64,000 bases of DNA, from positions 558,001-622,000 of the forward strand of contig NZ_BAABAU010000001.1 in the NCBI RefSeq assembly GCF_039537585.1, given 5' to 3'. The stretch comes from Frondihabitans peucedani (GTDB taxonomy: Bacteria; Actinomycetota; Actinomycetes; Actinomycetales; Microbacteriaceae). Below are positions 1-64,000 of this stretch, one piece after another (position 1 is the first letter of the stretch; each line of letters starts with the position of its first letter). The notes beneath the pieces were generated by a model. The model had not been told where the DNA came from. It saw only the letters and a program-made list of their open reading frames with translations, and did not search any database. A program made the position numbers and the translations under genes.

Positions 1-2566
1 GGTCCCGACGACGGACTACATCAACACGATCGCCCCCGAGAACGAGCCCGCGTTCCCCGGCGACGAGGACATGGAGCGCCGATACCGCAAGTGGATCCGC
101 TGGAACGCGGCCATCACGGTTCACCGCGCCCAGCGGCCCGGCATCTCGGTCGGCGGCCACATCTCCACCTACGCCTCGTCCGCCGCTCTCTACGAGGTCG
201 GCTACAACCACTTCTTCCGCGGGCAGAACGCCCCGGGCGGCGGCGACCAGATCTTCTTCCAGGGCCACGCCTCCCCCGGCATGTACGCCCGGTCGTACCT
301 CGAGGGCCGTCTCGACGAGCACGCGCTCGACGGATTCCGCCAAGAGAAGTCGCACGGCGCCGACGGCCTCTCGTCGTATCCGCACCCGCGACTCATGCCC
401 GAGTACTGGCAGTTCCCCACAGTCTCGATGGGTCTCGGGCCGATCAACGCGATCTACCAGGCGCAGCTGGCGAAGTACCTCACCAACCGCGGTATCAAAG
501 ACGCGTCCGACCAGCAGGTCTGGGCGTTCCTCGGCGACGGGGAGCTCGACGAGGTCGAGAGCCGCGGCCAGCTCCAGGTGGCGGCCAACGACGGCCTCGA
601 CAACCTGAACTTCGTCATCAACTGCAACCTGCAGCGCCTCGACGGCCCGGTCCGCGGCAACGGCAAGATCATCCAGGAGCTCGAGAGCTTCTTCCGCGGC
701 GCCGGCTGGAACGTCATCAAGGTCGTCTGGGGCCGCGAATGGGACGACCTGCTCGCCCGCGACACCGAGGGCGCGCTGCTGAACCTCATGAACACCACGC
801 CGGACGGCGACTTCCAGACGTACAAGGCCGAGTCGGGTGCGTACGTCCGCGAGAACTTCTTCGGGCGCGACCCGCGGGCTCTCGAGCTCGTCAGCGGCTA
901 CAGCGACGAGGACGTCTGGAACCTCAAGCGCGGCGGCCACGACTACCGCAAGGTCTACGCGGCCTACAAGGCGGCCAGCGAGCACAAGGGCCAGCCCACG
1001 GTGATCCTGGCGAAGACGGTCAAGGGCTACGGCCTCGGCCCGACCTTCGAGGGCCGCAACGCGACCCACCAGATGAAGAAGCTCACGCTCGACAACCTCA
1101 AGAAGTTCCGCGACGAGATGAGCATCCCCATCACCGACGCGACGCTCGAAGAGAACCCGTACCTGCCGCCGTACTACCACCCCGGTCAGGACGACGAGGC
1201 GATCGAGTACCTCCAGGAGCGCCGCCGCGAGCTCGGCGGATTCATCCCCGAGCGCCGCACGAAGCACACAGCCCTCTCGCTGCCCGACGACTCGGCCTAC
1301 GCCATCGCCAAGAAGGGCTCCGGCAAGCAGGAGGCGGCCACCACCATGGCCTTCGCCCGCCTGCTGAAAGACCTCCTCCGCGCACCCGACTTCGGTCACC
1401 GCATCGTCCCGATCATCCCCGACGAGGCGCGCACGTTCGGGATGGACAGCTACTTCCCGACGTCGAAGATCTACAACCCCAACGGCCAGCACTACACCTC
1501 CGTCGACCGCGAGCAGCTGCTGGCGTACAAGGAGTCGCCGCAGGGCCAGATCATCCACGTCGGCATCAACGAGGCCGGCGCGTTCGCGGCCTTCACGGCG
1601 ACAGGCACCAGCTACTCGACCCAGGGCGAGCCGCTCATCCCGGTCTACGTCTTCTACTCGATGTTCGGGTTCCAGCGCACCGGCGACGCCATGTGGGCGG
1701 CGGGCGACCAGATGGCCCGCGGCTTCGTCATCGGCGCCACCGCCGGCCGGACCACGCTGACCGGCGAGGGCCTCCAGCACGCCGACGGCCACTCCCCCCT
1801 GCTCGCCTCGACCAACCCCGCCGTCGTCAGCTACGACCCCGCCTACGGGTACGAGATCGGCCACATCGTGCGCGCCGGGCTGACCCGCATGTACGGCACC
1901 GACGACGAGGGCAACGCGGTCCACCCCGACCCCAACGTCATGTACTACCTCACGGTGTACAACGAGCCGATGCAGCAGCCGGCCGAGCCGGAGGGGCTCG
2001 ACGTCGACGGCGTCGTGCGCGGCATCTACAAGCTCAAGGCGGCCGAGAACCTGGGCCCGCGCGCTCAGCTCCTCGCCTCCGGCGTGGGTGTGCCGTGGGC
2101 GCTCGAGGCGCAGCAGCTCCTCGCCGACGACTGGAACGTCGCCGCCGACGTCTGGAGCGTCACGTCCTGGACCGAGCTGCGCCGCGACGGCCTCGACGCC
2201 GACGCGCACAACTATCTCAACCCCGACGCCGAGCCCCGCGTGCCGTACGTCACGCAGAAGCTCGAGGGGGCCGAGGGTCCGGTCGTCGCCGTGTCCGACT
2301 TCATGCACGCCGTCCAAGACCAGATCCGCCAGTTCGTGCCCGGCGACTACAACACGCTCGGCGCAGACGGCTTCGGGTTCTCCGACACGCGGCCCGCAGC
2401 CCGTCGGTTCTTCAAGATCGACGGTCCGTCGATGGTCGTCCGCACCCTCCAGGCGCTCGCCAAGCGCGGCGAGGTCGACCGGAGCGTGGTCCAGCAGGCC
2501 ATCGACCGCTACCAGCTCCACGACGTGACGGCCGGCACCTCGGGGTCGGCCGGCGGCGAGAGCTGA
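1..2566 (+). CDS. aceE: Pyruvate dehydrogenase E1 component, homodimeric type (5' end outside window)
   Basis: Thiamine-diphosphate enzyme that decarboxylates pyruvate and acetylates the lipoyl domain of E2 in the pyruvate dehydrogenase complex. The frame is already open at base 2 (reads [20 protein letters not shown]), so the ATG at 71 is internal. 854 residues are visible of roughly 910 usual for actinobacterial AceE, so about 55 N-terminal residues lie upstream. The thiamine-diphosphate motif [12 protein letters not shown] is at about visible residue 178, followed by [20 protein letters not shown]. The single-chain E1 is typical of actinobacteria. It ends 7 bases before a PucR-type regulator, suggesting co-transcription of pyruvate oxidation with fatty-acid control. 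Identity is very secure. Confidence 0.97.
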
Positions 2567-2573
2567 CCCGGGC

Positions 2574-3878
2574 GTGAGCGCTTCGCGCCAGCAGGATCCG
2601 GCGGCGAAGCAGAAGACGCTGGCCTGGCTCCGAACGGTGTCGGGCGAGTTCGCGACCGCCACGATCAAGAAGCTCGACGAGACGCTGCCCTGGTACGGCT
2701 CCATGCCGCCGGGGCGGCGCTCGGCGGTCGGGCTCGTGGCGCAGGCGGGCATCACCTCGTTCATCAGCTGGTTCGACGACCCGAGGTCGACGCCCTGGAT
2801 CGCCGCCGACGTCTTCGGTGCGGCTCCCCGCGAGCTGCTCCGGAGCGTCAGCCTCCAGCAGACCCTGCAGCTGATCCGCGTCACCTGCGAGGTCGTCGAA
2901 GACCGGGTGAAAGACGGCGACAGCTACCTCCGCGAGGCGATCCTGCTCTACTCGCGCGAGATCGCGTTCGCCGCGGCCGACGTCTACGCCCGGGCCGCCG
3001 AGGCCCGAGGCCTCTGGGACGCCCGCCTCGAGGCTCTCGTCGTCGACTCGATCCTGTCCGGCGAGTACGACGACGAACTCCCGAGCAGGATCGCGGCGCT
3101 CGGCTGGCACGGGCACGGCGAGGTCTCCGTCCTGGTCGGCACCGCTCCCCGCATGCTCGATGTCGACGTGCTGCGCCGCACGGCCCGTCACCTCGACGCC
3201 GACGTCCTGATCGGCGTGCAGGGCTCCCGCCTCGTCCTCGTCATCGGACGAGCCGACGACGAGCGCGACGAGACCGACACCGCGACGCACGCCCGGCCGA
3301 GCTTCACCGACATCGCAGCAGCCCTCGAGCCGGGCTTCGGCGACGGCCCCCTGGTGCTCGGCCACGAGGTGCCCGGGCTCGTCGACGCGTCCGGCAGCGC
3401 GAAGGCGGCGCTGGCCGGCTTCGCCGTCGCCCGCGCCTGGCGGAACGCCCCGCGGCCCGCCCTCGCCGACGACCTCCTGCCCGAGCGCGCCCTCGCCGGC
3501 GACCCGGTCGCCCGCGCGACCCTCGTCAATCGCATCTACCGCCCTCTCAAGGCCCACTCGTCCGAGCTCTTGACGACCCTCTGGTGCTACCTCGACAACG
3601 GCCGATCGCTCGAGGCCACGGCCCGCGAGCTGTTCGTGCACCCGAACACGGTGCGGTACCGCCTGAAGCGCGTCACCGACGTCATCGGGTGGGACGCGAC
3701 CGGGGCGCGAGAGGCCCTCATCCTGCAGTCGGCCCTGATCCTGGGCTCGATCTCCGACCCCGACGCTCCGTCAGGCCGACCGAAGAGCCACGTGCAGCCC
3801 GACGCGACGAAGCGCGCTGCGGCAGCCCCGAGGCTCGTCGCCGCGCCCCGGCCGAAGAAGCACGGCCCGACCTCATGA
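2574..3878 (+). CDS. PucR-type transcriptional regulator, FasR-like activator of fatty-acid genes
   Basis: 434-residue protein with a C-terminal PucR helix-turn-helix (about residues 340-400: SLEATARELFVHPNTVRYRL). The rest is a long sensor-like region without a recognised ligand motif. In Streptomyces coelicolor the PucR-like protein FasR sits immediately upstream of fabD-fabH-acpP-fabF and activates them; the same gene order here supports that role (inference from synteny and family). The start is GTG, 7 bases after the aceE stop, with no strong ribosome-binding site, consistent with translational coupling. The last 40 residues are basic, low-complexity and probably disordered. Not to be confused with the TetR-type FasR of Corynebacterium and Mycobacterium. 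Confidence 0.88.
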   Translation: MSASRQQDPAAKQKTLAWLRTVSGEFATATIKKLDETLPWYGSMPPGRRSAVGLVAQAGITSFISWFDDPRSTPWIAADVFGAAPRELLRSVSLQQTLQLIRVTCEVVEDRVKDGDSYLREAILLYSREIAFAAADVYARAAEARGLWDARLEALVVDSILSGEYDDELPSRIAALGWHGHGEVSVLVGTAPRMLDVDVLRRTARHLDADVLIGVQGSRLVLVIGRADDERDETDTATHARPSFTDIAAALEPGFGDGPLVLGHEVPGLVDASGSAKAALAGFAVARAWRNAPRPALADDLLPERALAGDPVARATLVNRIYRPLKAHSSELLTTLWCYLDNGRSLEATARELFVHPNTVRYRLKRVTDVIGWDATGAREALILQSALILGSISDPDAPSGRPKSHVQPDATKRAAAAPRLVAAPRPKKHGPTS

Positions 3879-3957
3879 GCGACCCCTACAACGGTTTCGT
3901 CGATTCTTGGTCGAGTCGCCACACCGCGAAGGCCCCGATGGTTGGCAGGATGGTCCA

Positions 3958-4881
3958 GTGATCGTTCTCGTAGCCCCCGGGCAAGGTTCTCAGACACCCG
4001 GCTTCCTCACCCCCTGGATCTCCGATGCCGGCTCCCGAGCCCTCGTCGAGCAGCTCTCCGACGCCGCCGGGGTCGACCTCGTCGCTCACGGCACGACTTC
4101 CGACGCCGACACGATCCGCGACACCGCGATCGCCCAGCCCCTCATCGTGGCTGCCGGGCTCGTCACGGCCCGGGCGCTGTTCGACCGGGTCGACCGTTCG
4201 CTTATCGCGGGCGTGGCCGGCCACTCGGTCGGAGAACTGACCGCGGCAGCCCTCGCGGGGGTCGTCACCGAGGCCGACGCCGTCTCGCTCGTGACCGTGC
4301 GCGCCCGCGGCATGGCCGAGGCCGCTGCTGCCGAGCCGACCGGCATGAGCGCCGTGCTCGGCGGCGACGAGGACGAGCTCCTCGCGAAGCTCGCCGAGTT
4401 CGGTCTCGAGCCCGCCAACTTCAACGGGGGCGGTCAGATCGTCGTCGCCGGCTCGCTCGACGCGCTCGCGCGGCTGGCCGCGGAGCCGCCTGCGAAGGCG
4501 CGTGTGGTGCCGCTGCAGGTGGCCGGTGCGTTCCACACCCGGTACATGAAGCCCGCCGTGGCCGCACTCGAGACGGCTGCCGCCGGTGTGACGGCGGCGG
4601 ATCCTGCGCTGTCGCTCTGGACCAACCACGACGGCTCGATCGTCGCCTCGGGGCGCCAGTATCTCGACCTGCTCGTCCAGCAGGTCGCCTCACCCGTCCG
4701 CTGGGACAAGACGATGGAGTCGTTCCAGGCGGCAGGCATCACCGGCCAGATCGAGCTCGCTCCGGCCGGAGCCCTGACCGGCCTCGCCAAGCGCGGCCTC
4801 AAGGGCGTGCCGACCGTCGCCATCAAGACCCCCGACGACCTCCAGGCCGCCGTCGACCTCCTGCAGGGAGCAGCAGCATGA
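3958..4881 (+). CDS. fabD: Malonyl-CoA:ACP transacylase
   Basis: Loads malonyl groups from CoA onto acyl carrier protein in type II fatty-acid synthesis. 307 residues. The family hallmarks are GQGSQ near residue 8, the active-site serine in GHSVGE near residue 90 and the catalytic histidine in AFHTRYM near residue 193. The GTG at 3958 is chosen because the protein then begins MIVLVAPGQGSQ, the usual N-terminus; the in-frame GTG at 3907 would add 17 uncharacteristic residues. A purine-rich AGGATGG lies just upstream, which could be a weak ribosome-binding site or part of a -10-like CAGGAT six bases from the start. First gene of the fab cluster, its stop overlapping fabH. Confidence 0.96.
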   Translation: MIVLVAPGQGSQTPGFLTPWISDAGSRALVEQLSDAAGVDLVAHGTTSDADTIRDTAIAQPLIVAAGLVTARALFDRVDRSLIAGVAGHSVGELTAAALAGVVTEADAVSLVTVRARGMAEAAAAEPTGMSAVLGGDEDELLAKLAEFGLEPANFNGGGQIVVAGSLDALARLAAEPPAKARVVPLQVAGAFHTRYMKPAVAALETAAAGVTAADPALSLWTNHDGSIVASGRQYLDLLVQQVASPVRWDKTMESFQAAGITGQIELAPAGALTGLAKRGLKGVPTVAIKTPDDLQAAVDLLQGAAA

Positions 4882-5894
4882 GCAACCCCACCCCCGCCCT
4901 CCGTCAGAACCCGACGCGCGAGTTCACGCGCATCCTCAGCCTCGGCGCCGCCCGAGGCGACCTGACGGTGCCGAACTCCGAGATCATCGAGCCGATCGAC
5001 TCCTCCGACGAGTGGATCCGCCAGCGCACCGGCGTCATCACGCGCAAGCGCGCCAGCCGGGAGGTCGGAGCCGTCGACCTGGCCGAGACCGCGGCCCGCG
5101 AGGCCATCGAGAAGGCCGGCATCCGGCCCGACCAGATCGGCGCGGTCCTCGTCTCGACGGTCAGCAACGTCGTCCTCACGCCCTCGATGGCCACGCTCCT
5201 CGCCGAGCGCGTCGGGGCGAACCCGGCCGCCGCCTACGACATCAGCGCCGCCTGCGCCGGGTACACCTACGGCATCGCCCAGGCCGACGCCCTCATCAAG
5301 TCGGGCATCGCCGACTACGTGCTCGTCGTCGGTGCCGAGAAGCTCAGCGACATCATCGACCCGACCGACCGCTCGATCTCGTTCCTCCTCGGCGACGGCG
5401 CGGGCGCCGCGGTCGTCGGGCCGAGCGACACCCCCGGCATCTCCCCCACCATCTGGGGCTCCGACGGCTCGAAGTGGGACACCATCGGCATGACGTCGAC
5501 GTTCCGCGAGTACCGCGAGAGCGGTGACGCCGCAGCGTGGCCGACCATCCGCCAGGAGGGCCCGACCGTCTTCCGCTGGGCCGTCTGGGAGATGGTCAAG
5601 GTCGCCAAGCTCGCCATCGAGAAGGCCGGCATCCAGGCATCCGACCTCGCCGCGTTCGTGCCCCACCAGGCCAACATGCGCATCATCGACGAGTTCGCGA
5701 AGCAGCTCGGCCTCCCCGACACCGTGGTCATCGGACGAGACATCGAGGACACCGGCAACACCTCGGCCGCGAGCATCCCGCTGGCGACCCACCGCCTGCT
5801 GCAGGAGAACCCCGGACTCTCCGGCGGCCTCGCGCTCCAGATCGGCTTCGGAGCCGGCCTGGTCTTCGGCGCGCAGATCGTCGTCCTGCCCTAG
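4878..5894 (+). CDS. fabH: Beta-ketoacyl-ACP synthase III
   Basis: Starts fatty-acid elongation by condensing an acyl-CoA primer with malonyl-ACP. 338 residues. The catalytic Cys is in SAACAGYTYG (about residue 125), His in VPHQANMRI (about 262) and Asn in GNTSAAS (about 294), so the C-H-N triad is intact. The start ATG overlaps the fabD stop (ATGA), giving tight coupling. In branched-chain actinobacteria FabH usually prefers iso/anteiso acyl-CoA primers; substrate choice cannot be read here. The upstream in-frame extension through fabD coding sequence is not used. Confidence 0.96.
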   Translation: MSNPTPALRQNPTREFTRILSLGAARGDLTVPNSEIIEPIDSSDEWIRQRTGVITRKRASREVGAVDLAETAAREAIEKAGIRPDQIGAVLVSTVSNVVLTPSMATLLAERVGANPAAAYDISAACAGYTYGIAQADALIKSGIADYVLVVGAEKLSDIIDPTDRSISFLLGDGAGAAVVGPSDTPGISPTIWGSDGSKWDTIGMTSTFREYRESGDAAAWPTIRQEGPTVFRWAVWEMVKVAKLAIEKAGIQASDLAAFVPHQANMRIIDEFAKQLGLPDTVVIGRDIEDTGNTSAASIPLATHRLLQENPGLSGGLALQIGFGAGLVFGAQIVVLP

Positions 5895-5931
5895 CACCAG
5901 GAGCCCCTCCGCGCCAGAACCTGCGCGTCGC

Positions 5932-5960
5932 TCGGCTGGCCGGAGCGCGTGCCCTAGGAT
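5932..5960 (+). promoter_or_regulatory. Possible promoter for acpP
   Basis: The 103-base gap between fabH and acpP contains a -10-like TAGGAT at 5955-5960, about 38 bases before the acpP ATG. The region 17 bases upstream (TCGGCT) is a poor -35. Acyl carrier protein is needed in large excess over FabD/FabH, so an extra promoter here would make sense, but the sequence evidence is only the -10 hexamer. Confidence 0.35.
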
Positions 5961-5997
5961 TTACCCGGTCACAACGACACCTCAAGGAGAGAACACA

Positions 5998-6246
5998 ATG
6001 GCACAGTCCACCGAAGAAGTCCTGGCCGGCCTGGCCGAGCTCATCAACGACGAGACCGGTATCGCCACCGACACCGTCGAGATGGACAAGTCGTTCACCG
6101 ACGACCTCGACATCGACTCGATCTCGATGATGACCATCGTGGTCAACGCCGAAGAGAAGTTCGACGTCAAGATCCCCGACGACGAGGTCAAGAACCTCAA
6201 GACCGTCGGCGACGCTGTGACCTTCATCACCAAGGCGCAGGGCTAA
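5998..6246 (+). CDS. acpP: Acyl carrier protein
   Basis: 82-residue acidic carrier protein holding growing acyl chains on a 4'-phosphopantetheine arm. The attachment serine is Ser41 in DLDIDSISMM, a variant of the classical DSL motif with Ile after Ser. A strong ribosome-binding site AAGGAG precedes the ATG. It has its own upstream gap with a possible promoter and a strong hairpin directly downstream, so a short abundant acpP transcript is likely. It sits between fabH and fabF as in other actinobacteria. Confidence 0.97.
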   Translation: MAQSTEEVLAGLAELINDETGIATDTVEMDKSFTDDLDIDSISMMTIVVNAEEKFDVKIPDDEVKNLKTVGDAVTFITKAQG

Positions 6247-6255
6247 ATCGTTCGT

Positions 6256-6292
6256 CCGCTCGGCCCGCGTCTCGAAGGCGCGGGCCGAGCGG
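6256..6292 (+). terminator. Hairpin after acpP (probable terminator or attenuator)
   Basis: Perfect 14-bp stem (CCGCTCGGCCCGCG at 6256-6269 with its complement at 6279-6292) and a 9-base loop, starting 9 bases after the acpP stop. There is no T-run, only GTTTCAC after the stem, as is common for GC-rich actinobacteria. It lies between acpP and fabF, so it probably lowers fabF expression or protects the acpP 3' end rather than ending the operon completely. Confidence 0.75.
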
Positions 6293-6345
6293 CGTTTCAC
6301 CCCTCGTGACGCTCACGTCGCGAGCTCGTTGAGAAAGTTGTCAGA

Positions 6346-7581
6346 GTGACCAAGAAGATCGTCGTCACCGGTATCGGTGCCACCACCCCCCTCGGCGGGA
6401 CGATGGCCGACAGCTGGCGTGCCCTGCTCGCCAAAGAGAGCGGCATCTCCACCATCGAGGCCGAGTGGACAGAGCGCTACGACCTCCCCGTCCGCTTCGC
6501 CGGCCAGATCAAGGTCGACCCGGCCGAGGTCCTGTCCCGTCAAGAGACCAAGCGTCTCGACCCCTCCAGCCAGTACGCGCTCATCGCTGCGCGCGAGGCG
6601 TGGGCCGACGCAGGATCCCCCGAGGTCGTCCCCGAGAGGCTCCTGGTCGACTGGGCCACCGGCATCGGCGGCATCTGGACCCTCACCGACGGCATGGACA
6701 CCCTCCGCGAGAAGGGTCCGCGCCGGGTCCTGCCGATGACCGTGCCCATGCTCATGGCCAACGGCCCCGCCGCGGCCGTGTCGATGGACCTCGGTGCTCG
6801 TGCCGGAGCCCGCACGGTCCTGTCGGCCTGCGCGTCGAGCACCGAGTCGATCGTCAACGCGTACGAGCACCTCCAGCTCGGGCACGCCGACATCGTCGTC
6901 ACCGGAGGCTCGGAGGCTGCGATTCACCCGCTGCCGCTCGCCGCGTTCGCGTCGATGCACGCCCTCTCGACCCGGTCCGACGATCCTGCGACCGCCTCCC
7001 GGCCCTACGACGTCACCCGCGACGGCTTCGTGCTCGGCGAGGGCGCAGGCGCCCTGGTGCTCGAGACCGAGGAGCACGCGCTCGCCCGCGGCGCCCGGAT
7101 CTACGCCGAGGTGCTCGGCGGCGGCGTCACGAGCGACGCGTTCCACATCACCGCGCCCGACCCCGAGGGCACCGGCGCGGCCCGCGCCGTCGTGATGGCG
7201 CTCGAGGCCTCCGGTGTGGAGCGCGACAAGGTCGCGCACATCAACGCGCACGCGACGTCCACCCCCGTCGGCGACATCGCGGAGTACCACGCGCTGCTCC
7301 GGGTCTTCGGCGAGCACCTGTCGTCGGTGGCCCTGTCAGCGACGAAGGCGTCCACCGGCCACCTCCTCGGCGGTGCCGGGGCGATCGAGGCTGCCTTCAC
7401 GGTCATGGCGCTGCACACCCGCACCGCCCCGCCGACGATCAACACGACGCAGACCGACGACGAGATCGACATCGACCTCGTCACCGAGCCGCGTCAGCTG
7501 GCCGACGGCGAGCTCGTCGCGATCTCGACGTCGTTCGGGTTCGGCGGCCACAACGCGGTCATCGCGTTCAAGACGGTCTAG
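6346..7581 (+). CDS. fabF: Beta-ketoacyl-ACP synthase II
   Basis: Elongating condensing enzyme of fatty-acid synthesis. 411 residues with N-terminal VVTGIGATTPLGG, the active-site Cys in SACASST (about residue 162) and the two catalytic histidines in NAHATSTPVGD (about 300) and STGHLLGGAGA (about 338). The C-terminal FGFGGHNA is typical. The GTG start at 6346 has the weak ribosome-binding site GAGAAAG. It closes the fab cluster and is followed by a very long hairpin before the convergent DUF3145 gene. Confidence 0.96.
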   Translation: MTKKIVVTGIGATTPLGGTMADSWRALLAKESGISTIEAEWTERYDLPVRFAGQIKVDPAEVLSRQETKRLDPSSQYALIAAREAWADAGSPEVVPERLLVDWATGIGGIWTLTDGMDTLREKGPRRVLPMTVPMLMANGPAAAVSMDLGARAGARTVLSACASSTESIVNAYEHLQLGHADIVVTGGSEAAIHPLPLAAFASMHALSTRSDDPATASRPYDVTRDGFVLGEGAGALVLETEEHALARGARIYAEVLGGGVTSDAFHITAPDPEGTGAARAVVMALEASGVERDKVAHINAHATSTPVGDIAEYHALLRVFGEHLSSVALSATKASTGHLLGGAGAIEAAFTVMALHTRTAPPTINTTQTDDEIDIDLVTEPRQLADGELVAISTSFGFGGHNAVIAFKTV

Positions 7582-7610
7582 CTCGAGAGGCTGACGCTGT
7601 GGCGCCCGAC

Positions 7611-7665
7611 AACGGCGCCACAGGACGGCGGCGCCACAAGACAACGGCGCCACAGGACGGCGGCG
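7611..7665. repeat. Tandem direct repeat, 32-bp period, about 1.7 copies
   Basis: The 23-base unit beginning AACGGCGCCACAGGACGG occurs at 7611-7633 and again, exactly, at 7643-7665. The second copy merges into the left arm of the large hairpin at 7645-7708. Located between convergent fabF and DUF3145. Probably created by duplication of part of the hairpin. Confidence 0.8.
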
Positions 7666-7708
7666 GCACCGGTCCGCGGACTGGTGCCGCCGCCGTCCTG
7701 TGGCGCCG
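7645..7708. terminator. Very long bidirectional hairpin between fabF and DUF3145 gene
   Basis: A perfect 26-bp stem (7645-7670 with 7683-7708) whose 12-base loop can pair further (GGTCC with GGACT), leaving almost no unpaired tip. It lies between two convergent genes, 63 bases after fabF and 11 bases past the end of the minus-strand gene, so it can end transcription from both sides. No T-run is present. Similar long hairpins occur at 26702-26763 and 47288-47360. Confidence 0.8.
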
Positions 7709-7719
7709 CTCTGGAGTGG

Positions 7720-8250
7720 CTAACCGACCTTGTGCAGCCAGACGACCGGGTTGCCCTCGCCCGCGTGGCGGAAGGCCTCGAGCTCGTCGTCCCAGGCCTG
7801 GCCGAGCGCGAGCCGGAGTTCGCGGTGCAGCTCGAGCGCGTTCGATCCTGCGATCTCCATCGCGTAGCGGACGCGGTCTTCGGGGATCACGGTGTTGCCG
7901 ACCGAGTCGGTCTGCGCGAAGAAGACGCCGAGGTCGGGCGTGTGCATCCAGCGACCGCCGTCGGCACCGGCGGACGGGTCTTCGGTCACCTCGTAGCGGA
8001 GGTGTTCCCAGCCGCGGAGCGCGGACGCGATCTGGGCACCGGTGCCCGCTGGGCCCTCCCAGTAGAACTCGGTGCGCAGGGAGCCCTTGAGGGCCGGCTG
8101 GTCGCTCCAGGTGAAGTTCACGGCGCGCCCGAGGGCACGACCAGCAGCCCACTCGACATGTGGGCTCAGAGCACGGGGGGACGAGTGAACGAACAGCACG
8201 CCCCGCGCGCTCGGCGCAGTGTTTGTTTGTGCAGCCACGTGAAGCTCCAT
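7720..8250 (-). CDS. DUF3145 family protein
   Basis: 176-residue conserved actinobacterial protein of unknown function. It shows the family pattern: an N-terminal GVLFVHSSPRALSPHVEWA, then WSDQPA, FYWEGPAGTG, LRGWEHLRYEVTEDPS and a C-terminal acidic helix with WDDELEAFRHAGEG. No signal peptide, membrane segment or catalytic motif is recognised. It sits at the end of the fatty-acid cluster in convergent orientation. A promoter with a 5' leader of about 50 bases lies upstream. The family assignment is secure; no function should be inferred. Confidence 0.88.
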   Translation of the reverse strand: MELHVAAQTNTAPSARGVLFVHSSPRALSPHVEWAAGRALGRAVNFTWSDQPALKGSLRTEFYWEGPAGTGAQIASALRGWEHLRYEVTEDPSAGADGGRWMHTPDLGVFFAQTDSVGNTVIPEDRVRYAMEIAGSNALELHRELRLALGQAWDDELEAFRHAGEGNPVVWLHKVG

Positions 8251-8306
8251 TCGGTTAGGTGCGACTTCCCCATCGACCTGTGAATGGAACTGCGGTGCTT
8301 CTACGA

Positions 8307-8336
8307 ATTATGACCGAGACCCCCTGAGAATCACAA
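8307..8336 (-). promoter_or_regulatory. Promoter for the DUF3145 gene
   Basis: On the minus strand, TTGTGA (8331-8336) and CATAAT (8307-8312) are separated by 18 bases, a good match to a housekeeping sigma promoter. The -10 ends 56 bases before the ATG at 8250. The region is markedly AT-richer than its surroundings. Confidence 0.65.
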
Positions 8337-8371
8337 GGGCGTGATCGAAGGGGGGTGGTGACCCGACACTC

Positions 8372-10006
8372 TCACTTGGCTTCGGAGTAGGCCTGCACCG
8401 TCGCGACCGTCACCGGGAAGCGCACCGGCGCGGCTCCGAACAGGAGGCGCCCGGCCTCGGCCGCAGCCGACTCGACGAGCCCGGCGACCTCGGCCGCCAC
8501 GGCCTCCGGCGAGTGCACCACGACCTCGTCGTGCAGGAAGAACACCAGGTGCGGCGCGTCCGGGCCGCGTCCGTACCGCTCGGCGAGGGAGCGGCGCAGG
8601 ATGCCCATCCAGCAGAGCGCCCACTCGGCCGCAGTGCCCTGCACCACGAAGTTGCGGGTGAACCGACCCCAGGCCCGCATGCCGCGGTCGACGTCCGGCC
8701 GGCCCATCTCCGGCGGGAGCTCCTCGCTTCCGGCGCCCGGAGGCGGCGAGGTGCGCCCGAGGAGGGTCGACACGACTCCCCCGGCCTCGCCGACGCGGGC
8801 GGCGTCCTCGACGAGGGCGATTGCCCTCGGGAACGCGCGGGTGAGCCGGGGCATGAGGCGCCCGCCGTCGCCCTGCGTGGCGCCGTACATCGCCCCGAGC
8901 ATGGCGACCTTGGCCTCGGAGCGGGTCGCCACGGCGCCGGTGGCGACGATCCCCTCGTACAGATCGCCCGATCCTGCGCGGGCCATCGCGGTGTCTCCGG
9001 AGAGGGCCGTCAGGATGCGCGGTTCGAGCTGGGAGGCGTCGGCCACGACGAGCGCGTGCCCGGGATCGGCGACGACGGCGCCTCGGACGGCCTTCGGGAG
9101 CTGCAGGGCTCCGCCGCCGGAGGTGCCCCAGCGACCGGTGGCTGCCGCGGCAGGCACGTACTCGGGTCGGAAGCGCCCGTCGCGCACCCAGGCGTCGAGC
9201 CAGGTCCAGCCGTTGGCGACAAGGAGCCGCTGCATTTTCTTGTAGCGGAGGAGCGGCTCGATGACGGGGTGCTCGAGCGACTTCAGCTCCCACTGGCGGG
9301 TGCTCGAGACCTGCAGCCCGGCCGCCCGGAGCGCGCGGATCAGGTCGGTCGGCGAGTCGGGGTTGAGGTCGGGGCTCCCGAGCGCTGCGCGGATCTCGGC
9401 GAGGGCCTCGAGGAGGCGCAGGGGGCGCTCTCCTGCGGGCGGTCGCGGGCCGAGGGCTGCCGTCAGGAGCTCGTCGTGCCGGGACGCCGACCAGGGGATG
9501 CCGGCGTGCCGCATCTCGGCCGCGATCAGGGCGCCGGTCGACTCGGCGGTGGCGAGCAGCTCCAGTCGCGCGCGCTCCGGGCTCGCCTCGATGGCGTCGC
9601 GCTGCGCGAGGAACTCCCCCAGCGCGTCGGGCAGCGACTCGGGCTCGACGACGAAGAGCGCCGAGCCGTCGACGGCCGGCGCCTGCGGGGTGTCGTACGG
9701 ACCTCGCGGGCTCGCGTGGATGGCCGAGCCGCGGGTGAAGGCGGAGGCGCGCAGGATCGCGTGGACCAGCCGGAGGTCGACGCACCTCTCCACGAACACG
9801 CCCGCCGACAGCAGTCGCGGGTACCACCTCGCCGTGTCGTCCCAGACCCAGCGGGTCGCGTCGCGCTCGCCCTGGCGGACCGCCTCGCCGAGCTCGTCCT
9901 GCTCGAGAGTACGGCTCTCGGCGCTCGCAAGGCAGCCGTCGGAACCGCGGCGGATCACGGTCAGGTCGATCGACTCGTCTGCGCGGCGGACGAGCAGGGT
10001 GAACAC
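8372..10006 (-). CDS. Family-A DNA polymerase-like protein (short 'bifunctional exonuclease/polymerase' type)
   Basis: 544 residues matching the small PolA-like proteins of actinobacteria: no 5'-nuclease domain and a reduced N-terminal part without recognisable DxE exonuclease residues. Polymerase motif A reads VVADASQLEPRILTALSGD (usual DYSQIELR), motif B R-x3-K-x4-GAMYG with Leu where Phe762 of E. coli Pol I would be, and motif C is LHDEVV, so the two catalytic aspartates and the motif B Lys remain. Role probably in repair synthesis (inference). The GTG start follows a TAGACT -10-like hexamer by 7 bases, suggesting a leaderless transcript. Confidence 0.85.
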   Translation of the reverse strand: MFTLLVRRADESIDLTVIRRGSDGCLASAESRTLEQDELGEAVRQGERDATRWVWDDTARWYPRLLSAGVFVERCVDLRLVHAILRASAFTRGSAIHASPRGPYDTPQAPAVDGSALFVVEPESLPDALGEFLAQRDAIEASPERARLELLATAESTGALIAAEMRHAGIPWSASRHDELLTAALGPRPPAGERPLRLLEALAEIRAALGSPDLNPDSPTDLIRALRAAGLQVSSTRQWELKSLEHPVIEPLLRYKKMQRLLVANGWTWLDAWVRDGRFRPEYVPAAAATGRWGTSGGGALQLPKAVRGAVVADPGHALVVADASQLEPRILTALSGDTAMARAGSGDLYEGIVATGAVATRSEAKVAMLGAMYGATQGDGGRLMPRLTRAFPRAIALVEDAARVGEAGGVVSTLLGRTSPPPGAGSEELPPEMGRPDVDRGMRAWGRFTRNFVVQGTAAEWALCWMGILRRSLAERYGRGPDAPHLVFFLHDEVVVHSPEAVAAEVAGLVESAAAEAGRLLFGAAPVRFPVTVATVQAYSEAK

Positions 10007-10033
10007 GTGTTCGAGTCTAGGCGGGACGGCCGG

Positions 10034-10852
10034 TCACTCGTGGAGGAGCGAGCCGTCCTTGGCGAGGACGTTGCGCTCCCCTGCCTCGATGGCGATGCCG
10101 AAGCGGTTCTGCTTGGGCGGGATGGGGCAGTTGAAGTTGTACGAGAAGGCGCAGGGCGGCAGGACGGCGCGGTTGAAGTCGAGCGTGATCGTCCCGTCGC
10201 CGTTCGGCGTGGGGAACAGGAACCGCCCGACCGAGTAGGTGGACACCCCGTTCGTGGCGTCGCCGAAGACGAGCTGGAGACGGTCGCCCTCGCCAGCCGG
10301 GAAGGCGGCGAGCTCGTAGTCGACGCCGTCGCGGCTGAAGCGGATCAGCCCGGGGAGCGGCCGCTGGCGCGCCTCGGCGTCTTTCTGGTGCAGGATCGCG
10401 ACCTCGGTGCCGCTCTCGGTCGGGTCGAAGTCGGCGGTGATCACCCAGGACGGGTCGTACGGGAAGGCGTCGATGGTGCCGAAGCCCTGGTTCCCCTCCG
10501 AGGAAGCATCCCAGACGCGGAGGCCGTAGGAGGTGTGCTCTTCGTTCGCGATGACCGTGCCGGTGACGCCCTCGCTGAAGCGGATCGTGGACGGGGTGAT
10601 GGCGTCGTCGCCGGCGATGTAGACGGTGCCGTCGACGATCGCGCCGTCGACCTCGACGCCGTCTGCGGCGGTCGCCGTCAGGGCGAGACCGCCGAGGCCC
10701 TCGGGCGCCGGAGCCCAGACGCCCGGCACTCCCCAGATCGGCTGCTCGGAGTCGACCCACTGCGTGTTCGTCAGGGCCAGCGGCCCCTGCGGGTTGGTCG
10801 CGCGCGCGAGGCGGCGTTCGTGGAAGCGCTCGAGCTGTTCGATCTCGTTCAT
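10034..10852 (-). CDS. DUF1684 family protein
   Basis: 272-residue cytoplasmic-looking protein with the DUF1684 features: N-terminal HERR followed by NPQGPLALTNTQW, a central beta-rich part, and the C-terminal block AVLPPCAFSYNFNCPIPP-x-QNR. The function of the family is unknown. The ATG overlaps the stop of the preceding lipoprotein gene (ATGA), and the gene ends 27 bases before the polymerase gene, so it is the last member of the overlapping set at 10034-14048. The start is fixed by the overlap; the frame stays open further upstream but that is lipoprotein coding sequence. It may be a passenger or functionally tied to the secreted hydrolase; no direct evidence. Confidence 0.85.
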   Translation of the reverse strand: MNEIEQLERFHERRLARATNPQGPLALTNTQWVDSEQPIWGVPGVWAPAPEGLGGLALTATAADGVEVDGAIVDGTVYIAGDDAITPSTIRFSEGVTGTVIANEEHTSYGLRVWDASSEGNQGFGTIDAFPYDPSWVITADFDPTESGTEVAILHQKDAEARQRPLPGLIRFSRDGVDYELAAFPAGEGDRLQLVFGDATNGVSTYSVGRFLFPTPNGDGTITLDFNRAVLPPCAFSYNFNCPIPPKQNRFGIAIEAGERNVLAKDGSLLHE

Positions 10853-11424
10853 GGGTGCCCCAACGTCGGTGGGTGTCCGTTCATTTCCGTCGGCTGCTCT
10901 CCATCCTGGCCGACCACGACGCAGGGCCCTGTGACACCGACTGAGACGGTGGGGCGGAAGTCGGGTGTTGTCGGCGCCGCGGTGACTCGGAGCAGCCGGA
11001 TCGACGTCTGCCGTTCGGCATCGTGCTCGAGGAGCATGTTGACCGTCTCGCCGTCCGAGCTGTCGTCGACGACCCTCCAGCCGGCGGTCCTCTTGTCGTC
11101 GACGATGCGGAGAGCCAGGGACCGCGTATCGACGCCTCGGTCGTAGGCGACCGACGAGCGGTGGATCCACTGCTGTACCGACGGGTCGGTGTCGCTGCAC
11201 CACGCGGAGTCGTCGACGAGTTCTTCGCTCGGTCCGCGGCCGGCGGCGGGGAGCGAGCGCAGTGCGGCCGCGACGACGGCGTGAGCGTCGAGCTCCGTCT
11301 GCTGGAGCGAGACGTCAGTGTTTACGCGTGGCCGGGCCGAGCACCCGGCGAGTGTCGCGACGAGCACGAGGCCGACGAGCAGGCGCACGAGCCCGAGCAC
11401 GGGGACGCTGGCGGCGCGCGTCAC
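10849..11424 (-). CDS. Predicted lipoprotein, second of a tandem pair
   Basis: 191 residues with a signal peptide (VPVLGLVRLLVGLVLVATL) and a lipobox LAGC, so probably lipid-anchored outside the membrane. It is paralogous to the protein encoded just upstream: both share SL-x-QT, QQWI, a DTRSLAL block, AGW-x-V, ETVNMLL and a C-terminal GPCV. Two conserved cysteines beyond the lipobox may form a disulfide. GTG start overlaps the stop of the first lipoprotein gene (GTGA), and its own stop overlaps the DUF1684 start. Position behind an ESX-effector-like hydrolase suggests a partner or immunity role (inference). No database family is recognised with confidence. Confidence 0.8.
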   Translation of the reverse strand: MTRAASVPVLGLVRLLVGLVLVATLAGCSARPRVNTDVSLQQTELDAHAVVAAALRSLPAAGRGPSEELVDDSAWCSDTDPSVQQWIHRSSVAYDRGVDTRSLALRIVDDKRTAGWRVVDDSSDGETVNMLLEHDAERQTSIRLLRVTAAPTTPDFRPTVSVGVTGPCVVVGQDGEQPTEMNGHPPTLGHP

Positions 11425-11951
11425 GGAGTGGGCTCCTCGTGTCGGCGCACGGCGACGCAGGGTCCTGACGCGCCGACGGCGACGGTGGGGGTCAACCGAG
11501 GCCTGGTCGGCGTCGCCGTCACGCGCAGCAGAGGCCCGGCTCTGCCCTCTCCGCCCCGCTGTCTCAGAAGCATGTTGACCGTCTCCCGGTCGGAGCCGCC
11601 ATCGATTACTAGCCACCCGGCTGCCTTCCTCTCTTCGACGAGCCCGAGCGCCAGCGACCGCGTGTCGGTCCCGTTCTCGTATTCGAGCATGAGGCGGTAG
11701 ATCCACTGCTGGATGTCGTCGCCCGACTGCTTGCACGGTGACGCTCTGTCGTCGAGCGTCAGACGCTCCGACCTGCGCGCGACGGGGAGTGGCGCAAGGG
11801 TCGAGGACACGACCTCGCGAGCATCGTGCCGGGTCTGGGTCAGGCTGCGATCGGACTCGATCGGTGAGCCATCGGCACAGGCCGACAGGAGAAGGACGAC
11901 CACGGCACCCACGGCTCCCACGCAGATCTGGCCCGCCCTAACCACGCTCAC
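11421..11951 (-). CDS. Predicted lipoprotein, first of a tandem pair
   Basis: 176 residues with signal peptide ICVGAVGAVVVLLLSAC and a lipobox LSAC. It shares about 40% identity by eye with the next gene over the mature part. The gene overlaps the end of the hydrolase gene by 14 bases. The GTG at 11945 has a better-spaced AGGGG ribosome-binding site than the GTG at 11951, so the true product may be two residues shorter. Nothing identifies its ligand or partner. Duplicated small lipoproteins behind a secreted lipase-like toxin recall the Staphylococcus TslA/TilA arrangement, but the families are not obviously homologous. Confidence 0.8.
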   Translation of the reverse strand: MSVVRAGQICVGAVGAVVVLLLSACADGSPIESDRSLTQTRHDAREVVSSTLAPLPVARRSERLTLDDRASPCKQSGDDIQQWIYRLMLEYENGTDTRSLALGLVEERKAAGWLVIDGGSDRETVNMLLRQRGGEGRAGPLLRVTATPTRPRLTPTVAVGASGPCVAVRRHEEPTP

Positions 11952-13710
11952 CCCTCACGCGCTCCAAGACGGGCTCGTACCCGGGCTCCATGATCGGGTT
12001 CGACAGGATCGGGTCGCCCTGGAGCGTCGTGCCGACGATCTCGGGTCGCGCATACAGTTCGACCTGCCCGCCTGCGATCGCTCGACCTACCTGCTGGCCC
12101 ACACCGGAGTCGCCGTTCCAGACGCCGACATGGCCGGTGAGCTGCCCGGATGCCGCCCCCGCCTCGGAATCGCGATAGCCCGTCTCCAGCCTCTCGAAGC
12201 CCGAACGTGGATCGACCGGGCTCCCGCCGTGACCGAGGTCGCCCGCCTGGAGGCTCTGCGTGTAGCCGACGATGCGGTCGCCCGGCGCCATCATCGCGTA
12301 GTGGGGAATGGCCGATGTCCGCGCGTAGTCGTCCACGCTCCGGACGCCGTTGCCGAGGCCGGCGCTCGAGACGGCCACGGACCTGTCGATGTCGATCCCG
12401 GTCTTCTCGGCCATGCCGAGGACGGCACCGCCGTAGCTGTAGCCGACGGCCGTGATCGTGGCACCGGTGGTCGAGCGGACCGAGTCGACGAATCGGCCGA
12501 GGCGAGGGCCGAGAGTCGCGCTGTCGTCCGCCGACACTGCGTCGAGGAACTGCGGGAATCTCCCGCCGGCCCAGGTGAAGATTCCGACATCCTCGGGCTG
12601 GCCGATGGTGCTCAGCACCTTCTGAGCTCGAGGCGTCTCCTGCGACCAGGTCGCCGGGTTCGTCCCCGTACCGGGGATGAGGACGCCGATGTGCCGAGTC
12701 GCTGCCGGAAGGTCGCCCGTCACAGGATCGAGACGCCCGACGTACGACACGAAGGACTCGTCCTCGGGGTCGAACGCGACGAGGACCGAGTGCGCGGACT
12801 GCTCCTGGATCCGCCGATAGCTCGCGAGGAACTCCGCCTCGTTCTGGTCGGAGGCCTCGTCGCGACGGTCGCGGACCGGAGGCCTCTCGGAGCCCTCGAG
12901 CCGAGCGATCTCCCGCCGCAGGGTCGACCGGTTGGCGCGACCACGGTCGGCGAGGGTCACCCCGTCGAGGTTGCCGACGACGAGCGGGACGCCGGCGATG
13001 AGCGCGTCTCGCTCGGAGCGGCCGAGCGCCGACCACCACGCGCGCACGCGCGTCGCGTCGGGCGGGTCGTCGAGGAGTGCCCGGAGCCTCCGGGGATGTG
13101 CCTCCGCCCACGCAGCGAGATCGCGCCGCGCGAGGAGCGACGAGAGGAGGCCGAGCCCGGTCGACCGGACGCCGCGGTCGAACGCGGGCAGGACTGCGGC
13201 CCAGGCGGCGGCGCCCGACATCGACAGGGGTGGCGGCGGCTCGCCCACGGGCAGCCGGTAGTGCGCGGCGCCGAGGGCCGAGAGGCGTGACACGGCGGCG
13301 TCCTCCGCCTCGGAGAGGCCGTGCTCGAGGCGCCGCAGGATGCACGGTTCGGCCGAGTCGGACGAACTCGCCTCCGGCGACTGGTCGCGCCGAGCATCGA
13401 CGGCAGCAGCCTGCGCCTCGAGGCGCCCGACATCGTCCGCGAAGTCTCCGAGGATCCGGGCGACGGAGCCGAGCACCTCGGCGTGCTCGTCGGTGACCCG
13501 CTCGACCGGATTCATCGCCGCGAAGAGGTCGACCGCCTCGGGGGCGTCGTAGTGGAGGGAGATCGGGCGCCACGCTGCCAGGACCCGGGCGCCGCCCTCC
13601 CGTGCCGCGTGAGCTGCTTCGATCAGCTCGCGAGCGACCTCCGTCACGGCCTCGCTCGACGGGAGTGACGGGCCTGCGCCGGTGGACCCGGAGCCGAGCG
13701 GGCCCGTCAC
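11938..13710 (-). CDS. ESX-effector-like alpha/beta hydrolase (DUF1023 type)
   Basis: 590-residue protein. The N-terminal half (about 1-230) is helical with the WR-P-I-S-x3-YDAPEA and AMNPVERV pattern seen at the head of many actinobacterial putative type VII-secreted proteins (Trp near residue 47). The C-terminal half is an alpha/beta hydrolase: VLIPGTGTNP near 341, nucleophile GYSYGG with Ser near 424, Asp in APGDRI near 477 and His in TGHVGV near 526, so a complete catalytic triad. No signal peptide. GTG start overlaps the stop of the small W-containing gene (GTGA). Substrate unknown; lipase or esterase activity is an inference. No secretion apparatus genes lie in the window. Confidence 0.8.
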   Translation of the reverse strand: MTGPLGSGSTGAGPSLPSSEAVTEVARELIEAAHAAREGGARVLAAWRPISLHYDAPEAVDLFAAMNPVERVTDEHAEVLGSVARILGDFADDVGRLEAQAAAVDARRDQSPEASSSDSAEPCILRRLEHGLSEAEDAAVSRLSALGAAHYRLPVGEPPPPLSMSGAAAWAAVLPAFDRGVRSTGLGLLSSLLARRDLAAWAEAHPRRLRALLDDPPDATRVRAWWSALGRSERDALIAGVPLVVGNLDGVTLADRGRANRSTLRREIARLEGSERPPVRDRRDEASDQNEAEFLASYRRIQEQSAHSVLVAFDPEDESFVSYVGRLDPVTGDLPAATRHIGVLIPGTGTNPATWSQETPRAQKVLSTIGQPEDVGIFTWAGGRFPQFLDAVSADDSATLGPRLGRFVDSVRSTTGATITAVGYSYGGAVLGMAEKTGIDIDRSVAVSSAGLGNGVRSVDDYARTSAIPHYAMMAPGDRIVGYTQSLQAGDLGHGGSPVDPRSGFERLETGYRDSEAGAASGQLTGHVGVWNGDSGVGQQVGRAIAGGQVELYARPEIVGTTLQGDPILSNPIMEPGYEPVLERVRGERG

Positions 13711-14048
13711 AGGGCACCCGCGAGAGCGAGCCCGCCGAACGCCCGCCGAGCCGAGGCGAGCGCGTCGGCGGCCATGGCCTCGTCCGCCGCCAGGTACGCC
13801 TCGGTCGACTCGCTCGCTGCCGCGAGCACCCGGCGACTGCGTCGCGCGGCCGAGCGGAGGTCGTCGCGCCGCGTCTCGAGCAGGGCGGAGACGGCGGCGG
13901 CGACCCGCCGCGCTGGCCCGCAGGCCGCCGCCGCGTCCTCGCCGAGCCGACGGGCGTCGCTCTCGTGCGCGCTCAGTGCCTCGCCTGCGACGACGACGCC
14001 CGCGATGATCCCGCGGACGCCGTCGACGTCGATCTTCCACCCGTGCAT
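13707..14048 (-). CDS. Small WXG/DUF6507-like protein, probable secretion partner
   Basis: 113 residues beginning MHGWKIDVDGVRGII, which matches the W-x-I-x3-GV opening of DUF6507-type ESX-associated proteins. The rest is alanine-rich helix with an AYLAADEAMA segment typical of these partners. The ATG at 14048 is chosen because GGAGGA lies 5 bases upstream; the upstream in-frame ATG at 14090 lacks this. It is the first gene of the overlapping set, and its stop overlaps the hydrolase start, so the two products are probably made 1:1 and may pair before export. Family assignment is by pattern recognition and should be tested by profile search. Confidence 0.7.
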   Translation of the reverse strand: MHGWKIDVDGVRGIIAGVVVAGEALSAHESDARRLGEDAAAACGPARRVAAAVSALLETRRDDLRSAARRSRRVLAAASESTEAYLAADEAMAADALASARRAFGGLALAGAL

Positions 14049-14089
14049 GTTCCTCCGATGCTCTGATCGGAAGACTGGCACGGCTGACA

Positions 14090-14095
14090 TTTATA
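14090..14095 (-). promoter_or_regulatory. Possible -10 element for the hydrolase/lipoprotein set
   Basis: The 106-base gap above the small W-containing gene includes an AT-rich patch, with TATAAA on the minus strand 41 bases before the ATG. No convincing -35 is seen 16-18 bases further upstream, so this is only a likely promoter location. Confidence 0.35.
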
Positions 14096-14154
14096 TCCAA
14101 ACGTCCACCGAGCACCTGTGGAGAACGAGCGAAGGGGTCGCTGCGAGCGGCGGG

Positions 14155-14784
14155 CTACTCCAGCGAGAGGCGCCGTAGCTGCTCCCCGAACGGCACGATG
14201 CCCCCGAGGAGTGCGTCGCCAGGTGCGGTGGACGCGCGCCCCGCCACGAGATCCGCCAGCTGCCCCGCAGCCCGCGCAACGCGATCCGGGAGCGTCGTCG
14301 AGGTCGCGTCGCCGCTGCCCCAGTCCTCCGACGCCGCGAAGACGCCGAGCGGCACCACCACGGCCCGGAGGTAGGCGAACAGGGGACGGAGCGCGAAGTC
14401 GAGGACCATCGAGTGCCGCGCCGTCCCGGCGGTCGCCCCGATCAGGACCGGCATCCCGTCGAGGGAGTCCTTGTCGATCACGTCGAAGAACGACTTGAAC
14501 AGCCCGCTGTAGGAGGCCGTGAAGACCGGCGTCACGGCGATGACGCCGTCGGCGGAGGTGACCTTGTCGATCGCCGCCTGCAGCGCGGGCCCGGCGAAAC
14601 CGGTGAGGAGGTTGTCGGTGATGTCGTGCGCGAGGTCGCGGAGCTCGACGACCTCCACTTCGACCTCGGCTCCGCGCTCGACGAGGGAGCGGACGGCAGC
14701 CTCGGCGAGCCGGTCGGCGAGCAGGCGGGTGGACGACGGCTGGCTGAGGCCGGCCGTCACGACGGTGATGTGCTTCGTGGACAT
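14155..14784 (-). CDS. NADPH-dependent FMN reductase, CE1759 family (LLM partner)
   Basis: 209-residue flavodoxin-fold reductase: N-terminal beta strand ITVVTAGLSQPSSTRLLADRL (phosphate-binding SxPSSTR loop), central GVIAVTPVFTASYSG and DFALRPLF. It supplies reduced FMN to the flavin-dependent monooxygenase encoded directly upstream (22-base gap, same strand). The CE1758/CE1759 pairing is a recognised two-protein arrangement in actinobacteria, first named from Corynebacterium efficiens. The physiological substrate of the pair is unknown. Expression probably depends on the operator-controlled promoter above the monooxygenase gene. Confidence 0.9.
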   Translation of the reverse strand: MSTKHITVVTAGLSQPSSTRLLADRLAEAAVRSLVERGAEVEVEVVELRDLAHDITDNLLTGFAGPALQAAIDKVTSADGVIAVTPVFTASYSGLFKSFFDVIDKDSLDGMPVLIGATAGTARHSMVLDFALRPLFAYLRAVVVPLGVFAASEDWGSGDATSTTLPDRVARAAGQLADLVAGRASTAPGDALLGGIVPFGEQLRRLSLE

Positions 14785-14806
14785 GGTGTTCGTGATCCTG
14801 CGGTCT

Positions 14807-15922
14807 CTAGAGAGCGGGCACGGGCTCGAGGGCGGCGCGGCCGGCGACGAGCGAGGCGTGAGTGGGGGCGTCCGGCACGTCGGCGGGACGGTTGGCGGCG
14901 AACTCGCGGCGGAGGACCGGGACGACCTCCTCGCCGAGGATGTCGAGCTGCTCGAGGACGGTCTTCAGCGGGAGCCCGGCGTGGTCCATCAGGAAGAGCT
15001 GGCGCTGGTAGTCGCCGACGTAGTCGCGGAAGCCGAGGGTGCGGTCGATGACCTCCTGCGGGCTGCCGACCGTGAGCGGGGTCTGGGAGGTGAAGTCCTC
15101 GAGCGAGGGGCCGTGCCCGTAGACGGGCGCATTGTCGAAGTACGGCCGGAACTGCTTCACGGCGTCCTGGGAGTTCTTGGCCAGGAACACCTGCCCGCCG
15201 AGACCGACGATCGCCTGGGCGGCCGTGCCGTGACCGTAGTGCTCGAAGCGCTCGCGGTAGAGACGCACCATCTGGGCGGTGTGCGACGCGGGCCAGAAGA
15301 TGTGGTTGGCGAAGAAGCCGTCGCCGTAGAACGCGGCCTGCTCGGCGATCTCCGTCGAGCGGATGGAGCCGTGCCAGACGAACGGCGCCACGTCGTCGAG
15401 AGGGCGAGGGGTGGCGGTGAAGCCCTGCAGCGGCGTCCGGAAGTGGCCCTTCCAGTCGACGACCTCCTCGGTCCAGAGGCGGTGGAGGAGCGCGTAGTTC
15501 TCGATCGCCAGGTTGATTCCCTGGCGGATGTCCTTGCCGAACCACGGGTAGACGGGACCGGTGTTGCCGCGACCGAGCGTGAGGTCGACGCGGCCGCCGG
15601 CGAGGTGCTGGAGGAGCGCGAAGTCCTCGGCGATCTTCACCGGGTCGTTGGTGGTGATGAGGGTCGTGGCGGTCGAGAGGATGATCCGCTCGGTCTGCGC
15701 CGCGATGAACGCGAGGAGGGTCGTCGGGCTCGAGTTGACGAACGGCGGGTTGTGGTGCTCGCCGGCCGCGTAGACGTCGAGGCCGACCTCCTCGGCCTTC
15801 TTCGCGATGGTCACCATCGCCAGAACACGCTCGTTCTCGGTCGGAGTCCGCCCCGTGGTCGGGTCGGTCGTGATGTCGCCGACCGAGAAGATCCCGAACT
15901 GCATGCCGTTTGCCTGTGCCAT
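14807..15922 (-). CDS. Luciferase-like FMN-dependent monooxygenase, CE1758 family
   Basis: 371-residue LLM-class flavin monooxygenase (TIM barrel): MQFGIFSVGD near the start, AEEVGLDVYAAGEHHNP, RIILSTATTLITTNDPVKIAEDFALLQHLAGGRVDLTLGRGNTG. The ATG at 15922 is preferred because GAGG lies 4 bases upstream and the protein then starts MAQANGMQFGIF; the open frame continues 16 codons further but through the operator/promoter. It works with the FMN reductase downstream. The promoter has a perfect palindrome between and over its core hexamers, so expression is likely repressed until a ligand is sensed; no regulator gene adjoins. Confidence 0.9.
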   Translation of the reverse strand: MAQANGMQFGIFSVGDITTDPTTGRTPTENERVLAMVTIAKKAEEVGLDVYAAGEHHNPPFVNSSPTTLLAFIAAQTERIILSTATTLITTNDPVKIAEDFALLQHLAGGRVDLTLGRGNTGPVYPWFGKDIRQGINLAIENYALLHRLWTEEVVDWKGHFRTPLQGFTATPRPLDDVAPFVWHGSIRSTEIAEQAAFYGDGFFANHIFWPASHTAQMVRLYRERFEHYGHGTAAQAIVGLGGQVFLAKNSQDAVKQFRPYFDNAPVYGHGPSLEDFTSQTPLTVGSPQEVIDRTLGFRDYVGDYQRQLFLMDHAGLPLKTVLEQLDILGEEVVPVLRREFAANRPADVPDAPTHASLVAGRAALEPVPAL

Positions 15923-15941
15923 GTCCTCACCCTGTCTCACC

Positions 15942-15970
15942 TTGTATGCGTTCGCATACAAATGAGTCAA
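15942..15970 (-). promoter_or_regulatory. Promoter with perfect palindromic operator for the monooxygenase pair
   Basis: On the minus strand TTGACT (15965-15970) and ATACAA (15942-15947) are 17 bases apart. A 20-base palindrome, TTGTATGCG-N2-CGCATACAA on the plus strand (15942-15961), covers the spacer and -10. Such placement is typical of a repressor operator of the MarR, TetR or GntR type. The -10 lies about 20 bases upstream of the ATG. Confidence 0.8.
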
Positions 15971-15990
15971 CGTGAGGGAGGTGAGGTTAT

Positions 15991-16023
15991 TCCCGGGCGC
16001 GGAGCGGAACCCCGCGCCCGGGA
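15991..16023 (-). terminator. Terminator of the orphan substrate-binding protein gene
   Basis: Perfect 12-bp stem, TCCCGGGCGCGG (15991-16002) with 16012-16023, and a 9-base loop, starting 6 bases after the stop of the substrate-binding protein gene. Because it terminates right after this gene, no permease genes follow on the same transcript. Confidence 0.8.
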
Positions 16024-16029
16024 CGGCGG

Positions 16030-17343
16030 CTACTTGATCTGGCCGGCGAGCGTGTTCTGCAGGATCGTCAGGGACTGCTTCGGCGACTTGCCCGAGAGGA
16101 CGTTCTGGCCGAAGGTCGACATCGGCGCCGTGCTGTCCACGTAGCTGACATTGGCGAACAGGGCCGTGCCGCCGGGTGCCGCCCAGGTCTTCGCGACCGG
16201 CTGCCAGTCGTTCACGATCTTCACCTGGTTGGGATCCGACTGGAACTCAGGGGTGGCCGCGATCGACTTCAGCACCGGCAGGCCGATCCCCGTCTTCTGC
16301 GTCCACAGCACCGACATGTGCTTGTAGTAGTAGGTCAGGAACGCCTCGGAGTCCTTCTGGCTGGGCGTGTTCTTGTACATCATGATGTTGTTCGGGAAGT
16401 ACAGCGCCCCCTTCTTGCCCGTGTCGGACGCCATCGGGTCCGCGACGACGACCTCGGCCGCCGTGCTCCCGCCGATGTTCGCCGCGAGACCCGGCACGTC
16501 GATGCCCATGCCGAACTTCCGGTCCTTCCACTGCGAGTTCGAGTTCGTGGCGGTGTAGCTGATGGCCCCCGGGTCGACGTACCCCTTCTTGATGTTCTCC
16601 TCGATGAACTCCAGGGCCTGGATGTTCGCCTCCGTGACCAGGTTCGGCTTCCCCTCCTCGTCGAAGATGCCGCCGCCGTTGTTGATCATCAGCCCGACGA
16701 TCATCTGGAACGCGTTGCCGCCGCTCGCGTTGCCGTTCGCCGCGAAACCGTAGACGCCGATCTTCTTGAGCGCGGCGGCCGTGTCGAGATACGACTGCCA
16801 GTCGGTGGGCGGAGCGGCGTCCGCCTTCTCGAGGAGGGCCTTGTTGTACCAGAGCACCCGCATGTCGAGGTTGTACGGCACCGCGACGTAGCCGTCCGGC
16901 GTCTTCATCGTGTCGAGGAGGCCGGGCAGGAAGTCGTCGTAGATCCCGTTCGACTTCCAGCTCGAGATGAGGTCGTCGGCTTCGGCGATGAAGCCCTGCT
17001 TGGCGAACTGGAACGCCTGCGTGCCGCCGCCGGAGCTGACGGCGGGCCCGGTCTTCGAGGCGACCGACGTGGCGAAGGTCTGGACGAAGTTGGCCCACTG
17101 GACCGACTGGTAGGTCGCCTTCGGCAGCCCCGAACCCGGCTTGTAGGCCTCGGTGATCTTCTTGTCGAGCGGGTTGAAGGCCGGCCCGCCCCACGGCATG
17201 TTCCAGAACTTGAGCGCCCCACCTCCTCCGCCGCCGCCGGAGGAGCCGCCGGACGTGCAGGCGGCGAGAGTGGTGGCGGCTGCTGCGCCACCGATGAGAC
17301 CCAGGAATCCCCGACGGGAGACCGATGCTCGGGTTGTCGGCAT
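16030..17343 (-). CDS. Orphan ABC sugar-type substrate-binding lipoprotein
   Basis: 437-residue family-1 (maltose/MalE-like) extracellular solute-binding protein. It has a twin-arginine-like leader (RRGFLGLIGGAAAATTLAAC) ending in a lipobox LAAC and a glycine-rich linker, followed by LKFWNMPWGGP and the usual VPYNLDMRVLWYNKALLEKA. The ATG at 17343 has AAAGGACC upstream. It is divergent from a LacI regulator and ends in a strong terminator, so permease and ATPase subunits must be encoded elsewhere. The ligand is likely a sugar or polyol by family and regulator type; it cannot be specified. Confidence 0.9.
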   Translation of the reverse strand: MPTTRASVSRRGFLGLIGGAAAATTLAACTSGGSSGGGGGGGALKFWNMPWGGPAFNPLDKKITEAYKPGSGLPKATYQSVQWANFVQTFATSVASKTGPAVSSGGGTQAFQFAKQGFIAEADDLISSWKSNGIYDDFLPGLLDTMKTPDGYVAVPYNLDMRVLWYNKALLEKADAAPPTDWQSYLDTAAALKKIGVYGFAANGNASGGNAFQMIVGLMINNGGGIFDEEGKPNLVTEANIQALEFIEENIKKGYVDPGAISYTATNSNSQWKDRKFGMGIDVPGLAANIGGSTAAEVVVADPMASDTGKKGALYFPNNIMMYKNTPSQKDSEAFLTYYYKHMSVLWTQKTGIGLPVLKSIAATPEFQSDPNQVKIVNDWQPVAKTWAAPGGTALFANVSYVDSTAPMSTFGQNVLSGKSPKQSLTILQNTLAGQIK

Positions 17344-17398
17344 TGACGGTCCTTTCGCCCGGATGGTGAGCCGGGTCTGTTCTGCGTTGAACGGAAAG

Positions 17399-17483
17399 TT
17401 GCGCAACACCCGAAGGCGGGAATCGCGATGGGATGAGTATGCCGACCGAATTGTTGCGTGGCAAGACAAATTATCTTGCGCAA
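17399..17483. promoter_or_regulatory. Paired LacI-type operators (TTGCGCAA) in the divergent promoter region
   Basis: The perfect 8-base palindrome TTGCGCAA, with the central CG typical of LacI-family sites, occurs at 17399-17406 and 17476-17483, centres 77 bases apart. The first extends to GTTGCGCAAC. The second lies just upstream of the regulator's own -10 (TAGGGT, 17494-17499). The pair could support repression of both divergent genes by looping. Confidence 0.7.
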
Positions 17484-17505
17484 AGTCCGCCGCTAGGGTT
17501 GCGGC

Positions 17506-18537
17506 ATGAGCCCGCAGCGTCCCACCCTCGAGGTCGTCGCGCGGGCCGCCGGCACGAGCGTCCCCACCGTGTCGAAGGTGCTCCGCGGAGGCACCGACGT
17601 CTCCGCCGCCACCCGCCGCAGCGTGCTCGAGGCCGTCGCCGCCACCGGCTACCGCCAGCGCGCCGGAGACGCGTCCCGTGCGCGCGGAAGAGCGGTCCCC
17701 GAGCTCGTCGACCTCGTGCTGACCGCCGTCGACAACGCCTGGGCGACGAGAGCCCTGAGCGGGATCGAGCAGACGGCGACCGACGCGGGCACCGGCGTCG
17801 TCCTCACGATCGCGCGCGACGACGACTGGGTCACGAGGCTGCTCCGTCGCCGATCCGAGGGCGCCGTCATCGTCGGGGTCGGCCCCTCCACCGCCCAGCT
17901 CGCCGGGCTGGCTGCTGCGGGAGTGCCGGTGGTCCTGGTCGACCCGGTCGTCCGCCCGCCCGACGACGTGCCGAGCGTGGGGTCCACGAACTGGGAGGGC
18001 GGCCGGTCGGCCGGCGAGCATCTCGCCGCTCTCGGCCACACGCGGATCGGCATGGTCGACGCAGGGCCCGGGACCCTCTACAACGCCGCGCGCGTCGACG
18101 GCTTCCGCTCAGCCCTGGCCGCGGCCGGGCTCGACCTCCCTCCGTCGCGGCTCGTCCACGCCGGCTGGTCGCGCACCGAGGCGCGCGACGGCGTCCTGCC
18201 TCTCCTTCGAGCGCCGGACCGCCCGACGGCCTTCTTCGCCTCGTCCGAGGGGATGGCCTTCGGCGTCTACGACGCAGCTACCGAGACCGGGCTCCGGATC
18301 CCGCAGGATCTCAGCGTGGTCGGCTTCGACGACCTGCCCGATGCGCAGTGGGCCTCTCCCCCGATGACCACCGTGCAGCAGCCGACCGCCGAGATGGGCT
18401 CGGTCGCGCTGCGGATCCTGCTCGATCTCGTCGAGGACGCCCGCACGGGCCTGGCGCGCCCGAGGAGGACCACGCGGATCGAGCTGGCGACGCACTTCGT
18501 CGTCCGCGGATCGACGGCAGCGCCTCCGAGCGGCTGA
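17506..18537 (+). CDS. LacI-family transcriptional repressor
   Basis: 343 residues. N-terminal HTH with hinge: TLEVVARAAGTSVPTVSKVLRG, then a periplasmic-binding-protein-like ligand domain ending QDLSVVGFDDLPDAQWASPPMTTVQQP, the canonical LacI C-terminal signature. The ATG lies 6 bases after a TAGGGT -10 element, pointing to a leaderless transcript. It is divergent from the orphan sugar-binding protein gene and two TTGCGCAA palindromes lie between them, so it most likely represses that gene and itself in response to a sugar (inference). Confidence 0.93.
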   Translation: MSPQRPTLEVVARAAGTSVPTVSKVLRGGTDVSAATRRSVLEAVAATGYRQRAGDASRARGRAVPELVDLVLTAVDNAWATRALSGIEQTATDAGTGVVLTIARDDDWVTRLLRRRSEGAVIVGVGPSTAQLAGLAAAGVPVVLVDPVVRPPDDVPSVGSTNWEGGRSAGEHLAALGHTRIGMVDAGPGTLYNAARVDGFRSALAAAGLDLPPSRLVHAGWSRTEARDGVLPLLRAPDRPTAFFASSEGMAFGVYDAATETGLRIPQDLSVVGFDDLPDAQWASPPMTTVQQPTAEMGSVALRILLDLVEDARTGLARPRRTTRIELATHFVVRGSTAAPPSG

Positions 18538-18552
18538 GCGCTCCGACTCGAC

Positions 18553-18852
18553 TCAGTCGAGCTCGCAGGCGATCCCGTCTTTGTCGCGGTCCGACTTCGC
18601 GTTGGCCTTGTACAGGGCCGTGTCGAACTTCACCTTGCCCTTGAGAGCGCGGTGCGTGACCTTTCCCTTCGAGGTGACGGTGTTCGTCTTGACGCCGGCC
18701 TTGGCGATGCCGCCCGAGTACGACTTGTGGACCGCGGCGCAGTTGGCGAACGTCTTGGGCGCGGCCGACGCGGCGTCGGCGGCGACGACCGACGGGACGG
18801 CGATCGCGACGGTCAGCACGGTGGCGGCGATGGCGAGGCGCGGGGAGATCAT
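18553..18852 (-). CDS. Secreted excalibur calcium-binding domain protein
   Basis: 99 residues. A Sec signal peptide (AIAATVLTVAIAVPSVVAADAASA, probable cleavage after ASA) is followed by a short excalibur domain: FANCAAVHKSYSGGI and the C-terminal DRDKDGIACE, a calmodulin-like DxDxDG loop with the two domain cysteines. Predicted to bind calcium outside the cell; the biological role is unknown. The ATG lies 6 bases from TAGCGT, suggesting a leaderless transcript. Confidence 0.88.
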   Translation of the reverse strand: MISPRLAIAATVLTVAIAVPSVVAADAASAAPKTFANCAAVHKSYSGGIAKAGVKTNTVTSKGKVTHRALKGKVKFDTALYKANAKSDRDKDGIACELD

Positions 18853-18983
18853 GCTCCGACGCTAGCGAGGCTGCCGGGGCCGACGGCATCCCCAGAGCGA
18901 GCGCCCCTCGTCCGGGTGGCACGGCGGGGACGCAGGGTCGCAGGTCTCTCGAGTCGCAGAGCAGGAGCGCAGGATGCGCGCCC

Positions 18984-19304
18984 TCAGTAGGGCAGGTCGG
19001 CCTCGGTCGCGGGCGGCGCCAGTCGCAGGAACCGCTGCGGGATCTGGGCCCTCGTGTACGGCCCATCGAGGTCGGCCGTGTACTGCGGGGTGTCGAACTC
19101 CACCCACCACACCGGCGCGAGACCGCCGACGGCCGAGATCCCGGGCCAGGCCGAGCCGCCGTGGCGGAAGATCAGGCCGGTCGCGCCGTTGGGGTACGGC
19201 GTCGTCGCGTCTTCCTCGGCGTCGAGCACGTAGACCTGCGCGCCCACGCCGAAGCCCGTGTCGAGGGGGCGCGGGGGTGTCGCGCGCCGGCGGCGGCCGA
19301 ACAT
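18984..19304 (-). CDS. Hypothetical protein, about 106 residues
   Basis: Not recognised by family. It begins MFGRRRRATPPRP, then a soluble beta-rich sequence with GVGAQVYVLDAEEDATTPYPNGATGLIFRHGG and a tryptophan-rich WWVEFDTPQYT, ending with RAQIPQRFLRLAP. No signal peptide or membrane segment. The codon pattern (GC-rich third positions) favours the minus strand over overlapping plus-strand frames. It stands alone between an excalibur protein and an exporter gene. Confidence 0.6.
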   Translation of the reverse strand: MFGRRRRATPPRPLDTGFGVGAQVYVLDAEEDATTPYPNGATGLIFRHGGSAWPGISAVGGLAPVWWVEFDTPQYTADLDGPYTRAQIPQRFLRLAPPATEADLPY

Positions 19305-19366
19305 GCAGCCATCTTCGCATGCTCGTCCCTCGACTGGTCCGTCCCGGCGCTTCGCAAGCGTATGGT

Positions 19367-19391
19367 TAGTTCACATCAAGTAACTAGTTCA
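19367..19391 (+). promoter_or_regulatory. Candidate operator upstream of the DHA2 exporter
   Basis: TAGTTCA occurs twice, at 19367-19373 and 19385-19391 (18-base period), and AACTAGTT at 19382-19389 is a perfect palindrome. The segment is AT-rich and lies 21 bases upstream of the TTG start. Together with the MarR gene at the end of the operon it suggests an autoregulatory site. Confidence 0.5.
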
Positions 19392-19411
19392 GCCGATCCT
19401 GGAGCGCGACC

Positions 19412-21211
19412 TTGCCCACCTTCCTCACGAAGGACCACCCCAAGTACAAGTGGGTGGCCCTCAGCAACACGACTCTCGGCATGCTGATGGCCACGATCAA
19501 CTCGTCGATCGTCATCATCTCCCTGCCGGCCATCTTCAAGGGCATCGACCTCGACCCGCTCCAGGCGGGCAACGTGAGCTACCTGCTCTGGATGCTCATG
19601 GGATACATGCTGATCACAGCGGTGCTCGTCGTCACGTTCGGCCGGCTCGGCGACATGTACGGTCGCGTCCGGATCTACAACCTGGGCTTCGTCGTCTTCA
19701 CGCTCGGGTCCATCGCCCTGGCCTTCGACCCGTTCCTCCACGGGGCGGGCGCGATGTGGCTCATCGTGATGCGCCTGGTGCAGGGCATCGGCGGCGCCAT
19801 GCTGTTCGCCAACTCGACCGCGATCCTGACCGACGCGTTCCCCGCGAACAAGCGCGGCATGGCCCTCGGCATCAACCAGGTGGCCGCCATCGCCGGCTCG
19901 TTCATCGGCCTGATCGTCGGCGGACTCCTGTCGACGATCGACTGGCGCGCCGTCTTCTTCGTGAGTGTCCCGGTCGGCATCGTCGGAACCATCTGGTCGT
20001 ACAAGTCGCTCCACGAGGTCGGCACGAAGAACGCGGGCAAGCTCGACTGGCCGGGCAACATCGCGTTCGCCGTGGGCCTCACCGCCGTCCTCGCCGCGAT
20101 CACCTACGGCATCCAGCCCTACGGGACCTCCTCCACGGGCTGGTCGAACCCCTGGGTGCTCGCGGGCATCATCGGCGGGGTGATCCTGCTGGTCGTCTTC
20201 GTCTTCATCGAGCTGCACACGAAGCAGCCGATGTTCGAGATGCGCCTGTTCACGATCCGCTCCTTCGCCATGGCGAACCTCGCCGGTCTCCTCGCCTCGA
20301 TCGGCCGGGGCGGGCTGCAGTTCATGCTGATCATCTGGCTGCAGGGCATCTGGCTGCCGCTGCACGGCTACTCGTACGAGCAGACGCCGCTCTGGGCCGG
20401 CATCTACCTGCTGCCACTCACGGTCGGCTTCCTCGTCGCCGGACCCCTCTCGGGCATCCTCTCCGACCGCTTCGGAGCACGGTTCTTCGCGACGGCCGGG
20501 CTCGCCCTCGTGGCTCTGATGTTCGTGGGGCTGCTGCTCCTGCCCGTGAACTTCGACTACGGCGCGTTCGCCGTGATCACGTTCCTCTCCGGCATCGGCT
20601 CGGGCATGTTCGGTGCGCCGAACCGCACCGCGATCATGAACAGCGTCCCGGCCAACCAGCGCGGGTCGGCTTCCGGCATGGCCGGCACCGTGCAGAACGC
20701 CGGCACGTCCCTCTCGATCGGCATCTTCTTCTCGCTGATGATCGCCGGCCTCTCGACGACCCTCCCGGCCACCCTGAAGTCCGGTCTCACCGGTCACGGC
20801 GTCTCGACCGCCGTCGCCGACAGGATCTCCGGCACTCCCCCGGTCGGGACGCTCTTCTCGGCGTTCCTCGGCTACAACCCGATCCAGAACCTCCTCGGAT
20901 CGAAGGTGCTGTCCGATCTCTCGTCGAGCGACCGCTCGGCCCTCGTCGGCAAGGAGTTCTTCCCGCAGCTGATCTCCGGGCCGTTCCACCACGGGCTCGT
21001 CGTCGTTTTCACCGCCGCCACGATCATGACGGTCGTCGCCGCCGTGGCGTCCCTGATCCGCGGCAAGAGGTTCGTGCACGTCGATCGCGCGACCGGCTCC
21101 GTCGAGGTCGTGCAGGATGCCGAGGCGCTTCCCGCGAACTCCTCGTCCGGTGCGTCGACGGCGTCCGATCGCGACAGCGTCGCCTCTCGCGGCGGCGGAG
21201 CCAACCGGTGA
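19412..21211 (+). CDS. DHA2-family (14-TM) MFS drug exporter
   Basis: 599 residues, about 14 hydrophobic segments. Motif A is FGRLGDMYGRVR after TM2, motif C-like region QVAAIAGSFIGLIVGGLL in TM5, and TM segments continue to about residue 555 before a polar tail. DHA2 transporters export drugs, dyes or other amphiphiles with proton antiport. Start is a TTG with GGAG 7 bases upstream; the next Met is inside TM1, which supports the TTG. The stop overlaps the GTG of a MarR regulator, a classical exporter/regulator operon. Confidence 0.92.
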   Translation: MPTFLTKDHPKYKWVALSNTTLGMLMATINSSIVIISLPAIFKGIDLDPLQAGNVSYLLWMLMGYMLITAVLVVTFGRLGDMYGRVRIYNLGFVVFTLGSIALAFDPFLHGAGAMWLIVMRLVQGIGGAMLFANSTAILTDAFPANKRGMALGINQVAAIAGSFIGLIVGGLLSTIDWRAVFFVSVPVGIVGTIWSYKSLHEVGTKNAGKLDWPGNIAFAVGLTAVLAAITYGIQPYGTSSTGWSNPWVLAGIIGGVILLVVFVFIELHTKQPMFEMRLFTIRSFAMANLAGLLASIGRGGLQFMLIIWLQGIWLPLHGYSYEQTPLWAGIYLLPLTVGFLVAGPLSGILSDRFGARFFATAGLALVALMFVGLLLLPVNFDYGAFAVITFLSGIGSGMFGAPNRTAIMNSVPANQRGSASGMAGTVQNAGTSLSIGIFFSLMIAGLSTTLPATLKSGLTGHGVSTAVADRISGTPPVGTLFSAFLGYNPIQNLLGSKVLSDLSSSDRSALVGKEFFPQLISGPFHHGLVVVFTAATIMTVVAAVASLIRGKRFVHVDRATGSVEVVQDAEALPANSSSGASTASDRDSVASRGGGANR

Positions 21212-21717
21212 CCGCGCCGGGAACCGGGGCCGAGGCCGGGTCGGGAGCGCAGGATCCTGCGGCGGCTGTCCTCTCCCGAGGAGGCCGGGGCAGGCCCGAC
21301 GACAGCGACACGGCCGGGCGCCTGGCCTTCGCGGTCGGACGTCTCAACCGCCTGCTCCGGCCGTCGGGCGCGGCCCTCAGCCCCGGGGTCCTGCTGGCGC
21401 TCTCGACGGTCGTCCGTCGCGGGCCGCTCCGGCCGTCGGAGCTCGGCCGCATCGAGGGCGTCGCCGCGCCGACCGCCACTCGGGTCATCGTCGACCTGGA
21501 GGCCCGCGGTCTCGTCAGCCGGAGCGCGGACCCCGACGACGGGCGCTCGTTCTTCGTCGAGGCGACGTCCGAGGGCGTGGAGGCGGTGCTGACGGCCCGG
21601 CGCGAGCGCGCGGAGCACGCCTCGGTGCTCCTGGCTTCGCTGTCGGACGACGACCGGGCTGCCGTCGTGTCGGCCCTCGGGGCGCTGGAAGCCCTGGCGG
21701 ACACCGGCGACCTCTAG
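21208..21717 (+). CDS. MarR-family transcriptional regulator
   Basis: 169 residues with a winged-helix core: LSPGVLLALSTVVRRGPLRPSELGRIEGVAAPTATRVIVDLEARGLVSRSADPDDGRS, where DPDDGRS is the typical MarR wing. An unconserved 35-residue N-terminal extension follows the GTG, which overlaps the exporter stop (GTGA). It probably represses its own operon at the AT-rich repeat upstream of the exporter and is released by an exported compound (inference). The N-terminal extension includes a perfect 12-bp GCAGGATCCTGC palindrome at 21249-21260. Confidence 0.9.
   Translation: MTAPGTGAEAGSGAQDPAAAVLSRGGRGRPDDSDTAGRLAFAVGRLNRLLRPSGAALSPGVLLALSTVVRRGPLRPSELGRIEGVAAPTATRVIVDLEARGLVSRSADPDDGRSFFVEATSEGVEAVLTARRERAEHASVLLASLSDDDRAAVVSALGALEALADTGDL
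21249..21260. repeat. Palindromic GCAGGATCCTGC, example of a dispersed motif
   Basis: Perfect 12-bp palindrome made of two back-to-back copies of the dispersed GCAGGATC motif, inside the MarR gene, where it is read GCG CAG GAT CCT GCG. An identical palindrome is at 21766-21777 in the HicB-like gene, and single copies occur about 70 times across the window. Confidence 0.85.
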
Positions 21718-21721
21718 GCGG

Positions 21722-22138
21722 CTACTGGGCGTCGCGCCGGGACTGGTTCTCGCGCGGACCGCCGCGCAGGATCCTGCGGACCCTCGGCACGGCGAGCCCG
21801 AGGATGTCGCCGATGTCGCGCCGGGTGACCCCGGCCCCGTCGAGGGCGAGGGCGGCGTTTCCGAGGGCTTCCCACTCGGCGTCGAGGGCGTCCTCGGCCC
21901 GCTGGCGGTGCCCGGCGGCGCGCTCCAGCTCGTCGGCGACGTCGCCCGGGTAGATGACGGTGATCGCCAGTTCGATCGACTCGGGGTCGACGCCCTCGAA
22001 GTCGGCGATGAAGGCGCGTGCCACGTCGTCGGCCTCGCCGAGCCAGCGGGCCTCCGCCACGCCGCCGATGGGCGCGATCTCGAGGAGCCACACGGCTCCG
22101 TCGCGGCTGACGGACACGTCGTACGAGAGAGTTGCCAT
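21722..22138 (-). CDS. Orphan HicB-like antitoxin-fold protein with HTH
   Basis: 138 residues. N-terminal HicB-like half (YDVSVSRDGAVWLLEIAPIGGVAEARWL, then a DDVARAFIADF helix) followed by a C-terminal helix-turn-helix RRDIGDILGLAVPRVRRILRG. No hicA-like toxin is encoded beside it: the neighbours are a MarR regulator (convergent, 4-base gap) and a divergent zinc dehydrogenase. It may be a solitary DNA-binding regulator derived from a toxin-antitoxin system. ATG is 6 bases from CAGACT, which may be a leaderless -10. Confidence 0.65.
   Translation of the reverse strand: MATLSYDVSVSRDGAVWLLEIAPIGGVAEARWLGEADDVARAFIADFEGVDPESIELAITVIYPGDVADELERAAGHRQRAEDALDAEWEALGNAALALDGAGVTRRDIGDILGLAVPRVRRILRGGPRENQSRRDAQ
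21766..21777. repeat. Palindromic GCAGGATCCTGC, second copy
   Basis: Second perfect copy of the 12-bp palindrome, 517 bases from the first, inside the C-terminal part of the HicB-like gene (minus strand reading). Confidence 0.85.
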
Positions 22139-22213
22139 GCGTCGAGTCTGACAGGTCCAGCGCGTGTACCCCTCCACCGGGGCTGCCCAGACGTCCGCGG
22201 GTAGACGGGATGC

Positions 22214-23389
22214 ATGAGAGCACTCACCTACCAGTCCCTCGAGAACGTCAGCGTCGAGGAGGTCCCCGACCCCCGGATCGTCGAGCCCTCCGACGCGATC
22301 ATCCGCGTCACCTCCACCGCCATCTGCGGCAGCGACCTCCACCTGTACGACGTCTTCGGCCCGTTCCTCGACAAGGGCGACGTCCTCGGTCACGAGACCA
22401 TGGGCGTCGTCACGGCCGTCGGTCCTGCCGTCTCGGACATCGCCGTCGGCGACCGCGTCGTCGTGCCCTTCGTCATCGCCTGCGGCGAGTGCTTCATGTG
22501 CCAGCGCGGCCTCTTCACCCAGTGCGAGACGACGCAGGTGACCGAGTACGGCTCCGGAGCGTCGCTCTACGGCTACACCAAGCTTTACGGCCAGGTGCCC
22601 GGCGGCCAGGCCGAGCAGCTGCGCGTCCGTCGCGCGGACTTCAACCTGATCCGCGTCGGCGACCAGCTGCCGGACGACCGCTACCTGTTCCTCAGCGACA
22701 TCCTGCCCACCGCGTGGCAGGGCGTCGAGTACGCGGAGGTCCCCGACGGCGGGACGCTCCTGGTGCTCGGACTCGGCCCGGTGGGCCAGTTCGCGGCCAG
22801 GATCGGCAAGCACAAGGGCTACCGCGTGATCGCCGTCGATCCCGTGCCCGAGCGTCGCGCCCTCGCCGAGAAGTACGGCGTGGAGACTCTCGACCTCGAC
22901 AAGGGCCTCTCGGACACCGTCCTCGGCATGACCGACGGCCGCGGCCCGGACTCGGTCGTCGACGCGGTCGGCATGGAAGCGCACGACCACGGCGGAGTCA
23001 GCCTGGTGCAGCGTTTCGCCGCGGCCCTTCCCGACGCGGTGTCGCAGCCGCTGATGAAGAAGGCGGGCATCGACAGCCTCGGCGCGATGCACCTGGCGTT
23101 CGACCTCGTCCGTCGCGGCGGCACGGTCTCCCTGAGCGGCGTGTACGGCGGCACCGCCGACCCGACGCCGTTCCTGAGCCTGTTCGACAAGCAGATCACG
23201 ATCCGCATGGGCCAGTGCAACGTGCAGCGCTGGATCGACACGCTGATGCCTCTCGTCGAGGACCCGGCCGACCCGCTCGGCACGGAGGACCTCGTCACGC
23301 ACCGCGTGCCGCTCGACCGTGCCCCGGAGATGTACGACACCTTCAAGAAGAAGGAGGACGGCTGCATCAAGGTCGTCCTGGTCCCGTAG
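22214..23389 (+). CDS. Zinc-dependent alcohol/formaldehyde dehydrogenase-like protein
   Basis: 391-residue medium-chain dehydrogenase. Catalytic zinc ligands: Cys in AICGSDLHLYD and the His/Glu pair in GHETMGVV; structural zinc by four cysteines in CGECFMCQRGLFTQC; Rossmann motif GLGPVGQFAA. The overall layout, with the long insertion and C-terminal LFDKQITIRMGQCNVQRWIDTLMP, matches the glutathione-independent formaldehyde dehydrogenase-like group common in actinobacteria. The substrate cannot be fixed. ATG is 6 bases after TAGACG. The gene stands alone, divergent from the HicB-like gene. Confidence 0.92.
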   Translation: MRALTYQSLENVSVEEVPDPRIVEPSDAIIRVTSTAICGSDLHLYDVFGPFLDKGDVLGHETMGVVTAVGPAVSDIAVGDRVVVPFVIACGECFMCQRGLFTQCETTQVTEYGSGASLYGYTKLYGQVPGGQAEQLRVRRADFNLIRVGDQLPDDRYLFLSDILPTAWQGVEYAEVPDGGTLLVLGLGPVGQFAARIGKHKGYRVIAVDPVPERRALAEKYGVETLDLDKGLSDTVLGMTDGRGPDSVVDAVGMEAHDHGGVSLVQRFAAALPDAVSQPLMKKAGIDSLGAMHLAFDLVRRGGTVSLSGVYGGTADPTPFLSLFDKQITIRMGQCNVQRWIDTLMPLVEDPADPLGTEDLVTHRVPLDRAPEMYDTFKKKEDGCIKVVLVP

Positions 23390-23427
23390 CGGCCCGTCTC
23401 GTCCCCGGCCCTCCTTCCCGCAAGACC

Positions 23428-23533
23428 ACGAGCGAAGCGAGTAGGTCACCCTCCCGCGACGACGAGCGAAGCGAGTCCGTCGCCAGCGCCGCGAGGCGCC
23501 AGACAAACACTCCGGAGCTTGCTCGCGGGAGGG
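23428..23533. repeat. Intergenic repeat patch: two ACGAGCGAAGCGAGT copies and an inverted repeat
   Basis: ACGAGCGAAGCGAGT occurs at 23428-23442 and 23462-23476, 34 bases apart. An 11-bp inverted repeat CCCTCCCGCGA / TCGCGGGAGGG lies at 23449-23459 and 23523-23533. The patch fills the 176-base gap between the dehydrogenase gene and tRNA-Met. It may be a small degenerate repeated element or a terminator region; no open frame of note. Confidence 0.6.
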
Positions 23534-23566
23534 GGCCGAAGGCCTCCGAACACGCAGAATGCAACG

Positions 23567-23640
23567 TAGGGCGGACGGGACTTGAACCCGTGACCGACGG
23601 ATTATGAGTCCGATGCTCTAACCGGCTGAGCTACCGCCCC
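23567..23640 (-). tRNA. tRNA with CAU anticodon (elongator Met most likely)
   Basis: 74-nt cloverleaf on the minus strand: acceptor GGGGCGG / CCGCCCT (first pair G-U), D-arm GCTC-AGCCGGTTA-GAGC, anticodon arm TCGGA-CTCATAA-TCCGT (closing A-T, one G-U), 5-nt variable loop, T-arm ACGGG-TTCAAGT-CCCGT, discriminator A; no encoded CCA. The anticodon CAU fits elongator methionine; a lysidine-modified isoleucine tRNA is the alternative. The first 10 bases overlap the 3' end of the glycosyltransferase gene. Confidence 0.95.
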
Positions 23641-24932
23641 GCGCCTCCGGTCGCCTGGTCGGCGGGGAAGGAGGCGTCGGCAGCCTGGGCGGCCACCGTC
23701 TGACCACGATACAGCTTCTCGAAGGTGTCGAGCGTGCGGCCGATGTCGTGGGGTTCGATCATGCGGAGGCTGGCGGCGCGCATGGCGAGGTACTCGTCGT
23801 CGCTCGCAGTCAGGACGTCGGTGAGCTTCGCCGCGAGGTCGTCGGCGTCGCCCGGCGTGAAGAGGTGGCCGTTGACTCCCTCGTCGACGAGGTGCGGCAG
23901 GGCCATCGCGTCGGCGAGCACGACGGGCAGCCCGGAGGCCATCGCCTCGAGGGTCGCGATGCTCTGGAGCTCGGCGGTGGACGGCATGCAGAACACCGTC
24001 CCGGTGGTGAGCGTGTGTCGGAGCTCCTCGTCGGACAGGTAGCCTGCGAAGGTGACGCGGTCTCCGAGCCCGAGGTCGACGCTCATCTGCGTGAGCTTCG
24101 CCAGGAGGTCGCCTCCGCCGACGATCGTCAGGGTGGCGTGCAGGTCGGCGGGAAGCTTGAGCATCGCCCGCAGGAGCACGTCGATGTTCTTCTCGGCGGT
24201 GACGCGGCCGACGAAGACGATCCGATTGTCTTTCGGGCGGGTCCGTCTGGCCGTGTAGTCGGACGCGTCGATGCCGCAGGAGATCGCGAGGACTCCGCGG
24301 ACGCTGGTCGCCGCTTCGAGGTAGCCGGCCGCCTTCCGGGTCGGGGTGGTGACGGCCTCGGCGTGCTGGTACGTGTTGGCGGCGTCTTTCCAGGCGCGCC
24401 GGGCGATCCAGTCGAGGAGCTTCCGCGGCATGGGCGGCGTGTGCTCCATGAGGTTGTCGGGCATGAAGTGGTTCGTGGCGATGACGCGGATGCCTCGGTC
24501 GCGGGCGACCTTGGTGAGGCCGCGGCCGATGACGATGTGCGACTGGATGTGCACGACGTCGGGTGCGAACGAGTCGACGATCGGCCGGGTGTTGTGCTGG
24601 ACCGTCCACGGCGTCGCGAAGCGGAGCCAGTCGTGGAGGGGCCAGCGCGTCGAGTTCAGGCGGTGGACCGTGATGCTCTGGTCGCCGTGCTCCTCGACGA
24701 AGGTGCCGTGCCGCCTCGTCGCGGCGGGAGCGACCACGTGGACGTCGTGTCCGCGGCCGGCCAGGCCCACCGCGAGTCGCTCCGTGAAGTTCGCCGCCCC
24801 GTTGACGTCGGGCGGGAACGTGTCGCCGGCGATGAGGACCTTGAGAGGCCGGTCGGGCGGTGTCGCAGCAGGATCGCCTGGATCGTCGAGAGGTGCTGGT
24901 GCGGGGCCGTCGTCGTGCGAGGGGGATGACAC
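23631..24932 (-). CDS. GT4-family glycosyltransferase
   Basis: 433 residues, GT-B fold: N-terminal LIAGDTFPPDVNGAANFTERLAVGLAGRGHDV, central IVFVGRVTAEKNIDVLLRA and the C-terminal donor-binding E-x7-E region around PSTAELQSIATLEAMASGLPVV. This is typical of mannosyltransferases acting in actinobacterial glycolipid or lipoglycan synthesis, but donor and acceptor are not determinable. The GTG start has AAGGA about 12 bases upstream. Its stop codon TAG lies inside tRNA-Met: the last 10 bases of the gene are the first 10 of the tRNA. An acidic, proline-rich 28-residue N-terminus precedes the fold. Confidence 0.9.
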   Translation of the reverse strand: MSSPSHDDGPAPAPLDDPGDPAATPPDRPLKVLIAGDTFPPDVNGAANFTERLAVGLAGRGHDVHVVAPAATRRHGTFVEEHGDQSITVHRLNSTRWPLHDWLRFATPWTVQHNTRPIVDSFAPDVVHIQSHIVIGRGLTKVARDRGIRVIATNHFMPDNLMEHTPPMPRKLLDWIARRAWKDAANTYQHAEAVTTPTRKAAGYLEAATSVRGVLAISCGIDASDYTARRTRPKDNRIVFVGRVTAEKNIDVLLRAMLKLPADLHATLTIVGGGDLLAKLTQMSVDLGLGDRVTFAGYLSDEELRHTLTTGTVFCMPSTAELQSIATLEAMASGLPVVLADAMALPHLVDEGVNGHLFTPGDADDLAAKLTDVLTASDDEYLAMRAASLRMIEPHDIGRTLDTFEKLYRGQTVAAQAADASFPADQATGGAGR

Positions 24933-24991
24933 TGGTCGGTTGCGTCCTTACCGGGCTGGAGTCGGGCGGCGGATGGTGTGCTCAGGCTAGC

Positions 24992-25906
24992 TCAGCCCCG
25001 TGACTGCGGATGGTATTTCGCGAGTTGGAACACGCCGAGGACAGCGATGGCCCCGGCGATCACGTAGAAGATCCCGGCCCACCAGGGTGCCTGCGAAGCC
25101 TCGCCGAGCACGAGGACCCCGATCCCGACGGCCACCATCGGGTCGACCACGGTGAGGCCCGCGATCACGAGGTCGGGCGGCCCGGAGGCGTAGGCGTTCT
25201 GGACGAAGTAGCCGCCGAGGCCCGACGCTCCGAGCAGGAACACGATGCAGACGACGGTCAGCGCGTCGAAGCTGTGCGACTCGATCCTGTTGATGACGAC
25301 CTTCGCCAGGGTGGCCACGAAACCGTAGAGGAAGCCCGCGGCGATGATGTAGAAGAGCGCCCTGATCCTGCGCCGGAGGATGGTGAAGGCGGTGAGCAGG
25401 ATCGTCAGGACCACGGCCAGGATGATCAGCACCGTCACGAGCTGGCCGGTGGTGATCCGCGGCTCGACGGCTGTGAACGCCGCCACGGTGACGAACAGGG
25501 CCACACCGCCGACGCAGAGCAGGATCGCCCGCTTCGACTGCATGTCGAGGCGCTGGCGGGTGGCGCGCGAGTTGAGCACGGCCGTCACGACGAGGGCGAC
25601 CGCTCCGAGGGGCTGCACCACGATGAGGGGCGCGAAGCTGAGACTGGTGAGCTGGAACGCCACGGCGAGCCCCAGCATCAGGGTGCCGATGACCCAGGAG
25701 GGTCGGCCGACCAGGCGCAGGATCTGCCTCAGACCGAGCCCCTTCGAGGCGCCGCCGTGGATCTTCTCGACCTTGCTGACGCCCCGGTGCTGCAGCTGCG
25801 CGCCCACCGACAGGAACACCGCCCCGACCAGTGCGATCGGGATCCCGAGCGCCTGATACGGCGTCAGCGAGACCTGCTGCGTCAGGTCGGTGAGATTCGA
25901 GGACAC
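24992..25906 (-). CDS. DMT-superfamily transporter (EamA/NIPA-like)
   Basis: 304 residues with about 9-10 hydrophobic helices (for example LGIPIALVGAVFLSVGAQL, PLIVVQPLGAVALVVTAVL, LVTVLIILAVVLTILLTAF, DPMVAVGIGVLVLGEA). The pattern, with early QLQHRG and VVQPLG, resembles the NIPA-like branch of drug/metabolite transporters; the substrate is unknown. GTG start lies 6 bases from TACCGT, a leaderless promoter. It is divergent from def and ends 60 bases before the glycosyltransferase gene on the same strand, so both may be transcribed together. Confidence 0.85.
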   Translation of the reverse strand: MSSNLTDLTQQVSLTPYQALGIPIALVGAVFLSVGAQLQHRGVSKVEKIHGGASKGLGLRQILRLVGRPSWVIGTLMLGLAVAFQLTSLSFAPLIVVQPLGAVALVVTAVLNSRATRQRLDMQSKRAILLCVGGVALFVTVAAFTAVEPRITTGQLVTVLIILAVVLTILLTAFTILRRRIRALFYIIAAGFLYGFVATLAKVVINRIESHSFDALTVVCIVFLLGASGLGGYFVQNAYASGPPDLVIAGLTVVDPMVAVGIGVLVLGEASQAPWWAGIFYVIAGAIAVLGVFQLAKYHPQSRG

Positions 25907-25912
25907 GGCCTC

Positions 25913-25940
25913 ACGGTACCGGTAGGGCCCCGGTTAGGCT
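25913..25940. promoter_or_regulatory. Compact divergent leaderless promoters for the DMT transporter and def
   Basis: Only 40 bases separate the two start codons. On the minus strand TACCGT (25913-25918) lies 6 bases before the transporter GTG; on the plus strand TAGGCT (25935-25940) lies 6 bases before the def ATG. Each -35 zone falls on the other promoter's -10, so the two promoters should interfere. Confidence 0.6.
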
Positions 25941-25946
25941 GGGTGG

Positions 25947-26513
25947 ATGCCAGCACGTCCCATCAAGATCACCGGCGAACCCGTCCTCCACGAGAGGGCT
26001 CGCGAGGTCACGGAGTTCGACGACACGCTCCGCACGCTGGTCGCCGACATGTTCGACACGATGGACCAGGCGCCGGGTGTCGGCCTCGCCGGGCCGCAGG
26101 TCGGCGTGCCGCTCCGGGTGTTCGTGTACTCCTACGTCGACGACGACGGCGAGGCCTGGCGGGGTGTGGCGATCAACCCCGAGCTCTGGCAGACGCCGCT
26201 GTCGCTCGACGACCTCGACGAGGACGACGAGTCGGAGGGCTGCCTGTCGATCCCGGGCGAGCGGTTCCCGCTCCGACGCGCCGAGGGCGTCATCCTGCGC
26301 GCGCAGGATCTCGACGGCGAGGGCTACGAGATCGAGGCGCACGGCTGGCTGGCCCGTATCTTCCAGCACGAGTTCGACCACCTCGACGGCGTCCTTTACG
26401 CCGACCGGCTCGAGCACCCCTACTGGAAGGCGGCCTCGAAGGTCGTCAAGAAGAAGAGCTGGGGCGTCCCCGGCAAGGAGTGGACGCCGGGCGTCGACCA
26501 CCCCGAGGGCTGA
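25947..26513 (+). CDS. def: Peptide deformylase
   Basis: Removes the N-formyl group from new proteins; metalloenzyme. 188 residues with the three diagnostic motifs: GVGLAGPQVG (about 44-53), EGCLSIPG with the metal-ligand Cys (about 97-104), and HEFDHLDG with the two metal-ligand histidines and the catalytic Glu (about 142-149). It has an acidic insertion DDLDEDDESEG before the Cys motif and a C-terminal lysine-rich tail. ATG is six bases from TAGGCT, suggesting a leaderless message. Confidence 0.96.
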   Translation: MPARPIKITGEPVLHERAREVTEFDDTLRTLVADMFDTMDQAPGVGLAGPQVGVPLRVFVYSYVDDDGEAWRGVAINPELWQTPLSLDDLDEDDESEGCLSIPGERFPLRRAEGVILRAQDLDGEGYEIEAHGWLARIFQHEFDHLDGVLYADRLEHPYWKAASKVVKKKSWGVPGKEWTPGVDHPEG

Positions 26514-26576
26514 GGTGTTCATCAGCGGTCGAAACGTTTGCTAGAGTTGTGGTCGCTGTTCAACACAGCGAAATAA

Positions 26577-26649
26577 TCCTCGATAGCTCAATTGGCAGAG
26601 CAGCCGGCTGTTAACCGGCAGGTTCTTGGTTCGAGTCCAAGTCGGGGAG
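26577..26649 (+). tRNA. tRNA-Asn (GUU anticodon)
   Basis: 73-nt cloverleaf: acceptor TCCTCGA / TCGGGGA, D-arm GCTC-AATTGGCA-GAGC, anticodon arm GCCGG-CTGTTAA-CCGGC with anticodon GTT, T-arm CTTGG-TTCGAGT-CCAAG, discriminator G; no encoded CCA. A TAGAGT hexamer at about 26542 could be its -10. A strong hairpin terminator starts 2 bases after the 3' end. Confidence 0.97.
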
Positions 26650-26650
26650 C

Positions 26651-26684
26651 GAAGGCCTCTACGGCTCCACCCGTAGGGGCCTTC
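26651..26684 (+). terminator. Terminator of tRNA-Asn
   Basis: 14-bp stem (26651-26664 with 26671-26684, one G-U pair) and 6-base loop CTCCAC, followed by TTCGT. It starts directly after the tRNA. Confidence 0.85.
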
Positions 26685-26701
26685 TTCGTGCCGTCAGGCA
26701 C

Positions 26702-26763
26702 CCGACCGCAGAAGTCGCTCCTGACCACGTCTTCGTGCGGTCAGGAGCGACTTCTGCGGTCGG
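26702..26763. terminator. Long perfect hairpin between tRNA-Asn and the dehydrogenase gene
   Basis: 25-bp perfect stem (26702-26726 with 26739-26763; core CGCAGAAGTCGCTCCTGACC) and a 12-base loop that can partly pair. It lies 15 bases past the end of the minus-strand ABC transporter/dehydrogenase operon, and 17 bases beyond the tRNA terminator. It probably terminates the long minus-strand operon; the perfect length exceeds normal terminators. Confidence 0.75.
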
Positions 26764-26778
26764 AGGGTCGCGCCGGCG

Positions 26779-27813
26779 TCAGTAGCCGGCGGCCGGGTCG
26801 ACGACGCCGATGAAGTCGCCCTCTCCCCCGAGCGCCCGCACGTTGTGCCGGATCCGCTCGGCGAGGAGCGGCGCCACCATCTCGGGCGTGTCGGCCTGGT
26901 GCGGCGTGATGAGGGCGCGGTCGGACATCCAGAGCGGGTGCCCGTCGGGCAGCGGCTCCGGATCGGTGACGTCGAGCCCCGCGCCCCAGATCGCGCCGGC
27001 GTCGAGCGCGGCCACGAGGGCGTCGGTGTCGACGAGACCGCCGCGGGCGATGTTCACCAGGACGGCCGTCGACTTCATCGCCTCGAACTCGGCCGCGCCG
27101 AACATCTTCGACGTGTCGGAGGTCATCGCTGCGGCGACGATCACGACGTCGGCTGTCGGGAGCACCTCGGAGAGCGACGACGCCGGCACGGTCCGGTCGG
27201 CTCCGTCCACGGGGTCGGCGCTCCGGCGGACGATCGTGATGCGGGCGTCGAACGGCTCCAGGAGGCGCATGATCTCGAGAGCGATGCCGCCGGCGCCCAC
27301 GATGACGACGTCGAGCCCGTAGAGCGAGATGCCCTTCGGCTCGGTGGCCCAGCTGGTGGCGCGCGTGCGCTCCGGGAAGACGCGGAGCAGGGCCAGGGTC
27401 AGGGCGAGGGCGTGCTCGGCGACCGGCTCGGAGTACGCGCCCTTGGCACTGGTCCAGAGCGGCCGGGGCTGGTCTGCGTACCGCTTCATGACGGGCGCGA
27501 ACATGTCGACGCCGGCCATCGGCAGCTGCACCCACTCGATGCCCGGGTGCTCGGTCAGGACGCGGTCGAGCTCGTCGACCGAGCGGTGCGAGAGCCAGAC
27601 GAGGCCGCGGGTGTCGTCGTCCATCGGCCCGAGGGTGCCGCCGCCCTCCGTGACGGCGTCGACGATGTGCGGTGCCTCGTCCGGGCCCACCGCGATCGGC
27701 CCGGGCGTCGGACGGCTCTGGGCGGACGGCGCCGAGGGGGTCACGACGGCGCGGTGCCCCCGCCTCGACTCCGACTGCTCGGGTGCTGGTGCTTTCGCTG
27801 GTTCTCGGGACAC
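26779..27813 (-). CDS. D-isomer specific 2-hydroxyacid dehydrogenase family protein
   Basis: 344 residues. NAD-binding motif is GAGGIALEIMRLL (GxGxxG variant, about 185), the substrate-site Arg is in NIARGGLVDTDALV, the acidic partner in GLDVTDPEPLPDGHPLW and the catalytic His in ITPHQADT (His near 318). It oxidises 2-hydroxyacids or reduces 2-ketoacids; the substrate is unknown. An extra N-terminal 40-residue polar segment is present. GTG start with AGGAG 7 bases upstream. It is the last gene of the peptide ABC transporter operon, 10 bases after the third ATPase, suggesting that it processes an imported compound. Confidence 0.9.
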   Translation of the reverse strand: MSREPAKAPAPEQSESRRGHRAVVTPSAPSAQSRPTPGPIAVGPDEAPHIVDAVTEGGGTLGPMDDDTRGLVWLSHRSVDELDRVLTEHPGIEWVQLPMAGVDMFAPVMKRYADQPRPLWTSAKGAYSEPVAEHALALTLALLRVFPERTRATSWATEPKGISLYGLDVVIVGAGGIALEIMRLLEPFDARITIVRRSADPVDGADRTVPASSLSEVLPTADVVIVAAAMTSDTSKMFGAAEFEAMKSTAVLVNIARGGLVDTDALVAALDAGAIWGAGLDVTDPEPLPDGHPLWMSDRALITPHQADTPEMVAPLLAERIRHNVRALGGEGDFIGVVDPAAGY

Positions 27814-27823
27814 GGTGGGACTC

Positions 27824-28693
27824 CTACGGACGGTGCTTCTTCGGCGTGCGGTCTTCGGGCGGGACGATGTCGATGGGGCTGGTCTGGGAGAGCACCTTGA
27901 CGTACGGGTCGACCGTCGTCTGCAGGACCTCGTCGATGGGGCCGAGCCCGACGACGTGGCCCTGCCGGAGGACCGCGATCCTGTCGGCGACAGCTCGGGC
28001 CTCGGCCACGGACGACGTCACGACGACGGCGGAGAACCTGCGGTCGCCGTGCAGGGTGCGGAGCAGTTCGAGGACCGAGTGGCGCACCAGGACGTCGACG
28101 CCGCGGGCGGGCTCGTCGGCGATCAGGAGGCGCGGCTCCAGAATGAGGCTCCTCGCGAGGGCGATGCGCTGGCGCTGGCCCGCGCTCAGCTCCCAGGTCT
28201 GCTTGAGCATCGTCGACAGCGGGAGGTGGACCGCGTCGACGAGACCCGCGACGAGGCGGCCGGCCTCCTTGCGGTCGAAGCGCTTGTCGCGCTCGTAGAG
28301 GGGCTCCGCGACCGCCTCGCCGACAGTCAGGTCGGGGTTCAGCCGGTCGCCGTCATCCTGTGACAGGTAGCCGACCGTGCCGCTGAGGCGGTCGCGGTGG
28401 CGCTTCGAGATCGTCTTGATGCGTTCGCCGAGGACGCTGAGCTCTCCGCCGGCGAGGGTCGGGAACCCCTCGGGTGCACGGCCGGCGTAGGCGAGGCCGG
28501 CGAGAGCCAGCGCGAGCGTCGACTTTCCCGAGCCGCTCTCGCCGAGGACCCCCAGGATCTCGCCCGGATCGAGCGTGAACGACACCCCGTCGACGGCCCG
28601 GACCTCGGGCCGCCCGCCGTGCGAGGCGTAGACGAGCGACAGGTCGTCGGCGACGAGGACCGGGGCGTCAGGATCGAGAGCCGGGCGTGCCAT
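27824..28693 (-). CDS. Accessory ABC ATPase of the peptide-type transporter, atypical H-loop
   Basis: 289 residues. Walker A GESGSGKS (about 51), Q-loop YLSQDD, signature LSAGQRQR (Ala for the usual Gly), Walker B LLIADEP. The H-loop histidine, present as ITHN/ISHD in the operon's other two ATPase domains, is replaced: the sequence is VVVTSSVAEA. The D-loop is also changed (ARGVD for TTALD). It may be a weak or regulatory ATPase. ATG start is 3 bases after the stop of the fused ATPase gene. Confidence 0.88.
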   Translation of the reverse strand: MARPALDPDAPVLVADDLSLVYASHGGRPEVRAVDGVSFTLDPGEILGVLGESGSGKSTLALALAGLAYAGRAPEGFPTLAGGELSVLGERIKTISKRHRDRLSGTVGYLSQDDGDRLNPDLTVGEAVAEPLYERDKRFDRKEAGRLVAGLVDAVHLPLSTMLKQTWELSAGQRQRIALARSLILEPRLLIADEPARGVDVLVRHSVLELLRTLHGDRRFSAVVVTSSVAEARAVADRIAVLRQGHVVGLGPIDEVLQTTVDPYVKVLSQTSPIDIVPPEDRTPKKHRP

Positions 28694-28696
28694 GAA

Positions 28697-30376
28697 TCAG
28701 TCCTCGCTCGACAGTGAGGCCAGAGCCAGGCGGCGCTCCCGCTGCTCCCCCGGGTCAGGGACGGGCAGCGAGGCGAGGAGCTTCCGGGTGTACGCGTGCT
28801 CGGGAGAGCCGAGCACCTGGTCGTTTGGGCCCTGCTCGATGAGATCGCCGTGGAACAGGACTCCGATGCGGTCGGAGAGCAGGTTGACGACGGCGAGGTC
28901 GTGGCTGATGAACAGCGCCGCGAAGCCCAGGTCGCGCTGGAGCTCCGCGAACAGCTCGAGGACACGCGCCTGCACCGACACGTCGAGCGCGCTGGTCGGC
29001 TCGTCGGCGACCAGGAGCGTCGGCTCGAGGGCCAGCGACCGGGCGAGGCTCGCCCGCTGACGCTGACCGCCGCTCAGCTCGTGCGGGTAGCGGTCGCCGA
29101 ACGACTTCGGCAGCTGCACGGCCTCGAGGAGCTCGTCGACTCGCTTCCGGGCGTCGCGGGCGTTGGGCGCGCGGCCGTGGACGATCAGCGGCTCGGCGAC
29201 GCAGTCGGCGATGGTGAGCAGCGGGTTGAACGACGACGCCGGGTCTTGGAACACGAAGCCGATGTCGGCGCGCTTCGGCTTGAAGTCGCGCTCGTGGACG
29301 CCGTTCATCTCGACGCCGAGCACCTCGAGCGATCCGCCGGTGACCCGGGTGAGACCGGCGATGGCGCGGCCGATCGTCGTCTTGCCCGACCCCGACTCCC
29401 CCACGAGACCGAGCACCTGGCCGCGGGCGATCGTGAAGTCGACGCCCTTGACGGCCTTGAAGCCGCCGCGACCGAGGCGCCCCGGGTACTCGATCTCGAG
29501 GCCCCTGGCACGCACGACGATCTCGGCGCCCTCGGCAGGCGCATCCTGCTGGCCCCTCGCCTCGAGCTTCGGCACCGAGCCGAGCAGGCGCTTGGTGTAG
29601 TCGTCCTTCGGTGAGGCGAACAGCGTGGCGGAGTCGGCCTGCTCGACGACCTGGCCGAGGTACATCACGGCGACCCGGTCGGCGAGGTCGGCCACGACGC
29701 CCATGTTGTGCGTGATGAGCACGATGGCGGCGCCGAACTCGTCGCGGCAGCGCCGCAGGAGGTCGAGGATCTCAGCCTGCACCGTGACGTCGAGCGCGGT
29801 CGTCGGCTCGTCGGCGACGATCACCGAGGGGTTGAGCACGAGCGCCATCGCGATCACGACGCGCTGCTTCTGACCGCCGGAGAACTGGTGCGGGTAGTAG
29901 TCGACGCGGGTCTCCGGGTCGGGGATGCCGACGCGGCGCAGGATGTCGATCGCGCGACGACGGGCCTCGCGCTTTCCGACCTTGCCGTGGGCGCGGATGC
30001 CTTCCGCGATCTGCCAGCCGACCGTGTAGACGGGGTTGAGAGCTGTCGAGGGCTCCTGGAACACCATCGCGACGTCGGTCCCGCGGAGTTCGCGGACTCG
30101 TCGCGGGCCGACGCTCAGCACGTCTTCGCCGGTCAGCAGGACGGCGCCCGACGCGACCGCGGTGTCGGGCAGGAGCCCGAGGATCGTCTTGGCGGTGACC
30201 GTCTTGCCGCTGCCGGACTCGCCGACGATCGCCAGGACCTCGCCGGCTCGCACGTCGAGCGAGACTCCGCGGACCGCCAGGACGTCGCCGCCGTCGGTCG
30301 CGAAGGTGACCTCGAGGTCGCGGATGTCCACGGCCTTCTCGCGGTCGTCGCCGCGGGGAATCGTCGTGTCGGTCAC
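28697..30376 (-). CDS. Fused dipeptide/oligopeptide ABC transporter ATPase (DppD-DppF type)
   Basis: 559 residues with two full ATPase cassettes. First: GESGSGKT (about 45), FSGGQKQR, VIVADEP, LITHN. Second: GESGSGKT (about 325), LSGGQRQR, LLVADEP, FISHD. Both halves are thus catalytically complete. Energises import through the two permeases encoded directly upstream. The GTG start overlaps the permease stop (GTGA). The presence of a third ATPase gene right after a fused pair is unusual for this transporter class. Confidence 0.93.
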   Translation of the reverse strand: MTDTTIPRGDDREKAVDIRDLEVTFATDGGDVLAVRGVSLDVRAGEVLAIVGESGSGKTVTAKTILGLLPDTAVASGAVLLTGEDVLSVGPRRVRELRGTDVAMVFQEPSTALNPVYTVGWQIAEGIRAHGKVGKREARRRAIDILRRVGIPDPETRVDYYPHQFSGGQKQRVVIAMALVLNPSVIVADEPTTALDVTVQAEILDLLRRCRDEFGAAIVLITHNMGVVADLADRVAVMYLGQVVEQADSATLFASPKDDYTKRLLGSVPKLEARGQQDAPAEGAEIVVRARGLEIEYPGRLGRGGFKAVKGVDFTIARGQVLGLVGESGSGKTTIGRAIAGLTRVTGGSLEVLGVEMNGVHERDFKPKRADIGFVFQDPASSFNPLLTIADCVAEPLIVHGRAPNARDARKRVDELLEAVQLPKSFGDRYPHELSGGQRQRASLARSLALEPTLLVADEPTSALDVSVQARVLELFAELQRDLGFAALFISHDLAVVNLLSDRIGVLFHGDLIEQGPNDQVLGSPEHAYTRKLLASLPVPDPGEQRERRLALASLSSED

Positions 30377-31380
30377 TTGCCGGCCTCCGTCAGGGTCGCG
30401 GTGTTGGTGGCCGAGGCGACGGATGTCCGCCGCTTGGCGCGGCGCCTCGTCCGGAGGCGCGGGTCGGCGAGGTCGTTGAGGCTCTCGCCGACCAGGGTGA
30501 CACCGAGCACCAGGAGCACGATGGCGGAGCCCGGGAAGACGCCGGTCCACCAGATGCCGCTGGCGGTGTCGGACAGCGCGCGGTTGAGGTCGTAGCCCCA
30601 CTCCGCCGCCGCGGTCGGCCCGATGCCGAAGCCGAGGAACCCGAGCGAGGCCAGCGTCAGGATCGCCTCGGAGGCGTTGAGCGTGAGGATGAGCGGCAGG
30701 CTCCGGGTCGCGTTCCGCAGCACGTGCTTGAACATGATGCGGGCCGTCGACGACCCGATGACCTTCGACGACTCCACGAACGCCTCGGCCTTGAGGCGCA
30801 CGGCCTCGGCCCGCACGACACGGAAGTACTGCGGAACGAACACGACGGTGATCGAGATGGCGGCCGCCACGATCCCGCCGAAGAGGCTCGACTGACCTCC
30901 CGAGATGACGATCGAGACGACGATCGCCAGCAGCAGCGACGGGAACGCGTACACGGCGTCGGCGATGACGACGAGCACCCGGTCGAGCCAGCCGCCGAGG
31001 TACCCCGACACCAGACCCAGCGTCACGCCGAGCACCACCGAGATGACGACGGCCAGGATGACGACGGAGATGGCCGTCCGTGCACCCCAGACCACCCGGC
31101 TGAACACGTCGTAGCCGCCGACGGTCGTTCCCCAGATGTGCGTGGCCGACGGCGCGCCCTGCCGCGGGAACGAGCCGTGGGCGTCGCTCAGCTGTCCGAA
31201 GCCGAAGGGGGCGATCAGCGGGGCGAAGAGGGCTCCGAGGAGGAAGACGACGCAGATGACGATGCCGGTGATCAGCATGCCGCGCTGCAGGCCGACGCTC
31301 CGGCGGAGCTGGGCGACGACGGGGAGGCGCTTGTACCAGGGGGCGCGCTGGTCTTTCGCGCTCGCGAGGGCGGTGGTCAT
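30373..31380 (-). CDS. Peptide-type ABC transporter permease (DppC-like)
   Basis: 335 residues, about six membrane helices, with the N-terminal GMLITGIVICVVFLLGALFAPLIAPFGF, periplasmic GTTVGGYDVFSRVVWGAR and the EAA loop ESSKVIGSSTARIMFKHVLRNA that contacts the ATPase. Partner of the DppB-like permease encoded 2 bases upstream. ATG start. C-terminal cytoplasmic tail is Arg-rich. Confidence 0.93.
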   Translation of the reverse strand: MTTALASAKDQRAPWYKRLPVVAQLRRSVGLQRGMLITGIVICVVFLLGALFAPLIAPFGFGQLSDAHGSFPRQGAPSATHIWGTTVGGYDVFSRVVWGARTAISVVILAVVISVVLGVTLGLVSGYLGGWLDRVLVVIADAVYAFPSLLLAIVVSIVISGGQSSLFGGIVAAAISITVVFVPQYFRVVRAEAVRLKAEAFVESSKVIGSSTARIMFKHVLRNATRSLPLILTLNASEAILTLASLGFLGFGIGPTAAAEWGYDLNRALSDTASGIWWTGVFPGSAIVLLVLGVTLVGESLNDLADPRLRTRRRAKRRTSVASATNTATLTEAGK

Positions 31381-31382
31381 GG

Positions 31383-32474
31383 TCAGTACCTCACTCGCGG
31401 GTCGATGAAGGCGGCGATGATGTCGACGATGAAGTTGGTGACCGCGACGATCACCGCCAGGAGGGCGACGATGCCCTGCACGGCGACGAAGTCGCGCGCC
31501 GACAGGTACTGCTGCAGCTCGAAGCCGAGGCCGCGCCAGCCGAAGGTGGTCTCGGTGAGCACCGAGCCGCCGAGCAGCATCGCGATCTGCAGACCCATCA
31601 CCGTGATGATCGGGATGAGCGCCGGCTTCAACGCGTGCTTGCGCACCAGCCGGAGCTCGGAGACGCCGCGCGAGCGCGCCGCATCGACGTAGTCGGCGCC
31701 GAGGGTGCCGATGACGTTGGTGCGGACGAGCCGCAGGAAGATGCCGCCGGTGATGAGGCCGAGGGCGAGCGCCGGCATGACCGCGTGCGAGAGGACGTCG
31801 ATGATGATCGTCGAGTTGCCGGTCCGCAGGGCGTCGATGAGGTAGATGCCGGTCGGGTTCGGGATGCCGCCGAGCGCGAGCTCGACGCGGGTGCTCGCCC
31901 GGCCGCCGAGCGGCAGCCAGCCGAGCCAGACCGAGAACACCAGCTTCAGCAGGAGGCCGGCGAAGAAGACCGGAGTCGCGTAGGTGAAGATCGCGAAGAC
32001 GCGCAGGATCACGTCGGGCCAGCGATCGCGGAGGTACGCCGCGAGCATCCCCAGCGGGATCCCGATGACCAGGGCGACGATGAGCGCGTAGAAGACGAGC
32101 TCGATGGTCGCGCCGCCGTAGCTCAGCAGGATGTCGCTGATCTTCCGGTGGTCGGTGAGGGTGGTGCCGAAGTCGCCGCGGAGGAGCTGCCCGAGGTACT
32201 CGCCGTACTGCACGATGATCGGTCGATCGTACCCGGCGGCGTGCAGGCGCTCCTGGAGCTGCGCCGGCGTCAGGCGGCCGCCGACCGCAGCGGTGATCGG
32301 GTTGCCGACCACGCGCATGAGGAAGAAGACGAGCGTCACCAGGATGAAGACGGTCGGGATGATGAGGAGGAACCGCACGAGCACATAGCGGCCGAGACCG
32401 CCGCCGCTCGACTTCGCGCGGGCCGTCGGGGCCACCGGCGGGGCGGTGGGAGAGGTGTCGTTCAGCACGGTCAC
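31383..32474 (-). CDS. Peptide-type ABC transporter permease (DppB-like)
   Basis: 363 residues, about six helices: RYVLVRFLLIIPTVFILVTLVFFLMRVV at the N-terminus, then the large periplasmic loop with YDRPIIVQYGEYLGQLLRGDFGTTL, and an EAA loop DAARSRGVSELRLVRKHALKPA. The GTG at 32474 is taken; a second GTG two codons later is possible. It follows the substrate-binding protein gene after a 161-base gap holding a strong hairpin, so it is likely expressed at a lower level than that gene. Confidence 0.92.
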   Translation of the reverse strand: MTVLNDTSPTAPPVAPTARAKSSGGGLGRYVLVRFLLIIPTVFILVTLVFFLMRVVGNPITAAVGGRLTPAQLQERLHAAGYDRPIIVQYGEYLGQLLRGDFGTTLTDHRKISDILLSYGGATIELVFYALIVALVIGIPLGMLAAYLRDRWPDVILRVFAIFTYATPVFFAGLLLKLVFSVWLGWLPLGGRASTRVELALGGIPNPTGIYLIDALRTGNSTIIIDVLSHAVMPALALGLITGGIFLRLVRTNVIGTLGADYVDAARSRGVSELRLVRKHALKPALIPIITVMGLQIAMLLGGSVLTETTFGWRGLGFELQQYLSARDFVAVQGIVALLAVIVAVTNFIVDIIAAFIDPRVRY

Positions 32475-32542
32475 TGGGTGCGTGTCGCTTTCATCCTGAT
32501 CATCGACGTCGAGATCGTTCGTACGTGGCGTGGTTCATGGGA

Positions 32543-32587
32543 ATGGGGTGCTCCCCCGGCCTTTGTGCGACCGGGCGAGCACCCCAT
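32543..32587 (-). terminator. Intercistronic hairpin between binding-protein and permease genes
   Basis: 11-bp perfect outer stem ATGGGGTGCTC (32543-32553) / 32577-32587, a one-base mismatch, then a 5-bp inner stem and an 11-base loop. It lies 48 bases after the binding-protein stop and 69 before the permease start. Such structures lower downstream transcription and protect the upstream mRNA, giving excess binding protein. Confidence 0.7.
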
Positions 32588-32635
32588 CCTGCTCACGTGT
32601 CCGTCCACCCTAGCGGGCGGTCACGCTCGCTCGGG

Positions 32636-34294
32636 TCAGCGCGAGAGCGCCGCGTAGCGGAACTTGAAGGACGCGTCGAGCGTCGTGTCGACACCCTTGA
32701 CGTCTTTCCCGGAGACCGCGACCTGCGCGCCCTGGAGCAGCGGGAGGGTCGAGATGTCGCCGGCCTCGAGCGTCTGGATCTGCTCGATGTCCTTCGTCCG
32801 GGCCGAGGCGTCGGTCTCGCTGCGCTGCTTGTCGATCAGGGTGTCGACCTGCGGGTTGTTGTAGTGGTTCAGCAGGAAGCCGCCGTCGACGTCCTTGCCG
32901 TCCGCGCCCGGCGAGGGCAGGAAGAACGGCGTCAGGTAGTTGTCGGCGTCGCTGTAGTCGGGGAACCAGCCGAGCTGGTACAGCGGGTAGGCGTCTTTCG
33001 TGCGCTGCGTGCTGTACGTGTCGTAGAGGGTCGACTGCAGGTTGACCTTGAACAGGCCGGTCTTCTCGAGCTGCGACTTGATCAGGGCGTACTCGTCGTC
33101 GGAGGACGCGCCGTAGTGGTCGGGCGTGTACTGGAGGTTCAGCGTGACCGGGGTCGCGACACCGGCGGAGTTCAGGGTCGACTTCGCCTTGCTGGTGCTG
33201 GGGCCGCCGTTGCCGTCGCCGTACATCGTCTTGAACGGCGTGATCGAGCCGGTCAGGCCGTCGGGCACGGCCGAGTAGAGGGGCGTGTAGCTGCCCTTGT
33301 ACACGTCGGAGGAGAGGGCTTCGCGGTCGACCGAGTCGGCCACGGCCTGACGGACGGCGAGGGCCTTCTTCGAGTCGGCCTCCGAGGTCTTGGCGCCGTA
33401 GGGCATCGTGTCGAAGTTGAAGACGATGTAGCGGATCTCGCCGCCGGGGCCGTCGTGGACCGTGACGTTCTTGTTCTTCTTGAGCGACGCGAGGTCGGTG
33501 GGGCTGAGCGACCGGTAGGCCACGTCGACGTCGCCCTTCTGGACGGCGAGTTTGAGGTCGGTCTCGTCGGTGAAGTACTGGGCCGTGATCGACTTCGTCT
33601 TCGCGTCGCCGAGGATGCCCTTGTAGCCGGTGAAGGCCTTGTACTGGATGAGCTCCTTGGGCTTGTACTGCGAGATCGAGTACTGCCCGGCGAAGCCCTC
33701 GCCCTTGACGATGGCGGCGTCGGAGGTCACCTTGGTGGCCGAGAAGACCTGCTCGTCGACGATCGGGCCGGCGGGGCTCGACAGCACCTGCGGCCAGGTC
33801 TGGTCGTTGGCGCTCTTGAGTGTGAAGACCACGGTGGTGGCGTCGGGAGCGGCGGTCGACTTGAGGTTCGACAGCAGCGACGACGGGCCGTTGGGGTCGG
33901 CGATCGCGAGCTGGCGGTCGAAGGTGAACTTGACGTCGGACGAGGTCAGGGCGTCGCCGTTGGCGAACTTGAGGCCCTTCTTGAGCCTGACCGTGTACTC
34001 GGTCGGGCTCGTGAACGACGCGCTCGTGGCGATGTCGGGCTTCACGTCGGGCGAGCCGTACGGCGTGTTCATGAGGAACGGGTAGACCTGGTTCATCACG
34101 GCGAACGAGCCGTTGTCGTACGAGCCGGCCGGGTCGAGCGAGGTGATGACGTCGGAGGTGCCGACGATCACGCTGTCGAGACTCGTGTTGCTGGTCGAGC
34201 CGCCGGAAGCGCAGCCGGCCAGGACCAGAGCCGTGGCAGCAGCGCCGCCGACTCCGATCAGCAGGCGACGCCCGAGAGTGGACTTCGAATTCAA
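32636..34294 (-). CDS. Peptide-type ABC transporter substrate-binding lipoprotein
   Basis: 552-residue family-5 solute-binding protein. Lipoprotein signal GRRLLIGVGGAAATALVLAGC, then VGTSDVITSLDPAGSYDNGSFAVMNQVY, EYTVRLKKGLKFANGDALTSSDVKFTFDR and VRQAVADSVDREAL, all class hallmarks. Start is the TTG at 34294, preceded at 8 bases by AAGGGG and giving the short basic n-region MNSKSTLGRR; no ATG or GTG fits better. First gene of the six-gene operon. Ligands of the family include peptides, nickel and sugars, so the true substrate is open. Confidence 0.92.
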   Translation of the reverse strand: MNSKSTLGRRLLIGVGGAAATALVLAGCASGGSTSNTSLDSVIVGTSDVITSLDPAGSYDNGSFAVMNQVYPFLMNTPYGSPDVKPDIATSASFTSPTEYTVRLKKGLKFANGDALTSSDVKFTFDRQLAIADPNGPSSLLSNLKSTAAPDATTVVFTLKSANDQTWPQVLSSPAGPIVDEQVFSATKVTSDAAIVKGEGFAGQYSISQYKPKELIQYKAFTGYKGILGDAKTKSITAQYFTDETDLKLAVQKGDVDVAYRSLSPTDLASLKKNKNVTVHDGPGGEIRYIVFNFDTMPYGAKTSEADSKKALAVRQAVADSVDREALSSDVYKGSYTPLYSAVPDGLTGSITPFKTMYGDGNGGPSTSKAKSTLNSAGVATPVTLNLQYTPDHYGASSDDEYALIKSQLEKTGLFKVNLQSTLYDTYSTQRTKDAYPLYQLGWFPDYSDADNYLTPFFLPSPGADGKDVDGGFLLNHYNNPQVDTLIDKQRSETDASARTKDIEQIQTLEAGDISTLPLLQGAQVAVSGKDVKGVDTTLDASFKFRYAALSR

Positions 34295-34392
34295 GGTGGT
34301 GACCCCTTTGTATCGGTGGAGGGAGCCGGGGCGGGGCGGCGGCAGGCGCCACCGTGCTGCGATACGCACCCGGGATGACTCATTGGTAACAC

Positions 34393-34411
34393 ACGGCCGC
34401 GCACCGGCCGT
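34393..34411 (-). terminator. Small hairpin downstream of dnaG
   Basis: 7-bp stem ACGGCCG / CGGCCGT with a 5-base loop, 61 bases after the dnaG stop, followed on the minus strand by GTGTTACC. It could end the dusB-dgt-dnaG transcript before the transporter operon; the remaining 178-base gap must also hold the transporter promoter, which I cannot place with confidence. Confidence 0.45.
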
Positions 34412-34472
34412 AATTCAGGTCGAAGTGTTTACAGGCCCGCAACGAGCCGCGCAGGATGCGTGCGTTCGTGCC

Positions 34473-36377
34473 CTATTCGTTGCGGAGCGAGCGGCGCGCT
34501 GCCTCGACTTCGACCAGCCTCTGCGCTATCCGGCTGCGCTTCTCGGGATCGTCGCGGGGGTCGGTGCGGTGCATCTGACCGAGGAGCTCGGCCTTCTGCC
34601 GGAGGAGGTCGCGCTCGACGAGCGCCGACAGGATGCCCTCGCAGTAGACCGCCATGTCGCGACCCTCGCGCTCGGGCAGCGGCCCGACGGCGAGCTCCTG
34701 AACGAGGCCGAGGAACGGCCCGGGCGTCTGGGCGAGCACCGCCTCGACGTAGTTCGGCGCGTCGAGCTGGTCGAGGCTCGCCGCGACGGCGTCGCGCACC
34801 ACCGACAGCGAGCCGTTGACGAACACCGCGAAGGCCGCCTGCGTCGTCAGGTCGCGAGACGCCGCGGTGGGGTGCTGCAGGATCGCCATGAGCGCGTCGC
34901 GCTCCATGCGCGTCGACGGGTCGTCGGGGAGGCGCAGGATGCTCGGGCCCTCTTCCGCAGGCGGAGCCTCGGGGAGGCTCGTGATCGACTGCCGCGACGG
35001 GTCGCTCGAGGGGGCGAGGCGCTCGACGGCCTTCGGAGCTGCCGCGGCCTTCGTCGCGGCGAACACGGCGGGCTCGACCTCGGACGGGTCGATGCCGAGC
35101 CAGCCGGAGAGGGCCCGGATGTAGCCCTGCATCAGCGACCGGTCGCGGATGCCCGCCACGACGGGTGCGGCGGCGCGGAGACCGGAGGACCGGCCGTCGA
35201 CGGTCTCGAGGTCGTGCCCCTCGAGGGTGCGCTTGATCATGAACTCGAACATCGGCCGCTTGCTGGTGATCATCCGCCGGACGGCGTCGTCGCCGCGGTT
35301 GAGCCTCAGGTCGCAGGGGTCGAGCCCGTCGGGCGCGATGGCCACGAACGTCTGGCTGGCGAACCGCTGCTCCTCGGTGAAGGCGCGGCTGGCGGCGCGC
35401 TGACCGGCCTCGTCGGGGTCGAAGGTGAAGACGACCTCGCCGCCGGCAGACGTGTCGAGACCGCGCGAGTCGCCGATCATCGGCCGGAGCACCTTGATGT
35501 GGTCGACGCCGAACGAGGTGCCGCAGGTCGCGACCGCGGTCGTGACCCCCGCGAGGTGACAGGCCATGACGTCGGTGTAGCCCTCGACGATGACGACCTG
35601 CTTCTCTTTCGAGATGTCGCGCCGGGCGAGGTCGAGCCCGTAGAGCACCTGCGACTTGTGGTAGATCGGCGTCTCGGGGGTGTTGAGGTACTTCGGCCCG
35701 TTGTCGTCGTCGAGGAGCTTGCGCGCGCCGAAGCCGATGGTCGCGCCCGTGACGTCGCGGATCGGCCAGATCAGCCGGCCGCGGAAGCGGTCGTACGCGT
35801 TGCGGTCGCCCTGGCTCAGGAGCCCGGACGTGAGGAGCTCGTCTTCGGAGAACCCGCGGCCCTTGAGATGCGAGCGGAGCGCGTCGAACGACTTGGGTGC
35901 GAAGCCCACGCCGAAGCGGGCGGCCGCCGCAGGATCGAAGCCCCGCTCGCCCAGGAAGCGCCGGCCCGGGTCGGCCTCGGGTGCCGTCAGGTGCTCCACG
36001 AAGAACTCGCGGGCCGCCTCGTTCGCAGCCAGGAGGCGGGCGCGGTTGCCGTGGTCGCTCGCCTGCCCGCCGTCTTCGTAGTGCAGCGTGAAGTTGATCC
36101 GGGCGGCCATGCGCTCCACGGCCTCCTGGAAGGTCGTGTGATCGGTCTTCTGGATGAAGCTGAAGACGTCTCCGTCTTCACCGCAGCCGAAGCAGTGGTA
36201 GCGGCCGACCTGCGGCCGGACGTGGAAGCTGGGGCTCCGCTCGTCGTGGAAGGGGCACAGGCCCTTGAGCGAGCCGACCCCGGCGCCCTTGAGGTCGACG
36301 TAGTCGCCGACGACGTCGGCGATGTTGACGCGCGACCGCACCTCGTCGATGTCGGCGCGCTTGATCAGCCCGGCCAC
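34473..36377 (-). CDS. dnaG: DNA primase
   Basis: 634 residues. N-terminal CHC2-type zinc domain: CPFHDERSPSFHVRPQVGRYHCFGCG; TOPRIM core with VIVEGYTDVMA and the acidic VFTFDPDEAG; C-terminal helicase-binding region. Synthesises RNA primers for replication. The GTG at 36377 (MAGLIKRADIDEVRSRVNI) is preferred, with GGAG 6 bases upstream and the normal N-terminus; 15 more codons are open upstream but look unlike the family. The gene follows dgt after 55 bases, coupling primer synthesis and dNTP control as in many actinobacteria. Confidence 0.96.
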   Translation of the reverse strand: MAGLIKRADIDEVRSRVNIADVVGDYVDLKGAGVGSLKGLCPFHDERSPSFHVRPQVGRYHCFGCGEDGDVFSFIQKTDHTTFQEAVERMAARINFTLHYEDGGQASDHGNRARLLAANEAAREFFVEHLTAPEADPGRRFLGERGFDPAAAARFGVGFAPKSFDALRSHLKGRGFSEDELLTSGLLSQGDRNAYDRFRGRLIWPIRDVTGATIGFGARKLLDDDNGPKYLNTPETPIYHKSQVLYGLDLARRDISKEKQVVIVEGYTDVMACHLAGVTTAVATCGTSFGVDHIKVLRPMIGDSRGLDTSAGGEVVFTFDPDEAGQRAASRAFTEEQRFASQTFVAIAPDGLDPCDLRLNRGDDAVRRMITSKRPMFEFMIKRTLEGHDLETVDGRSSGLRAAAPVVAGIRDRSLMQGYIRALSGWLGIDPSEVEPAVFAATKAAAAPKAVERLAPSSDPSRQSITSLPEAPPAEEGPSILRLPDDPSTRMERDALMAILQHPTAASRDLTTQAAFAVFVNGSLSVVRDAVAASLDQLDAPNYVEAVLAQTPGPFLGLVQELAVGPLPEREGRDMAVYCEGILSALVERDLLRQKAELLGQMHRTDPRDDPEKRSRIAQRLVEVEAARRSLRNE

Positions 36378-36432
36378 GGTTCTCCGCCTCTCCCCGACCC
36401 GATGCCATGACCGGCCACCCACGTGGACGACG

Positions 36433-37749
36433 TCATGCCCGCACGAGCCGCTCGTGCCAGGCCGTGGCGCTCTGATCGGTGAGCGACGCCACCTGGTCGA
36501 CCACGACGCGCTTCCGCGCAGCGTCGTCGCGAGCGAGCGACCAGTCGGTGGCGAAGCCGGGGTCGAGCTCGCTGGGGCCGGACTCCCAGAGGGCGTCGGA
36601 GAGCTCCGTGAGGAGCTCGCGCTGCTTGACGTAGATGGGCTGGCGGGCGTTGTGCGTCATCACGAAGGCGGCCACGATGCCCTTGAGCGCGGCGATCTCG
36701 CCGATGATCTCGGCGGGGATGACGACGCTCGCCGAGAACCGGATGAGGCTCTCCTGCGGGTAGTGCTCACGGGTGGCCTCCCGGGCCGATGCGGCGAAGT
36801 GCCCGATCAGCTGACTCGTGAGGTTCTTCAGCCGAGCCTGGTCGACCCGGCCCCCGTCGTAGTCGTCGAGCCAGACGTCGAGCGATCGCAGGCGCTCGAA
36901 CGCCTCCGCGAGCTCGTCGCGGCTGAGCTCGCCGCCCACCCACGCGTGCGTGGCCGAGATGAGGGCGTCGTGCTCCTCGACGCTCCCGAGGGAGCCGACG
37001 TCGATGTAGCCGTTGACAACGGCGTCCTCGAAGTCGTGCACGGAGTAGGCGATGTCGTCGCTGAGGTCCATCACCTGGGCCTCGATGCACCGCTGCCGGC
37101 GCGGTGCCCCCTGGCGCAGCCAGTCGAAGGCGGGGGTGTCGTCGTCGTAGAAGCCGAACTTGGTGCGGCCGCCGGGGTCGGCGACGCCCTGCGCGGCCGG
37201 CCAGGGGTACTTGCAGCTCGCGTCGAGGCTGGCTCGGGTGAGGTTGAGCCCGAAACTGAAGCCCTCGGCGTCGATGACCTTGGGCTCGATCCTGGTCAGG
37301 AGCCGGAGCGTCTGCGCGTTGCCCTCGAAGCCGCCGATGTCGGTCGACCAGTCGTTCAGGGCCTTCTCGCCGTTGTGGCCGAACGGCGGGTGACCGAGGT
37401 CGTGAGCGAGGCAGGCCGTGTCGACGACGTCGGGGTCGAGACCGAGGCTCGTCGCGAGCTCCCGCCCGACCTGCGCGACCTCGAGCGAGTGCGTCAGACG
37501 GTTGCGGGCGAAGTCGAGACCCGCCGTCGGACTCAGCACCTGCGTCTTCGCGGCCAGGCGGCGGAGCGCGCTCGAGTGGAGGAGCCGGGCGCGGTCGCGG
37601 GCGAAGTCGCTGCGACGGCTCGAGTGCTGCTCGGGCAGCCAGCGCTGGGTGTCGTGCTCGGTGTAGCCGAGCGCGGCGGCCAGGGGCGACACCGTGTGAC
37701 TGCCCGTCGAGGCGGAGACCTGGTGCGGGTTCGGCTGCTGGTGGTTCAC
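36433..37749 (-). CDS. dgt: Deoxyguanosinetriphosphate triphosphohydrolase-like protein
   Basis: 438-residue HD-domain dNTPase that cleaves dNTPs to nucleosides and triphosphate. Metal-binding histidines and aspartates: NRLTHSLEV, CLAHDLGHPPFGHNGE and LSDDIAYSVHD. The start GTG at 37749 gives MNHQQPNPHQ; AAGGG is 5 bases upstream. The frame is open another 147 codons upstream, but that stretch is arginine/serine-rich antisense of dusB and is rejected. Middle gene of the dusB-dgt-dnaG run. Confidence 0.94.
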   Translation of the reverse strand: MNHQQPNPHQVSASTGSHTVSPLAAALGYTEHDTQRWLPEQHSSRRSDFARDRARLLHSSALRRLAAKTQVLSPTAGLDFARNRLTHSLEVAQVGRELATSLGLDPDVVDTACLAHDLGHPPFGHNGEKALNDWSTDIGGFEGNAQTLRLLTRIEPKVIDAEGFSFGLNLTRASLDASCKYPWPAAQGVADPGGRTKFGFYDDDTPAFDWLRQGAPRRQRCIEAQVMDLSDDIAYSVHDFEDAVVNGYIDVGSLGSVEEHDALISATHAWVGGELSRDELAEAFERLRSLDVWLDDYDGGRVDQARLKNLTSQLIGHFAASAREATREHYPQESLIRFSASVVIPAEIIGEIAALKGIVAAFVMTHNARQPIYVKQRELLTELSDALWESGPSELDPGFATDWSLARDDAARKRVVVDQVASLTDQSATAWHERLVRA

Positions 37750-37798
37750 GCGGGCCCTTCGGGCGGGGAGGACGGACGGGGAAGGACGCTCTGCGCGC

Positions 37799-39016
37799 TC
37801 ACCCGCCGCTGTGGTGCAGCTCGGCTGCGGCCAGCTCGCCCCGGAACGCCTCGTCGAGCTCGCGGCTCTCGAGCCAGCGGTCGGGGAGCGACGGCGTCTT
37901 CGGGCTGCCCGCCCGCCCGCGCGGGCCCTCGGCCTCGGCGCCGGGGTACGGCTGCGACCCGTCGAGAGTGCCGAGGAGGTCGTCGATCTCGGCGAGGGTC
38001 GACGACGCGGCCAGGCTGGCCCGCACCTCTCCCCCGACGGGATAGCCCTTGAAGTACCAGGCGACGTGCTTGCGGATGTCGCGGCAGGCGCGGTCTTCTT
38101 CGCCGAAGAAGTCGACGAGGAGCTCGGCATGGCGTCGGAACGCGCGCGCGACCTCGCCGAGCGACGGCTCGGCCTTCGCGACCTCGCCACGGAAGGCCGC
38201 GGCCAGATCGCCGAACAGCCAGGGGCGGCCGAGGCAGCCCCGACCGACGACGACGCCGTCGCAGCCGGTCTCGTCGACCATGCGCAGCGCGTCTGCCGCC
38301 GACCAGATGTCGCCGTTGCCGAGCACCGGCACGCCCGTGATCGTCTCTTTGAGAGTCGCGATGGCGCTCCAGTCGGCCTGCCCCGAGTAGTACTCGGAGG
38401 CCGTGCGGGCGTGCAGAGCGATCGAGGCCACGCCGGCGCCTTCGGCTGCCTTGCCCGCCTCGAGATAGGTGAGGTGGTCGGAGTCGATGCCCTTGCGCAT
38501 CTTGACCGTCAGCGGGATGTCGCCGGCCGCGCGGACCGCCCGCTCGACGATCTCGCGGAACAGCCCGAGCTTCCAGGGCAGAGCTGCGCCGCCGCCCCTC
38601 CTGGTCACCTTCGCGACCGGGCAGCCGAAGTTGAGGTCGATGTGGTCGGCGCGGTCTTCGGCGACCAGCATGGTCACGGCCTCGGCGACGGTGTTCGGCT
38701 CGACGCCGTAGAGCTGGATGCTCCGCACCGACTCGCTCTCGTGGTGCGTGATGAGCCGCATTGACTCGGGGGTGCGCTCGACGAGGGCGCGGCTGGTGAT
38801 CATCTCGCTGACGTAGAGGCCGGCGCCGTACTCGCGGCAGAGCCTGCGGTACGCCGTGTTGGTGATCCCTGCCATCGGCGCGAGCACGACCGGGGAGTCG
38901 ACCGTCAGTCGGCCGATCCCGAGGCTCGTCGGACGCGAGCCAGTGCGGGCCGTCGCCTGGCCTGTCGCCTCGGCCGGCGCCTCGCCCGGGGTGAATTCTG
39001 TCAGAGTGGTTGTCAT
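37799..39016 (-). CDS. dusB: tRNA-dihydrouridine synthase
   Basis: 405-residue flavoprotein reducing uridines in the tRNA D-loop. Motifs: VVLAPMAGITNTAYR (FMN/active-site loop), the catalytic Cys in DLNFGCPVAKVTRRGGGAAL, VKMRKGID, IALHARTASEYYSG and GNGDIWSAADALRM. The C-terminal domain has FFGEEDRACRDIRKHVAWYFKG. ATG at 39016 lies 8 bases after a good -10, GATAAT, suggesting leaderless initiation. 37 poorly conserved residues precede the barrel. Confidence 0.95.
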   Translation of the reverse strand: MTTTLTEFTPGEAPAEATGQATARTGSRPTSLGIGRLTVDSPVVLAPMAGITNTAYRRLCREYGAGLYVSEMITSRALVERTPESMRLITHHESESVRSIQLYGVEPNTVAEAVTMLVAEDRADHIDLNFGCPVAKVTRRGGGAALPWKLGLFREIVERAVRAAGDIPLTVKMRKGIDSDHLTYLEAGKAAEGAGVASIALHARTASEYYSGQADWSAIATLKETITGVPVLGNGDIWSAADALRMVDETGCDGVVVGRGCLGRPWLFGDLAAAFRGEVAKAEPSLGEVARAFRRHAELLVDFFGEEDRACRDIRKHVAWYFKGYPVGGEVRASLAASSTLAEIDDLLGTLDGSQPYPGAEAEGPRGRAGSPKTPSLPDRWLESRELDEAFRGELAAAELHHSGG

Positions 39017-39112
39017 CGGGTTCGATTATCCCAGACCTGTGCCGGTGCGCGATCCTGCTGTCGGCTCCCGTGGAGAAGTGAGCGGCCCGAGCCGCCTGTG
39101 GAGAGGACTCCC

Positions 39113-39607
39113 ATGACGACTGTCCCCAGTGCCTCCGGCACCGACCGAGTGACGCAGGATGCCGCGGCCCGCGGTCTCGAGGTCGAGGTCGTCTCGCGCC
39201 CCGCTGCCGGGAGCCTCCACGAGGCGGCCGAGCTCCTCGGCATCGAGCCGGCCAGCATCGTCAAGAGCCTCGTGGTCAAGAAGCACGACGGCACCTTCCT
39301 GTTCGCTCTGGTGCCGGGCGGCCGGCAGATCTCGTGGTCGAAGCTCCGCTCGGTCGTCGCGGTCAACAAGCTGTCGCTCCCCTCGCCCGAGCTCGCCCTC
39401 GAGGCGACGGGCTACGAGCGCGGCACCATCACGCCGATCGGCAGCAGCACCGCGTGGCCGGTGTTCGCCGACGAGCGGATCCGCGGCCGGCGGGTCGCCC
39501 TCGGCGCCGGAGCCCACGGCTTCAGCGCGTTCGTCGACGGCGACGCGCTCCTGGCGGCCTACGACGCCGTCGTCGCCGACATCACCGACGACGAGGTCCC
39601 TCGCTAG
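39113..39607 (+). CDS. YbaK/prolyl-tRNA editing domain protein
   Basis: 164 residues of the Cys/Pro-tRNA deacylase fold: N-terminal GTDRVTQDAAARGLEVEVV, then EAAELLGIEPASIVKSLVVKK with the conserved Lys (about 52), and the C-terminal TPIGSSTAWPVFADERI. Members trim misacylated tRNAs (Cys-tRNA-Pro or others). The ATG at 39113 has AGGA 6 bases upstream. Convergent with the next gene, with only 3 bases between the stops. Confidence 0.9.
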   Translation: MTTVPSASGTDRVTQDAAARGLEVEVVSRPAAGSLHEAAELLGIEPASIVKSLVVKKHDGTFLFALVPGGRQISWSKLRSVVAVNKLSLPSPELALEATGYERGTITPIGSSTAWPVFADERIRGRRVALGAGAHGFSAFVDGDALLAAYDAVVADITDDEVPR

Positions 39608-39610
39608 CGG

Positions 39611-39874
39611 TCAGAGCGAGGCGCCCTCGTCGAGCGCGGCGGTGACCGCGCGCGCGGACGCGGCTGCCGCCTCGGCGGGCGACGGCTCGATGTCGACAGA
39701 GTCGATGTCGACCGAGTCGACGTCGATCACGTCGGCTTCGATTTCGGCGACGCCGTCGAGTGGTTCGACGGATACGACGGCGCCGGGCAGCAGGCAGCTG
39801 TCGCCCTCGCAGGCGGCTGCGGCGGCGTCGCCGAGCATCTTGAACGGCCCGGTCTGTGACACGGAGCCGCTCAT
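39611..39874 (-). CDS. Small acidic protein of unknown function
   Basis: 87 residues. N-terminal SQTGPFKMLGDAAAAACEGDSCLLPG with two close cysteines, then an acidic segment with repeated DSVDI units and an alanine-rich C-terminal helix. Not recognised by family. The ATG overlaps the stop of the DsbA-like gene (ATGA), which argues strongly for co-expression; a CxxxxC-containing small protein beside an oxidoreductase may be a redox partner (inference). Confidence 0.65.
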   Translation of the reverse strand: MSGSVSQTGPFKMLGDAAAAACEGDSCLLPGAVVSVEPLDGVAEIEADVIDVDSVDIDSVDIEPSPAEAAAASARAVTAALDEGASL

Positions 39875-40572
39875 CGGGCGGCCGCCTCGTCGGTCTGGCC
39901 GGAGGGCTCGCCGGCCGAGCCGCTGGCGATCTCGGCGGCGACCGTGCGGAGGACGTCGGCGAAGACCGCGGGATCCTGCGCGCCCGACACCCCGTAGGTG
40001 TTCTCGAAGACGAAGAACGGGACGCCGTTGATGCCGTACTCGGCCGCCTGGGCCTGATCGGCCCGGACGTCCGCGAGGTGCTCGTCGCTCTCGAGGGAGC
40101 GCAGCACGTCGTCGCGGTCGAGGCCGGCCTCGGCGGCGATGTCGGCGAGGACGTCGAGCCGGCCGAGGTGACGGCCCTGCTCGAAGTAGGCCGACAGGAG
40201 AGCCTCGGTCAGCACGAGCTGCACGCCGCGCGCCTTGGCGTAGTGCAGGAGCTGGTGCGCCTTGACCGTGTTGGTGTGGTGCATGGCGTTGAAGTCGTAG
40301 TGGAGCCCGACCGACTCGGCGATCCCGCCGACGGTGTCGAGCATCTGCTTCGCCTGGGCCGGGGCGAGGCCCTTGTGACCGGCGAGGAACTCGACCTCGT
40401 TGCCCTCGAAGTCGACGGGGGTGTCGGGCGAGAGCTCGAACGAGTGGTACTCGACCTCGACCTCCCCGTCGAAGGAGGCGGCGGCGGCCTCGAATTTGCG
40501 CTTGCCGATGAAGCACCACGGGCACGCGATGTCGGACCAGACGTCGACCTTGATGGGAGTACTCGAATTCAC
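39871..40572 (-). CDS. DsbA-family (FrnE-type) oxidoreductase
   Basis: 233 residues, thioredoxin-like. Active site CPWC in VWSDIACPWCFIGKRKFEAA (about residues 17-20); helical insertion with LAPAQAKQMLDTV and HHTNTVKAHQLLHYAKARG; C-terminal GINGVPFFVFENTYGVSGAQ, with the cis-Pro typical of the fold. FrnE-like proteins are cytoplasmic and tied to oxidative stress. GTG start at 40572 with AGGGG about 12 bases upstream. Followed by the small acidic gene with a 4-base overlap. Confidence 0.92.
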   Translation of the reverse strand: MNSSTPIKVDVWSDIACPWCFIGKRKFEAAAASFDGEVEVEYHSFELSPDTPVDFEGNEVEFLAGHKGLAPAQAKQMLDTVGGIAESVGLHYDFNAMHHTNTVKAHQLLHYAKARGVQLVLTEALLSAYFEQGRHLGRLDVLADIAAEAGLDRDDVLRSLESDEHLADVRADQAQAAEYGINGVPFFVFENTYGVSGAQDPAVFADVLRTVAAEIASGSAGEPSGQTDEAAAR

Positions 40573-40652
40573 ACCCGGGCCAACCCCTCGCTCGGCTCCC
40601 GCATTCCGCCCGACCCTGCCGCGTCGCGGCCCGGCGCCGGGCGGAGCCGCAG

Positions 40653-42038
40653 CTAGCAGCCGATCAGCTGCCCCGCGAGGTATCCCTCGAGCTTGTCGAG
40701 CGACACCCGCTCTTGCGCCATCGTGTCGCGCTCGCGCACGGTCACGGCGTTGTCGTCGAGCGAGTCGAAGTCGACGGTGACGCAGAACGGCGTGCCGATC
40801 TCGTCTTGGCGGCGGTAGCGGCGGCCGATCGCGCCGGCGTCGTCGAAGTCGATGTTCCAGTGCTTGCGGAGGCCGGCCGCGACCGAGCGCGCGAGCGGCG
40901 AGAGGTTCTCGTTGCGCGACAGCGGCAGCACGGCGACCTTGACGGGCGAGAGGCGCCGGTCGAGCTTCAGCACGGTGCGCTTGTCGACGCCGCCCTTGGC
41001 GTTGGGCGCCTCGTCTTCGTGGAACGAGTCGACGAGGAACGCCATCAGCGCGCGGGTCAGACCGAATGCGGGCTCGATGACGAAGGGTATCCAGCGCTCG
41101 TTCTTGGTCTGGTCGAAGTACGACAGGTCGACGCCGGAGGCCTCGGAGTGCGTGCGGAGATCGAAGTCCGTGCGGTTCGCGACTCCCATGAGCTCGCCCC
41201 ACTCCGAGCCCGCGAAGCGGAACTTGTACTCAAGGTCGACGGTGCGCTTGGAGTAGTGCGACAGCTTCTCGGTCGGGTGCTCGTAGCGGCGCATGTTCTC
41301 GGGCGTGATGCCGAGCTGCAGGTACCACTCCTCGCAGGCGTCTATCCAGTACTGGAACCACTCCTCGTCGGTGCCGGGCTCGACGAAGAACTCCATCTCC
41401 ATCTGCTCGAACTCGCGGGTGCGGAAGATGAAGTTGCCGGGGGTGATCTCGTTGCGGAACGACTTGCCGACCTGTGCGATGCCGAAGGGGGGCTTCATGC
41501 GCGCCGAGCCCATGACGTTCGCGAAGTTGACGAAGATGCCCTGCGCGGTCTCGGGGCGGAGGTACGCCATGCCCTGCTCGTTGTCGACCGGGCCGAGGAA
41601 GGTCTTGAGGAGGCCGGAGAAGTTCTGCGGCTCGGTCCACGAGCCCTCCTGGCCGGTGTCGGGGTCGCGGATGTCGGCGAGGCCGTTGACCGGCGGGTGG
41701 CCGTGCTTCTGCTCGTACGCCTCGAGCAGGTGATCGGCGCGGAAGCGCTTGTGGGTGTGGAGCGACTCGACGAGAGGGTCGCTGAAGACCTCGACGTGGC
41801 CGGACGCCTCCCACACCTTGCGGGGCAGGATCACCGAGGAGTCGAGCCCGACGATGTCGTCGCGGCCCTGCACCATGAACTTCCACCACTGCTGCTTGAT
41901 GTTCTCTTTGAGCGCGACGCCGAGGGGCCCGTAGTCCCAGGCCGACCGCGAACCGCCGTAGATCTCGCCCGCCTGGTAGACGAACCCCCGGCGCTTGGCC
42001 AGGGCGATGACGGAATCGAGACGGTTGGGGGCTGCCAC
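40653..42038 (-). CDS. glyS: Glycyl-tRNA synthetase (class IIa, single chain)
   Basis: 461 residues. Class II motifs: [20 protein letters not shown], motif 2 [25 protein letters not shown], motif 3 [10 protein letters not shown], and a C-terminal anticodon-binding domain with [12 protein letters not shown]. Charges tRNA-Gly. This is the eukaryote/actinobacterial alpha2 type rather than the GlyQ/GlyS tetramer. GTG start at 42038 with GGAG 9 bases upstream. Confidence 0.96.
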
Positions 42039-42095
42039 GTGTGATGCTCCAAAGGAATCCGGCGCCGGACTGGGTGCCCGACGTACCCCGACAGC

Positions 42096-43151
42096 CTACT
42101 GGCCGGTCGGGGCCAGAGCCGAGACCACGCGGTCCACGTCGGTCTCGTCGTTCCAGAGGTGGAACGCGATCCTGACGCGGCCCGCGCGACCCGAGACGGT
42201 GAGCCCCCCGCTCGTCAGCCGGAGGAGGTCCTGCCCCTGAGGATCGGCCCAGGTCACGATCGCCTGCCCCTGGGGCGCGATCCCCAGCCGTCGGCAGAGC
42301 TCGTCGCCGAGCCCGGTCGCGTGGCGCCAGACGTCGCCCAGGTCGAGCGACGCGAAGAGCTCGAGGGCGGGCAGCGCTCCGACGAAGGCCTGCCAGGCCG
42401 GCGACACGTCGAAACGCCGCGCGGTCTCGGCGAGAGTGAGGTCGCCGCCGTAGCAGGATGCCCAGACGTCGTCGCCGGCGTACCAGCCCGCCTGGACGGG
42501 GCGCAGGATCGCGGCGAACCCGGGCTCGAAGGTGGCGAACGCGACGCCGCGCGGCGAGCACAGCCACTTGTAGGCGTGCGTGACGGTCGCGTCGTAGCGC
42601 GACGCGTCGACGGGCAGGACTCCTGCGGCCTGCGTCAGATCGACGAGGGTGCGTGCCCCGTGGGCGGCGGCAGCGGCGACCACCGCGTCGTCGTCGGCGA
42701 GTGCCCCGGTGGCGGACTGGACGAGCGAGTAGGCCACGAGCCACGTGTCGTCGCGGACGGCGTCGCCGAGGGCCTCGAGCGGGACGTTCCTCACCCGGAC
42801 GCCGCGGTGATCCTGCGCGACGAAGGGGGCCACGACAGAGCTGAAGTCGCCCTCGACGCAGAGCAGCTCCGCACCGTCGGGCACGGCGGCCGCGATCACC
42901 GAGACCATGACCGACGTCTGCGAGCCGATGGCGACCCTCGACACGTCGACGCCCACCAGCCGGGCGAATGCCGCGCGGCTGTCTTCGGCGATCTGCCCCG
43001 CGGCGACGGGCGACACGACGCCGGACGACCACGCGTCGAGATCGGCGCGGAGGGCGGCGACGGTCTCGGTCGACGGGAGACCGCCGGTGCACGCCGCGAG
43101 GTAGCCCGCTCCCCCGGGAAAGAGCGCTCGCGCTTCGGCCGTCGATGTAAT
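42096..43151 (-). CDS. Class-V aminotransferase (PLP), start codon problematic
   Basis: PLP enzyme of the aminotransferase V / cysteine desulfurase-like fold: LVDLTQAAGVLPVD and the Schiff-base Lys in VTHAYKWLCSPRG. Family-like coding sequence (EARALFPGGAGYLAACTGGLPSTETV) extends upstream of the first conventional start, GTG at 43016, so that start would cut off about 45 conserved residues. The only candidate in frame is ATT at 43151 (ITSTAEARALF). An ATG at 43159 exists in another frame, so a one-base indel is the alternative. 351 residues if ATT is used. Divergent from a LysR gene that probably controls it. Confidence 0.8.
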   Translation of the reverse strand: MTSTAEARALFPGGAGYLAACTGGLPSTETVAALRADLDAWSSGVVSPVAAGQIAEDSRAAFARLVGVDVSRVAIGSQTSVMVSVIAAAVPDGAELLCVEGDFSSVVAPFVAQDHRGVRVRNVPLEALGDAVRDDTWLVAYSLVQSATGALADDDAVVAAAAAHGARTLVDLTQAAGVLPVDASRYDATVTHAYKWLCSPRGVAFATFEPGFAAILRPVQAGWYAGDDVWASCYGGDLTLAETARRFDVSPAWQAFVGALPALELFASLDLGDVWRHATGLGDELCRRLGIAPQGQAIVTWADPQGQDLLRLTSGGLTVSGRAGRVRIAFHLWNDETDVDRVVSALAPTGQ

Positions 43152-43206
43152 GCGTCCATGGTCGAGGCCGCGAGAGCATCACACAACAGCCCCTTCGGCA
43201 TGCCGG

Positions 43207-43225
43207 GCATAACCGGAGATTATGC
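43207..43225. promoter_or_regulatory. LysR-type operator between aminotransferase and LysR genes
   Basis: Perfect interrupted palindrome GCATAA-N7-TTATGC (ATAA-N7-TTAT core, the T-N11-A class). Its right half overlaps TATGCT (43221-43226), a -10 that is 6 bases from the regulator's GTG. Location fits autorepression and activation of the divergent aminotransferase gene. Confidence 0.8.
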
Positions 43226-43232
43226 TCGTGCC

Positions 43233-44201
43233 GTGCCGTCCGACCTCGATCTCCTCGACCTCCGCGTCATCCGCGCCCTCGCCGACACCGGCAGCGTGAC
43301 CGCCGCTGCGGCGCGCCTCGGCTACAGCCAGCCGGCCGTCACGCAGCGGCTCCGCCGGGCCGAGGCGCAGCTCGGGCAGCCCCTCGTCCTGCGCTCCACC
43401 CGCGGGGTGACGCTCACGGAGGCGGGCCGCCGACTCGCGCAGCACGCGGTGCACGTGCAGGCCGCCCTCGACGCGGCCCGCCAGGAGCTCGACGAGCTCG
43501 CGGGCACGACGACCGGGACCCTGAGGCTGGCCGGCTTCCCGAGCGCCTCCCCCACGCTCGTGCCCGCGCTCCTGTCGACTCTCCACGACCGGCAGCCGGG
43601 GCTCACCGTCTCGTACGTGGAGGTCGAGCCGCCCGAGGGCCTCGACCTCCTGCGCTCGGGGTCGATCGATCTCGCGCTCACCTTCAGCTATCCGGGCGAC
43701 GGTCGAGGCCAGGCGCCCACGTCGACCGCCACGACGCCGGACGTCGTCGTCGAGACCCCCCTCTACCGGGACACCATGCTGGCCGTCGCCCCGGCCGGCT
43801 CGTTCGCAGGATCGGGAGCAGCCCTCGCCACCCTGTCCGGAGCCCGCTTCATCGGCGGCTGCCCGCGCTGCCGCGGTCACCTCCTGGCGGCCTGCCGCCG
43901 GGCGGGGTTCGAGCCCGACATCGTGCTCGAGACCGACAACGCCCTGGCCGTCACCGGACTCGTCGCGGCGGGCCTCGGAGTCGCGGTCCTGCCCTCGCTG
44001 TCGCTCGTCTCGGCGGGTCTGCCCGACGGCGTGGAGTCGAGGCCGCTCGACGGCGACGACGACCGCGTCGTCCACGTCGCCCACGCGTCCGGCGCCGAGC
44101 GCGTCCCTGCGGTGCGGGTCGCCGTCGAGGCGCTCGCGTCTCTCGATCCTGCGCGGTTCGGGCTCCGGCCCCTGCGCCCGGATGTCAGCACCCGCGGTTA
44201 G
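43233..44201 (+). CDS. LysR-family transcriptional regulator
   Basis: 322 residues. N-terminal HTH LDLRVIRALADTGSVTAAAARLGYSQPAVTQRLRRAEAQLG and a C-terminal periplasmic-type ligand domain. The GTG at 43233 is 6 bases after TATGCT, indicating a leaderless message; the open frame upstream crosses the operator and is rejected. A cluster C-x2-C in GGCPRCRGHLLAACRR, in the ligand domain, is unusual and could sense redox or metal (speculative). Divergent from the class-V aminotransferase gene, its probable target. Confidence 0.92.
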   Translation: MPSDLDLLDLRVIRALADTGSVTAAAARLGYSQPAVTQRLRRAEAQLGQPLVLRSTRGVTLTEAGRRLAQHAVHVQAALDAARQELDELAGTTTGTLRLAGFPSASPTLVPALLSTLHDRQPGLTVSYVEVEPPEGLDLLRSGSIDLALTFSYPGDGRGQAPTSTATTPDVVVETPLYRDTMLAVAPAGSFAGSGAALATLSGARFIGGCPRCRGHLLAACRRAGFEPDIVLETDNALAVTGLVAAGLGVAVLPSLSLVSAGLPDGVESRPLDGDDDRVVHVAHASGAERVPAVRVAVEALASLDPARFGLRPLRPDVSTRG

Positions 44202-44248
44202 GCTGAACGGGATCCAGGCCCTCGGGCCCCGTAGACAGAAGGGCGACT

Positions 44249-44947
44249 GTGAGACGACCGTCCAGCGCGCGACGCCGGCGAGTCCCGGCGATCGCCGTCG
44301 CTCTGGGCCTCCTCGTCACCCTCACCGCCTGCGCCCCGTCGGTCGGCACGCTGACCCCGATCGCCGGGTCGGGCACCGGCGGCGGCGCAGGATCGACCTC
44401 CGCACCTCAGCCCCAGGTCACCGGCGGCACCGGCTCGGGGGGCCTCGGCGGCAGCGGCTCGGGCAGCTCGAACCCGGCGCGGCTCGCGCCCGGCGGCACC
44501 CTCCTCAACCAGGTCAACTACAAAGACCTCACGATCTACGTCTACCGGGTGGGCGAGCTGACCACGACGAAGCCGTCGATCTACGCCCGCTCGAACGGCG
44601 ACGACCCCTACCCGGCGGGCACGAAGGTCGAGGTGACCGCCTACGTGCTCACCAACGACTCCAGCCAGCGCCTCGACCTCACTGACCTCAGCGCCGACTA
44701 CTCGTCATACGGCAACAAGCTGGCGGCTCAAGACACGTTCGCGGGTCAAGACCTCCTGACGCAGAAGGGCTACAGCACCGACCTCTCGACGCAGTTCCCG
44801 AAGGGGTCGTCGACCTGGTACCTGCTGCCGGGCAAGGCGGTGGTGTTCGCGAACGCCTGGTTCCACCGCGACTCCGACGGGCCACTGACCCTGCAGTTCC
44901 TCTGGCCGAGCGAGCGGATCTTCCTCGGCGCGAACATCACCTTCTAG
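44249..44947 (+). CDS. Predicted lipoprotein of unknown function
   Basis: 232 residues: basic n-region [11 protein letters not shown], hydrophobic [14 protein letters not shown], lipobox LTAC, then a Gly/Ser/Thr-rich linker of about 50 residues and a beta-rich extracellular domain ([42 protein letters not shown]) resembling DUF4352-like beta sandwiches, though I cannot confirm a family. GTG start with AGAAGG upstream; possible -10 TAGGCT overlapping the LysR stop. Its stop codon is shared in reverse with uppS (CTAG). Confidence 0.8.
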
Positions 44948-45795
44948 GTCGAGGGCGTCGGCTCGGGCGCGTCCACCGCGCCGCCGAACCTGCGGCCGCG
45001 ACCGGTGTACACGTCGATGGCCTGCCAGAGGTCCTCGCGCGTGAAGTCGGGCCAGAGCCGGTCGAGGAACACCATCTCGGCGTAGGCCGACTCCCACAGC
45101 TGGAAGTTCGAGGTGCGCTGCTCCCCCGACGACCGGACGAACAGGTCGACGTCGGGCAGCTGCGGCTGGTAGAGGTGCCGCTGGATGACCTTCTCGGTGA
45201 TCCCCGACGGCTTCAGGCGCCCCGCGGCGACCTCGGCCGCGATCGACTGGACCGCGTCGGTCAGCTCGTTGCGGCCGCCGTAGTTCACGCACATGTTCAG
45301 CGTCATGGTCGAGTTCTGCTTCGTGGCCTCCTCGGCCACCCGCAGCTCGTTGATCACGGAGGCCCAGAGCTTCGGCCGGCGCCCCGACCAGCGGATCCGC
45401 ACACCCCAGGCATTCAGCTGCTCGCGGCGCCGGTGGAGGACCTCGCGGTTGAACCCCATCAGGAACCGCACCTCCTCGGGGCTCCGCTTCCAGTTCTCGG
45501 TCGAGAACACGTAGACGCTGAGGTGCTGCACCCCGACCTGGATCGCCCCGGCCACCACCTCGAGGAGGGCGGCCTCGCCCGCCTTGTGCCCCTCGATCCT
45601 GGGCAGGCCACGGGCGTTCGCCCACCGGCCGTTGCCGTCCATGACGACCGCGACGTGCTTCGGGACCGAGCCGGCCGGGTACGACGGCGGCTCGCCGCCC
45701 TGCCAGTCGAGCGGCTTGTACTCCATCGACTTCGGCATCATGCGGCGGCCGAAGAGGCCGCGCCGCTCGTCGGGGTCGGACGGGGTGGTGCTCAC
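44944..45795 (-). CDS. uppS: Isoprenyl transferase (undecaprenyl/decaprenyl diphosphate synthase)
   Basis: 283 residues, cis-prenyltransferase: [13 protein letters not shown] with the catalytic Asp (about residue 53), then [57 protein letters not shown] with the pyrophosphate-binding Arg. Makes the lipid carrier for cell-wall synthesis. Encoded 13 bases after recO; the recO-uppS order is conserved in actinobacteria. The stop codon overlaps the convergent lipoprotein stop in a CTAG tetramer. Confidence 0.95.
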
Positions 45796-45808
45796 AGGGC
45801 TCCTCGGG

Positions 45809-46576
45809 TCACAGGATCACTCCCCGGACGTCCACGGCGGGGAGCCGCGCGGCCGGGATGGTGCGGTCGACGTGCGGCAGCGACTTGAGCCCGCGCTCGA
45901 GGTGCCACTGGGTGTAGGCGGCGACGACGCCGCTCGCCTGGTTGCGGGTGGACTCCCGGGAGGCCTCCGCCGTCGGCCAGTCGCCGGTGAGGAGGGCCGC
46001 GAGGAGCTCGAGGGTCGCAGGATCGAGACGCGGTGCTCCGGGAGGCGCCGCCGCGTCGGCCACCACCCCTCCGAGCTGCACGACGAAGGCCGAGTGGGGC
46101 CCGGGAGCGCCCGTGACGGCGCAGTCGCCGAAGCTCGGCGCCCATCCTGCGATCGAGAGGGCCCGGAGCAGGTAGGAGTCGAGGGTCAGCTGCGAGTCGT
46201 GCTCGCGGCGAGCCAGGGCGCGGAGGGCGCCGACAAGCAGGAGGTACTGCTGGAGGCCGGCCTCGGCGTCGGTCAGCTTGTCGGCCGTCTCGACCATGAC
46301 GTTCGCGGCCGTGTAGCTGCCGTAGTCGGAGACGATGTCGGCGCCGTACGACCCGATCGACTCGGCCTGGGTGACGATGTCGAGGCTCCGGCCCTCGTAG
46401 AGCTGGAGGTCGGCCACCATGAATGGCTCGAGCCGCGCCCCGAACTTCGAGGCCGTGCGCCGGACGCCCTTCGCGACGGCCCGGATCTTGCCGTGCGACC
46501 GGCTGAGCATCGTCAGGATGCGGTCGGCCTCACCCAGCTTGTGGGTGCGCAGGATCACGCATTCGTCTCGGTACAC
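45809..46576 (-). CDS. recO: DNA repair protein RecO
   Basis: 255 residues. N-terminal OB-fold [40 protein letters not shown], then the helical domain with [21 protein letters not shown]. The C-terminal zinc site is degenerate: [15 protein letters not shown] keeps one Cys of the usual CxxC. Recombination mediator that helps load RecA. The second GTG (46576) is chosen because GGAGG then sits 7 bases upstream; the GTG at 46582 abuts it. Divergent from the TRIC gene. Confidence 0.92.
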
Positions 46577-46616
46577 GGGCACCCCTCCAGTATCCCCCGC
46601 GTGGCAGAATCGCTGG

Positions 46617-47279
46617 GTGTCCGCCACAGCTCTCTCCATCCCCCTCTGGGCGGATCTTCTGGCCGTGACGATCGGCAGCCTGCAGGGCGCGCTCTTCGCG
46701 AGTCAGTTCCGGGAGCGGAGGGTCGACCTGCTCGGGGTCGCCATCATCGGCACTGCGACCGGGCTCGGGGGCGGGATCCTGCGCGACGTGCTCCTCGGCG
46801 ACGTGCCCCGGGCTCTCCAGACCAACTGGTACCTGCTGGTGGCGCTGTTCGCGTCGCTGCTCGGCATGCTCCTGCAGCGCCTGTTCAACCGGCTCGCCGG
46901 GTTCATCACCGTGCTCGACGCCCTGACCATCGGCCTCTTCGGCGCCATCGGGTCGACGAAGGCGCTCTCGATGGGGCTGCCGGAGGTCCCCGCGATCTTC
47001 GTGGGCGTCATCTCGGCCGTCGGCGGCTCGGTGCTCCGCGATCTGCTGATGAACCTGACGATCGCGATGATGCACGTCGGCTCGCTGTACGCGGTCGCCG
47101 CCGGCGCGGGCACGGCCGTGCTCGTGGCCTGCGTGACTTTCGGGGCGCCCACCCTGACCGCGGCGATCGCGGGCACCACGACGACGTTCCTGATCCGGCT
47201 GCTCGCCGTGCGCTTCGGCTGGACCCTGCCCGAGCAGCGGGCGCTCTCGCGTCTGCCGCGCTGGCGGCGTCCGCGCTAG
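46617..47279 (+). CDS. TRIC-type (UPF0126) trimeric cation channel family protein
   Basis: 220 residues with about seven hydrophobic helices and two glycine-rich [17 protein letters not shown] / [11 protein letters not shown] repeats, the hallmark of the duplicated UPF0126/TRIC fold. Bacterial homologues form cation channels. The GTG at 46617 lies exactly 6 bases after CAGAAT, so translation is probably leaderless. C-terminal tail is basic. A long hairpin follows before convergent leuA. Confidence 0.9.
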
Positions 47280-47287
47280 TGCCGCGC

Positions 47288-47360
47288 GTCCTGACACGCA
47301 CTTCGGCCCGAGTCACGCGTTGTTCGCGGTGACTCGGGCCGAACTGCGTGGTGCGAGGAC
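47288..47360. terminator. Long imperfect hairpin between TRIC gene and leuA
   Basis: Nested stems: GTCCT/AGGAC (47288-47292/47356-47360), CACGCA/TGCGTG (47295-47300/47345-47350), one C-C mismatch, then a 15-bp stem (47302-47316/47329-47343) and a GCG/CGC tip. It occupies the whole gap between two convergent genes and should terminate both. No T-run. Confidence 0.75.
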
Positions 47361-47367
47361 TGGAGGG

Positions 47368-49155
<1,788 letters not shown>

Positions 49156-49162
49156 TCAGGCC

Positions 49163-49226
49163 GCTTCTTCTCGAAGCACGACGATCTCCGCGACGAGGGA
49201 GGCCTTAGATCGAGGTCTCGTCGCGG
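49163..49226 (-). promoter_or_regulatory. leuA attenuator region
   Basis: Between the leader peptide and leuA: a 10-bp perfect stem (49217-49226 with 49188-49197), whose upstream arm lies in codons just after the leucine codons of the leader peptide, and a second hairpin GCTTC-N5-GAAGC (49163-49177) with an AGGCC/GGCCT outer pairing (49158-49162/49201-49205). These can compete as alternative structures, the normal layout of an amino-acid attenuator. Confidence 0.65.
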
Positions 49227-49255
49227 CAGCTAAGAAGGAGCAGACCGAACAGCAC
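49205..49255 (-). CDS. Leucine-rich leader peptide of leuA
   Basis: 16-residue reading frame MLFGLLLLSCRDETSI, GTG start at 49255 and TAA stop. Five of 16 residues are Leu, with four consecutive Leu codons (CTG CTC CTT CTT). The GTG is 6 bases after TAGGGT (49262-49267), so the peptide would be the 5' end of a leaderless transcript. Ribosome stalling at the Leu codons under leucine starvation would free the downstream attenuator to fold in the non-terminating form. Comparable leuA leader peptides are known in Streptomyces and Corynebacterium. Too short for normal gene calls. Confidence 0.75.
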   Translation of the reverse strand: MLFGLLLLSCRDETSI

Positions 49256-49313
49256 GCCTCGACCCTAGCACCGCGTCGACGACTCGGCAGAAGAGCCCCG
49301 GACCGCCGGCGAC

Positions 49314-50021
49314 TCAGGAGGTGAGGCCGTGCTCGTACGCGTAGACGACCAGCTGCACCCGGTCGCGGAGCGACAGCTTCGCCAGGATCCGCGAGATGTG
49401 CGTCTTCACCGTGGCCTCGCTGAGGTACTCGAGGCTCGCGATCTCGGAGTTGCTGAGCCCGCGGGCGGCCGACTGGAAGATGTCGCGCTCGCGCGTGGTC
49501 AGGCTGTGGAAGGCCTCCGGCACCTGCTTCGCTCCGCTCGAGCGGCCGTCGAAGTGCTCGAACAGCTCCCGCGTCGCACTCGCGGCGATGACCGAGGTGC
49601 CGGCGTGGACCGTGCGGATGGCGGCGAGCAGGAACTCCGGGTCGCTGTCTTTCAGGACGAAGCCGCTGGCGCCTCCGCGGATCGCGCGGGTCGCCGCCTC
49701 GTCGAGGTCGAAGGTCGTGAGCACCAGGATCCGGGGGGCGCGGCGGCGCTCCCGGTCGGCCTGCTCCAGGATGGCGGCGGTGGCGGCGATCCCGTCCATG
49801 ACGGGCATCCGGATGTCCATCAGCACGACGTCCGGCTTCGTGCGGGCGACGACCTCGACGCCCTCCTGGCCGTCGCCGGCCTCGCCGACGAACTCGAGGT
49901 CTCTCTGCGAGGAGACCACCATGCGGATCCCCGCTCGGAACAGCGCCTGGTCGTCGACGAGCACGACCTTGATCGTCCCGGTCGAGGCGGGCAGCTCGGT
50001 GGAGTCGGTGAGCATGCTCAT
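49314..50021 (-). CDS. NarL/FixJ-type response regulator
   Basis: 235 residues. Receiver domain: KVVLVDDQALFRAGIRMVV, phospho-acceptor Asp in PDVVLMDIRMPVMDG (about 70), LVLTTFD and K in GFVLKD. LuxR-type HTH at the C-terminus: SLTTRERDIFQSAARGLSNSEIASLEYLSEATVKTHISRIL. Partner of the histidine kinase encoded upstream; ATG overlaps the kinase stop (ATGA). Targets unknown. Confidence 0.94.
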   Translation of the reverse strand: MSMLTDSTELPASTGTIKVVLVDDQALFRAGIRMVVSSQRDLEFVGEAGDGQEGVEVVARTKPDVVLMDIRMPVMDGIAATAAILEQADRERRRAPRILVLTTFDLDEAATRAIRGGASGFVLKDSDPEFLLAAIRTVHAGTSVIAASATRELFEHFDGRSSGAKQVPEAFHSLTTRERDIFQSAARGLSNSEIASLEYLSEATVKTHISRILAKLSLRDRVQLVVYAYEHGLTS

Positions 50022-51325
50022 CGGAGTCGGACCTCCTGGGTCAGTGCGGTGGACGGGATGCCGGCTCGGACGATGAACCGCCCGCCCGCCTGATGGGTGG
50101 TGAGGGTGCCGCCGGCGAGGGTGGCGCGCTCGCGCATGCCGACCACGCCGTGGCCGCGCCGCTCGTCGGGCCGGTACTGCCCGCTGGTGGTGAGAGCCTC
50201 GGGATCGAGCGGAGCCGTGGGCAGGAGCGAGCTGGCGACCACGACGATGACGTCGTCGGGACGCCAGTCAAACAGCACGTCGACCGTCGCCGTCGTGTCT
50301 CCGTGGCGGAGGACGTTGGTGAGCGACTCCTGGACGATCCGGTAGATCGCGAGCTGGCGGTTGCTCCCGAGCTGTGCGGGAGTGCCGCTCGAGCGGAGGT
50401 CGATGGTGAGACCGGCCGTGGTCATCTGCTCGACGAGCTTCTCGAGGTCGCCCAGGACCGGCTGCGGCGCGGCGCCCTGGCTGTGGCGGAGCTGCCCCAG
50501 GAGGACCCGCACCTCGACGAGCGCCTCGCGGGCGGTCGAGGCGATGGTGCCGAGATTCTCCTCGACGGACTCGGGGTCGGCCTTGTAGGCGTAGCGGGCG
50601 CCGTCGGCCTGGGCGATGACGACGGCGAGCGAGTGCGCGACGACGTCGTGCATGTCGCGCGCGATCCGCGTCCGCTCCTGCTCGACCGCGATGTCGCGCT
50701 CGGCTCTCGCCGCCTCGCGGGCGGCTCTCGCGGCGTCGCCCTCGGCGCGAGCGGCCTCCCGCTCGGCGCGCGCAGCCTCCCGCTCGGCGACGAGCTGCGC
50801 GTCGCGGCTCTCGCGCGCGGCGTACCGGGTCCGGGCCAGCTGGCCGCCGACCCACGGCAGCCCGAGGAGCGCCAGGAAGCCGAGGAACGTGATGCCGATC
50901 TGGAGCAGGAGCCGGACCAGGTCGGTGGTCGTGCTGACGTCGTGGAGCACCCCGAAGAGCGCGAGCTGCGCGAACGTGACGTAGAACATGCCGATCGCGG
51001 CACCGACCCCGACCGACCCGAGGCCCAGCCACTTGACCCGCGGGCTGCCGTAGGCGGCCGAGGCGTAGAGGACCGCGCAGATCGCGAGGTTCGAGATCTG
51101 CGGCGTCGACAGGGTGAGCATCTCGAACGCGGCCGTGGCCCAGGCGAGCCCCAGGGCCGTCGCGGGCGACAGGCGTCGGAACGCCATCGCCACGACCATC
51201 CCCGCCGTGATCAGGATCGAGAACGGGTTGGAGTGCAGGTCGAACGGGAGCGTGACCAGGCCGAGGACGAGACCCGCCACCGAGTCGATGACGACCTGGT
51301 GGGAGGGGATGCGGCGGAAGATCAC
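50018..51325 (-). CDS. NarL-family sensor histidine kinase
   Basis: 435 residues. Four to five N-terminal membrane helices (about 1-170) without a clear extracellular sensor, then a coiled coil with repeated EAARAE units (about 180-215), the HisKA_3 phospho-acceptor in RTRIARDMHDVVAHSLAVV (His near 231), and an HATPase domain with QESLTNVLRHG and GHGVVGMRERATLAGG. Typical intramembrane-sensing, cell-envelope type kinase. GTG start 6 bases from TACGGT. Confidence 0.94.
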   Translation of the reverse strand: MIFRRIPSHQVVIDSVAGLVLGLVTLPFDLHSNPFSILITAGMVVAMAFRRLSPATALGLAWATAAFEMLTLSTPQISNLAICAVLYASAAYGSPRVKWLGLGSVGVGAAIGMFYVTFAQLALFGVLHDVSTTTDLVRLLLQIGITFLGFLALLGLPWVGGQLARTRYAARESRDAQLVAEREAARAEREAARAEGDAARAAREAARAERDIAVEQERTRIARDMHDVVAHSLAVVIAQADGARYAYKADPESVEENLGTIASTAREALVEVRVLLGQLRHSQGAAPQPVLGDLEKLVEQMTTAGLTIDLRSSGTPAQLGSNRQLAIYRIVQESLTNVLRHGDTTATVDVLFDWRPDDVIVVVASSLLPTAPLDPEALTTSGQYRPDERRGHGVVGMRERATLAGGTLTTHQAGGRFIVRAGIPSTALTQEVRLR

Positions 51326-51331
51326 CCCACA

Positions 51332-51360
51332 ACCGTAGAGGCTCGGGAGGCGACCGTCAG
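51332..51360 (-). promoter_or_regulatory. Promoter of the two-component system
   Basis: Minus-strand CTGACG (51355-51360), 17-base spacer, TACGGT (51332-51337), then 6 bases to the GTG at 51325: a complete leaderless promoter. Confidence 0.65.
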
Positions 51361-51451
51361 TGTCTGGCGGCCACGAGACATCCTGCGGCGCCTCGAATCA
51401 TCCGCGCGATGTACGCGGACCGACGAGCAGCACAGACACCCGCGGAACAGC

Positions 51452-52351
51452 TCAGAATCCGAGGCGGCCGAGCTGCTTCGGGTCGCGCTGCCAGTCTTTG
51501 GCGACCTTGACCCGGATCGACAGGAACACCTGCTTGCCGACCAGCGGCTCGATCTGAGCGCGGGCCCGCTCCCCCACCTCGCGGAGGCGCTGGCCCTTGT
51601 GGCCGATGATGATGCCCTTCTGGCTGTCGCGCTCGACGAACAGGTTCGCGTAGACCTCGACGAGCTCGCGGTCGTCTCGCTCGACGATGTCGTCGATGGT
51701 CACGGCGAGCGAGTGCGGCAGCTCGTCTTGCACGCCCTCGAGGGCGGCCTCGCGGATGAACTCCGACACCCGGTCTTCGAGGAGCTCCTCGGTCACCTGC
51801 TCGCTCGGGTAGAGCTGCGGCGAGACCGGCAGCAGCTTGATCAGCTCGGATGCGACGGTGTCGAGCTGGATCCTGCTGACGGCCGACAGAGGCACGATGG
51901 CCTCCCAGTCGCGGAGAGAGCTCACCGCGAGCAGCTGCTCGGCGACGGCCGCCTTGGAGGCCGCGTCGATCTTCGTGACGATCGCGACCTTCTTGGCCCG
52001 CGGGAACGAGTCGAGCTGCTCGTTGATGAAGCGGTCGCCGGGTCCGAGCTTCTCGTCGGCCGGCACGCAGAAGCCGATCACGTCGACCTCGCCGAGCGTG
52101 TCTTGGACGACGCTGTTGAGACGCTCGCCGAGCAGGGTGCGCGGCCGGTGCATGCCGGGGGTGTCGACGAGGACGAGCTGGCCGTTGGCGTGGTGCACGA
52201 TGCCGCGGATGGCGCGCCTGGTCGTCTGGGGCTTCGAGGAGGTGATCGCCACCTTCTCGCCCACGAGGGCGTTCGTCAGGGTCGACTTGCCGACGTTCGG
52301 GCGGCCGACGAACGAGACGAACCCGGCGCGGTAGTCGGGGCTGGTGGTCAT
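51452..52351 (-). CDS. era: GTPase Era
   Basis: 299 residues. G1 GRPNVGKS (about 16-23), G3 DTPG, G4 TKID, then a C-terminal KH domain with GIIIGHKGQRLREVG. Assembly factor for the 30S subunit, binding the 3' end of 16S rRNA. ATG overlaps the stop of the CNNM gene (ATGA). Last gene of the hrcA-to-era minus-strand block. Confidence 0.96.
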   Translation of the reverse strand: MTTSPDYRAGFVSFVGRPNVGKSTLTNALVGEKVAITSSKPQTTRRAIRGIVHHANGQLVLVDTPGMHRPRTLLGERLNSVVQDTLGEVDVIGFCVPADEKLGPGDRFINEQLDSFPRAKKVAIVTKIDAASKAAVAEQLLAVSSLRDWEAIVPLSAVSRIQLDTVASELIKLLPVSPQLYPSEQVTEELLEDRVSEFIREAALEGVQDELPHSLAVTIDDIVERDDRELVEVYANLFVERDSQKGIIIGHKGQRLREVGERARAQIEPLVGKQVFLSIRVKVAKDWQRDPKQLGRLGF

Positions 52352-53691
52352 CGGGGTGTCCGCTCGTTCGAGGTGGGCGTGGGAGTGGCGGCGGAACTCG
52401 CGGCCGGATCCGCGGCGAAGGCGGCCTGGCTGGAGGCCAGCGCAGGATCGCGACGGACCAGCACGGTCTGCAGGTTGCGGCGCCGCCCCTCCGTCCGGTT
52501 CGCCGTGAGCACGAGCCCGGAGACCGTCGCCTCGGACCCGCGCTCGGGCAGTCGTCCGAGCGCCTTGGTGAGGAGTCCGCCGACGGAGTCGACGTCGTCG
52601 TCGTCGAGCTCGATGCCGAAGAGGTCGCCGAGCTCGTCGACCGGCATGCGCGCGCTGACGAGCTGCACCCCGTCGGAGATCTCGCGGTGCTCGACGACCG
52701 TCTGGTCGTACTCGTCGCTGATGTCGCCGACGAGCTCCTCGATGAGGTCTTCGAGGGTCACGAGCCCGGCGATCCCGCCGTACTCGTCGACGACCATCGC
52801 CAGGTGGTTCTTCTGGGACTGCATCTGACGGAGCGTCTCGTCGGCGCGCTTCGACTCCGGCACGAAGACGGCGGGCTTGGCCAGGTCGGCGGCGAGCTTC
52901 ACGGCGCCGCCGCGGCGCTCGTGGACGAAGCGGGCCGCGTCGCGGAGGTACATGATGCCGAGGACGTCGTCGCTGTCGCGGCCGGTCACCGGGACCCGCG
53001 ACACGCCCTTGCCGAGGAAGACCGACATGGCCGACTCGACAGTGGCGTCGGCGTCGACGGTGACCATGTCGGTTCGCGGGATCATGACCTCGCGGACGAC
53101 GGTCTCGCTGAACTCGAAGATCGAGTGGATCAGGGTGCGGTCGTCTTCGTCGAGCACCTCGAGCTCGGTGGCCTCGTCGACCATGCTGAGCAGCTGCTCC
53201 TCCGACGAGAACGAGGCGTTCCGGGGCCGCCCCGGCGTGACCCAGTTGCCGAAGACCACGAGCGCGTGGGCCAGCGGGCCGAGGACGAGGCGGATGCTGC
53301 GGACGAAGCCGGCCGTGACCGCGATCAGGGAGCGCGCGTGGGCCCGGCCGACGCTGCGGGGGCTCGAGCCGACCAGCACGAACGAGACGGCGGTCATGAT
53401 GAGCGCCGACAGGAGGAGCGCCCACCACCACTCGCGGATCGAGTACGCGAAGGCGAGCGACACGAGCACGGCGGCGGCCGTCTCGGCCAGGATGCGGACG
53501 AAGTTGATGGCGTTGACGTGCGCGCCGACGTCGTCGGCGATCGCCAGGATCGACCGGGAGCCGCGGCGCCGACCCTCGGCGATCTCGAGCAGGTCGTGGC
53601 GGCTGAGGACGCCGAGAGCGGAGTCGGTGGCGGCGAGGACTCCGCCGATGACGACGAGGACGACGGCCGCGGTGATGAAGATCGCGATCAT
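52348..53691 (-). CDS. CNNM/CorC-type (hemolysin family) membrane protein with CBS domains
   Basis: 447 residues: N-terminal membrane domain (helices near 1-25, 60-85, 90-110, 120-145), a CBS pair (EVMIPRTDMVTVDADATVESAMSVFLGKGVSRVPV and the second ending VVDEYGGIAGLVTLEDLIEELVGDI), and a C-terminal CorC_HlyC domain with LFGIEL-x-DDVDSVGGLL. Related proteins mediate Mg/Co export. Located between ybeY and era as in most actinobacteria. The last 30 residues are disordered Ala/Pro/Ser. Confidence 0.93.
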   Translation of the reverse strand: MIAIFITAAVVLVVIGGVLAATDSALGVLSRHDLLEIAEGRRRGSRSILAIADDVGAHVNAINFVRILAETAAAVLVSLAFAYSIREWWWALLLSALIMTAVSFVLVGSSPRSVGRAHARSLIAVTAGFVRSIRLVLGPLAHALVVFGNWVTPGRPRNASFSSEEQLLSMVDEATELEVLDEDDRTLIHSIFEFSETVVREVMIPRTDMVTVDADATVESAMSVFLGKGVSRVPVTGRDSDDVLGIMYLRDAARFVHERRGGAVKLAADLAKPAVFVPESKRADETLRQMQSQKNHLAMVVDEYGGIAGLVTLEDLIEELVGDISDEYDQTVVEHREISDGVQLVSARMPVDELGDLFGIELDDDDVDSVGGLLTKALGRLPERGSEATVSGLVLTANRTEGRRRNLQTVLVRRDPALASSQAAFAADPAASSAATPTPTSNERTPR

Positions 53692-53700
53692 CAGTGTCTT

Positions 53701-54158
53701 CTACGCTTGCGACTCGGCTGCGACGAACGCGGCGAGGATCTCGCCCTGGATGCCGAACATCTCGGCCTTCTCGTCGGGCTCCGCGTGGTCGAAGCCGAGC
53801 AGGTGCAGGATGCCGTGCGTCGTCAGCAGCTGCATCTCGTCGAGCGCCGAGTGCCCGGCGGTGACGGCCTGGGCGCTGGCGACCTGCGGGCAGAGCACGA
53901 TGTCGCCGAGGAGACCCGGAGGGGTCGGCTCGTCTTCGGTGCCGGGCCGCAGCTCGTCCATCGGGAAGCTCAGGACGTCGGTCGGGCCGGGCTCGTCCAT
54001 CCACTGCACGTGGAGCTGCTCCATCGCGGCCTCGTCGACCAGGACGATCGCCAGCTCGGCCTCGGGGTGGACGTGCATCTGGTCGAGAGCGAAGGTCGCG
54101 AGGCGCAGGATCGCGCTCTCGTCCACCGGGATCGACGACTCGTTGTTGATCTCGATGG

Positions 54159-54162
<4 letters not shown>
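53701..54162 (-). CDS. ybeY: Endoribonuclease YbeY
   Basis: 153 residues with the metal-binding H-x3-H-x5-H motif [11 protein letters not shown] (about 114-124) and the upstream [11 protein letters not shown] block. rRNA-maturation nuclease. ATG overlaps the phoH stop (ATGA); 9 bases before the CNNM gene. Confidence 0.95.
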
Positions 54163-55218
<1,056 letters not shown>

Positions 55219-55226
<8 letters not shown>

Positions 55227-55596
55227 GTGAGCCTTCCTGGAGCTTCCCGGCCATGACGTGCGCATGGACGTGGAAGACGGTCTGACCGGCGGCTTCGCCG
55301 GTGTTGAAGATCAAACGGAATTGACCGAGCGGATATGCCCCCATGAGCGCGGGGTCGTTCGCCAGCTGGTTCGCGACGTCGATCATCTCGGCGAGCAGCG
55401 CGGGATCGCCGGCGGCGAGCTGGACGACGTCGGTGTACTCCTGCGTCTTGGGGACGACGAGCAGGTGGACCGGGGCCTTCGGGGCGATGTCCTCGAACGC
55501 GAGGACGTTCGCCGTCTCGTGCACGATCGTCGCGGGGATCTCGCGGTTGACGATCCGCGTGAAGACGGTCGGCTCGCTGGTGGACTCGGGGCTCAT
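55219..55596 (-). CDS. HIT (histidine triad) family protein
   Basis: 125 residues with the triad HVHAH in GQTVFHVHAHVMAG (about 107-111), plus FTRIVNREIPA and EDIAPKAPVHLLVVPK. Nucleotidyl hydrolase, probably AMP-lysine or Ap4A-like substrates. The ATG at 55596 follows TACGAT by 7 bases (possible leaderless promoter); an in-frame ATG at 55605 is the alternative. Located between rsmE and phoH. Confidence 0.93.
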
Positions 55597-55637
55597 GCCG
55601 TTCATCGTACCGACGCCCGCAGACAGTGGCTCGGCCC

Positions 55638-56369
55638 TCACCAGCGCCCGAGGCGAACGCTCAGGACGGCCAGCGCGGCAGGCCCCGCGGTCGACGTGCG
55701 GAGCACGGAGTCGCCGAGGCGCACCGCGACCGCGCCGGCGGCCTCGAGCTGCTCGATCTCGTGCGGGGTGACCCCGCCCTCCGGGCCCACCACGACGACC
55801 ACGTCGGACTCGGAGCCGAGGTCGACCTCGGCCAGGGAGCGCGACGCGGTCGGCTCCAGGATCAGCACCAGGGCTGATCCTGCGCGCCTCACGAGGTCGG
55901 TCGTCTGCGCCACGTCGGAGACGGAGGGCGACCACGGCCGCACCGACTGCTTCGTCGCCTCGCGGACGATGGCCGACCAGCGGGCGAGGCCCTTGGCCAC
56001 CTTCGGGCCCTCCCACCGCGAGATGCTCCGGCCCGCGGCCCACGGCACGACCTCGTCGACTCCGAGCTCGGTCGCGGCCTGCACAGCCAGCTCGTCGCGG
56101 TCGCCCTTCGCGAGGGCCTGGGCGAGCACGAGCCGGCGTGCAGGCGCAGGATGCCCGGTGACGCTCGTGACCGCCAGCACCAGCCGGTCGCCGCTCGCCT
56201 CCCGCACCTCGCCCGAGGCCACCAGCCCGCGGCCGTTCCCGACCCGCAGGGCGTCGCCGGGCCGGACCCGGCTCACCGTGACGGCGTGTCGGGCCTCCGG
56301 ACCCGTGACGATCACGTCGGAGCCCGGAGACGACTCGGCGAGCTCCTCGACGAGGTAGAAGTGGGCCAC
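55638..56369 (-). CDS. rsmE: 16S rRNA (uracil-1498-N3)-methyltransferase
   Basis: 243 residues. N-terminal PUA-like part (HFYLVEELAESS ... EARHAVTVSRVRPGDALRVGNG) and a C-terminal SPOUT knot with VVVVGPEGGVTPHEIEQL and LGDSVLRTSTAGPAAL. Methylates U1498 of 16S rRNA. GTG start 2 bases after the dnaJ stop. Confidence 0.95.
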   Translation of the reverse strand: MAHFYLVEELAESSPGSDVIVTGPEARHAVTVSRVRPGDALRVGNGRGLVASGEVREASGDRLVLAVTSVTGHPAPARRLVLAQALAKGDRDELAVQAATELGVDEVVPWAAGRSISRWEGPKVAKGLARWSAIVREATKQSVRPWSPSVSDVAQTTDLVRRAGSALVLILEPTASRSLAEVDLGSESDVVVVVGPEGGVTPHEIEQLEAAGAVAVRLGDSVLRTSTAGPAALAVLSVRLGRW

Positions 56370-56371
56370 GA

Positions 56372-57481
56372 TCAGAAGTTCAGGAACCGGTCGCGCAGCT
56401 TGCCGAACAGCCCCTGCTGGAACTGGGAGAGCTCGGGCTTCTCGTGCTTGCGGCCGGAGGCGAACTTCTCGATCAGCTCGCGCTCCTTGTGGCTGAGCTT
56501 CGTCGGCGTCACGACCTGGATGCCGATCTTGAGGTCGCCGCGCCCGGAGCCGCGGAGCCTCGTGACGCCGCGGTCCTTGATCGTGACGACGTCGGCGCTC
56601 TGCGTGCCGGGCTTGACCTCGACCTGGATGTCGCCGTCGAGGGCCTTGACCGTCGTCGTCGTGCCGAGGATCGCGTCGGCCATCTGCACTTCGAGGGTCG
56701 CGAGCAGGTCGTCGCCGTTCCGGCTGTAGACGTCGTGGTGCTTGACCTTGACCTCGAGGTAGAGGTCGCCGTTGGGGCCGCCGGCCGGGCCGACCTCGCC
56801 CTGGCCGGGCATCTGCAGGCGGATGCCGGTGTCGACGCCGGCGGGGATGTCGACGGGGATCGTGCGGCGGGCGCGGACGCGGCCCTGACCCTGGCAGGTC
56901 GGGCACGGGTTCGGGATGACGGTGCCGTAGCCGCGGCAGGTGCCGCAGGGGCTCGAGGTCATGACGTTGCCGAGGAGCGAGCGGACCGTGCGCTGGATCT
57001 GGCCGGAGCCGCCGCAGATGTCGCAGGTCTGCGGGCTGGTGCCCGGAGCGCAGCACGAGCCGTGGCAGGTGTCGCAGAGGACGGCCGTGTCGACCTCGAT
57101 GTCGCGCTGGACGCCGAAGACGATGTCGTCGAGCTCGACCTCGAGCCGGAGCAGGGCGTCTTGACCGCGCTCGCGCCTCGACCTCGGGCCTTGCCGCTGC
57201 TGCTGGGCGCCGCCGAAGAAGGCGTCGAAGATGTCGCCGAACCCGCCGGCTCCTCCACCCTGACCGCCGAAGCCCTGCTGCGGACCGAGGTCGTAGCGCT
57301 GCCGCTGCTGCGGGTCGCTCAGGACGTCGTAGGCGTGCGTCACCTCCTTGAACCGCTCGGAGGCCTCCGGGCTCGGGTTGACGTCGGGGTGCAGCTCGCG
57401 CGCGAGCTTCCGGTACGCCTTCTTGATCTCGTCGGGGGTCGCCTGTCGGTCGACTCCCAGGACGTCGTAGTGATCTGCCAC
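56372..57481 (-). CDS. dnaJ: Chaperone DnaJ (DnaJ2, hrcA-linked)
   Basis: 369 residues: J-domain with HPD (about 31-33), Gly/Phe-rich linker [19 protein letters not shown], four zinc repeats ([31 protein letters not shown]), and the C-terminal substrate-binding domains. Co-chaperone of DnaK. Encoded 85 bases after hrcA, the standard actinobacterial arrangement; expression is probably under HrcA/CIRCE. Confidence 0.96.
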
Positions 57482-57566
57482 TTGTCTCCGTCGTGCTGCT
57501 TGGTTCTGTCTGGCTGCTGGATGCTGCGCGCGGGCGCGGCACCGTGGTCTGTGGTGGGGCGGGGCG

Positions 57567-58589
57567 CTAGTGCTCGCCCAGGAGCCCCGAGAGGTAGCGG
57601 GCGACGGCGCGGACCGCCGCCATGTTGCTGGAGTAGTCCATGCGGGTGGGCCCGAGGACGCCGACCCGGGCGATGTCGCCGCCCGAGGCGGTGTAGCCCG
57701 ACGCGACGACCGACGTCTGCGCCAGGCCGAACGACTCGTTCTCGCGGCCGATGCTGGCGACGACGTCGACGTCGCCCGAGCGCATCTCGCCGAAGAGCCG
57801 CAGGAGCGTCACCTGCTCCTCGATCGCCTCGAGCACCGGGAACAGGTTGCCCGAGAAGTCGTCTTCGGTGAGGACGAGGTTCGCAGCGCCCGCCATGACG
57901 AGCTTCTCGTGCCGGCCGGCCGAAGCCTGACCGATGAGGCTCGCGACGACGACGTCGACGACCGGGCGGCGCTCGGGGCGGAACTGCTCGGGGAAGCCGG
58001 CCAGGAGGCCGCCGGCCTCGACGAGCGACCGGCCGCCGATCAGCCCGTTGAGCTTGGCGCGGAGCTTGCCGAGGAACGCCTCGTCGACGACGGCGCCCGT
58101 GTCGACCGTCCGCTGCTCGACGTGGCCCGCGTCGGTGATGAGGACGCTCATGACGCGGGTGTCGCTGAGGCGCACCAGCTCGACGTGCCGGACCGCGGCG
58201 CTCGAGAAGGTCGGGTACTGCACCAGGGCGACCTGGTTGGTCAGCTGCGAGAGCAGCCGGACGGTGCGCGAGAGGACCTCGTCGAGGTCGGACGAGTTGC
58301 CGAGGAACGTCTCGATCGCGGTGCGCTGGGCCTGCGAGAGCGGGCGGAGGTCGGCCATCCTGTTGACGAAGAGGCGGTAGCCCTTGTCGGTGGGGACCCG
58401 GCCGGAGGACGTGTGGGGGGCCGCGATCAGCTCCTCCTCCTCGAGGAGGGCCATGTCGTTGCGGATGGTGGCCGCCGACACGCCGAACTGGTGCCGGTCG
58501 ACGATGGACTTCGAACCGACGGGCTCGCGCGACTCGACGTAGTCGTGCACGATGACCCGGAGGACCTCGAGACCTCTCTCGCTGACCAC
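57567..58589 (-). CDS. hrcA: Heat-inducible transcription repressor HrcA
   Basis: 340 residues: winged-helix N-terminus ([39 protein letters not shown]), then [20 protein letters not shown], a GAF-like middle and C-terminal [21 protein letters not shown]. Represses its own operon and chaperone genes at CIRCE boxes. GTG at 58589 is preferred as GGAGG is then 6-7 bases upstream; GTG at 58595 is the alternative. A CIRCE-like site lies 48 bases upstream. Confidence 0.95.
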
Positions 58590-58636
58590 GGACACCTCCT
58601 GCCTCGACACACCCGGACGACGGGCCGCGACCGATG

Positions 58637-58663
58637 CTGGCACTCCGTCGATGAGACTGCCAA
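58637..58663. promoter_or_regulatory. CIRCE-like HrcA operator
   Basis: CTGGCACTC-N9-GACTGCCAA compared with the consensus TTAGCACTC-N9-GAGTGCTAA: 14 of 18 positions match and the spacer is exactly 9. It sits just upstream of hrcA, where the autoregulatory site is expected. Confidence 0.75.
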
Positions 58664-58786
58664 TGCTACTCCACGCCGGTGACAGCCTCTGGTTCGAGGC
58701 CACCGCGTGCCGCTATGCTCAGGCCGTCCACAGCCTTCCCAGGCGTCACGGGGCAGGCACCCAGGCGACCACGATTGGCGACGACC

Positions 58787-59173
58787 ATGAGCGACTACAA
58801 GAACCCCGCCGGCGAGCCGTACGGCGGCGGCGCCGCACCCCAGCCGATGCGGCCGGAGGACGAGAAGCTCTGGGCGACCCTCATCCACGTCGGCGGGATC
58901 GTCCTCGGGTTCGTCGCGGCGCTCGTCGGCTACCTCGTGCTGCGCGACCGCGGACCTTTCATCAAGGAGCACACGCGCGTCGTCCTGAACTTCCAGCTCA
59001 CCGTGCTGATCGGCTACGTCGTCGGCGCAGCGCTGTCCGTCATCGGGATCGGCGTCGTGATCAGCCTGGTCGTCTGGATCCTGTCGATCGTGTTCTCGAT
59101 CCTGGCCGCTCTCGCCGCCAATCGCGGACAGTACTACCGGTACCCCCTGACGATCGAGTTCATCAGGAGCTAG
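58787..59173 (+). CDS. DUF4870 (Tic20-like) small membrane protein
   Basis: 128 residues: polar N-terminus with PEDEKLWATLIHVGGIV, a first helix GGIVLGFVAALVGYLVL, KEHTRVVLNFQLTVLIGYVVGAAL, and a third VVISLVVWILSIVFSILAAL; ends with YRYPLTIEFI. This is the standard DUF4870 layout, function unknown. ATG at 58787; a TATGCT near 58713 may be its -10. Stands between divergent hrcA and convergent hemW. Confidence 0.9.
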   Translation: MSDYKNPAGEPYGGGAAPQPMRPEDEKLWATLIHVGGIVLGFVAALVGYLVLRDRGPFIKEHTRVVLNFQLTVLIGYVVGAALSVIGIGVVISLVVWILSIVFSILAALAANRGQYYRYPLTIEFIRS

Positions 59174-59184
59174 TCGCCGAGCAG

Positions 59185-60411
59185 CTAGTCGCCCAGGAGC
59201 CGCCGCACGACGGCGTCGGCGAGCAGCCGCCCGCGGAGCGTCAGCCGGATCGTGCCGCCGAGGGCCGCCCGGCCGTCGACGAGCTCGTCGGCGATCAGCC
59301 CGGGGATCGCTCGGCGGCCGTCGGCGTCGAGCTCATCGGTCTTCAGCTCGTCGCGCACGCGGACGGCGAGCAGGACGCGCTCGGTGCTCCGGGTCTCGGC
59401 ATCGAGGGTCTCGCGCCCAGCGGCGGGTGACACCCCGGCGAGCACGCGGTCGGCGTAGGCCGCCGGATGCTTCACGTTCCACCAGCGGACTCCCCCGACG
59501 TGGCTGTGGGCTCCCGGCCCGACGCCCCACCAGTCGTGCCCCTGCCAGTACGCCAGGTTGTGCCGGCTGGCGTGCCCGTCGCCGCGCGACCAGTTGCTGA
59601 CCTCGTACCAGTCGTAGCCGGCCTCGGCCAGGCGTCGGTCGGCCAGCTCGTACATGTCGGCCGCCGTGTCGTCGTCCGGCATCGCCACGTCGCCACGCCG
59701 GACCTGCCGCGCGAGCTTCGTGCCGTCCTCGACGATGAGGGAGTACGCCGACAGGTGGTCGGGTTCCTGGGCCAGAGCGGCGTCGAGGGAGCGGCTCCAG
59801 TCGTCGAGACTCTCGCCGGGCGTGCCGTAGATCAGGTCGAGGCTGACGTCGAGGCCGGCCTCGCGGGCCCAGCGGACGACGAGCGGGATCCGCGCAGGAT
59901 CGTGCGTGCGCTCGAGGGTCGCGAGCACGTGCGGCACCGCCGACTGCATCCCGAAGCTCACGCGGGTGAACCCGGCGGCTCGGAGCTCGTCGAGGTAGGC
60001 CCGGTCGACGGAGTCCGGGTTCGCCTCGGTGGTCACTTCGGCCCCCTCGGCGAGACCCCAGGTGTCGCGCACGGCACTCAGCATGCCCGCGAGATCGCTC
60101 GACGGGAGGAGGGTCGGGGTGCCGCCGCCGAAGAACACGGTCGACGCCGACCGCTCGGGAAGGCCTGCCTCGCGCAGGATCAGCCCCGCCTGCTCGACCT
60201 CGAGTGCGGCCTGCCCCGCGTAGTCGCTCCGCTTCGCCCCGCGGAGCTCGTCGCCGGTGTACGTGTTGAAGTCGCAGTAGCCGCAGCGGACCCGGCAGAA
60301 CGGGACGTGCAGGTAGACGCCGAAGTTCCGGGTCTCGGCGCCGTCGCGGACGCTCGTCGGCAGGAGGCCGTCGGCGGGAGCCGGATCGGCGATCGGGAGG
60401 GTGCTCGGCAC
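59185..60411 (-). CDS. hemW: Radical SAM protein HemW (heme chaperone-like)
   Basis: 408 residues with the radical-SAM cluster motif CRVRCGYC (CxxxCxxC, about 39-46), TVFFGGGTPTLL, TTEANPDSVD, RVSFGMQSAV, DLIYGTPGES, and a C-terminal HemN-like domain. In actinobacteria often annotated oxygen-independent coproporphyrinogen oxidase, but the CxxxCxxC form lacking the fourth Cys fits HemW. GTG start, 3 bases after the DUF1990 stop. Confidence 0.94.
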   Translation of the reverse strand: MPSTLPIADPAPADGLLPTSVRDGAETRNFGVYLHVPFCRVRCGYCDFNTYTGDELRGAKRSDYAGQAALEVEQAGLILREAGLPERSASTVFFGGGTPTLLPSSDLAGMLSAVRDTWGLAEGAEVTTEANPDSVDRAYLDELRAAGFTRVSFGMQSAVPHVLATLERTHDPARIPLVVRWAREAGLDVSLDLIYGTPGESLDDWSRSLDAALAQEPDHLSAYSLIVEDGTKLARQVRRGDVAMPDDDTAADMYELADRRLAEAGYDWYEVSNWSRGDGHASRHNLAYWQGHDWWGVGPGAHSHVGGVRWWNVKHPAAYADRVLAGVSPAAGRETLDAETRSTERVLLAVRVRDELKTDELDADGRRAIPGLIADELVDGRAALGGTIRLTLRGRLLADAVVRRLLGD

Positions 60412-60414
60412 GCG

Positions 60415-61065
60415 CTAGTCGCCCACCAGCACGCGGAGGTAGCGCTGGGTGTACTTGTTCTGCTGCGCCCGGAGGAACGGCGAGACCAGCCGCCACTTCC
60501 AGTTCGACGGCCGCGAGAAGGCTCGGACGGTCAGCCAGACGGAGCCGTCGTCGGTCTGGTCGATGACCCACGACTCCTCGCCGCTCTCGGGGTGGCCCTC
60601 GAGGGTGCCGTAGGCGAAGCCCTTGCGGGTCGGCTCGTCGATCACGTAGACCACGCGGACCGGCGCGTGCGTCGTCCGGCCGTAGGCCTTGATCACGAGA
60701 GTGGCCGTCGTGCCCGCCGTCAGGAACGGCTCGCCCTCGGGCGAGAAGTGCGACTCGCCGTCCGGGGCCGCGTAGTCGGCAGGATCGAGCGGGTTGCCCT
60801 GGTCGTCGAACGTGACGGGCGTGTAGGCGCCCTCGTCGACGGCGGGCACGGAGTCGACGTGCACGGTGATGCCGCTGCGCTCCTGGACCTTCCAGGTCAT
60901 GATCGCAGCCCAGGCCGCTTCGAAGCGCGCGTCGCCGTGACCGATGCGGGTGCGGTACTCGACGGGACGGAATCCTGCCGGCGGATACTGCAGGAGGTCG
61001 GGTGCCTGCGTCGCCCCGACCTGCCCGTAGGTGGTCTGGGTCTCGGTGTGGGTCGCTCGGCGCAT
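60415..61065 (-). CDS. DUF1990 family protein
   Basis: 216 residues: GFRPVEYRTRIGHGDARFEAAWAAIMTWKV, then VRVVYVIDEPTRKGFAYGTLEGHPESGEE and C-terminal RAFSRPSNWKWRLVSPFLRAQQ, the usual DUF1990 pattern. No catalytic motif is known. ATG is 6 bases after TAGACT (61072-61077), a leaderless promoter. Followed by hemW with a 3-base gap. Confidence 0.9.
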   Translation of the reverse strand: MRRATHTETQTTYGQVGATQAPDLLQYPPAGFRPVEYRTRIGHGDARFEAAWAAIMTWKVQERSGITVHVDSVPAVDEGAYTPVTFDDQGNPLDPADYAAPDGESHFSPEGEPFLTAGTTATLVIKAYGRTTHAPVRVVYVIDEPTRKGFAYGTLEGHPESGEESWVIDQTDDGSVWLTVRAFSRPSNWKWRLVSPFLRAQQNKYTQRYLRVLVGD

Positions 61066-61128
61066 TCGGAAAGTCTACTTCCCGTGCCGAGAGGCAGCCT
61101 GCGCAGGGCGCCTCCCGGACCCCGGCGG

Positions 61129-61287
61129 TCAGACGCGGCTGCGGACGTTCCGGACGATCCAGCCGATGACGGCCAGCACGAACAGGATGATGCCGATGAC
61201 GATCAGGAACTTCAGGGCGGCGACGAAGATGCCGAATCCGAAGATGACGATGGCGGCGATGATCAGGACGATGAAGAGGACAGGCAT
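61129..61287 (-). CDS. Small hydrophobic membrane protein, 52 residues
   Basis: MPVLFIVLIIAAIVIFGFGIF followed by a second hydrophobic helix (VAALKFLIVIGIILFVLAVIGW) and a basic tail IVRNVRSRV. ATG with GAGG 3 bases upstream. The sequence is rich in Ile/Val/Phe with a positive C-terminus, so probably one hairpin or one long helix in the membrane. Family not recognised. Encoded between lepA and DUF1990, same strand as both. Confidence 0.7.
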   Translation of the reverse strand: MPVLFIVLIIAAIVIFGFGIFVAALKFLIVIGIILFVLAVIGWIVRNVRSRV

Positions 61288-61338
61288 GACCTCAGCCAAC
61301 TCGCACTTCTCGTGCTGCGCCCGAGAGCGCCTCGCGGG

Positions 61339-63189
61339 CTACTTGGCCTTGGCCTTCTCGGTGTCGCCGGAGAGCGCCGCGATGAAGGCCTCCTGGGGCA
61401 CGTCGACCCGGCCGATCGTCTTCATGCGCTTCTTGCCCTCCTTCTGCTTCTCGAGGAGCTTGCGCTTGCGGGTGATGTCACCGCCGTAGCACTTCGCGAG
61501 CACGTCTTTCCGCATCGCGCGGATCGACTCGCGCGCGATGATCCTGGCGCCGATGGCCGCCTGGATCGGCACCTCGAACTGCTGCCGCGGGATGAGCTCG
61601 CGCAGCCGGCCCGTCATCAGGACACCGTACGCGTAGGCCTTGTCGCGGTGGACGATCGTCGAGAAGGCGTCGACCTGCTCGCCCTGGAGGAGGATGTCGA
61701 CCTTCACCAGGTCGGCCTCCTGCTCGCCGCTCGGCTCGTAGTCGAGGCTGGCGTAGCCCTGGGTCTTGCTCTTCAGCTGGTCGAAGAAGTCGAACACGAT
61801 CTCACCGAGGGGCATGTTGTAGCGGAGCTCGACGCGGTCTTCGCCGAGGTACTCCATGCCGAGGAGCGTGCCGCGGCGGCCCTGGCAGAGCTCCATGATG
61901 ACGCCGACGTAGTCTTTCGGCGCCAGGATCGCGGCCTTGACCACGGGCTCGGCGACGCTCTGGATCTTGCCGTCGGGGAACTCCGACGGATTGGTGACCG
62001 TGACGGTCTTCTTGTCTTCGGTCGTCACCTCGTAGACGACGCTCGGAGCCGTCGTGATGAGGTCGAGGTTGAACTCGCGCTCGAGGCGCTCGGTGATGAT
62101 CTCGAGGTGGAGCAGGCCGAGGAACCCGCAGCGGAAGCCGAAGCCGAGCGCGACCGACGTCTCGGGCTCGTACACGAGCGCGGCGTCGGAGAGCTTGAGC
62201 TTGTCGAGCGCCTCGCGGAGCACCGGGTAGTCGCTGCCGTCGATCGGGTACAGGCCCGAGAAGACCATCGGCAGCGGCTCGGTGTAGCCGGGGAGCGCCT
62301 GCGTCGCCGGCTTCGACGCGGTGGTGACCGTGTCGCCGACCTTCGACTGGCGGACGTCTTTCACGCCGGTGATCAGGTAGCCGACCTCGCCGACGCTGAG
62401 GCCCTTCGAGGCGAGCGGCTCGGGCGACGAGACGCCGATCTCGAGGATGTCGTGGACCGCGCGGGTCGACATCATCTGGATCTTCTCGCGCGGCTGCAGG
62501 GTGCCGTCGATCATGCGCACGTAGGTGATGACGCCGCGGTAGCTGTCGTAGACGGAGTCGAAGATCATCGCCCGCGCGGGGGCGTCCTTCTCGCCCTTCG
62601 GCGCGGGGATCCGCTGGACGACGACGTCGAGGAGCTCCTCGACGCCCATGCCGGTCTTGCCGCTGACGCGCAGCACGTCTTCGGGCCGGCCGCCGATCAG
62701 CTGCGCGAGCTCGGCCGCGTACTTGTCGGGGTCGGCGGCGGGGAGGTCGATCTTGTTGAGGACCGGGATGATCTCGAGGTCGTTCTCGAGAGCGAGGTAG
62801 AGGTTCGCGAGCGTCTGCGCCTCGATGCCCTGCGCCGCGTCGACGAGCAGGATGGCGCCCTCGCAGGCGGCCAGCGACCGGGAGACCTCGTAGCTGAAGT
62901 CGACGTGGCCGGGGGTGTCGATCATGTTGAGCGCGTACGTCGTGCCGTCGACCGCCCACGGCATGCGGACCGCCTGGCTCTTGATCGTGATGCCGCGCTC
63001 GCGCTCGATGTCCATCCGGTCGAGGTACTGCGCGCGCATGGCGCGGTCTTCGACGACCCCGGTGATGCCGAGCATCCGGTCGGCGAGCGTCGACTTGCCG
63101 TGGTCGATGTGCGCGATGATGCAGAAGTTGCGGATGACCTCGGGCGCGGTCGACGCGGGCTCGAGGGCGGTTGCTGCTTTGGGGCTCAC
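61339..63189 (-). CDS. lepA: Elongation factor 4
   Basis: 616 residues. Translational GTPase that back-translocates or remodels stalled ribosomes. G1 [13 protein letters not shown]2 RERGITI, G3 DTPGHVD, G4 [10 protein letters not shown]-terminal EF4-specific domain with [16 protein letters not shown]. The GTG at 63189 ([13 protein letters not shown]) has AAGGA 5 bases upstream; an ATG at 63237 would add 16 low-complexity residues. Confidence 0.96.
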
Positions 63190-63333
63190 GCGGTCCTTCT
63201 GGTGGTGGTGGGTGTTCGCTTCGGACGATTCTCCCATGCCCCGGGCGGAGCGGGGGCCGCTCTCCGGCAGGCTGGGGAGAACTCCGCCGGGCTGTCGGGA
63301 GATCCGGCGAGGAGTGCGCGGAGGGGCAGCGCC

Positions 63334-64000
63334 TCAGGAGGCCCGGCGAGGAGAGGGCAGGAGCCCGAGTCCGCGGACGATGCCCTCTCGGGGTGAGGCC
63401 AGGCTGATCCTGATCCAGCCCTCGCCCGAGCGCCCGAACGCGCTGCCCGGCGCCACGGCCACCCGCTGCTCCAGCAGGAACTCCTCCGCCCAGGTCGCGA
63501 CGTCGCCGCGCGAGACGTGCGACACGTCGATCCAGAGGTAGAACGCGCCCTCGGGGCGGAGGTAGGCGAGCCCCCGCTCGTCGAGGATCGACATCGCGAG
63601 CTCGAGATTGCCGCGGTAGTGCTCCCTCGCGTCGGCCACCGGCTGGTTGTCGCCGACGATCGCGGCCAGCGCTGCGAACTGGTCGGGCTCGGCGACGCAG
63701 CTGATCTGCGCCTCCTGCACCGTACGCATGGTGTCGGCGAGCCCCCTCGGCGTGACGAGGTAGCCCACGCGCACGCCCGTCATCGCGTAGGTCTTGCTCA
63801 GCGAGAAGACGCTGAAGACGCGGTCGTCGTCGTCGAGGGCGGCCAGACTCACGTGCGAGGCGCCGTAGGTGAAGTACTCGTAGACCTCGTCGCTGACGAC
63901 CCAGAGGTCGTGCTCCTTCGCAAACGCCAGGAGGCCGCGCAGGATCTCCTCGCCGAACACGACCCCGAGCGGATTGGATGGCGAGTTCACGATGATCGCC
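63334..64000 (-). CDS. Class I/II aminotransferase (5' end outside window)
   Basis: The C-terminal 221 residues are visible; the frame is open across the window edge. PLP-binding Lys in SLSKTYAMTGVRVGY, the upstream Asp/Tyr region VVSDEVYEYFTYG, NSPSNPLGVV, and the substrate carboxylate Arg in GWIRISLAS. Typical of aspartate/aromatic-type aminotransferases (fold type I); exact substrates unknown. It would run about 170 residues more upstream. Confidence 0.9.
   Translation of the reverse strand, partial: AIIVNSPSNPLGVVFGEEILRGLLAFAKEHDLWVVSDEVYEYFTYGASHVSLAALDDDDRVFSVFSLSKTYAMTGVRVGYLVTPRGLADTMRTVQEAQISCVAEPDQFAALAAIVGDNQPVADAREHYRGNLELAMSILDERGLAYLRPEGAFYLWIDVSHVSRGDVATWAEEFLLEQRVAVAPGSAFGRSGEGWIRISLASPREGIVRGLGLLPSPRRAS

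What the first reader, a model, noticed from the sequence alone, without database searches (positions are those of the whole stretch)
2591..63944. Dispersed GCAGGAT(C/G) motif, about 70 copies, in all frames and both orientations
Scanning by eye I count about 44 GCAGGAT and 26 ATCCTGC in 64 kb. With about 70% GC, chance predicts around 6-7, and the equal-composition CCAGGAT appears far less often (about 18 by eye). Extended form is (G)CGCAGGAT(C/G). Copies lie inside genes in every frame and force rare codons: Asp-Pro-Ala is written GAT CCT GCG at 4600, 6982, 21254 and 44145, Gln-Asp as CAG GAT at 18302, 21113 and 39154, Ala-Gly as GCA GGA at 6609, 43806 and 44386. Genes of this GC content normally use GAC, CCC/CCG, GCC and GGC. 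This is selection on the DNA word itself, as for DNA-uptake sequences in Neisseria/Haemophilus, a chromosome-maintenance signal or a methyltransferase target. I know of no such described word in Microbacteriaceae.
Basis: partly seen in the sequence, partly recalled or inferred. Interest (0 to 1): 0.78.

Follow-up and report, generated by a model that had tools for sequence, protein, structure and literature searches.

The report
Genome-wide DNA watermark with family dialects
The chromosomes of many members of one family of soil and plant bacteria are peppered with up to thousands of copies of a short DNA word whose core stays the same while its edges differ from genus to genus, which looks like a self-recognition label for DNA and which we did not find described in the papers we could search.

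Summary
The window has 71 GCAGGAT (45+26; shuffles give 7.1). The whole genome (a Frondihabitans, Microbacteriaceae) has 3,208 GCAGGATC and 1,749 CGCAGGATC, against 22 and 4 for the reversed words. The excess survives shuffling of synonymous codons (219 vs 31 in sampled genes), is above expectation in all six frames, lies on both strands and shows no clear replication polarity. A plasmid-like contig of the same assembly is at chance level.

The main new result: this is one dialect of a family-wide set of words built on GGAT that differ by genus or clade. Examples are CGGATGCC (Agromyces, Herbiconiux daphne; 4,305 copies in A. terreus), CGGATCC (Clavibacter), AGGGATC (Leucobacter) and GGATGCGC (Leifsonia). 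CGGATGCC stays near background in 184 genomes of other families of the order. Curtobacterium shows at most a trace, Amnibacterium nothing clear.

Best explanation: a DNA-uptake-sequence-like self label, as in Neisseriaceae. Uptake was not tested, no receptor was found, and competence genes occur with or without the word. KOPS-like and RecBCD/Chi-like readings failed tests. I found no description in the papers searched.

The parts
1003..63946 (.). 77 copies of the core CAGGATC (45 +, 32 -) spread over the window, in genes and between them; the 32 full copies CGCAGGATC are listed below
   Evidence: positions; 45 + / 32 -
4600..4608 (-). CGCAGGATC, in called gene 3907-4881 as GAT CCT GCG (Asp-Pro-Ala)
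6609..6617 (+). CGCAGGATC, in called gene 6346-7581 (GCA GGA TCC)
6982..6990 (-). CGCAGGATC, in called gene 6346-7581 as GAT CCT GCG
7844..7852 (-). CGCAGGATC
8970..8978 (-). CGCAGGATC
9750..9758 (+). CGCAGGATC
14794..14802 (-). CGCAGGATC
18302..18310 (+). CGCAGGATC
21248..21256 (+). CGCAGGATC, left half of the palindrome CGCAGGATCCTGCG
21253..21261 (-). CGCAGGATC, right half of the same palindrome
21765..21773 (+). CGCAGGATC, left half of a second palindrome
21770..21778 (-). CGCAGGATC, right half of the second palindrome
25364..25372 (-). CGCAGGATC
25716..25724 (+). CGCAGGATC
26302..26310 (+). CGCAGGATC
32002..32010 (+). CGCAGGATC
35928..35936 (+). CGCAGGATC (inside dnaG, 34473-36422)
39972..39980 (-). 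CGCAGGATC
42502..42510 (+). CGCAGGATC
42809..42817 (-). CGCAGGATC
43805..43813 (+). CGCAGGATC
44145..44153 (-). CGCAGGATC
44386..44394 (+). CGCAGGATC, in called gene 44249-44947 (GCA GGA TCG)
46016..46024 (+). CGCAGGATC
46548..46556 (+). CGCAGGATC
46775..46783 (-). CGCAGGATC
52441..52449 (+). CGCAGGATC
54104..54112 (+). CGCAGGATC
55876..55884 (-). CGCAGGATC
59893..59901 (+). CGCAGGATC
60173..60181 (+). CGCAGGATC
63938..63946 (+). CGCAGGATC

Best explanation
The word is a species-recognition label of the chromosome that works like the DNA uptake sequences of Neisseriaceae and Pasteurellaceae. Shown here: a short non-palindromic word (CAGGATC, best form CGCAGGATC) is present in thousands of copies, in excess in all six frames, without clear replication polarity. 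It is at chance level on a relaxase-bearing, plasmid-like contig of the same assembly. It is one dialect of a family-wide set of words that share GGAT and differ in their flanks from clade to clade. Inferred: a sequence-reading DNA receptor on the competence machine (ComEA-ComEC, found 2-6 kb beyond the window's right edge, with a Tad- or type-IV-type pilus) binds DNA that carries the local dialect. Such DNA is then taken up and recombined more often, so new copies of the word spread wherever the protein sequence tolerates them.
For: Genome-wide excess: 3,208 GCAGGATC, about 870/Mb; from recall this is close to published DUS/USS densities. Survives the codon control, above expectation in all six frames, though one frame has only 2 against 0.2. 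Of the single changes at positions 3 to 8 of CGCAGGATC none is clearly enriched (0-1.8 times, one at 2 copies against 0.5); the final C is looser (CGCAGGATG 43 against 14), as are the flanks. No clear leading/lagging bias: 103:110 GCAGGATC in the own genome, 130:113 in G087, 64:71 in G047, 29:35 in G150. Contig C2 carries a TrwC relaxase and has 4 CAGGATC in 60 kb (67/Mb), at its codon-shuffle level (3 against 4.2 in genes); the sampled chromosome has 1,339/Mb. Word rather than place: in the window, GCAGGATC sites are identical in 18 of 28 aligned positions in the closest relative but in only 2 of 27, 5 of 25 and 10 of 32 in three others, no better than same-composition controls. The 54 pairwise one-base differences at core sites (not independent) fall on all seven positions; 50 are transversions, against 4,019 of 5,611 at same-composition words, so no single mismatch class makes the sites. 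Dialects with a shared core by clade, with the strong CGGATGCC excess limited to the family among 198 genomes of the order. ComEA and ComEC lie together; ComEC is in 18 of 18 and 37 of 37 genomes. In Micrococcus luteus tad pili are required for transformation, and comEA/EC together with tad clusters is frequent in actinobacteria (PMC4322843, passages). In Neisseriaceae eight dialects share a core CTG (PMC3630211, abstract and passages).
Against: No uptake or transformation data exist for these strains here. No receptor was identified. ComEC is equally present in genera with a trace or nothing clear of the word (Curtobacterium, Amnibacterium). A PilB/PilT-like pair (my reading of T2SSE hits) does not track the word: seen in Curtobacterium and Amnibacterium, not in Clavibacter and Leucobacter celer, whose sets have the word. 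TadE was not detected at E <= 1e-3 in the own, word-richest genome, though a T2SSE hit that I take for a Tad-type ATPase was. The low count on contig C2 would also follow from recent acquisition or from its lower GC. The second replicon of G201 is poorer in the word than its chromosome but above codon expectation in genes (8 CAGGATC against 3.6). In G150 one dialect word leans to the lagging strand (44:75, p 0.01 uncorrected, one of 12 tests). Word frequency varies about four-fold between species of the genus.
Confidence: 0.45

Rival explanations
1. The word is the binding site of a chromosome-organising or nucleoid protein of this family, read in both orientations and unrelated to DNA uptake; its specificity drifts between genera.
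For: Chromosome-wide, orientation-neutral, at chance on a plasmid-like contig. Competence and pilus genes do not track presence of the word.
Against: Known site-specific chromosome organisers (parS, Noc, MatS, SlmA; recalled) have tens to hundreds of sites, not 3,000. Individual sites turn over between species of one genus.
Confidence: 0.22
2. HIP1-like: a word-specific methyltransferase with linked mismatch repair or gene conversion creates and maintains the word without any use of it as a label.
For: Precedent: HIP1 and alternate HIPs in cyanobacteria go with methyltransferases of matching specificity, and a methylation-dependent repair model was proposed (PMC4390886, abstract and section 2.6). 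GGATC/GGATG are plausible methylation targets (recalled). Some palindromic forms are enriched too: CGGATCCG 21/3.0 in Clavibacter, AGGATCCT 13/1.3 in G047.
Against: The leading words of nearly all sets, the own one included, are not palindromes. Differences at the sites fall on all seven positions and on several base changes, not on one mismatch class. A contig in the same assembly stays at expectation. No methylation data or methyltransferase search was made here.
Confidence: 0.16
3. Chi-like recombination hotspot recognised by a helicase-nuclease during break repair.
For: Chi is also a short non-palindromic word that is rarer in foreign DNA and differs between lineages (recalled).
Against: RecC (PF04257) is found in 0 of 31 genomes (family members and one Arthrobacter), while the E. 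coli control rings. No clear leading-strand preference; from recall, E. coli Chi is about 75% on the leading strand. AddAB and AdnAB were not tested.
Confidence: 0.12
4. KOPS/AIMS-like polar signal that directs FtsK or marks replichores.
For: A local tilt inside the window (45 + to 26 - for GCAGGAT) and a 318:223 association of CAGGATC with the local G-rich strand in the own genome.
Against: Replichore test: 103:110 in the own genome, 130:113 in G087, 64:71 in G047 for GCAGGATC. The local tilt probably follows gene orientation through the Ile-Leu codon pair (inference).
Confidence: 0.02
5. Ordinary codon or dinucleotide bias of a 70% GC genome.
For: About a tenth to a quarter of the copies in window genes are explained by codon usage (2.2 of 21 CGCAGGATC, 12.7 of 52 GCAGGAT). 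Other words also exceed codon shuffles about two-fold or so in other sets (for example CGAGCAG 124/48 in A. terreus), so the shuffle leaves some context bias.
Against: Codon shuffles, dinucleotide shuffles and the reversed-word control do not give the excess, and 194 of 199 family genomes have at most 178 CGCAGGATC.
Confidence: 0.01

Closest known systems
DNA uptake sequence (DUS) dialects of Neisseriaceae
   Same: Short non-palindromic word in very high copy number in both orientations; a shared core (CTG there, GGAT here) with flanks that differ by clade.
   Different: Actinobacteria, monoderm, about 70% GC; no ComP-type receptor identified; no uptake assay; word frequency varies about four-fold between species of one genus.
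Uptake signal sequence (USS) of Pasteurellaceae
   Same: Similar density and orientation neutrality (recalled).
   Different: Different word, no AT-rich flank seen in the logo of 438 sites; diderm host (recalled).
HIP1 and alternate HIPs of cyanobacteria
   Same: Hyper-abundant words with lineage-specific replacements.
   Different: HIPs are palindromic and go with matching methyltransferases; here the leading words are mostly non-palindromic and no methyltransferase was sought.
Chi sites (RecBCD and relatives)
   Same: Short non-palindromic, lineage-specific word.
   Different: Here several times denser (from recall of E. coli numbers), without clear strand bias, and without RecC.
KOPS / architecture-imparting sequences
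   Same: Dispersed octamers on the chromosome.
   Different: Those are strongly polar with replication (recalled); these are not.

Membership tests
DUS/USS-type uptake sequence | One short word far above codon and composition expectation, genome-wide | tested here: met
DUS/USS-type uptake sequence | Both orientations, no replication polarity | tested here: met
   four genomes, sampled stretches, terminus assumed opposite dnaA; one of 12 word tests at p 0.01 uncorrected
DUS/USS-type uptake sequence | Dialects with shared core across a family | tested here: met
   top 8-mer contains GGAT in 8 of 8 Frondihabitans/G047 sets and 15 of 23 other sets
DUS/USS-type uptake sequence | Scarce in mobile DNA | tested here: inconclusive
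   one relaxase-bearing contig (67/Mb against 1,339/Mb, at codon expectation) and a 450-kb second contig of G201 (300/Mb against 1,167/Mb, but 8 against 3.6 in genes); age of these elements unknown
DUS/USS-type uptake sequence | Competence machinery in the genome | tested here: inconclusive
   ComEA, ComEC and a Tad-type ATPase hit present, but ComEC also in genera with little or no word
DUS/USS-type uptake sequence | Sequence-specific DNA uptake or transformation | not testable with these tools
   needs a bench assay
DUS/USS-type uptake sequence | Dedicated receptor whose sequence tracks the dialect | not tested
   no candidate isolated
HIP1-type iterated palindrome | Palindromic word | tested here: not met
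   CAGGATC, CGGATGC, AGGGATC are not palindromes; palindromic CGGATCCG (Clavibacter) and AGGATCCT (G047) are enriched as side forms
HIP1-type iterated palindrome | Matching methyltransferase | not tested
   -
Chi | RecBCD present | tested here: not met
   PF04257 in 0 of 31 genomes; AddAB/AdnAB not tested
Chi | Leading-strand bias (as in E. coli; recalled) | tested here: not met
KOPS/AIMS | Strong replichore polarity | tested here: not met

The most novel reading that the evidence does not exclude
An actinobacterial family carries a family-wide, genus-dialected self-recognition code for DNA, GGAT with clade-specific flanks. It would be the first uptake-sequence system in monoderm high-GC bacteria (as far as I recall and could search), read by a still unknown receptor. 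It may set genetic boundaries between genera and appears to have switched or decayed repeatedly (Frondihabitans, Leucobacter and its sister G047, Clavibacter, Curtobacterium).
Probability: 0.42. Interest if true: 0.88.

Novelty: new variant of a known kind. Interest (0 to 1): 0.8.

Why it matters
Natural transformation in Actinobacteria is little studied outside Micrococcus luteus, and the known self-labelling uptake words are, as far as I recall, confined to two proteobacterial families. It could also give a practical handle, adding the local word to donor DNA, for hard-to-transform non-pathogenic Microbacteriaceae. Even if the use is not uptake, a word-specific force that acts on thousands of sites across a family with clade-specific targets needs an explanation.

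Tried and rejected
Codon or composition artefact: rejected. Replichore-polar signal: rejected (the first, GC-skew-based look had given a misleading 318:223 in the own genome and 193:187 in G087). RecBCD/Chi: disfavoured. One-mismatch conversion (Vsr-like): disfavoured. Regular spacing: gaps look Poisson-like (CV 1.10, 315 gaps). Inverted pairs: only a few (four at offset 4 in 404 kb). Pili as the discriminating factor: TadE and T2SSE distributions do not track the word. Conservation of individual sites: clearly above control only towards G201 and G087, so a fixed regulatory role was dropped; in G004 and G150 the change of dialect contributes to this.

Limits: genes were called by a crude GC3 rule (coding fraction 0.66-0.79). 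The 43-locus background set was kept to GC above 0.685 without L048. Contig C2 (L091) was left out of the own-genome chromosomal set. Named genera are those returned by a DnaG search (best 80 of 583 relatives), mostly 48-66 kb of coding sequence per genome (28 kb for Cryobacterium suzukii), some sets pooled from several strains. Dialects in G201, G004, G199 and G200 rest on 60 kb each. In one search the top 8-mer contains GGAT in 15 of 23 sets; in the other 8 (Lacisediminihabitans, other Cryobacterium, both Curtobacterium sets, Arthrobacter, Amnibacterium, Schumannella, Agreia) it does not, though Schumannella and other Cryobacterium have GGAT words lower in their lists. The two palindromic double sites of the window count once per strand. 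In the order search the 14 Microbacteriaceae come from only four genera.
Full report
WHAT IS THERE. The window is 70.2% GC and holds GCAGGAT 45 times forward and 26 times reverse; dinucleotide shuffles give 7.1, largest 13. The 9-mer CGCAGGATC occurs 32 times against 2.0. The same-composition CCAGGAT has 21. The window is C1:558001-622000 of a 3.69-Mb assembly in 12 contigs. Its genus is Frondihabitans: one genome of the same genus (G200) has a 1,056,865-base contig, the length of Frondihabitans sp. PhB188 contig NZ_RJUO01000001.1. Genes identified in the window are ordinary housekeeping genes (aceE, dnaG, leuA, lepA, hrcA, hemW and others; 10 proteins per call).

GENOME-WIDE. CGCAGGATC has 863 + 886 copies in the genome and its reversed-letter control 4. 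GCAGGATC has 1,579 + 1,629, control 22. In 404 kb of sampled own chromosome the strongest words against 43 loci of other, similarly GC-rich genomes include CAGGATC (541 against 85.5), GCAGGATC (333 against 33) and CGCAGGATC (178 against 10.9). Around the core, C at -2 and G at -1 are preferred. Single changes at positions 3 to 8 of the 9-mer bring the count to or below expectation or at most to 1.8 times (for example CGCAGCATC 7 against 23; one rare form has 2 against 0.5). The last base and the outer flanks are looser (CGCAGGATG 43 against 14; CTCAGGATC 21 against 0).

CODON CONTROL. I permuted synonymous codons within each called gene, which keeps the protein and the codon usage. In the own genome's sampled genes GCAGGATC is 219 against 31.4, the first of all 8-mers by z. 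In the window's genes it is 34 against 4.7, largest of 200 shuffles 11. By frame and strand the counts are 23/0.5, 40/3.4, 28/2.4, 44/1.2, 2/0.2 and 82/20.1. Only the last frame, Ile-Leu ATC CTG, has a sizeable codon expectation. The control is not perfect: unrelated words such as CGAGCAG also exceed it about 2.6-fold in A. terreus.

POLARITY, SPACING, PLACE. dnaA lies at C1:1.809 Mb. Taking the terminus as opposite, GCAGGATC is 103 leading to 110 lagging in sampled C1, 130:113 in G087, 64:71 in G047 and 29:35 in G150. In G150 the word CAGGATGC is 44:75 (p 0.01, uncorrected, one of 12 tests). Spacing is close to random. Between the own genome and its closest relative G201, 18 of 28 ungapped aligned GCAGGATC sites are identical, against 38% for same-composition words. 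For G004, G150, G200, G199 and G087 the numbers are 2 of 27, 5 of 25, 10 of 32, 9 of 24 and 9 of 17, with controls of 32-37%. So sites turn over; only G201 and G087 clearly exceed the control, and the change of dialect in G004 and G150 contributes. In these pairwise comparisons, which are neither independent nor polarised, the 54 single-base differences at core sites fall on all seven positions, most often on the two end bases. Of them 50 are transversions, against 4,019 of 5,611 at same-composition words.

MOBILE DNA. Contig C2 of the own assembly (94 kb, 64% GC) carries a TrwC relaxase, so I take it for a plasmid; circularity and transfer genes were not checked. In 60 kb of it the core occurs 4 times (67/Mb) against 1,339/Mb on the sampled chromosome, which matches its own codon expectation (3 against 4.2 in genes). 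The 450-kb second contig of G201 has 12 in 40 kb (300/Mb) against 1,167/Mb on its chromosome, with 8 against 3.6 in genes. Recent arrival could explain this too.

RELATIVES: ONE GENUS, THEN THE FAMILY. Among 199 family genomes CGCAGGATC is high in the four sampled members of the own genus (1,749, 1,156, 467, 392) and in one genome of another genus, G047 (407). The remaining 194 have at most 178. All 7 genus members held carry the excess to differing degrees: GCAGGATC 3,208, 2,980, 2,135, 2,092, 1,013, 919 and 844. Against codon shuffles the best word shifts within the genus: AGGATCCG in G004 (19/1.5), CAGGATGC in G150 (75/16), GCAGGATC in G087 (171/24). GCAGGAGC, which lacks GGAT, is also raised in G087 (163/50) and G150 (92/28).

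Named genomes of other genera have other words, and most contain GGAT: the top 8-mer does in 15 of 23 sets. Examples are Agromyces terreus CGGATGCC 66/11.3; Herbiconiux daphne CGGATGCC 42/7.2; H. moechotypicola CGGATGCG 30/7.2; Glaciibacter AACGGATG 22/2.2; Leifsonia sp. Root227 GGATGCGC 53/8.9; L. poae CCGGATGC 29/6.9; Pseudoclavibacter GGATGCGC 35/7.7; Agrococcus CGGATGCG 35/6.0; Microcella GGATGCTC 34/5.6; Salinibacterium GGATGCCC 37/7.8; Clavibacter CGGATCC (7-mer) 85/14.9; Leucobacter pool CGAGGGAT 19/2.5; Mycetocola ACGGATGC 17/3.4 (second by z, after GGATGCCA). In Schumannella GGATGCG (7-mer, 61/16.3) leads the 7-mers, but no GGAT word leads its 8-mers.

A cross-table of ten words over all sets shows each word highest in its own clade and by and large near 1 elsewhere, for example CAGGATC 4.4 in the own genome, 2.1-3.9 in the other Frondihabitans and G047, 2.3 in the pooled Curtobacterium, 1.7 in the Leucobacter pool and 0.4-1.5 in the rest. 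AGGGATC is 5.2 in Leucobacter and 5.9 in Clavibacter (10 copies), but also 3.0 in Arthrobacter (13 copies). CGGATGC is shared by many genera. GGAT alone is 0.84-1.37 times expectation over all sets, so the whole word counts. Weak by codon shuffle: Agreia and Lacisediminihabitans, whose whole-genome CGGATGCC counts (1,162 and 1,414) are nevertheless about three times the Curtobacterium or Arthrobacter density, and Cryobacterium suzukii (28 kb sampled; 1,720 whole-genome copies against 177). Nothing clear in Amnibacterium, Curtobacterium flaccumfaciens or Arthrobacter; pooled other Curtobacterium show a trace of CAGGATC (43/18).

Whole-genome counts agree. CGGATGCC has 4,305 copies in A. terreus, 3,076 in H. 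daphne and 2,590 in Glaciibacter, with reversed-word controls of 185, 297 and 135, while Arthrobacter sp. M2012083 has 457 against 223 (28 genomes). Across 198 genomes of the order, 12 of 14 Microbacteriaceae (from four genera) have 1,554-4,093 copies, 7-22 times the reversed control; G000 and G164 do not. The 184 genomes of other families reach at most about 160/Mb and 3.9 times the reversed control by my reading of the table. On a DnaG tree Frondihabitans is the sister of Curtobacterium, and G047 that of Leucobacter, so the AGGATC form of G047 looks like a parallel dialect.

MACHINERY. ComEA (HHH_3 and SLBB) and ComEC lie together (as longest frames, overlapping) at L087:2101-5576, that is C1:624101-627576, just past the window's right edge. 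ComEC is in 18 of 18 and 37 of 37 genomes tested; the two sets share at least one genome. T2SSE hits that I take for a Tad-type ATPase are seen widely, and a PilB-PilT-like pair only in some genera (25 genomes). TadE is found in 28 of 31, not in G000, G087 or H. moechotypicola. None of these separates genera with and without the word, so machinery is compatible with uptake but gives no support of its own. RecC is in 0 of 31.

INTERPRETATION. The anatomy (non-palindromic, dispersed, orientation-neutral, whole-word specificity, site turnover, chance level on a plasmid-like contig, clade dialects around a shared core) is that of an uptake-sequence system. The parallel with Neisseriaceae, where eight dialects share an essential CTG core, is close (PMC3630211, abstract and passages). 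That the word is used in uptake is inference. A non-polar chromosome-binding protein and a methylation-linked process (HIP1 model, PMC4390886, abstract and section 2.6) remain open.

LITERATURE. Searches for Frondihabitans with natural transformation, DNA uptake sequence with Actinobacteria and overrepresented, and uptake sequence with Microbacteriaceae held no paper. Microbacteriaceae with natural competence (2 papers), uptake signal sequence with Actinobacteria (2), Clavibacter/Leifsonia with overrepresented words (6) and overrepresented words with Chi, octamer and Actinobacteria (16, 10 listed) gave none that looked like a description of this, judged from the listings. PMC2843746 on abundant octamers mentions neither Leifsonia, Clavibacter nor GGATC (term search and one passage). 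PMC6370729 (passages) describes the DUS of Neisseria and the Flp pili of M. luteus; a term search of PMC12849477 for uptake-sequence words found none. The library holds open-licence papers only.

The transversion tally got its missing control; the plasmid statement, the membership row on mobile DNA, the palindromic side forms and the sets without a GGAT word were stated more exactly.

Noticed in passing
G000:C1:2145069-2147819: Adjacent T2SSE hits that look like PilB (E 3e-139) and PilT (E 2e-50), as in type IVa pili, in 7 of 7 Frondihabitans genomes and several other Microbacteriaceae, but not seen in Clavibacter, Herbiconiux daphne, Leucobacter celer, Pseudoclavibacter or Agreia (25 genomes).
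   Followed up: partly
window 21248-21261 and 21765-21778: Two complete palindromes CGCAGGATCCTGCG (two overlapping inverted copies) about 500 bases apart; four inverted GCAGGATC pairs at this offset in 404 kb of the own genome.
   Followed up: no
L091, L242, L243 (G000:C2): A 94-kb, 64% GC contig with a TrwC relaxase/helicase and a DUF1016-YhcG nuclease, probably a plasmid.
   Followed up: partly
G201:C2:178926-179999: A second DnaG-like primase (42% identity) on the 450-kb second contig of a relative.
   Followed up: no
G199:C1:2981383-2982173: ComEC match split over two frames in this relative, a frameshift or a sequencing error.
   Followed up: no
L127-L129 (G199): The palindrome CCTATAGG occurs at 6 places in 60 kb (12 when both strands are counted), against about 0.1 expected from the background loci, which suggests a local repeat family.
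   Followed up: no
G164 versus G106, G317, G331, G345, G399, G413 (genus g85): One of seven genomes of this genus has only 313 CGGATGCC while the others have 1,554-3,329: a loss or dialect switch inside a genus.
   Followed up: no
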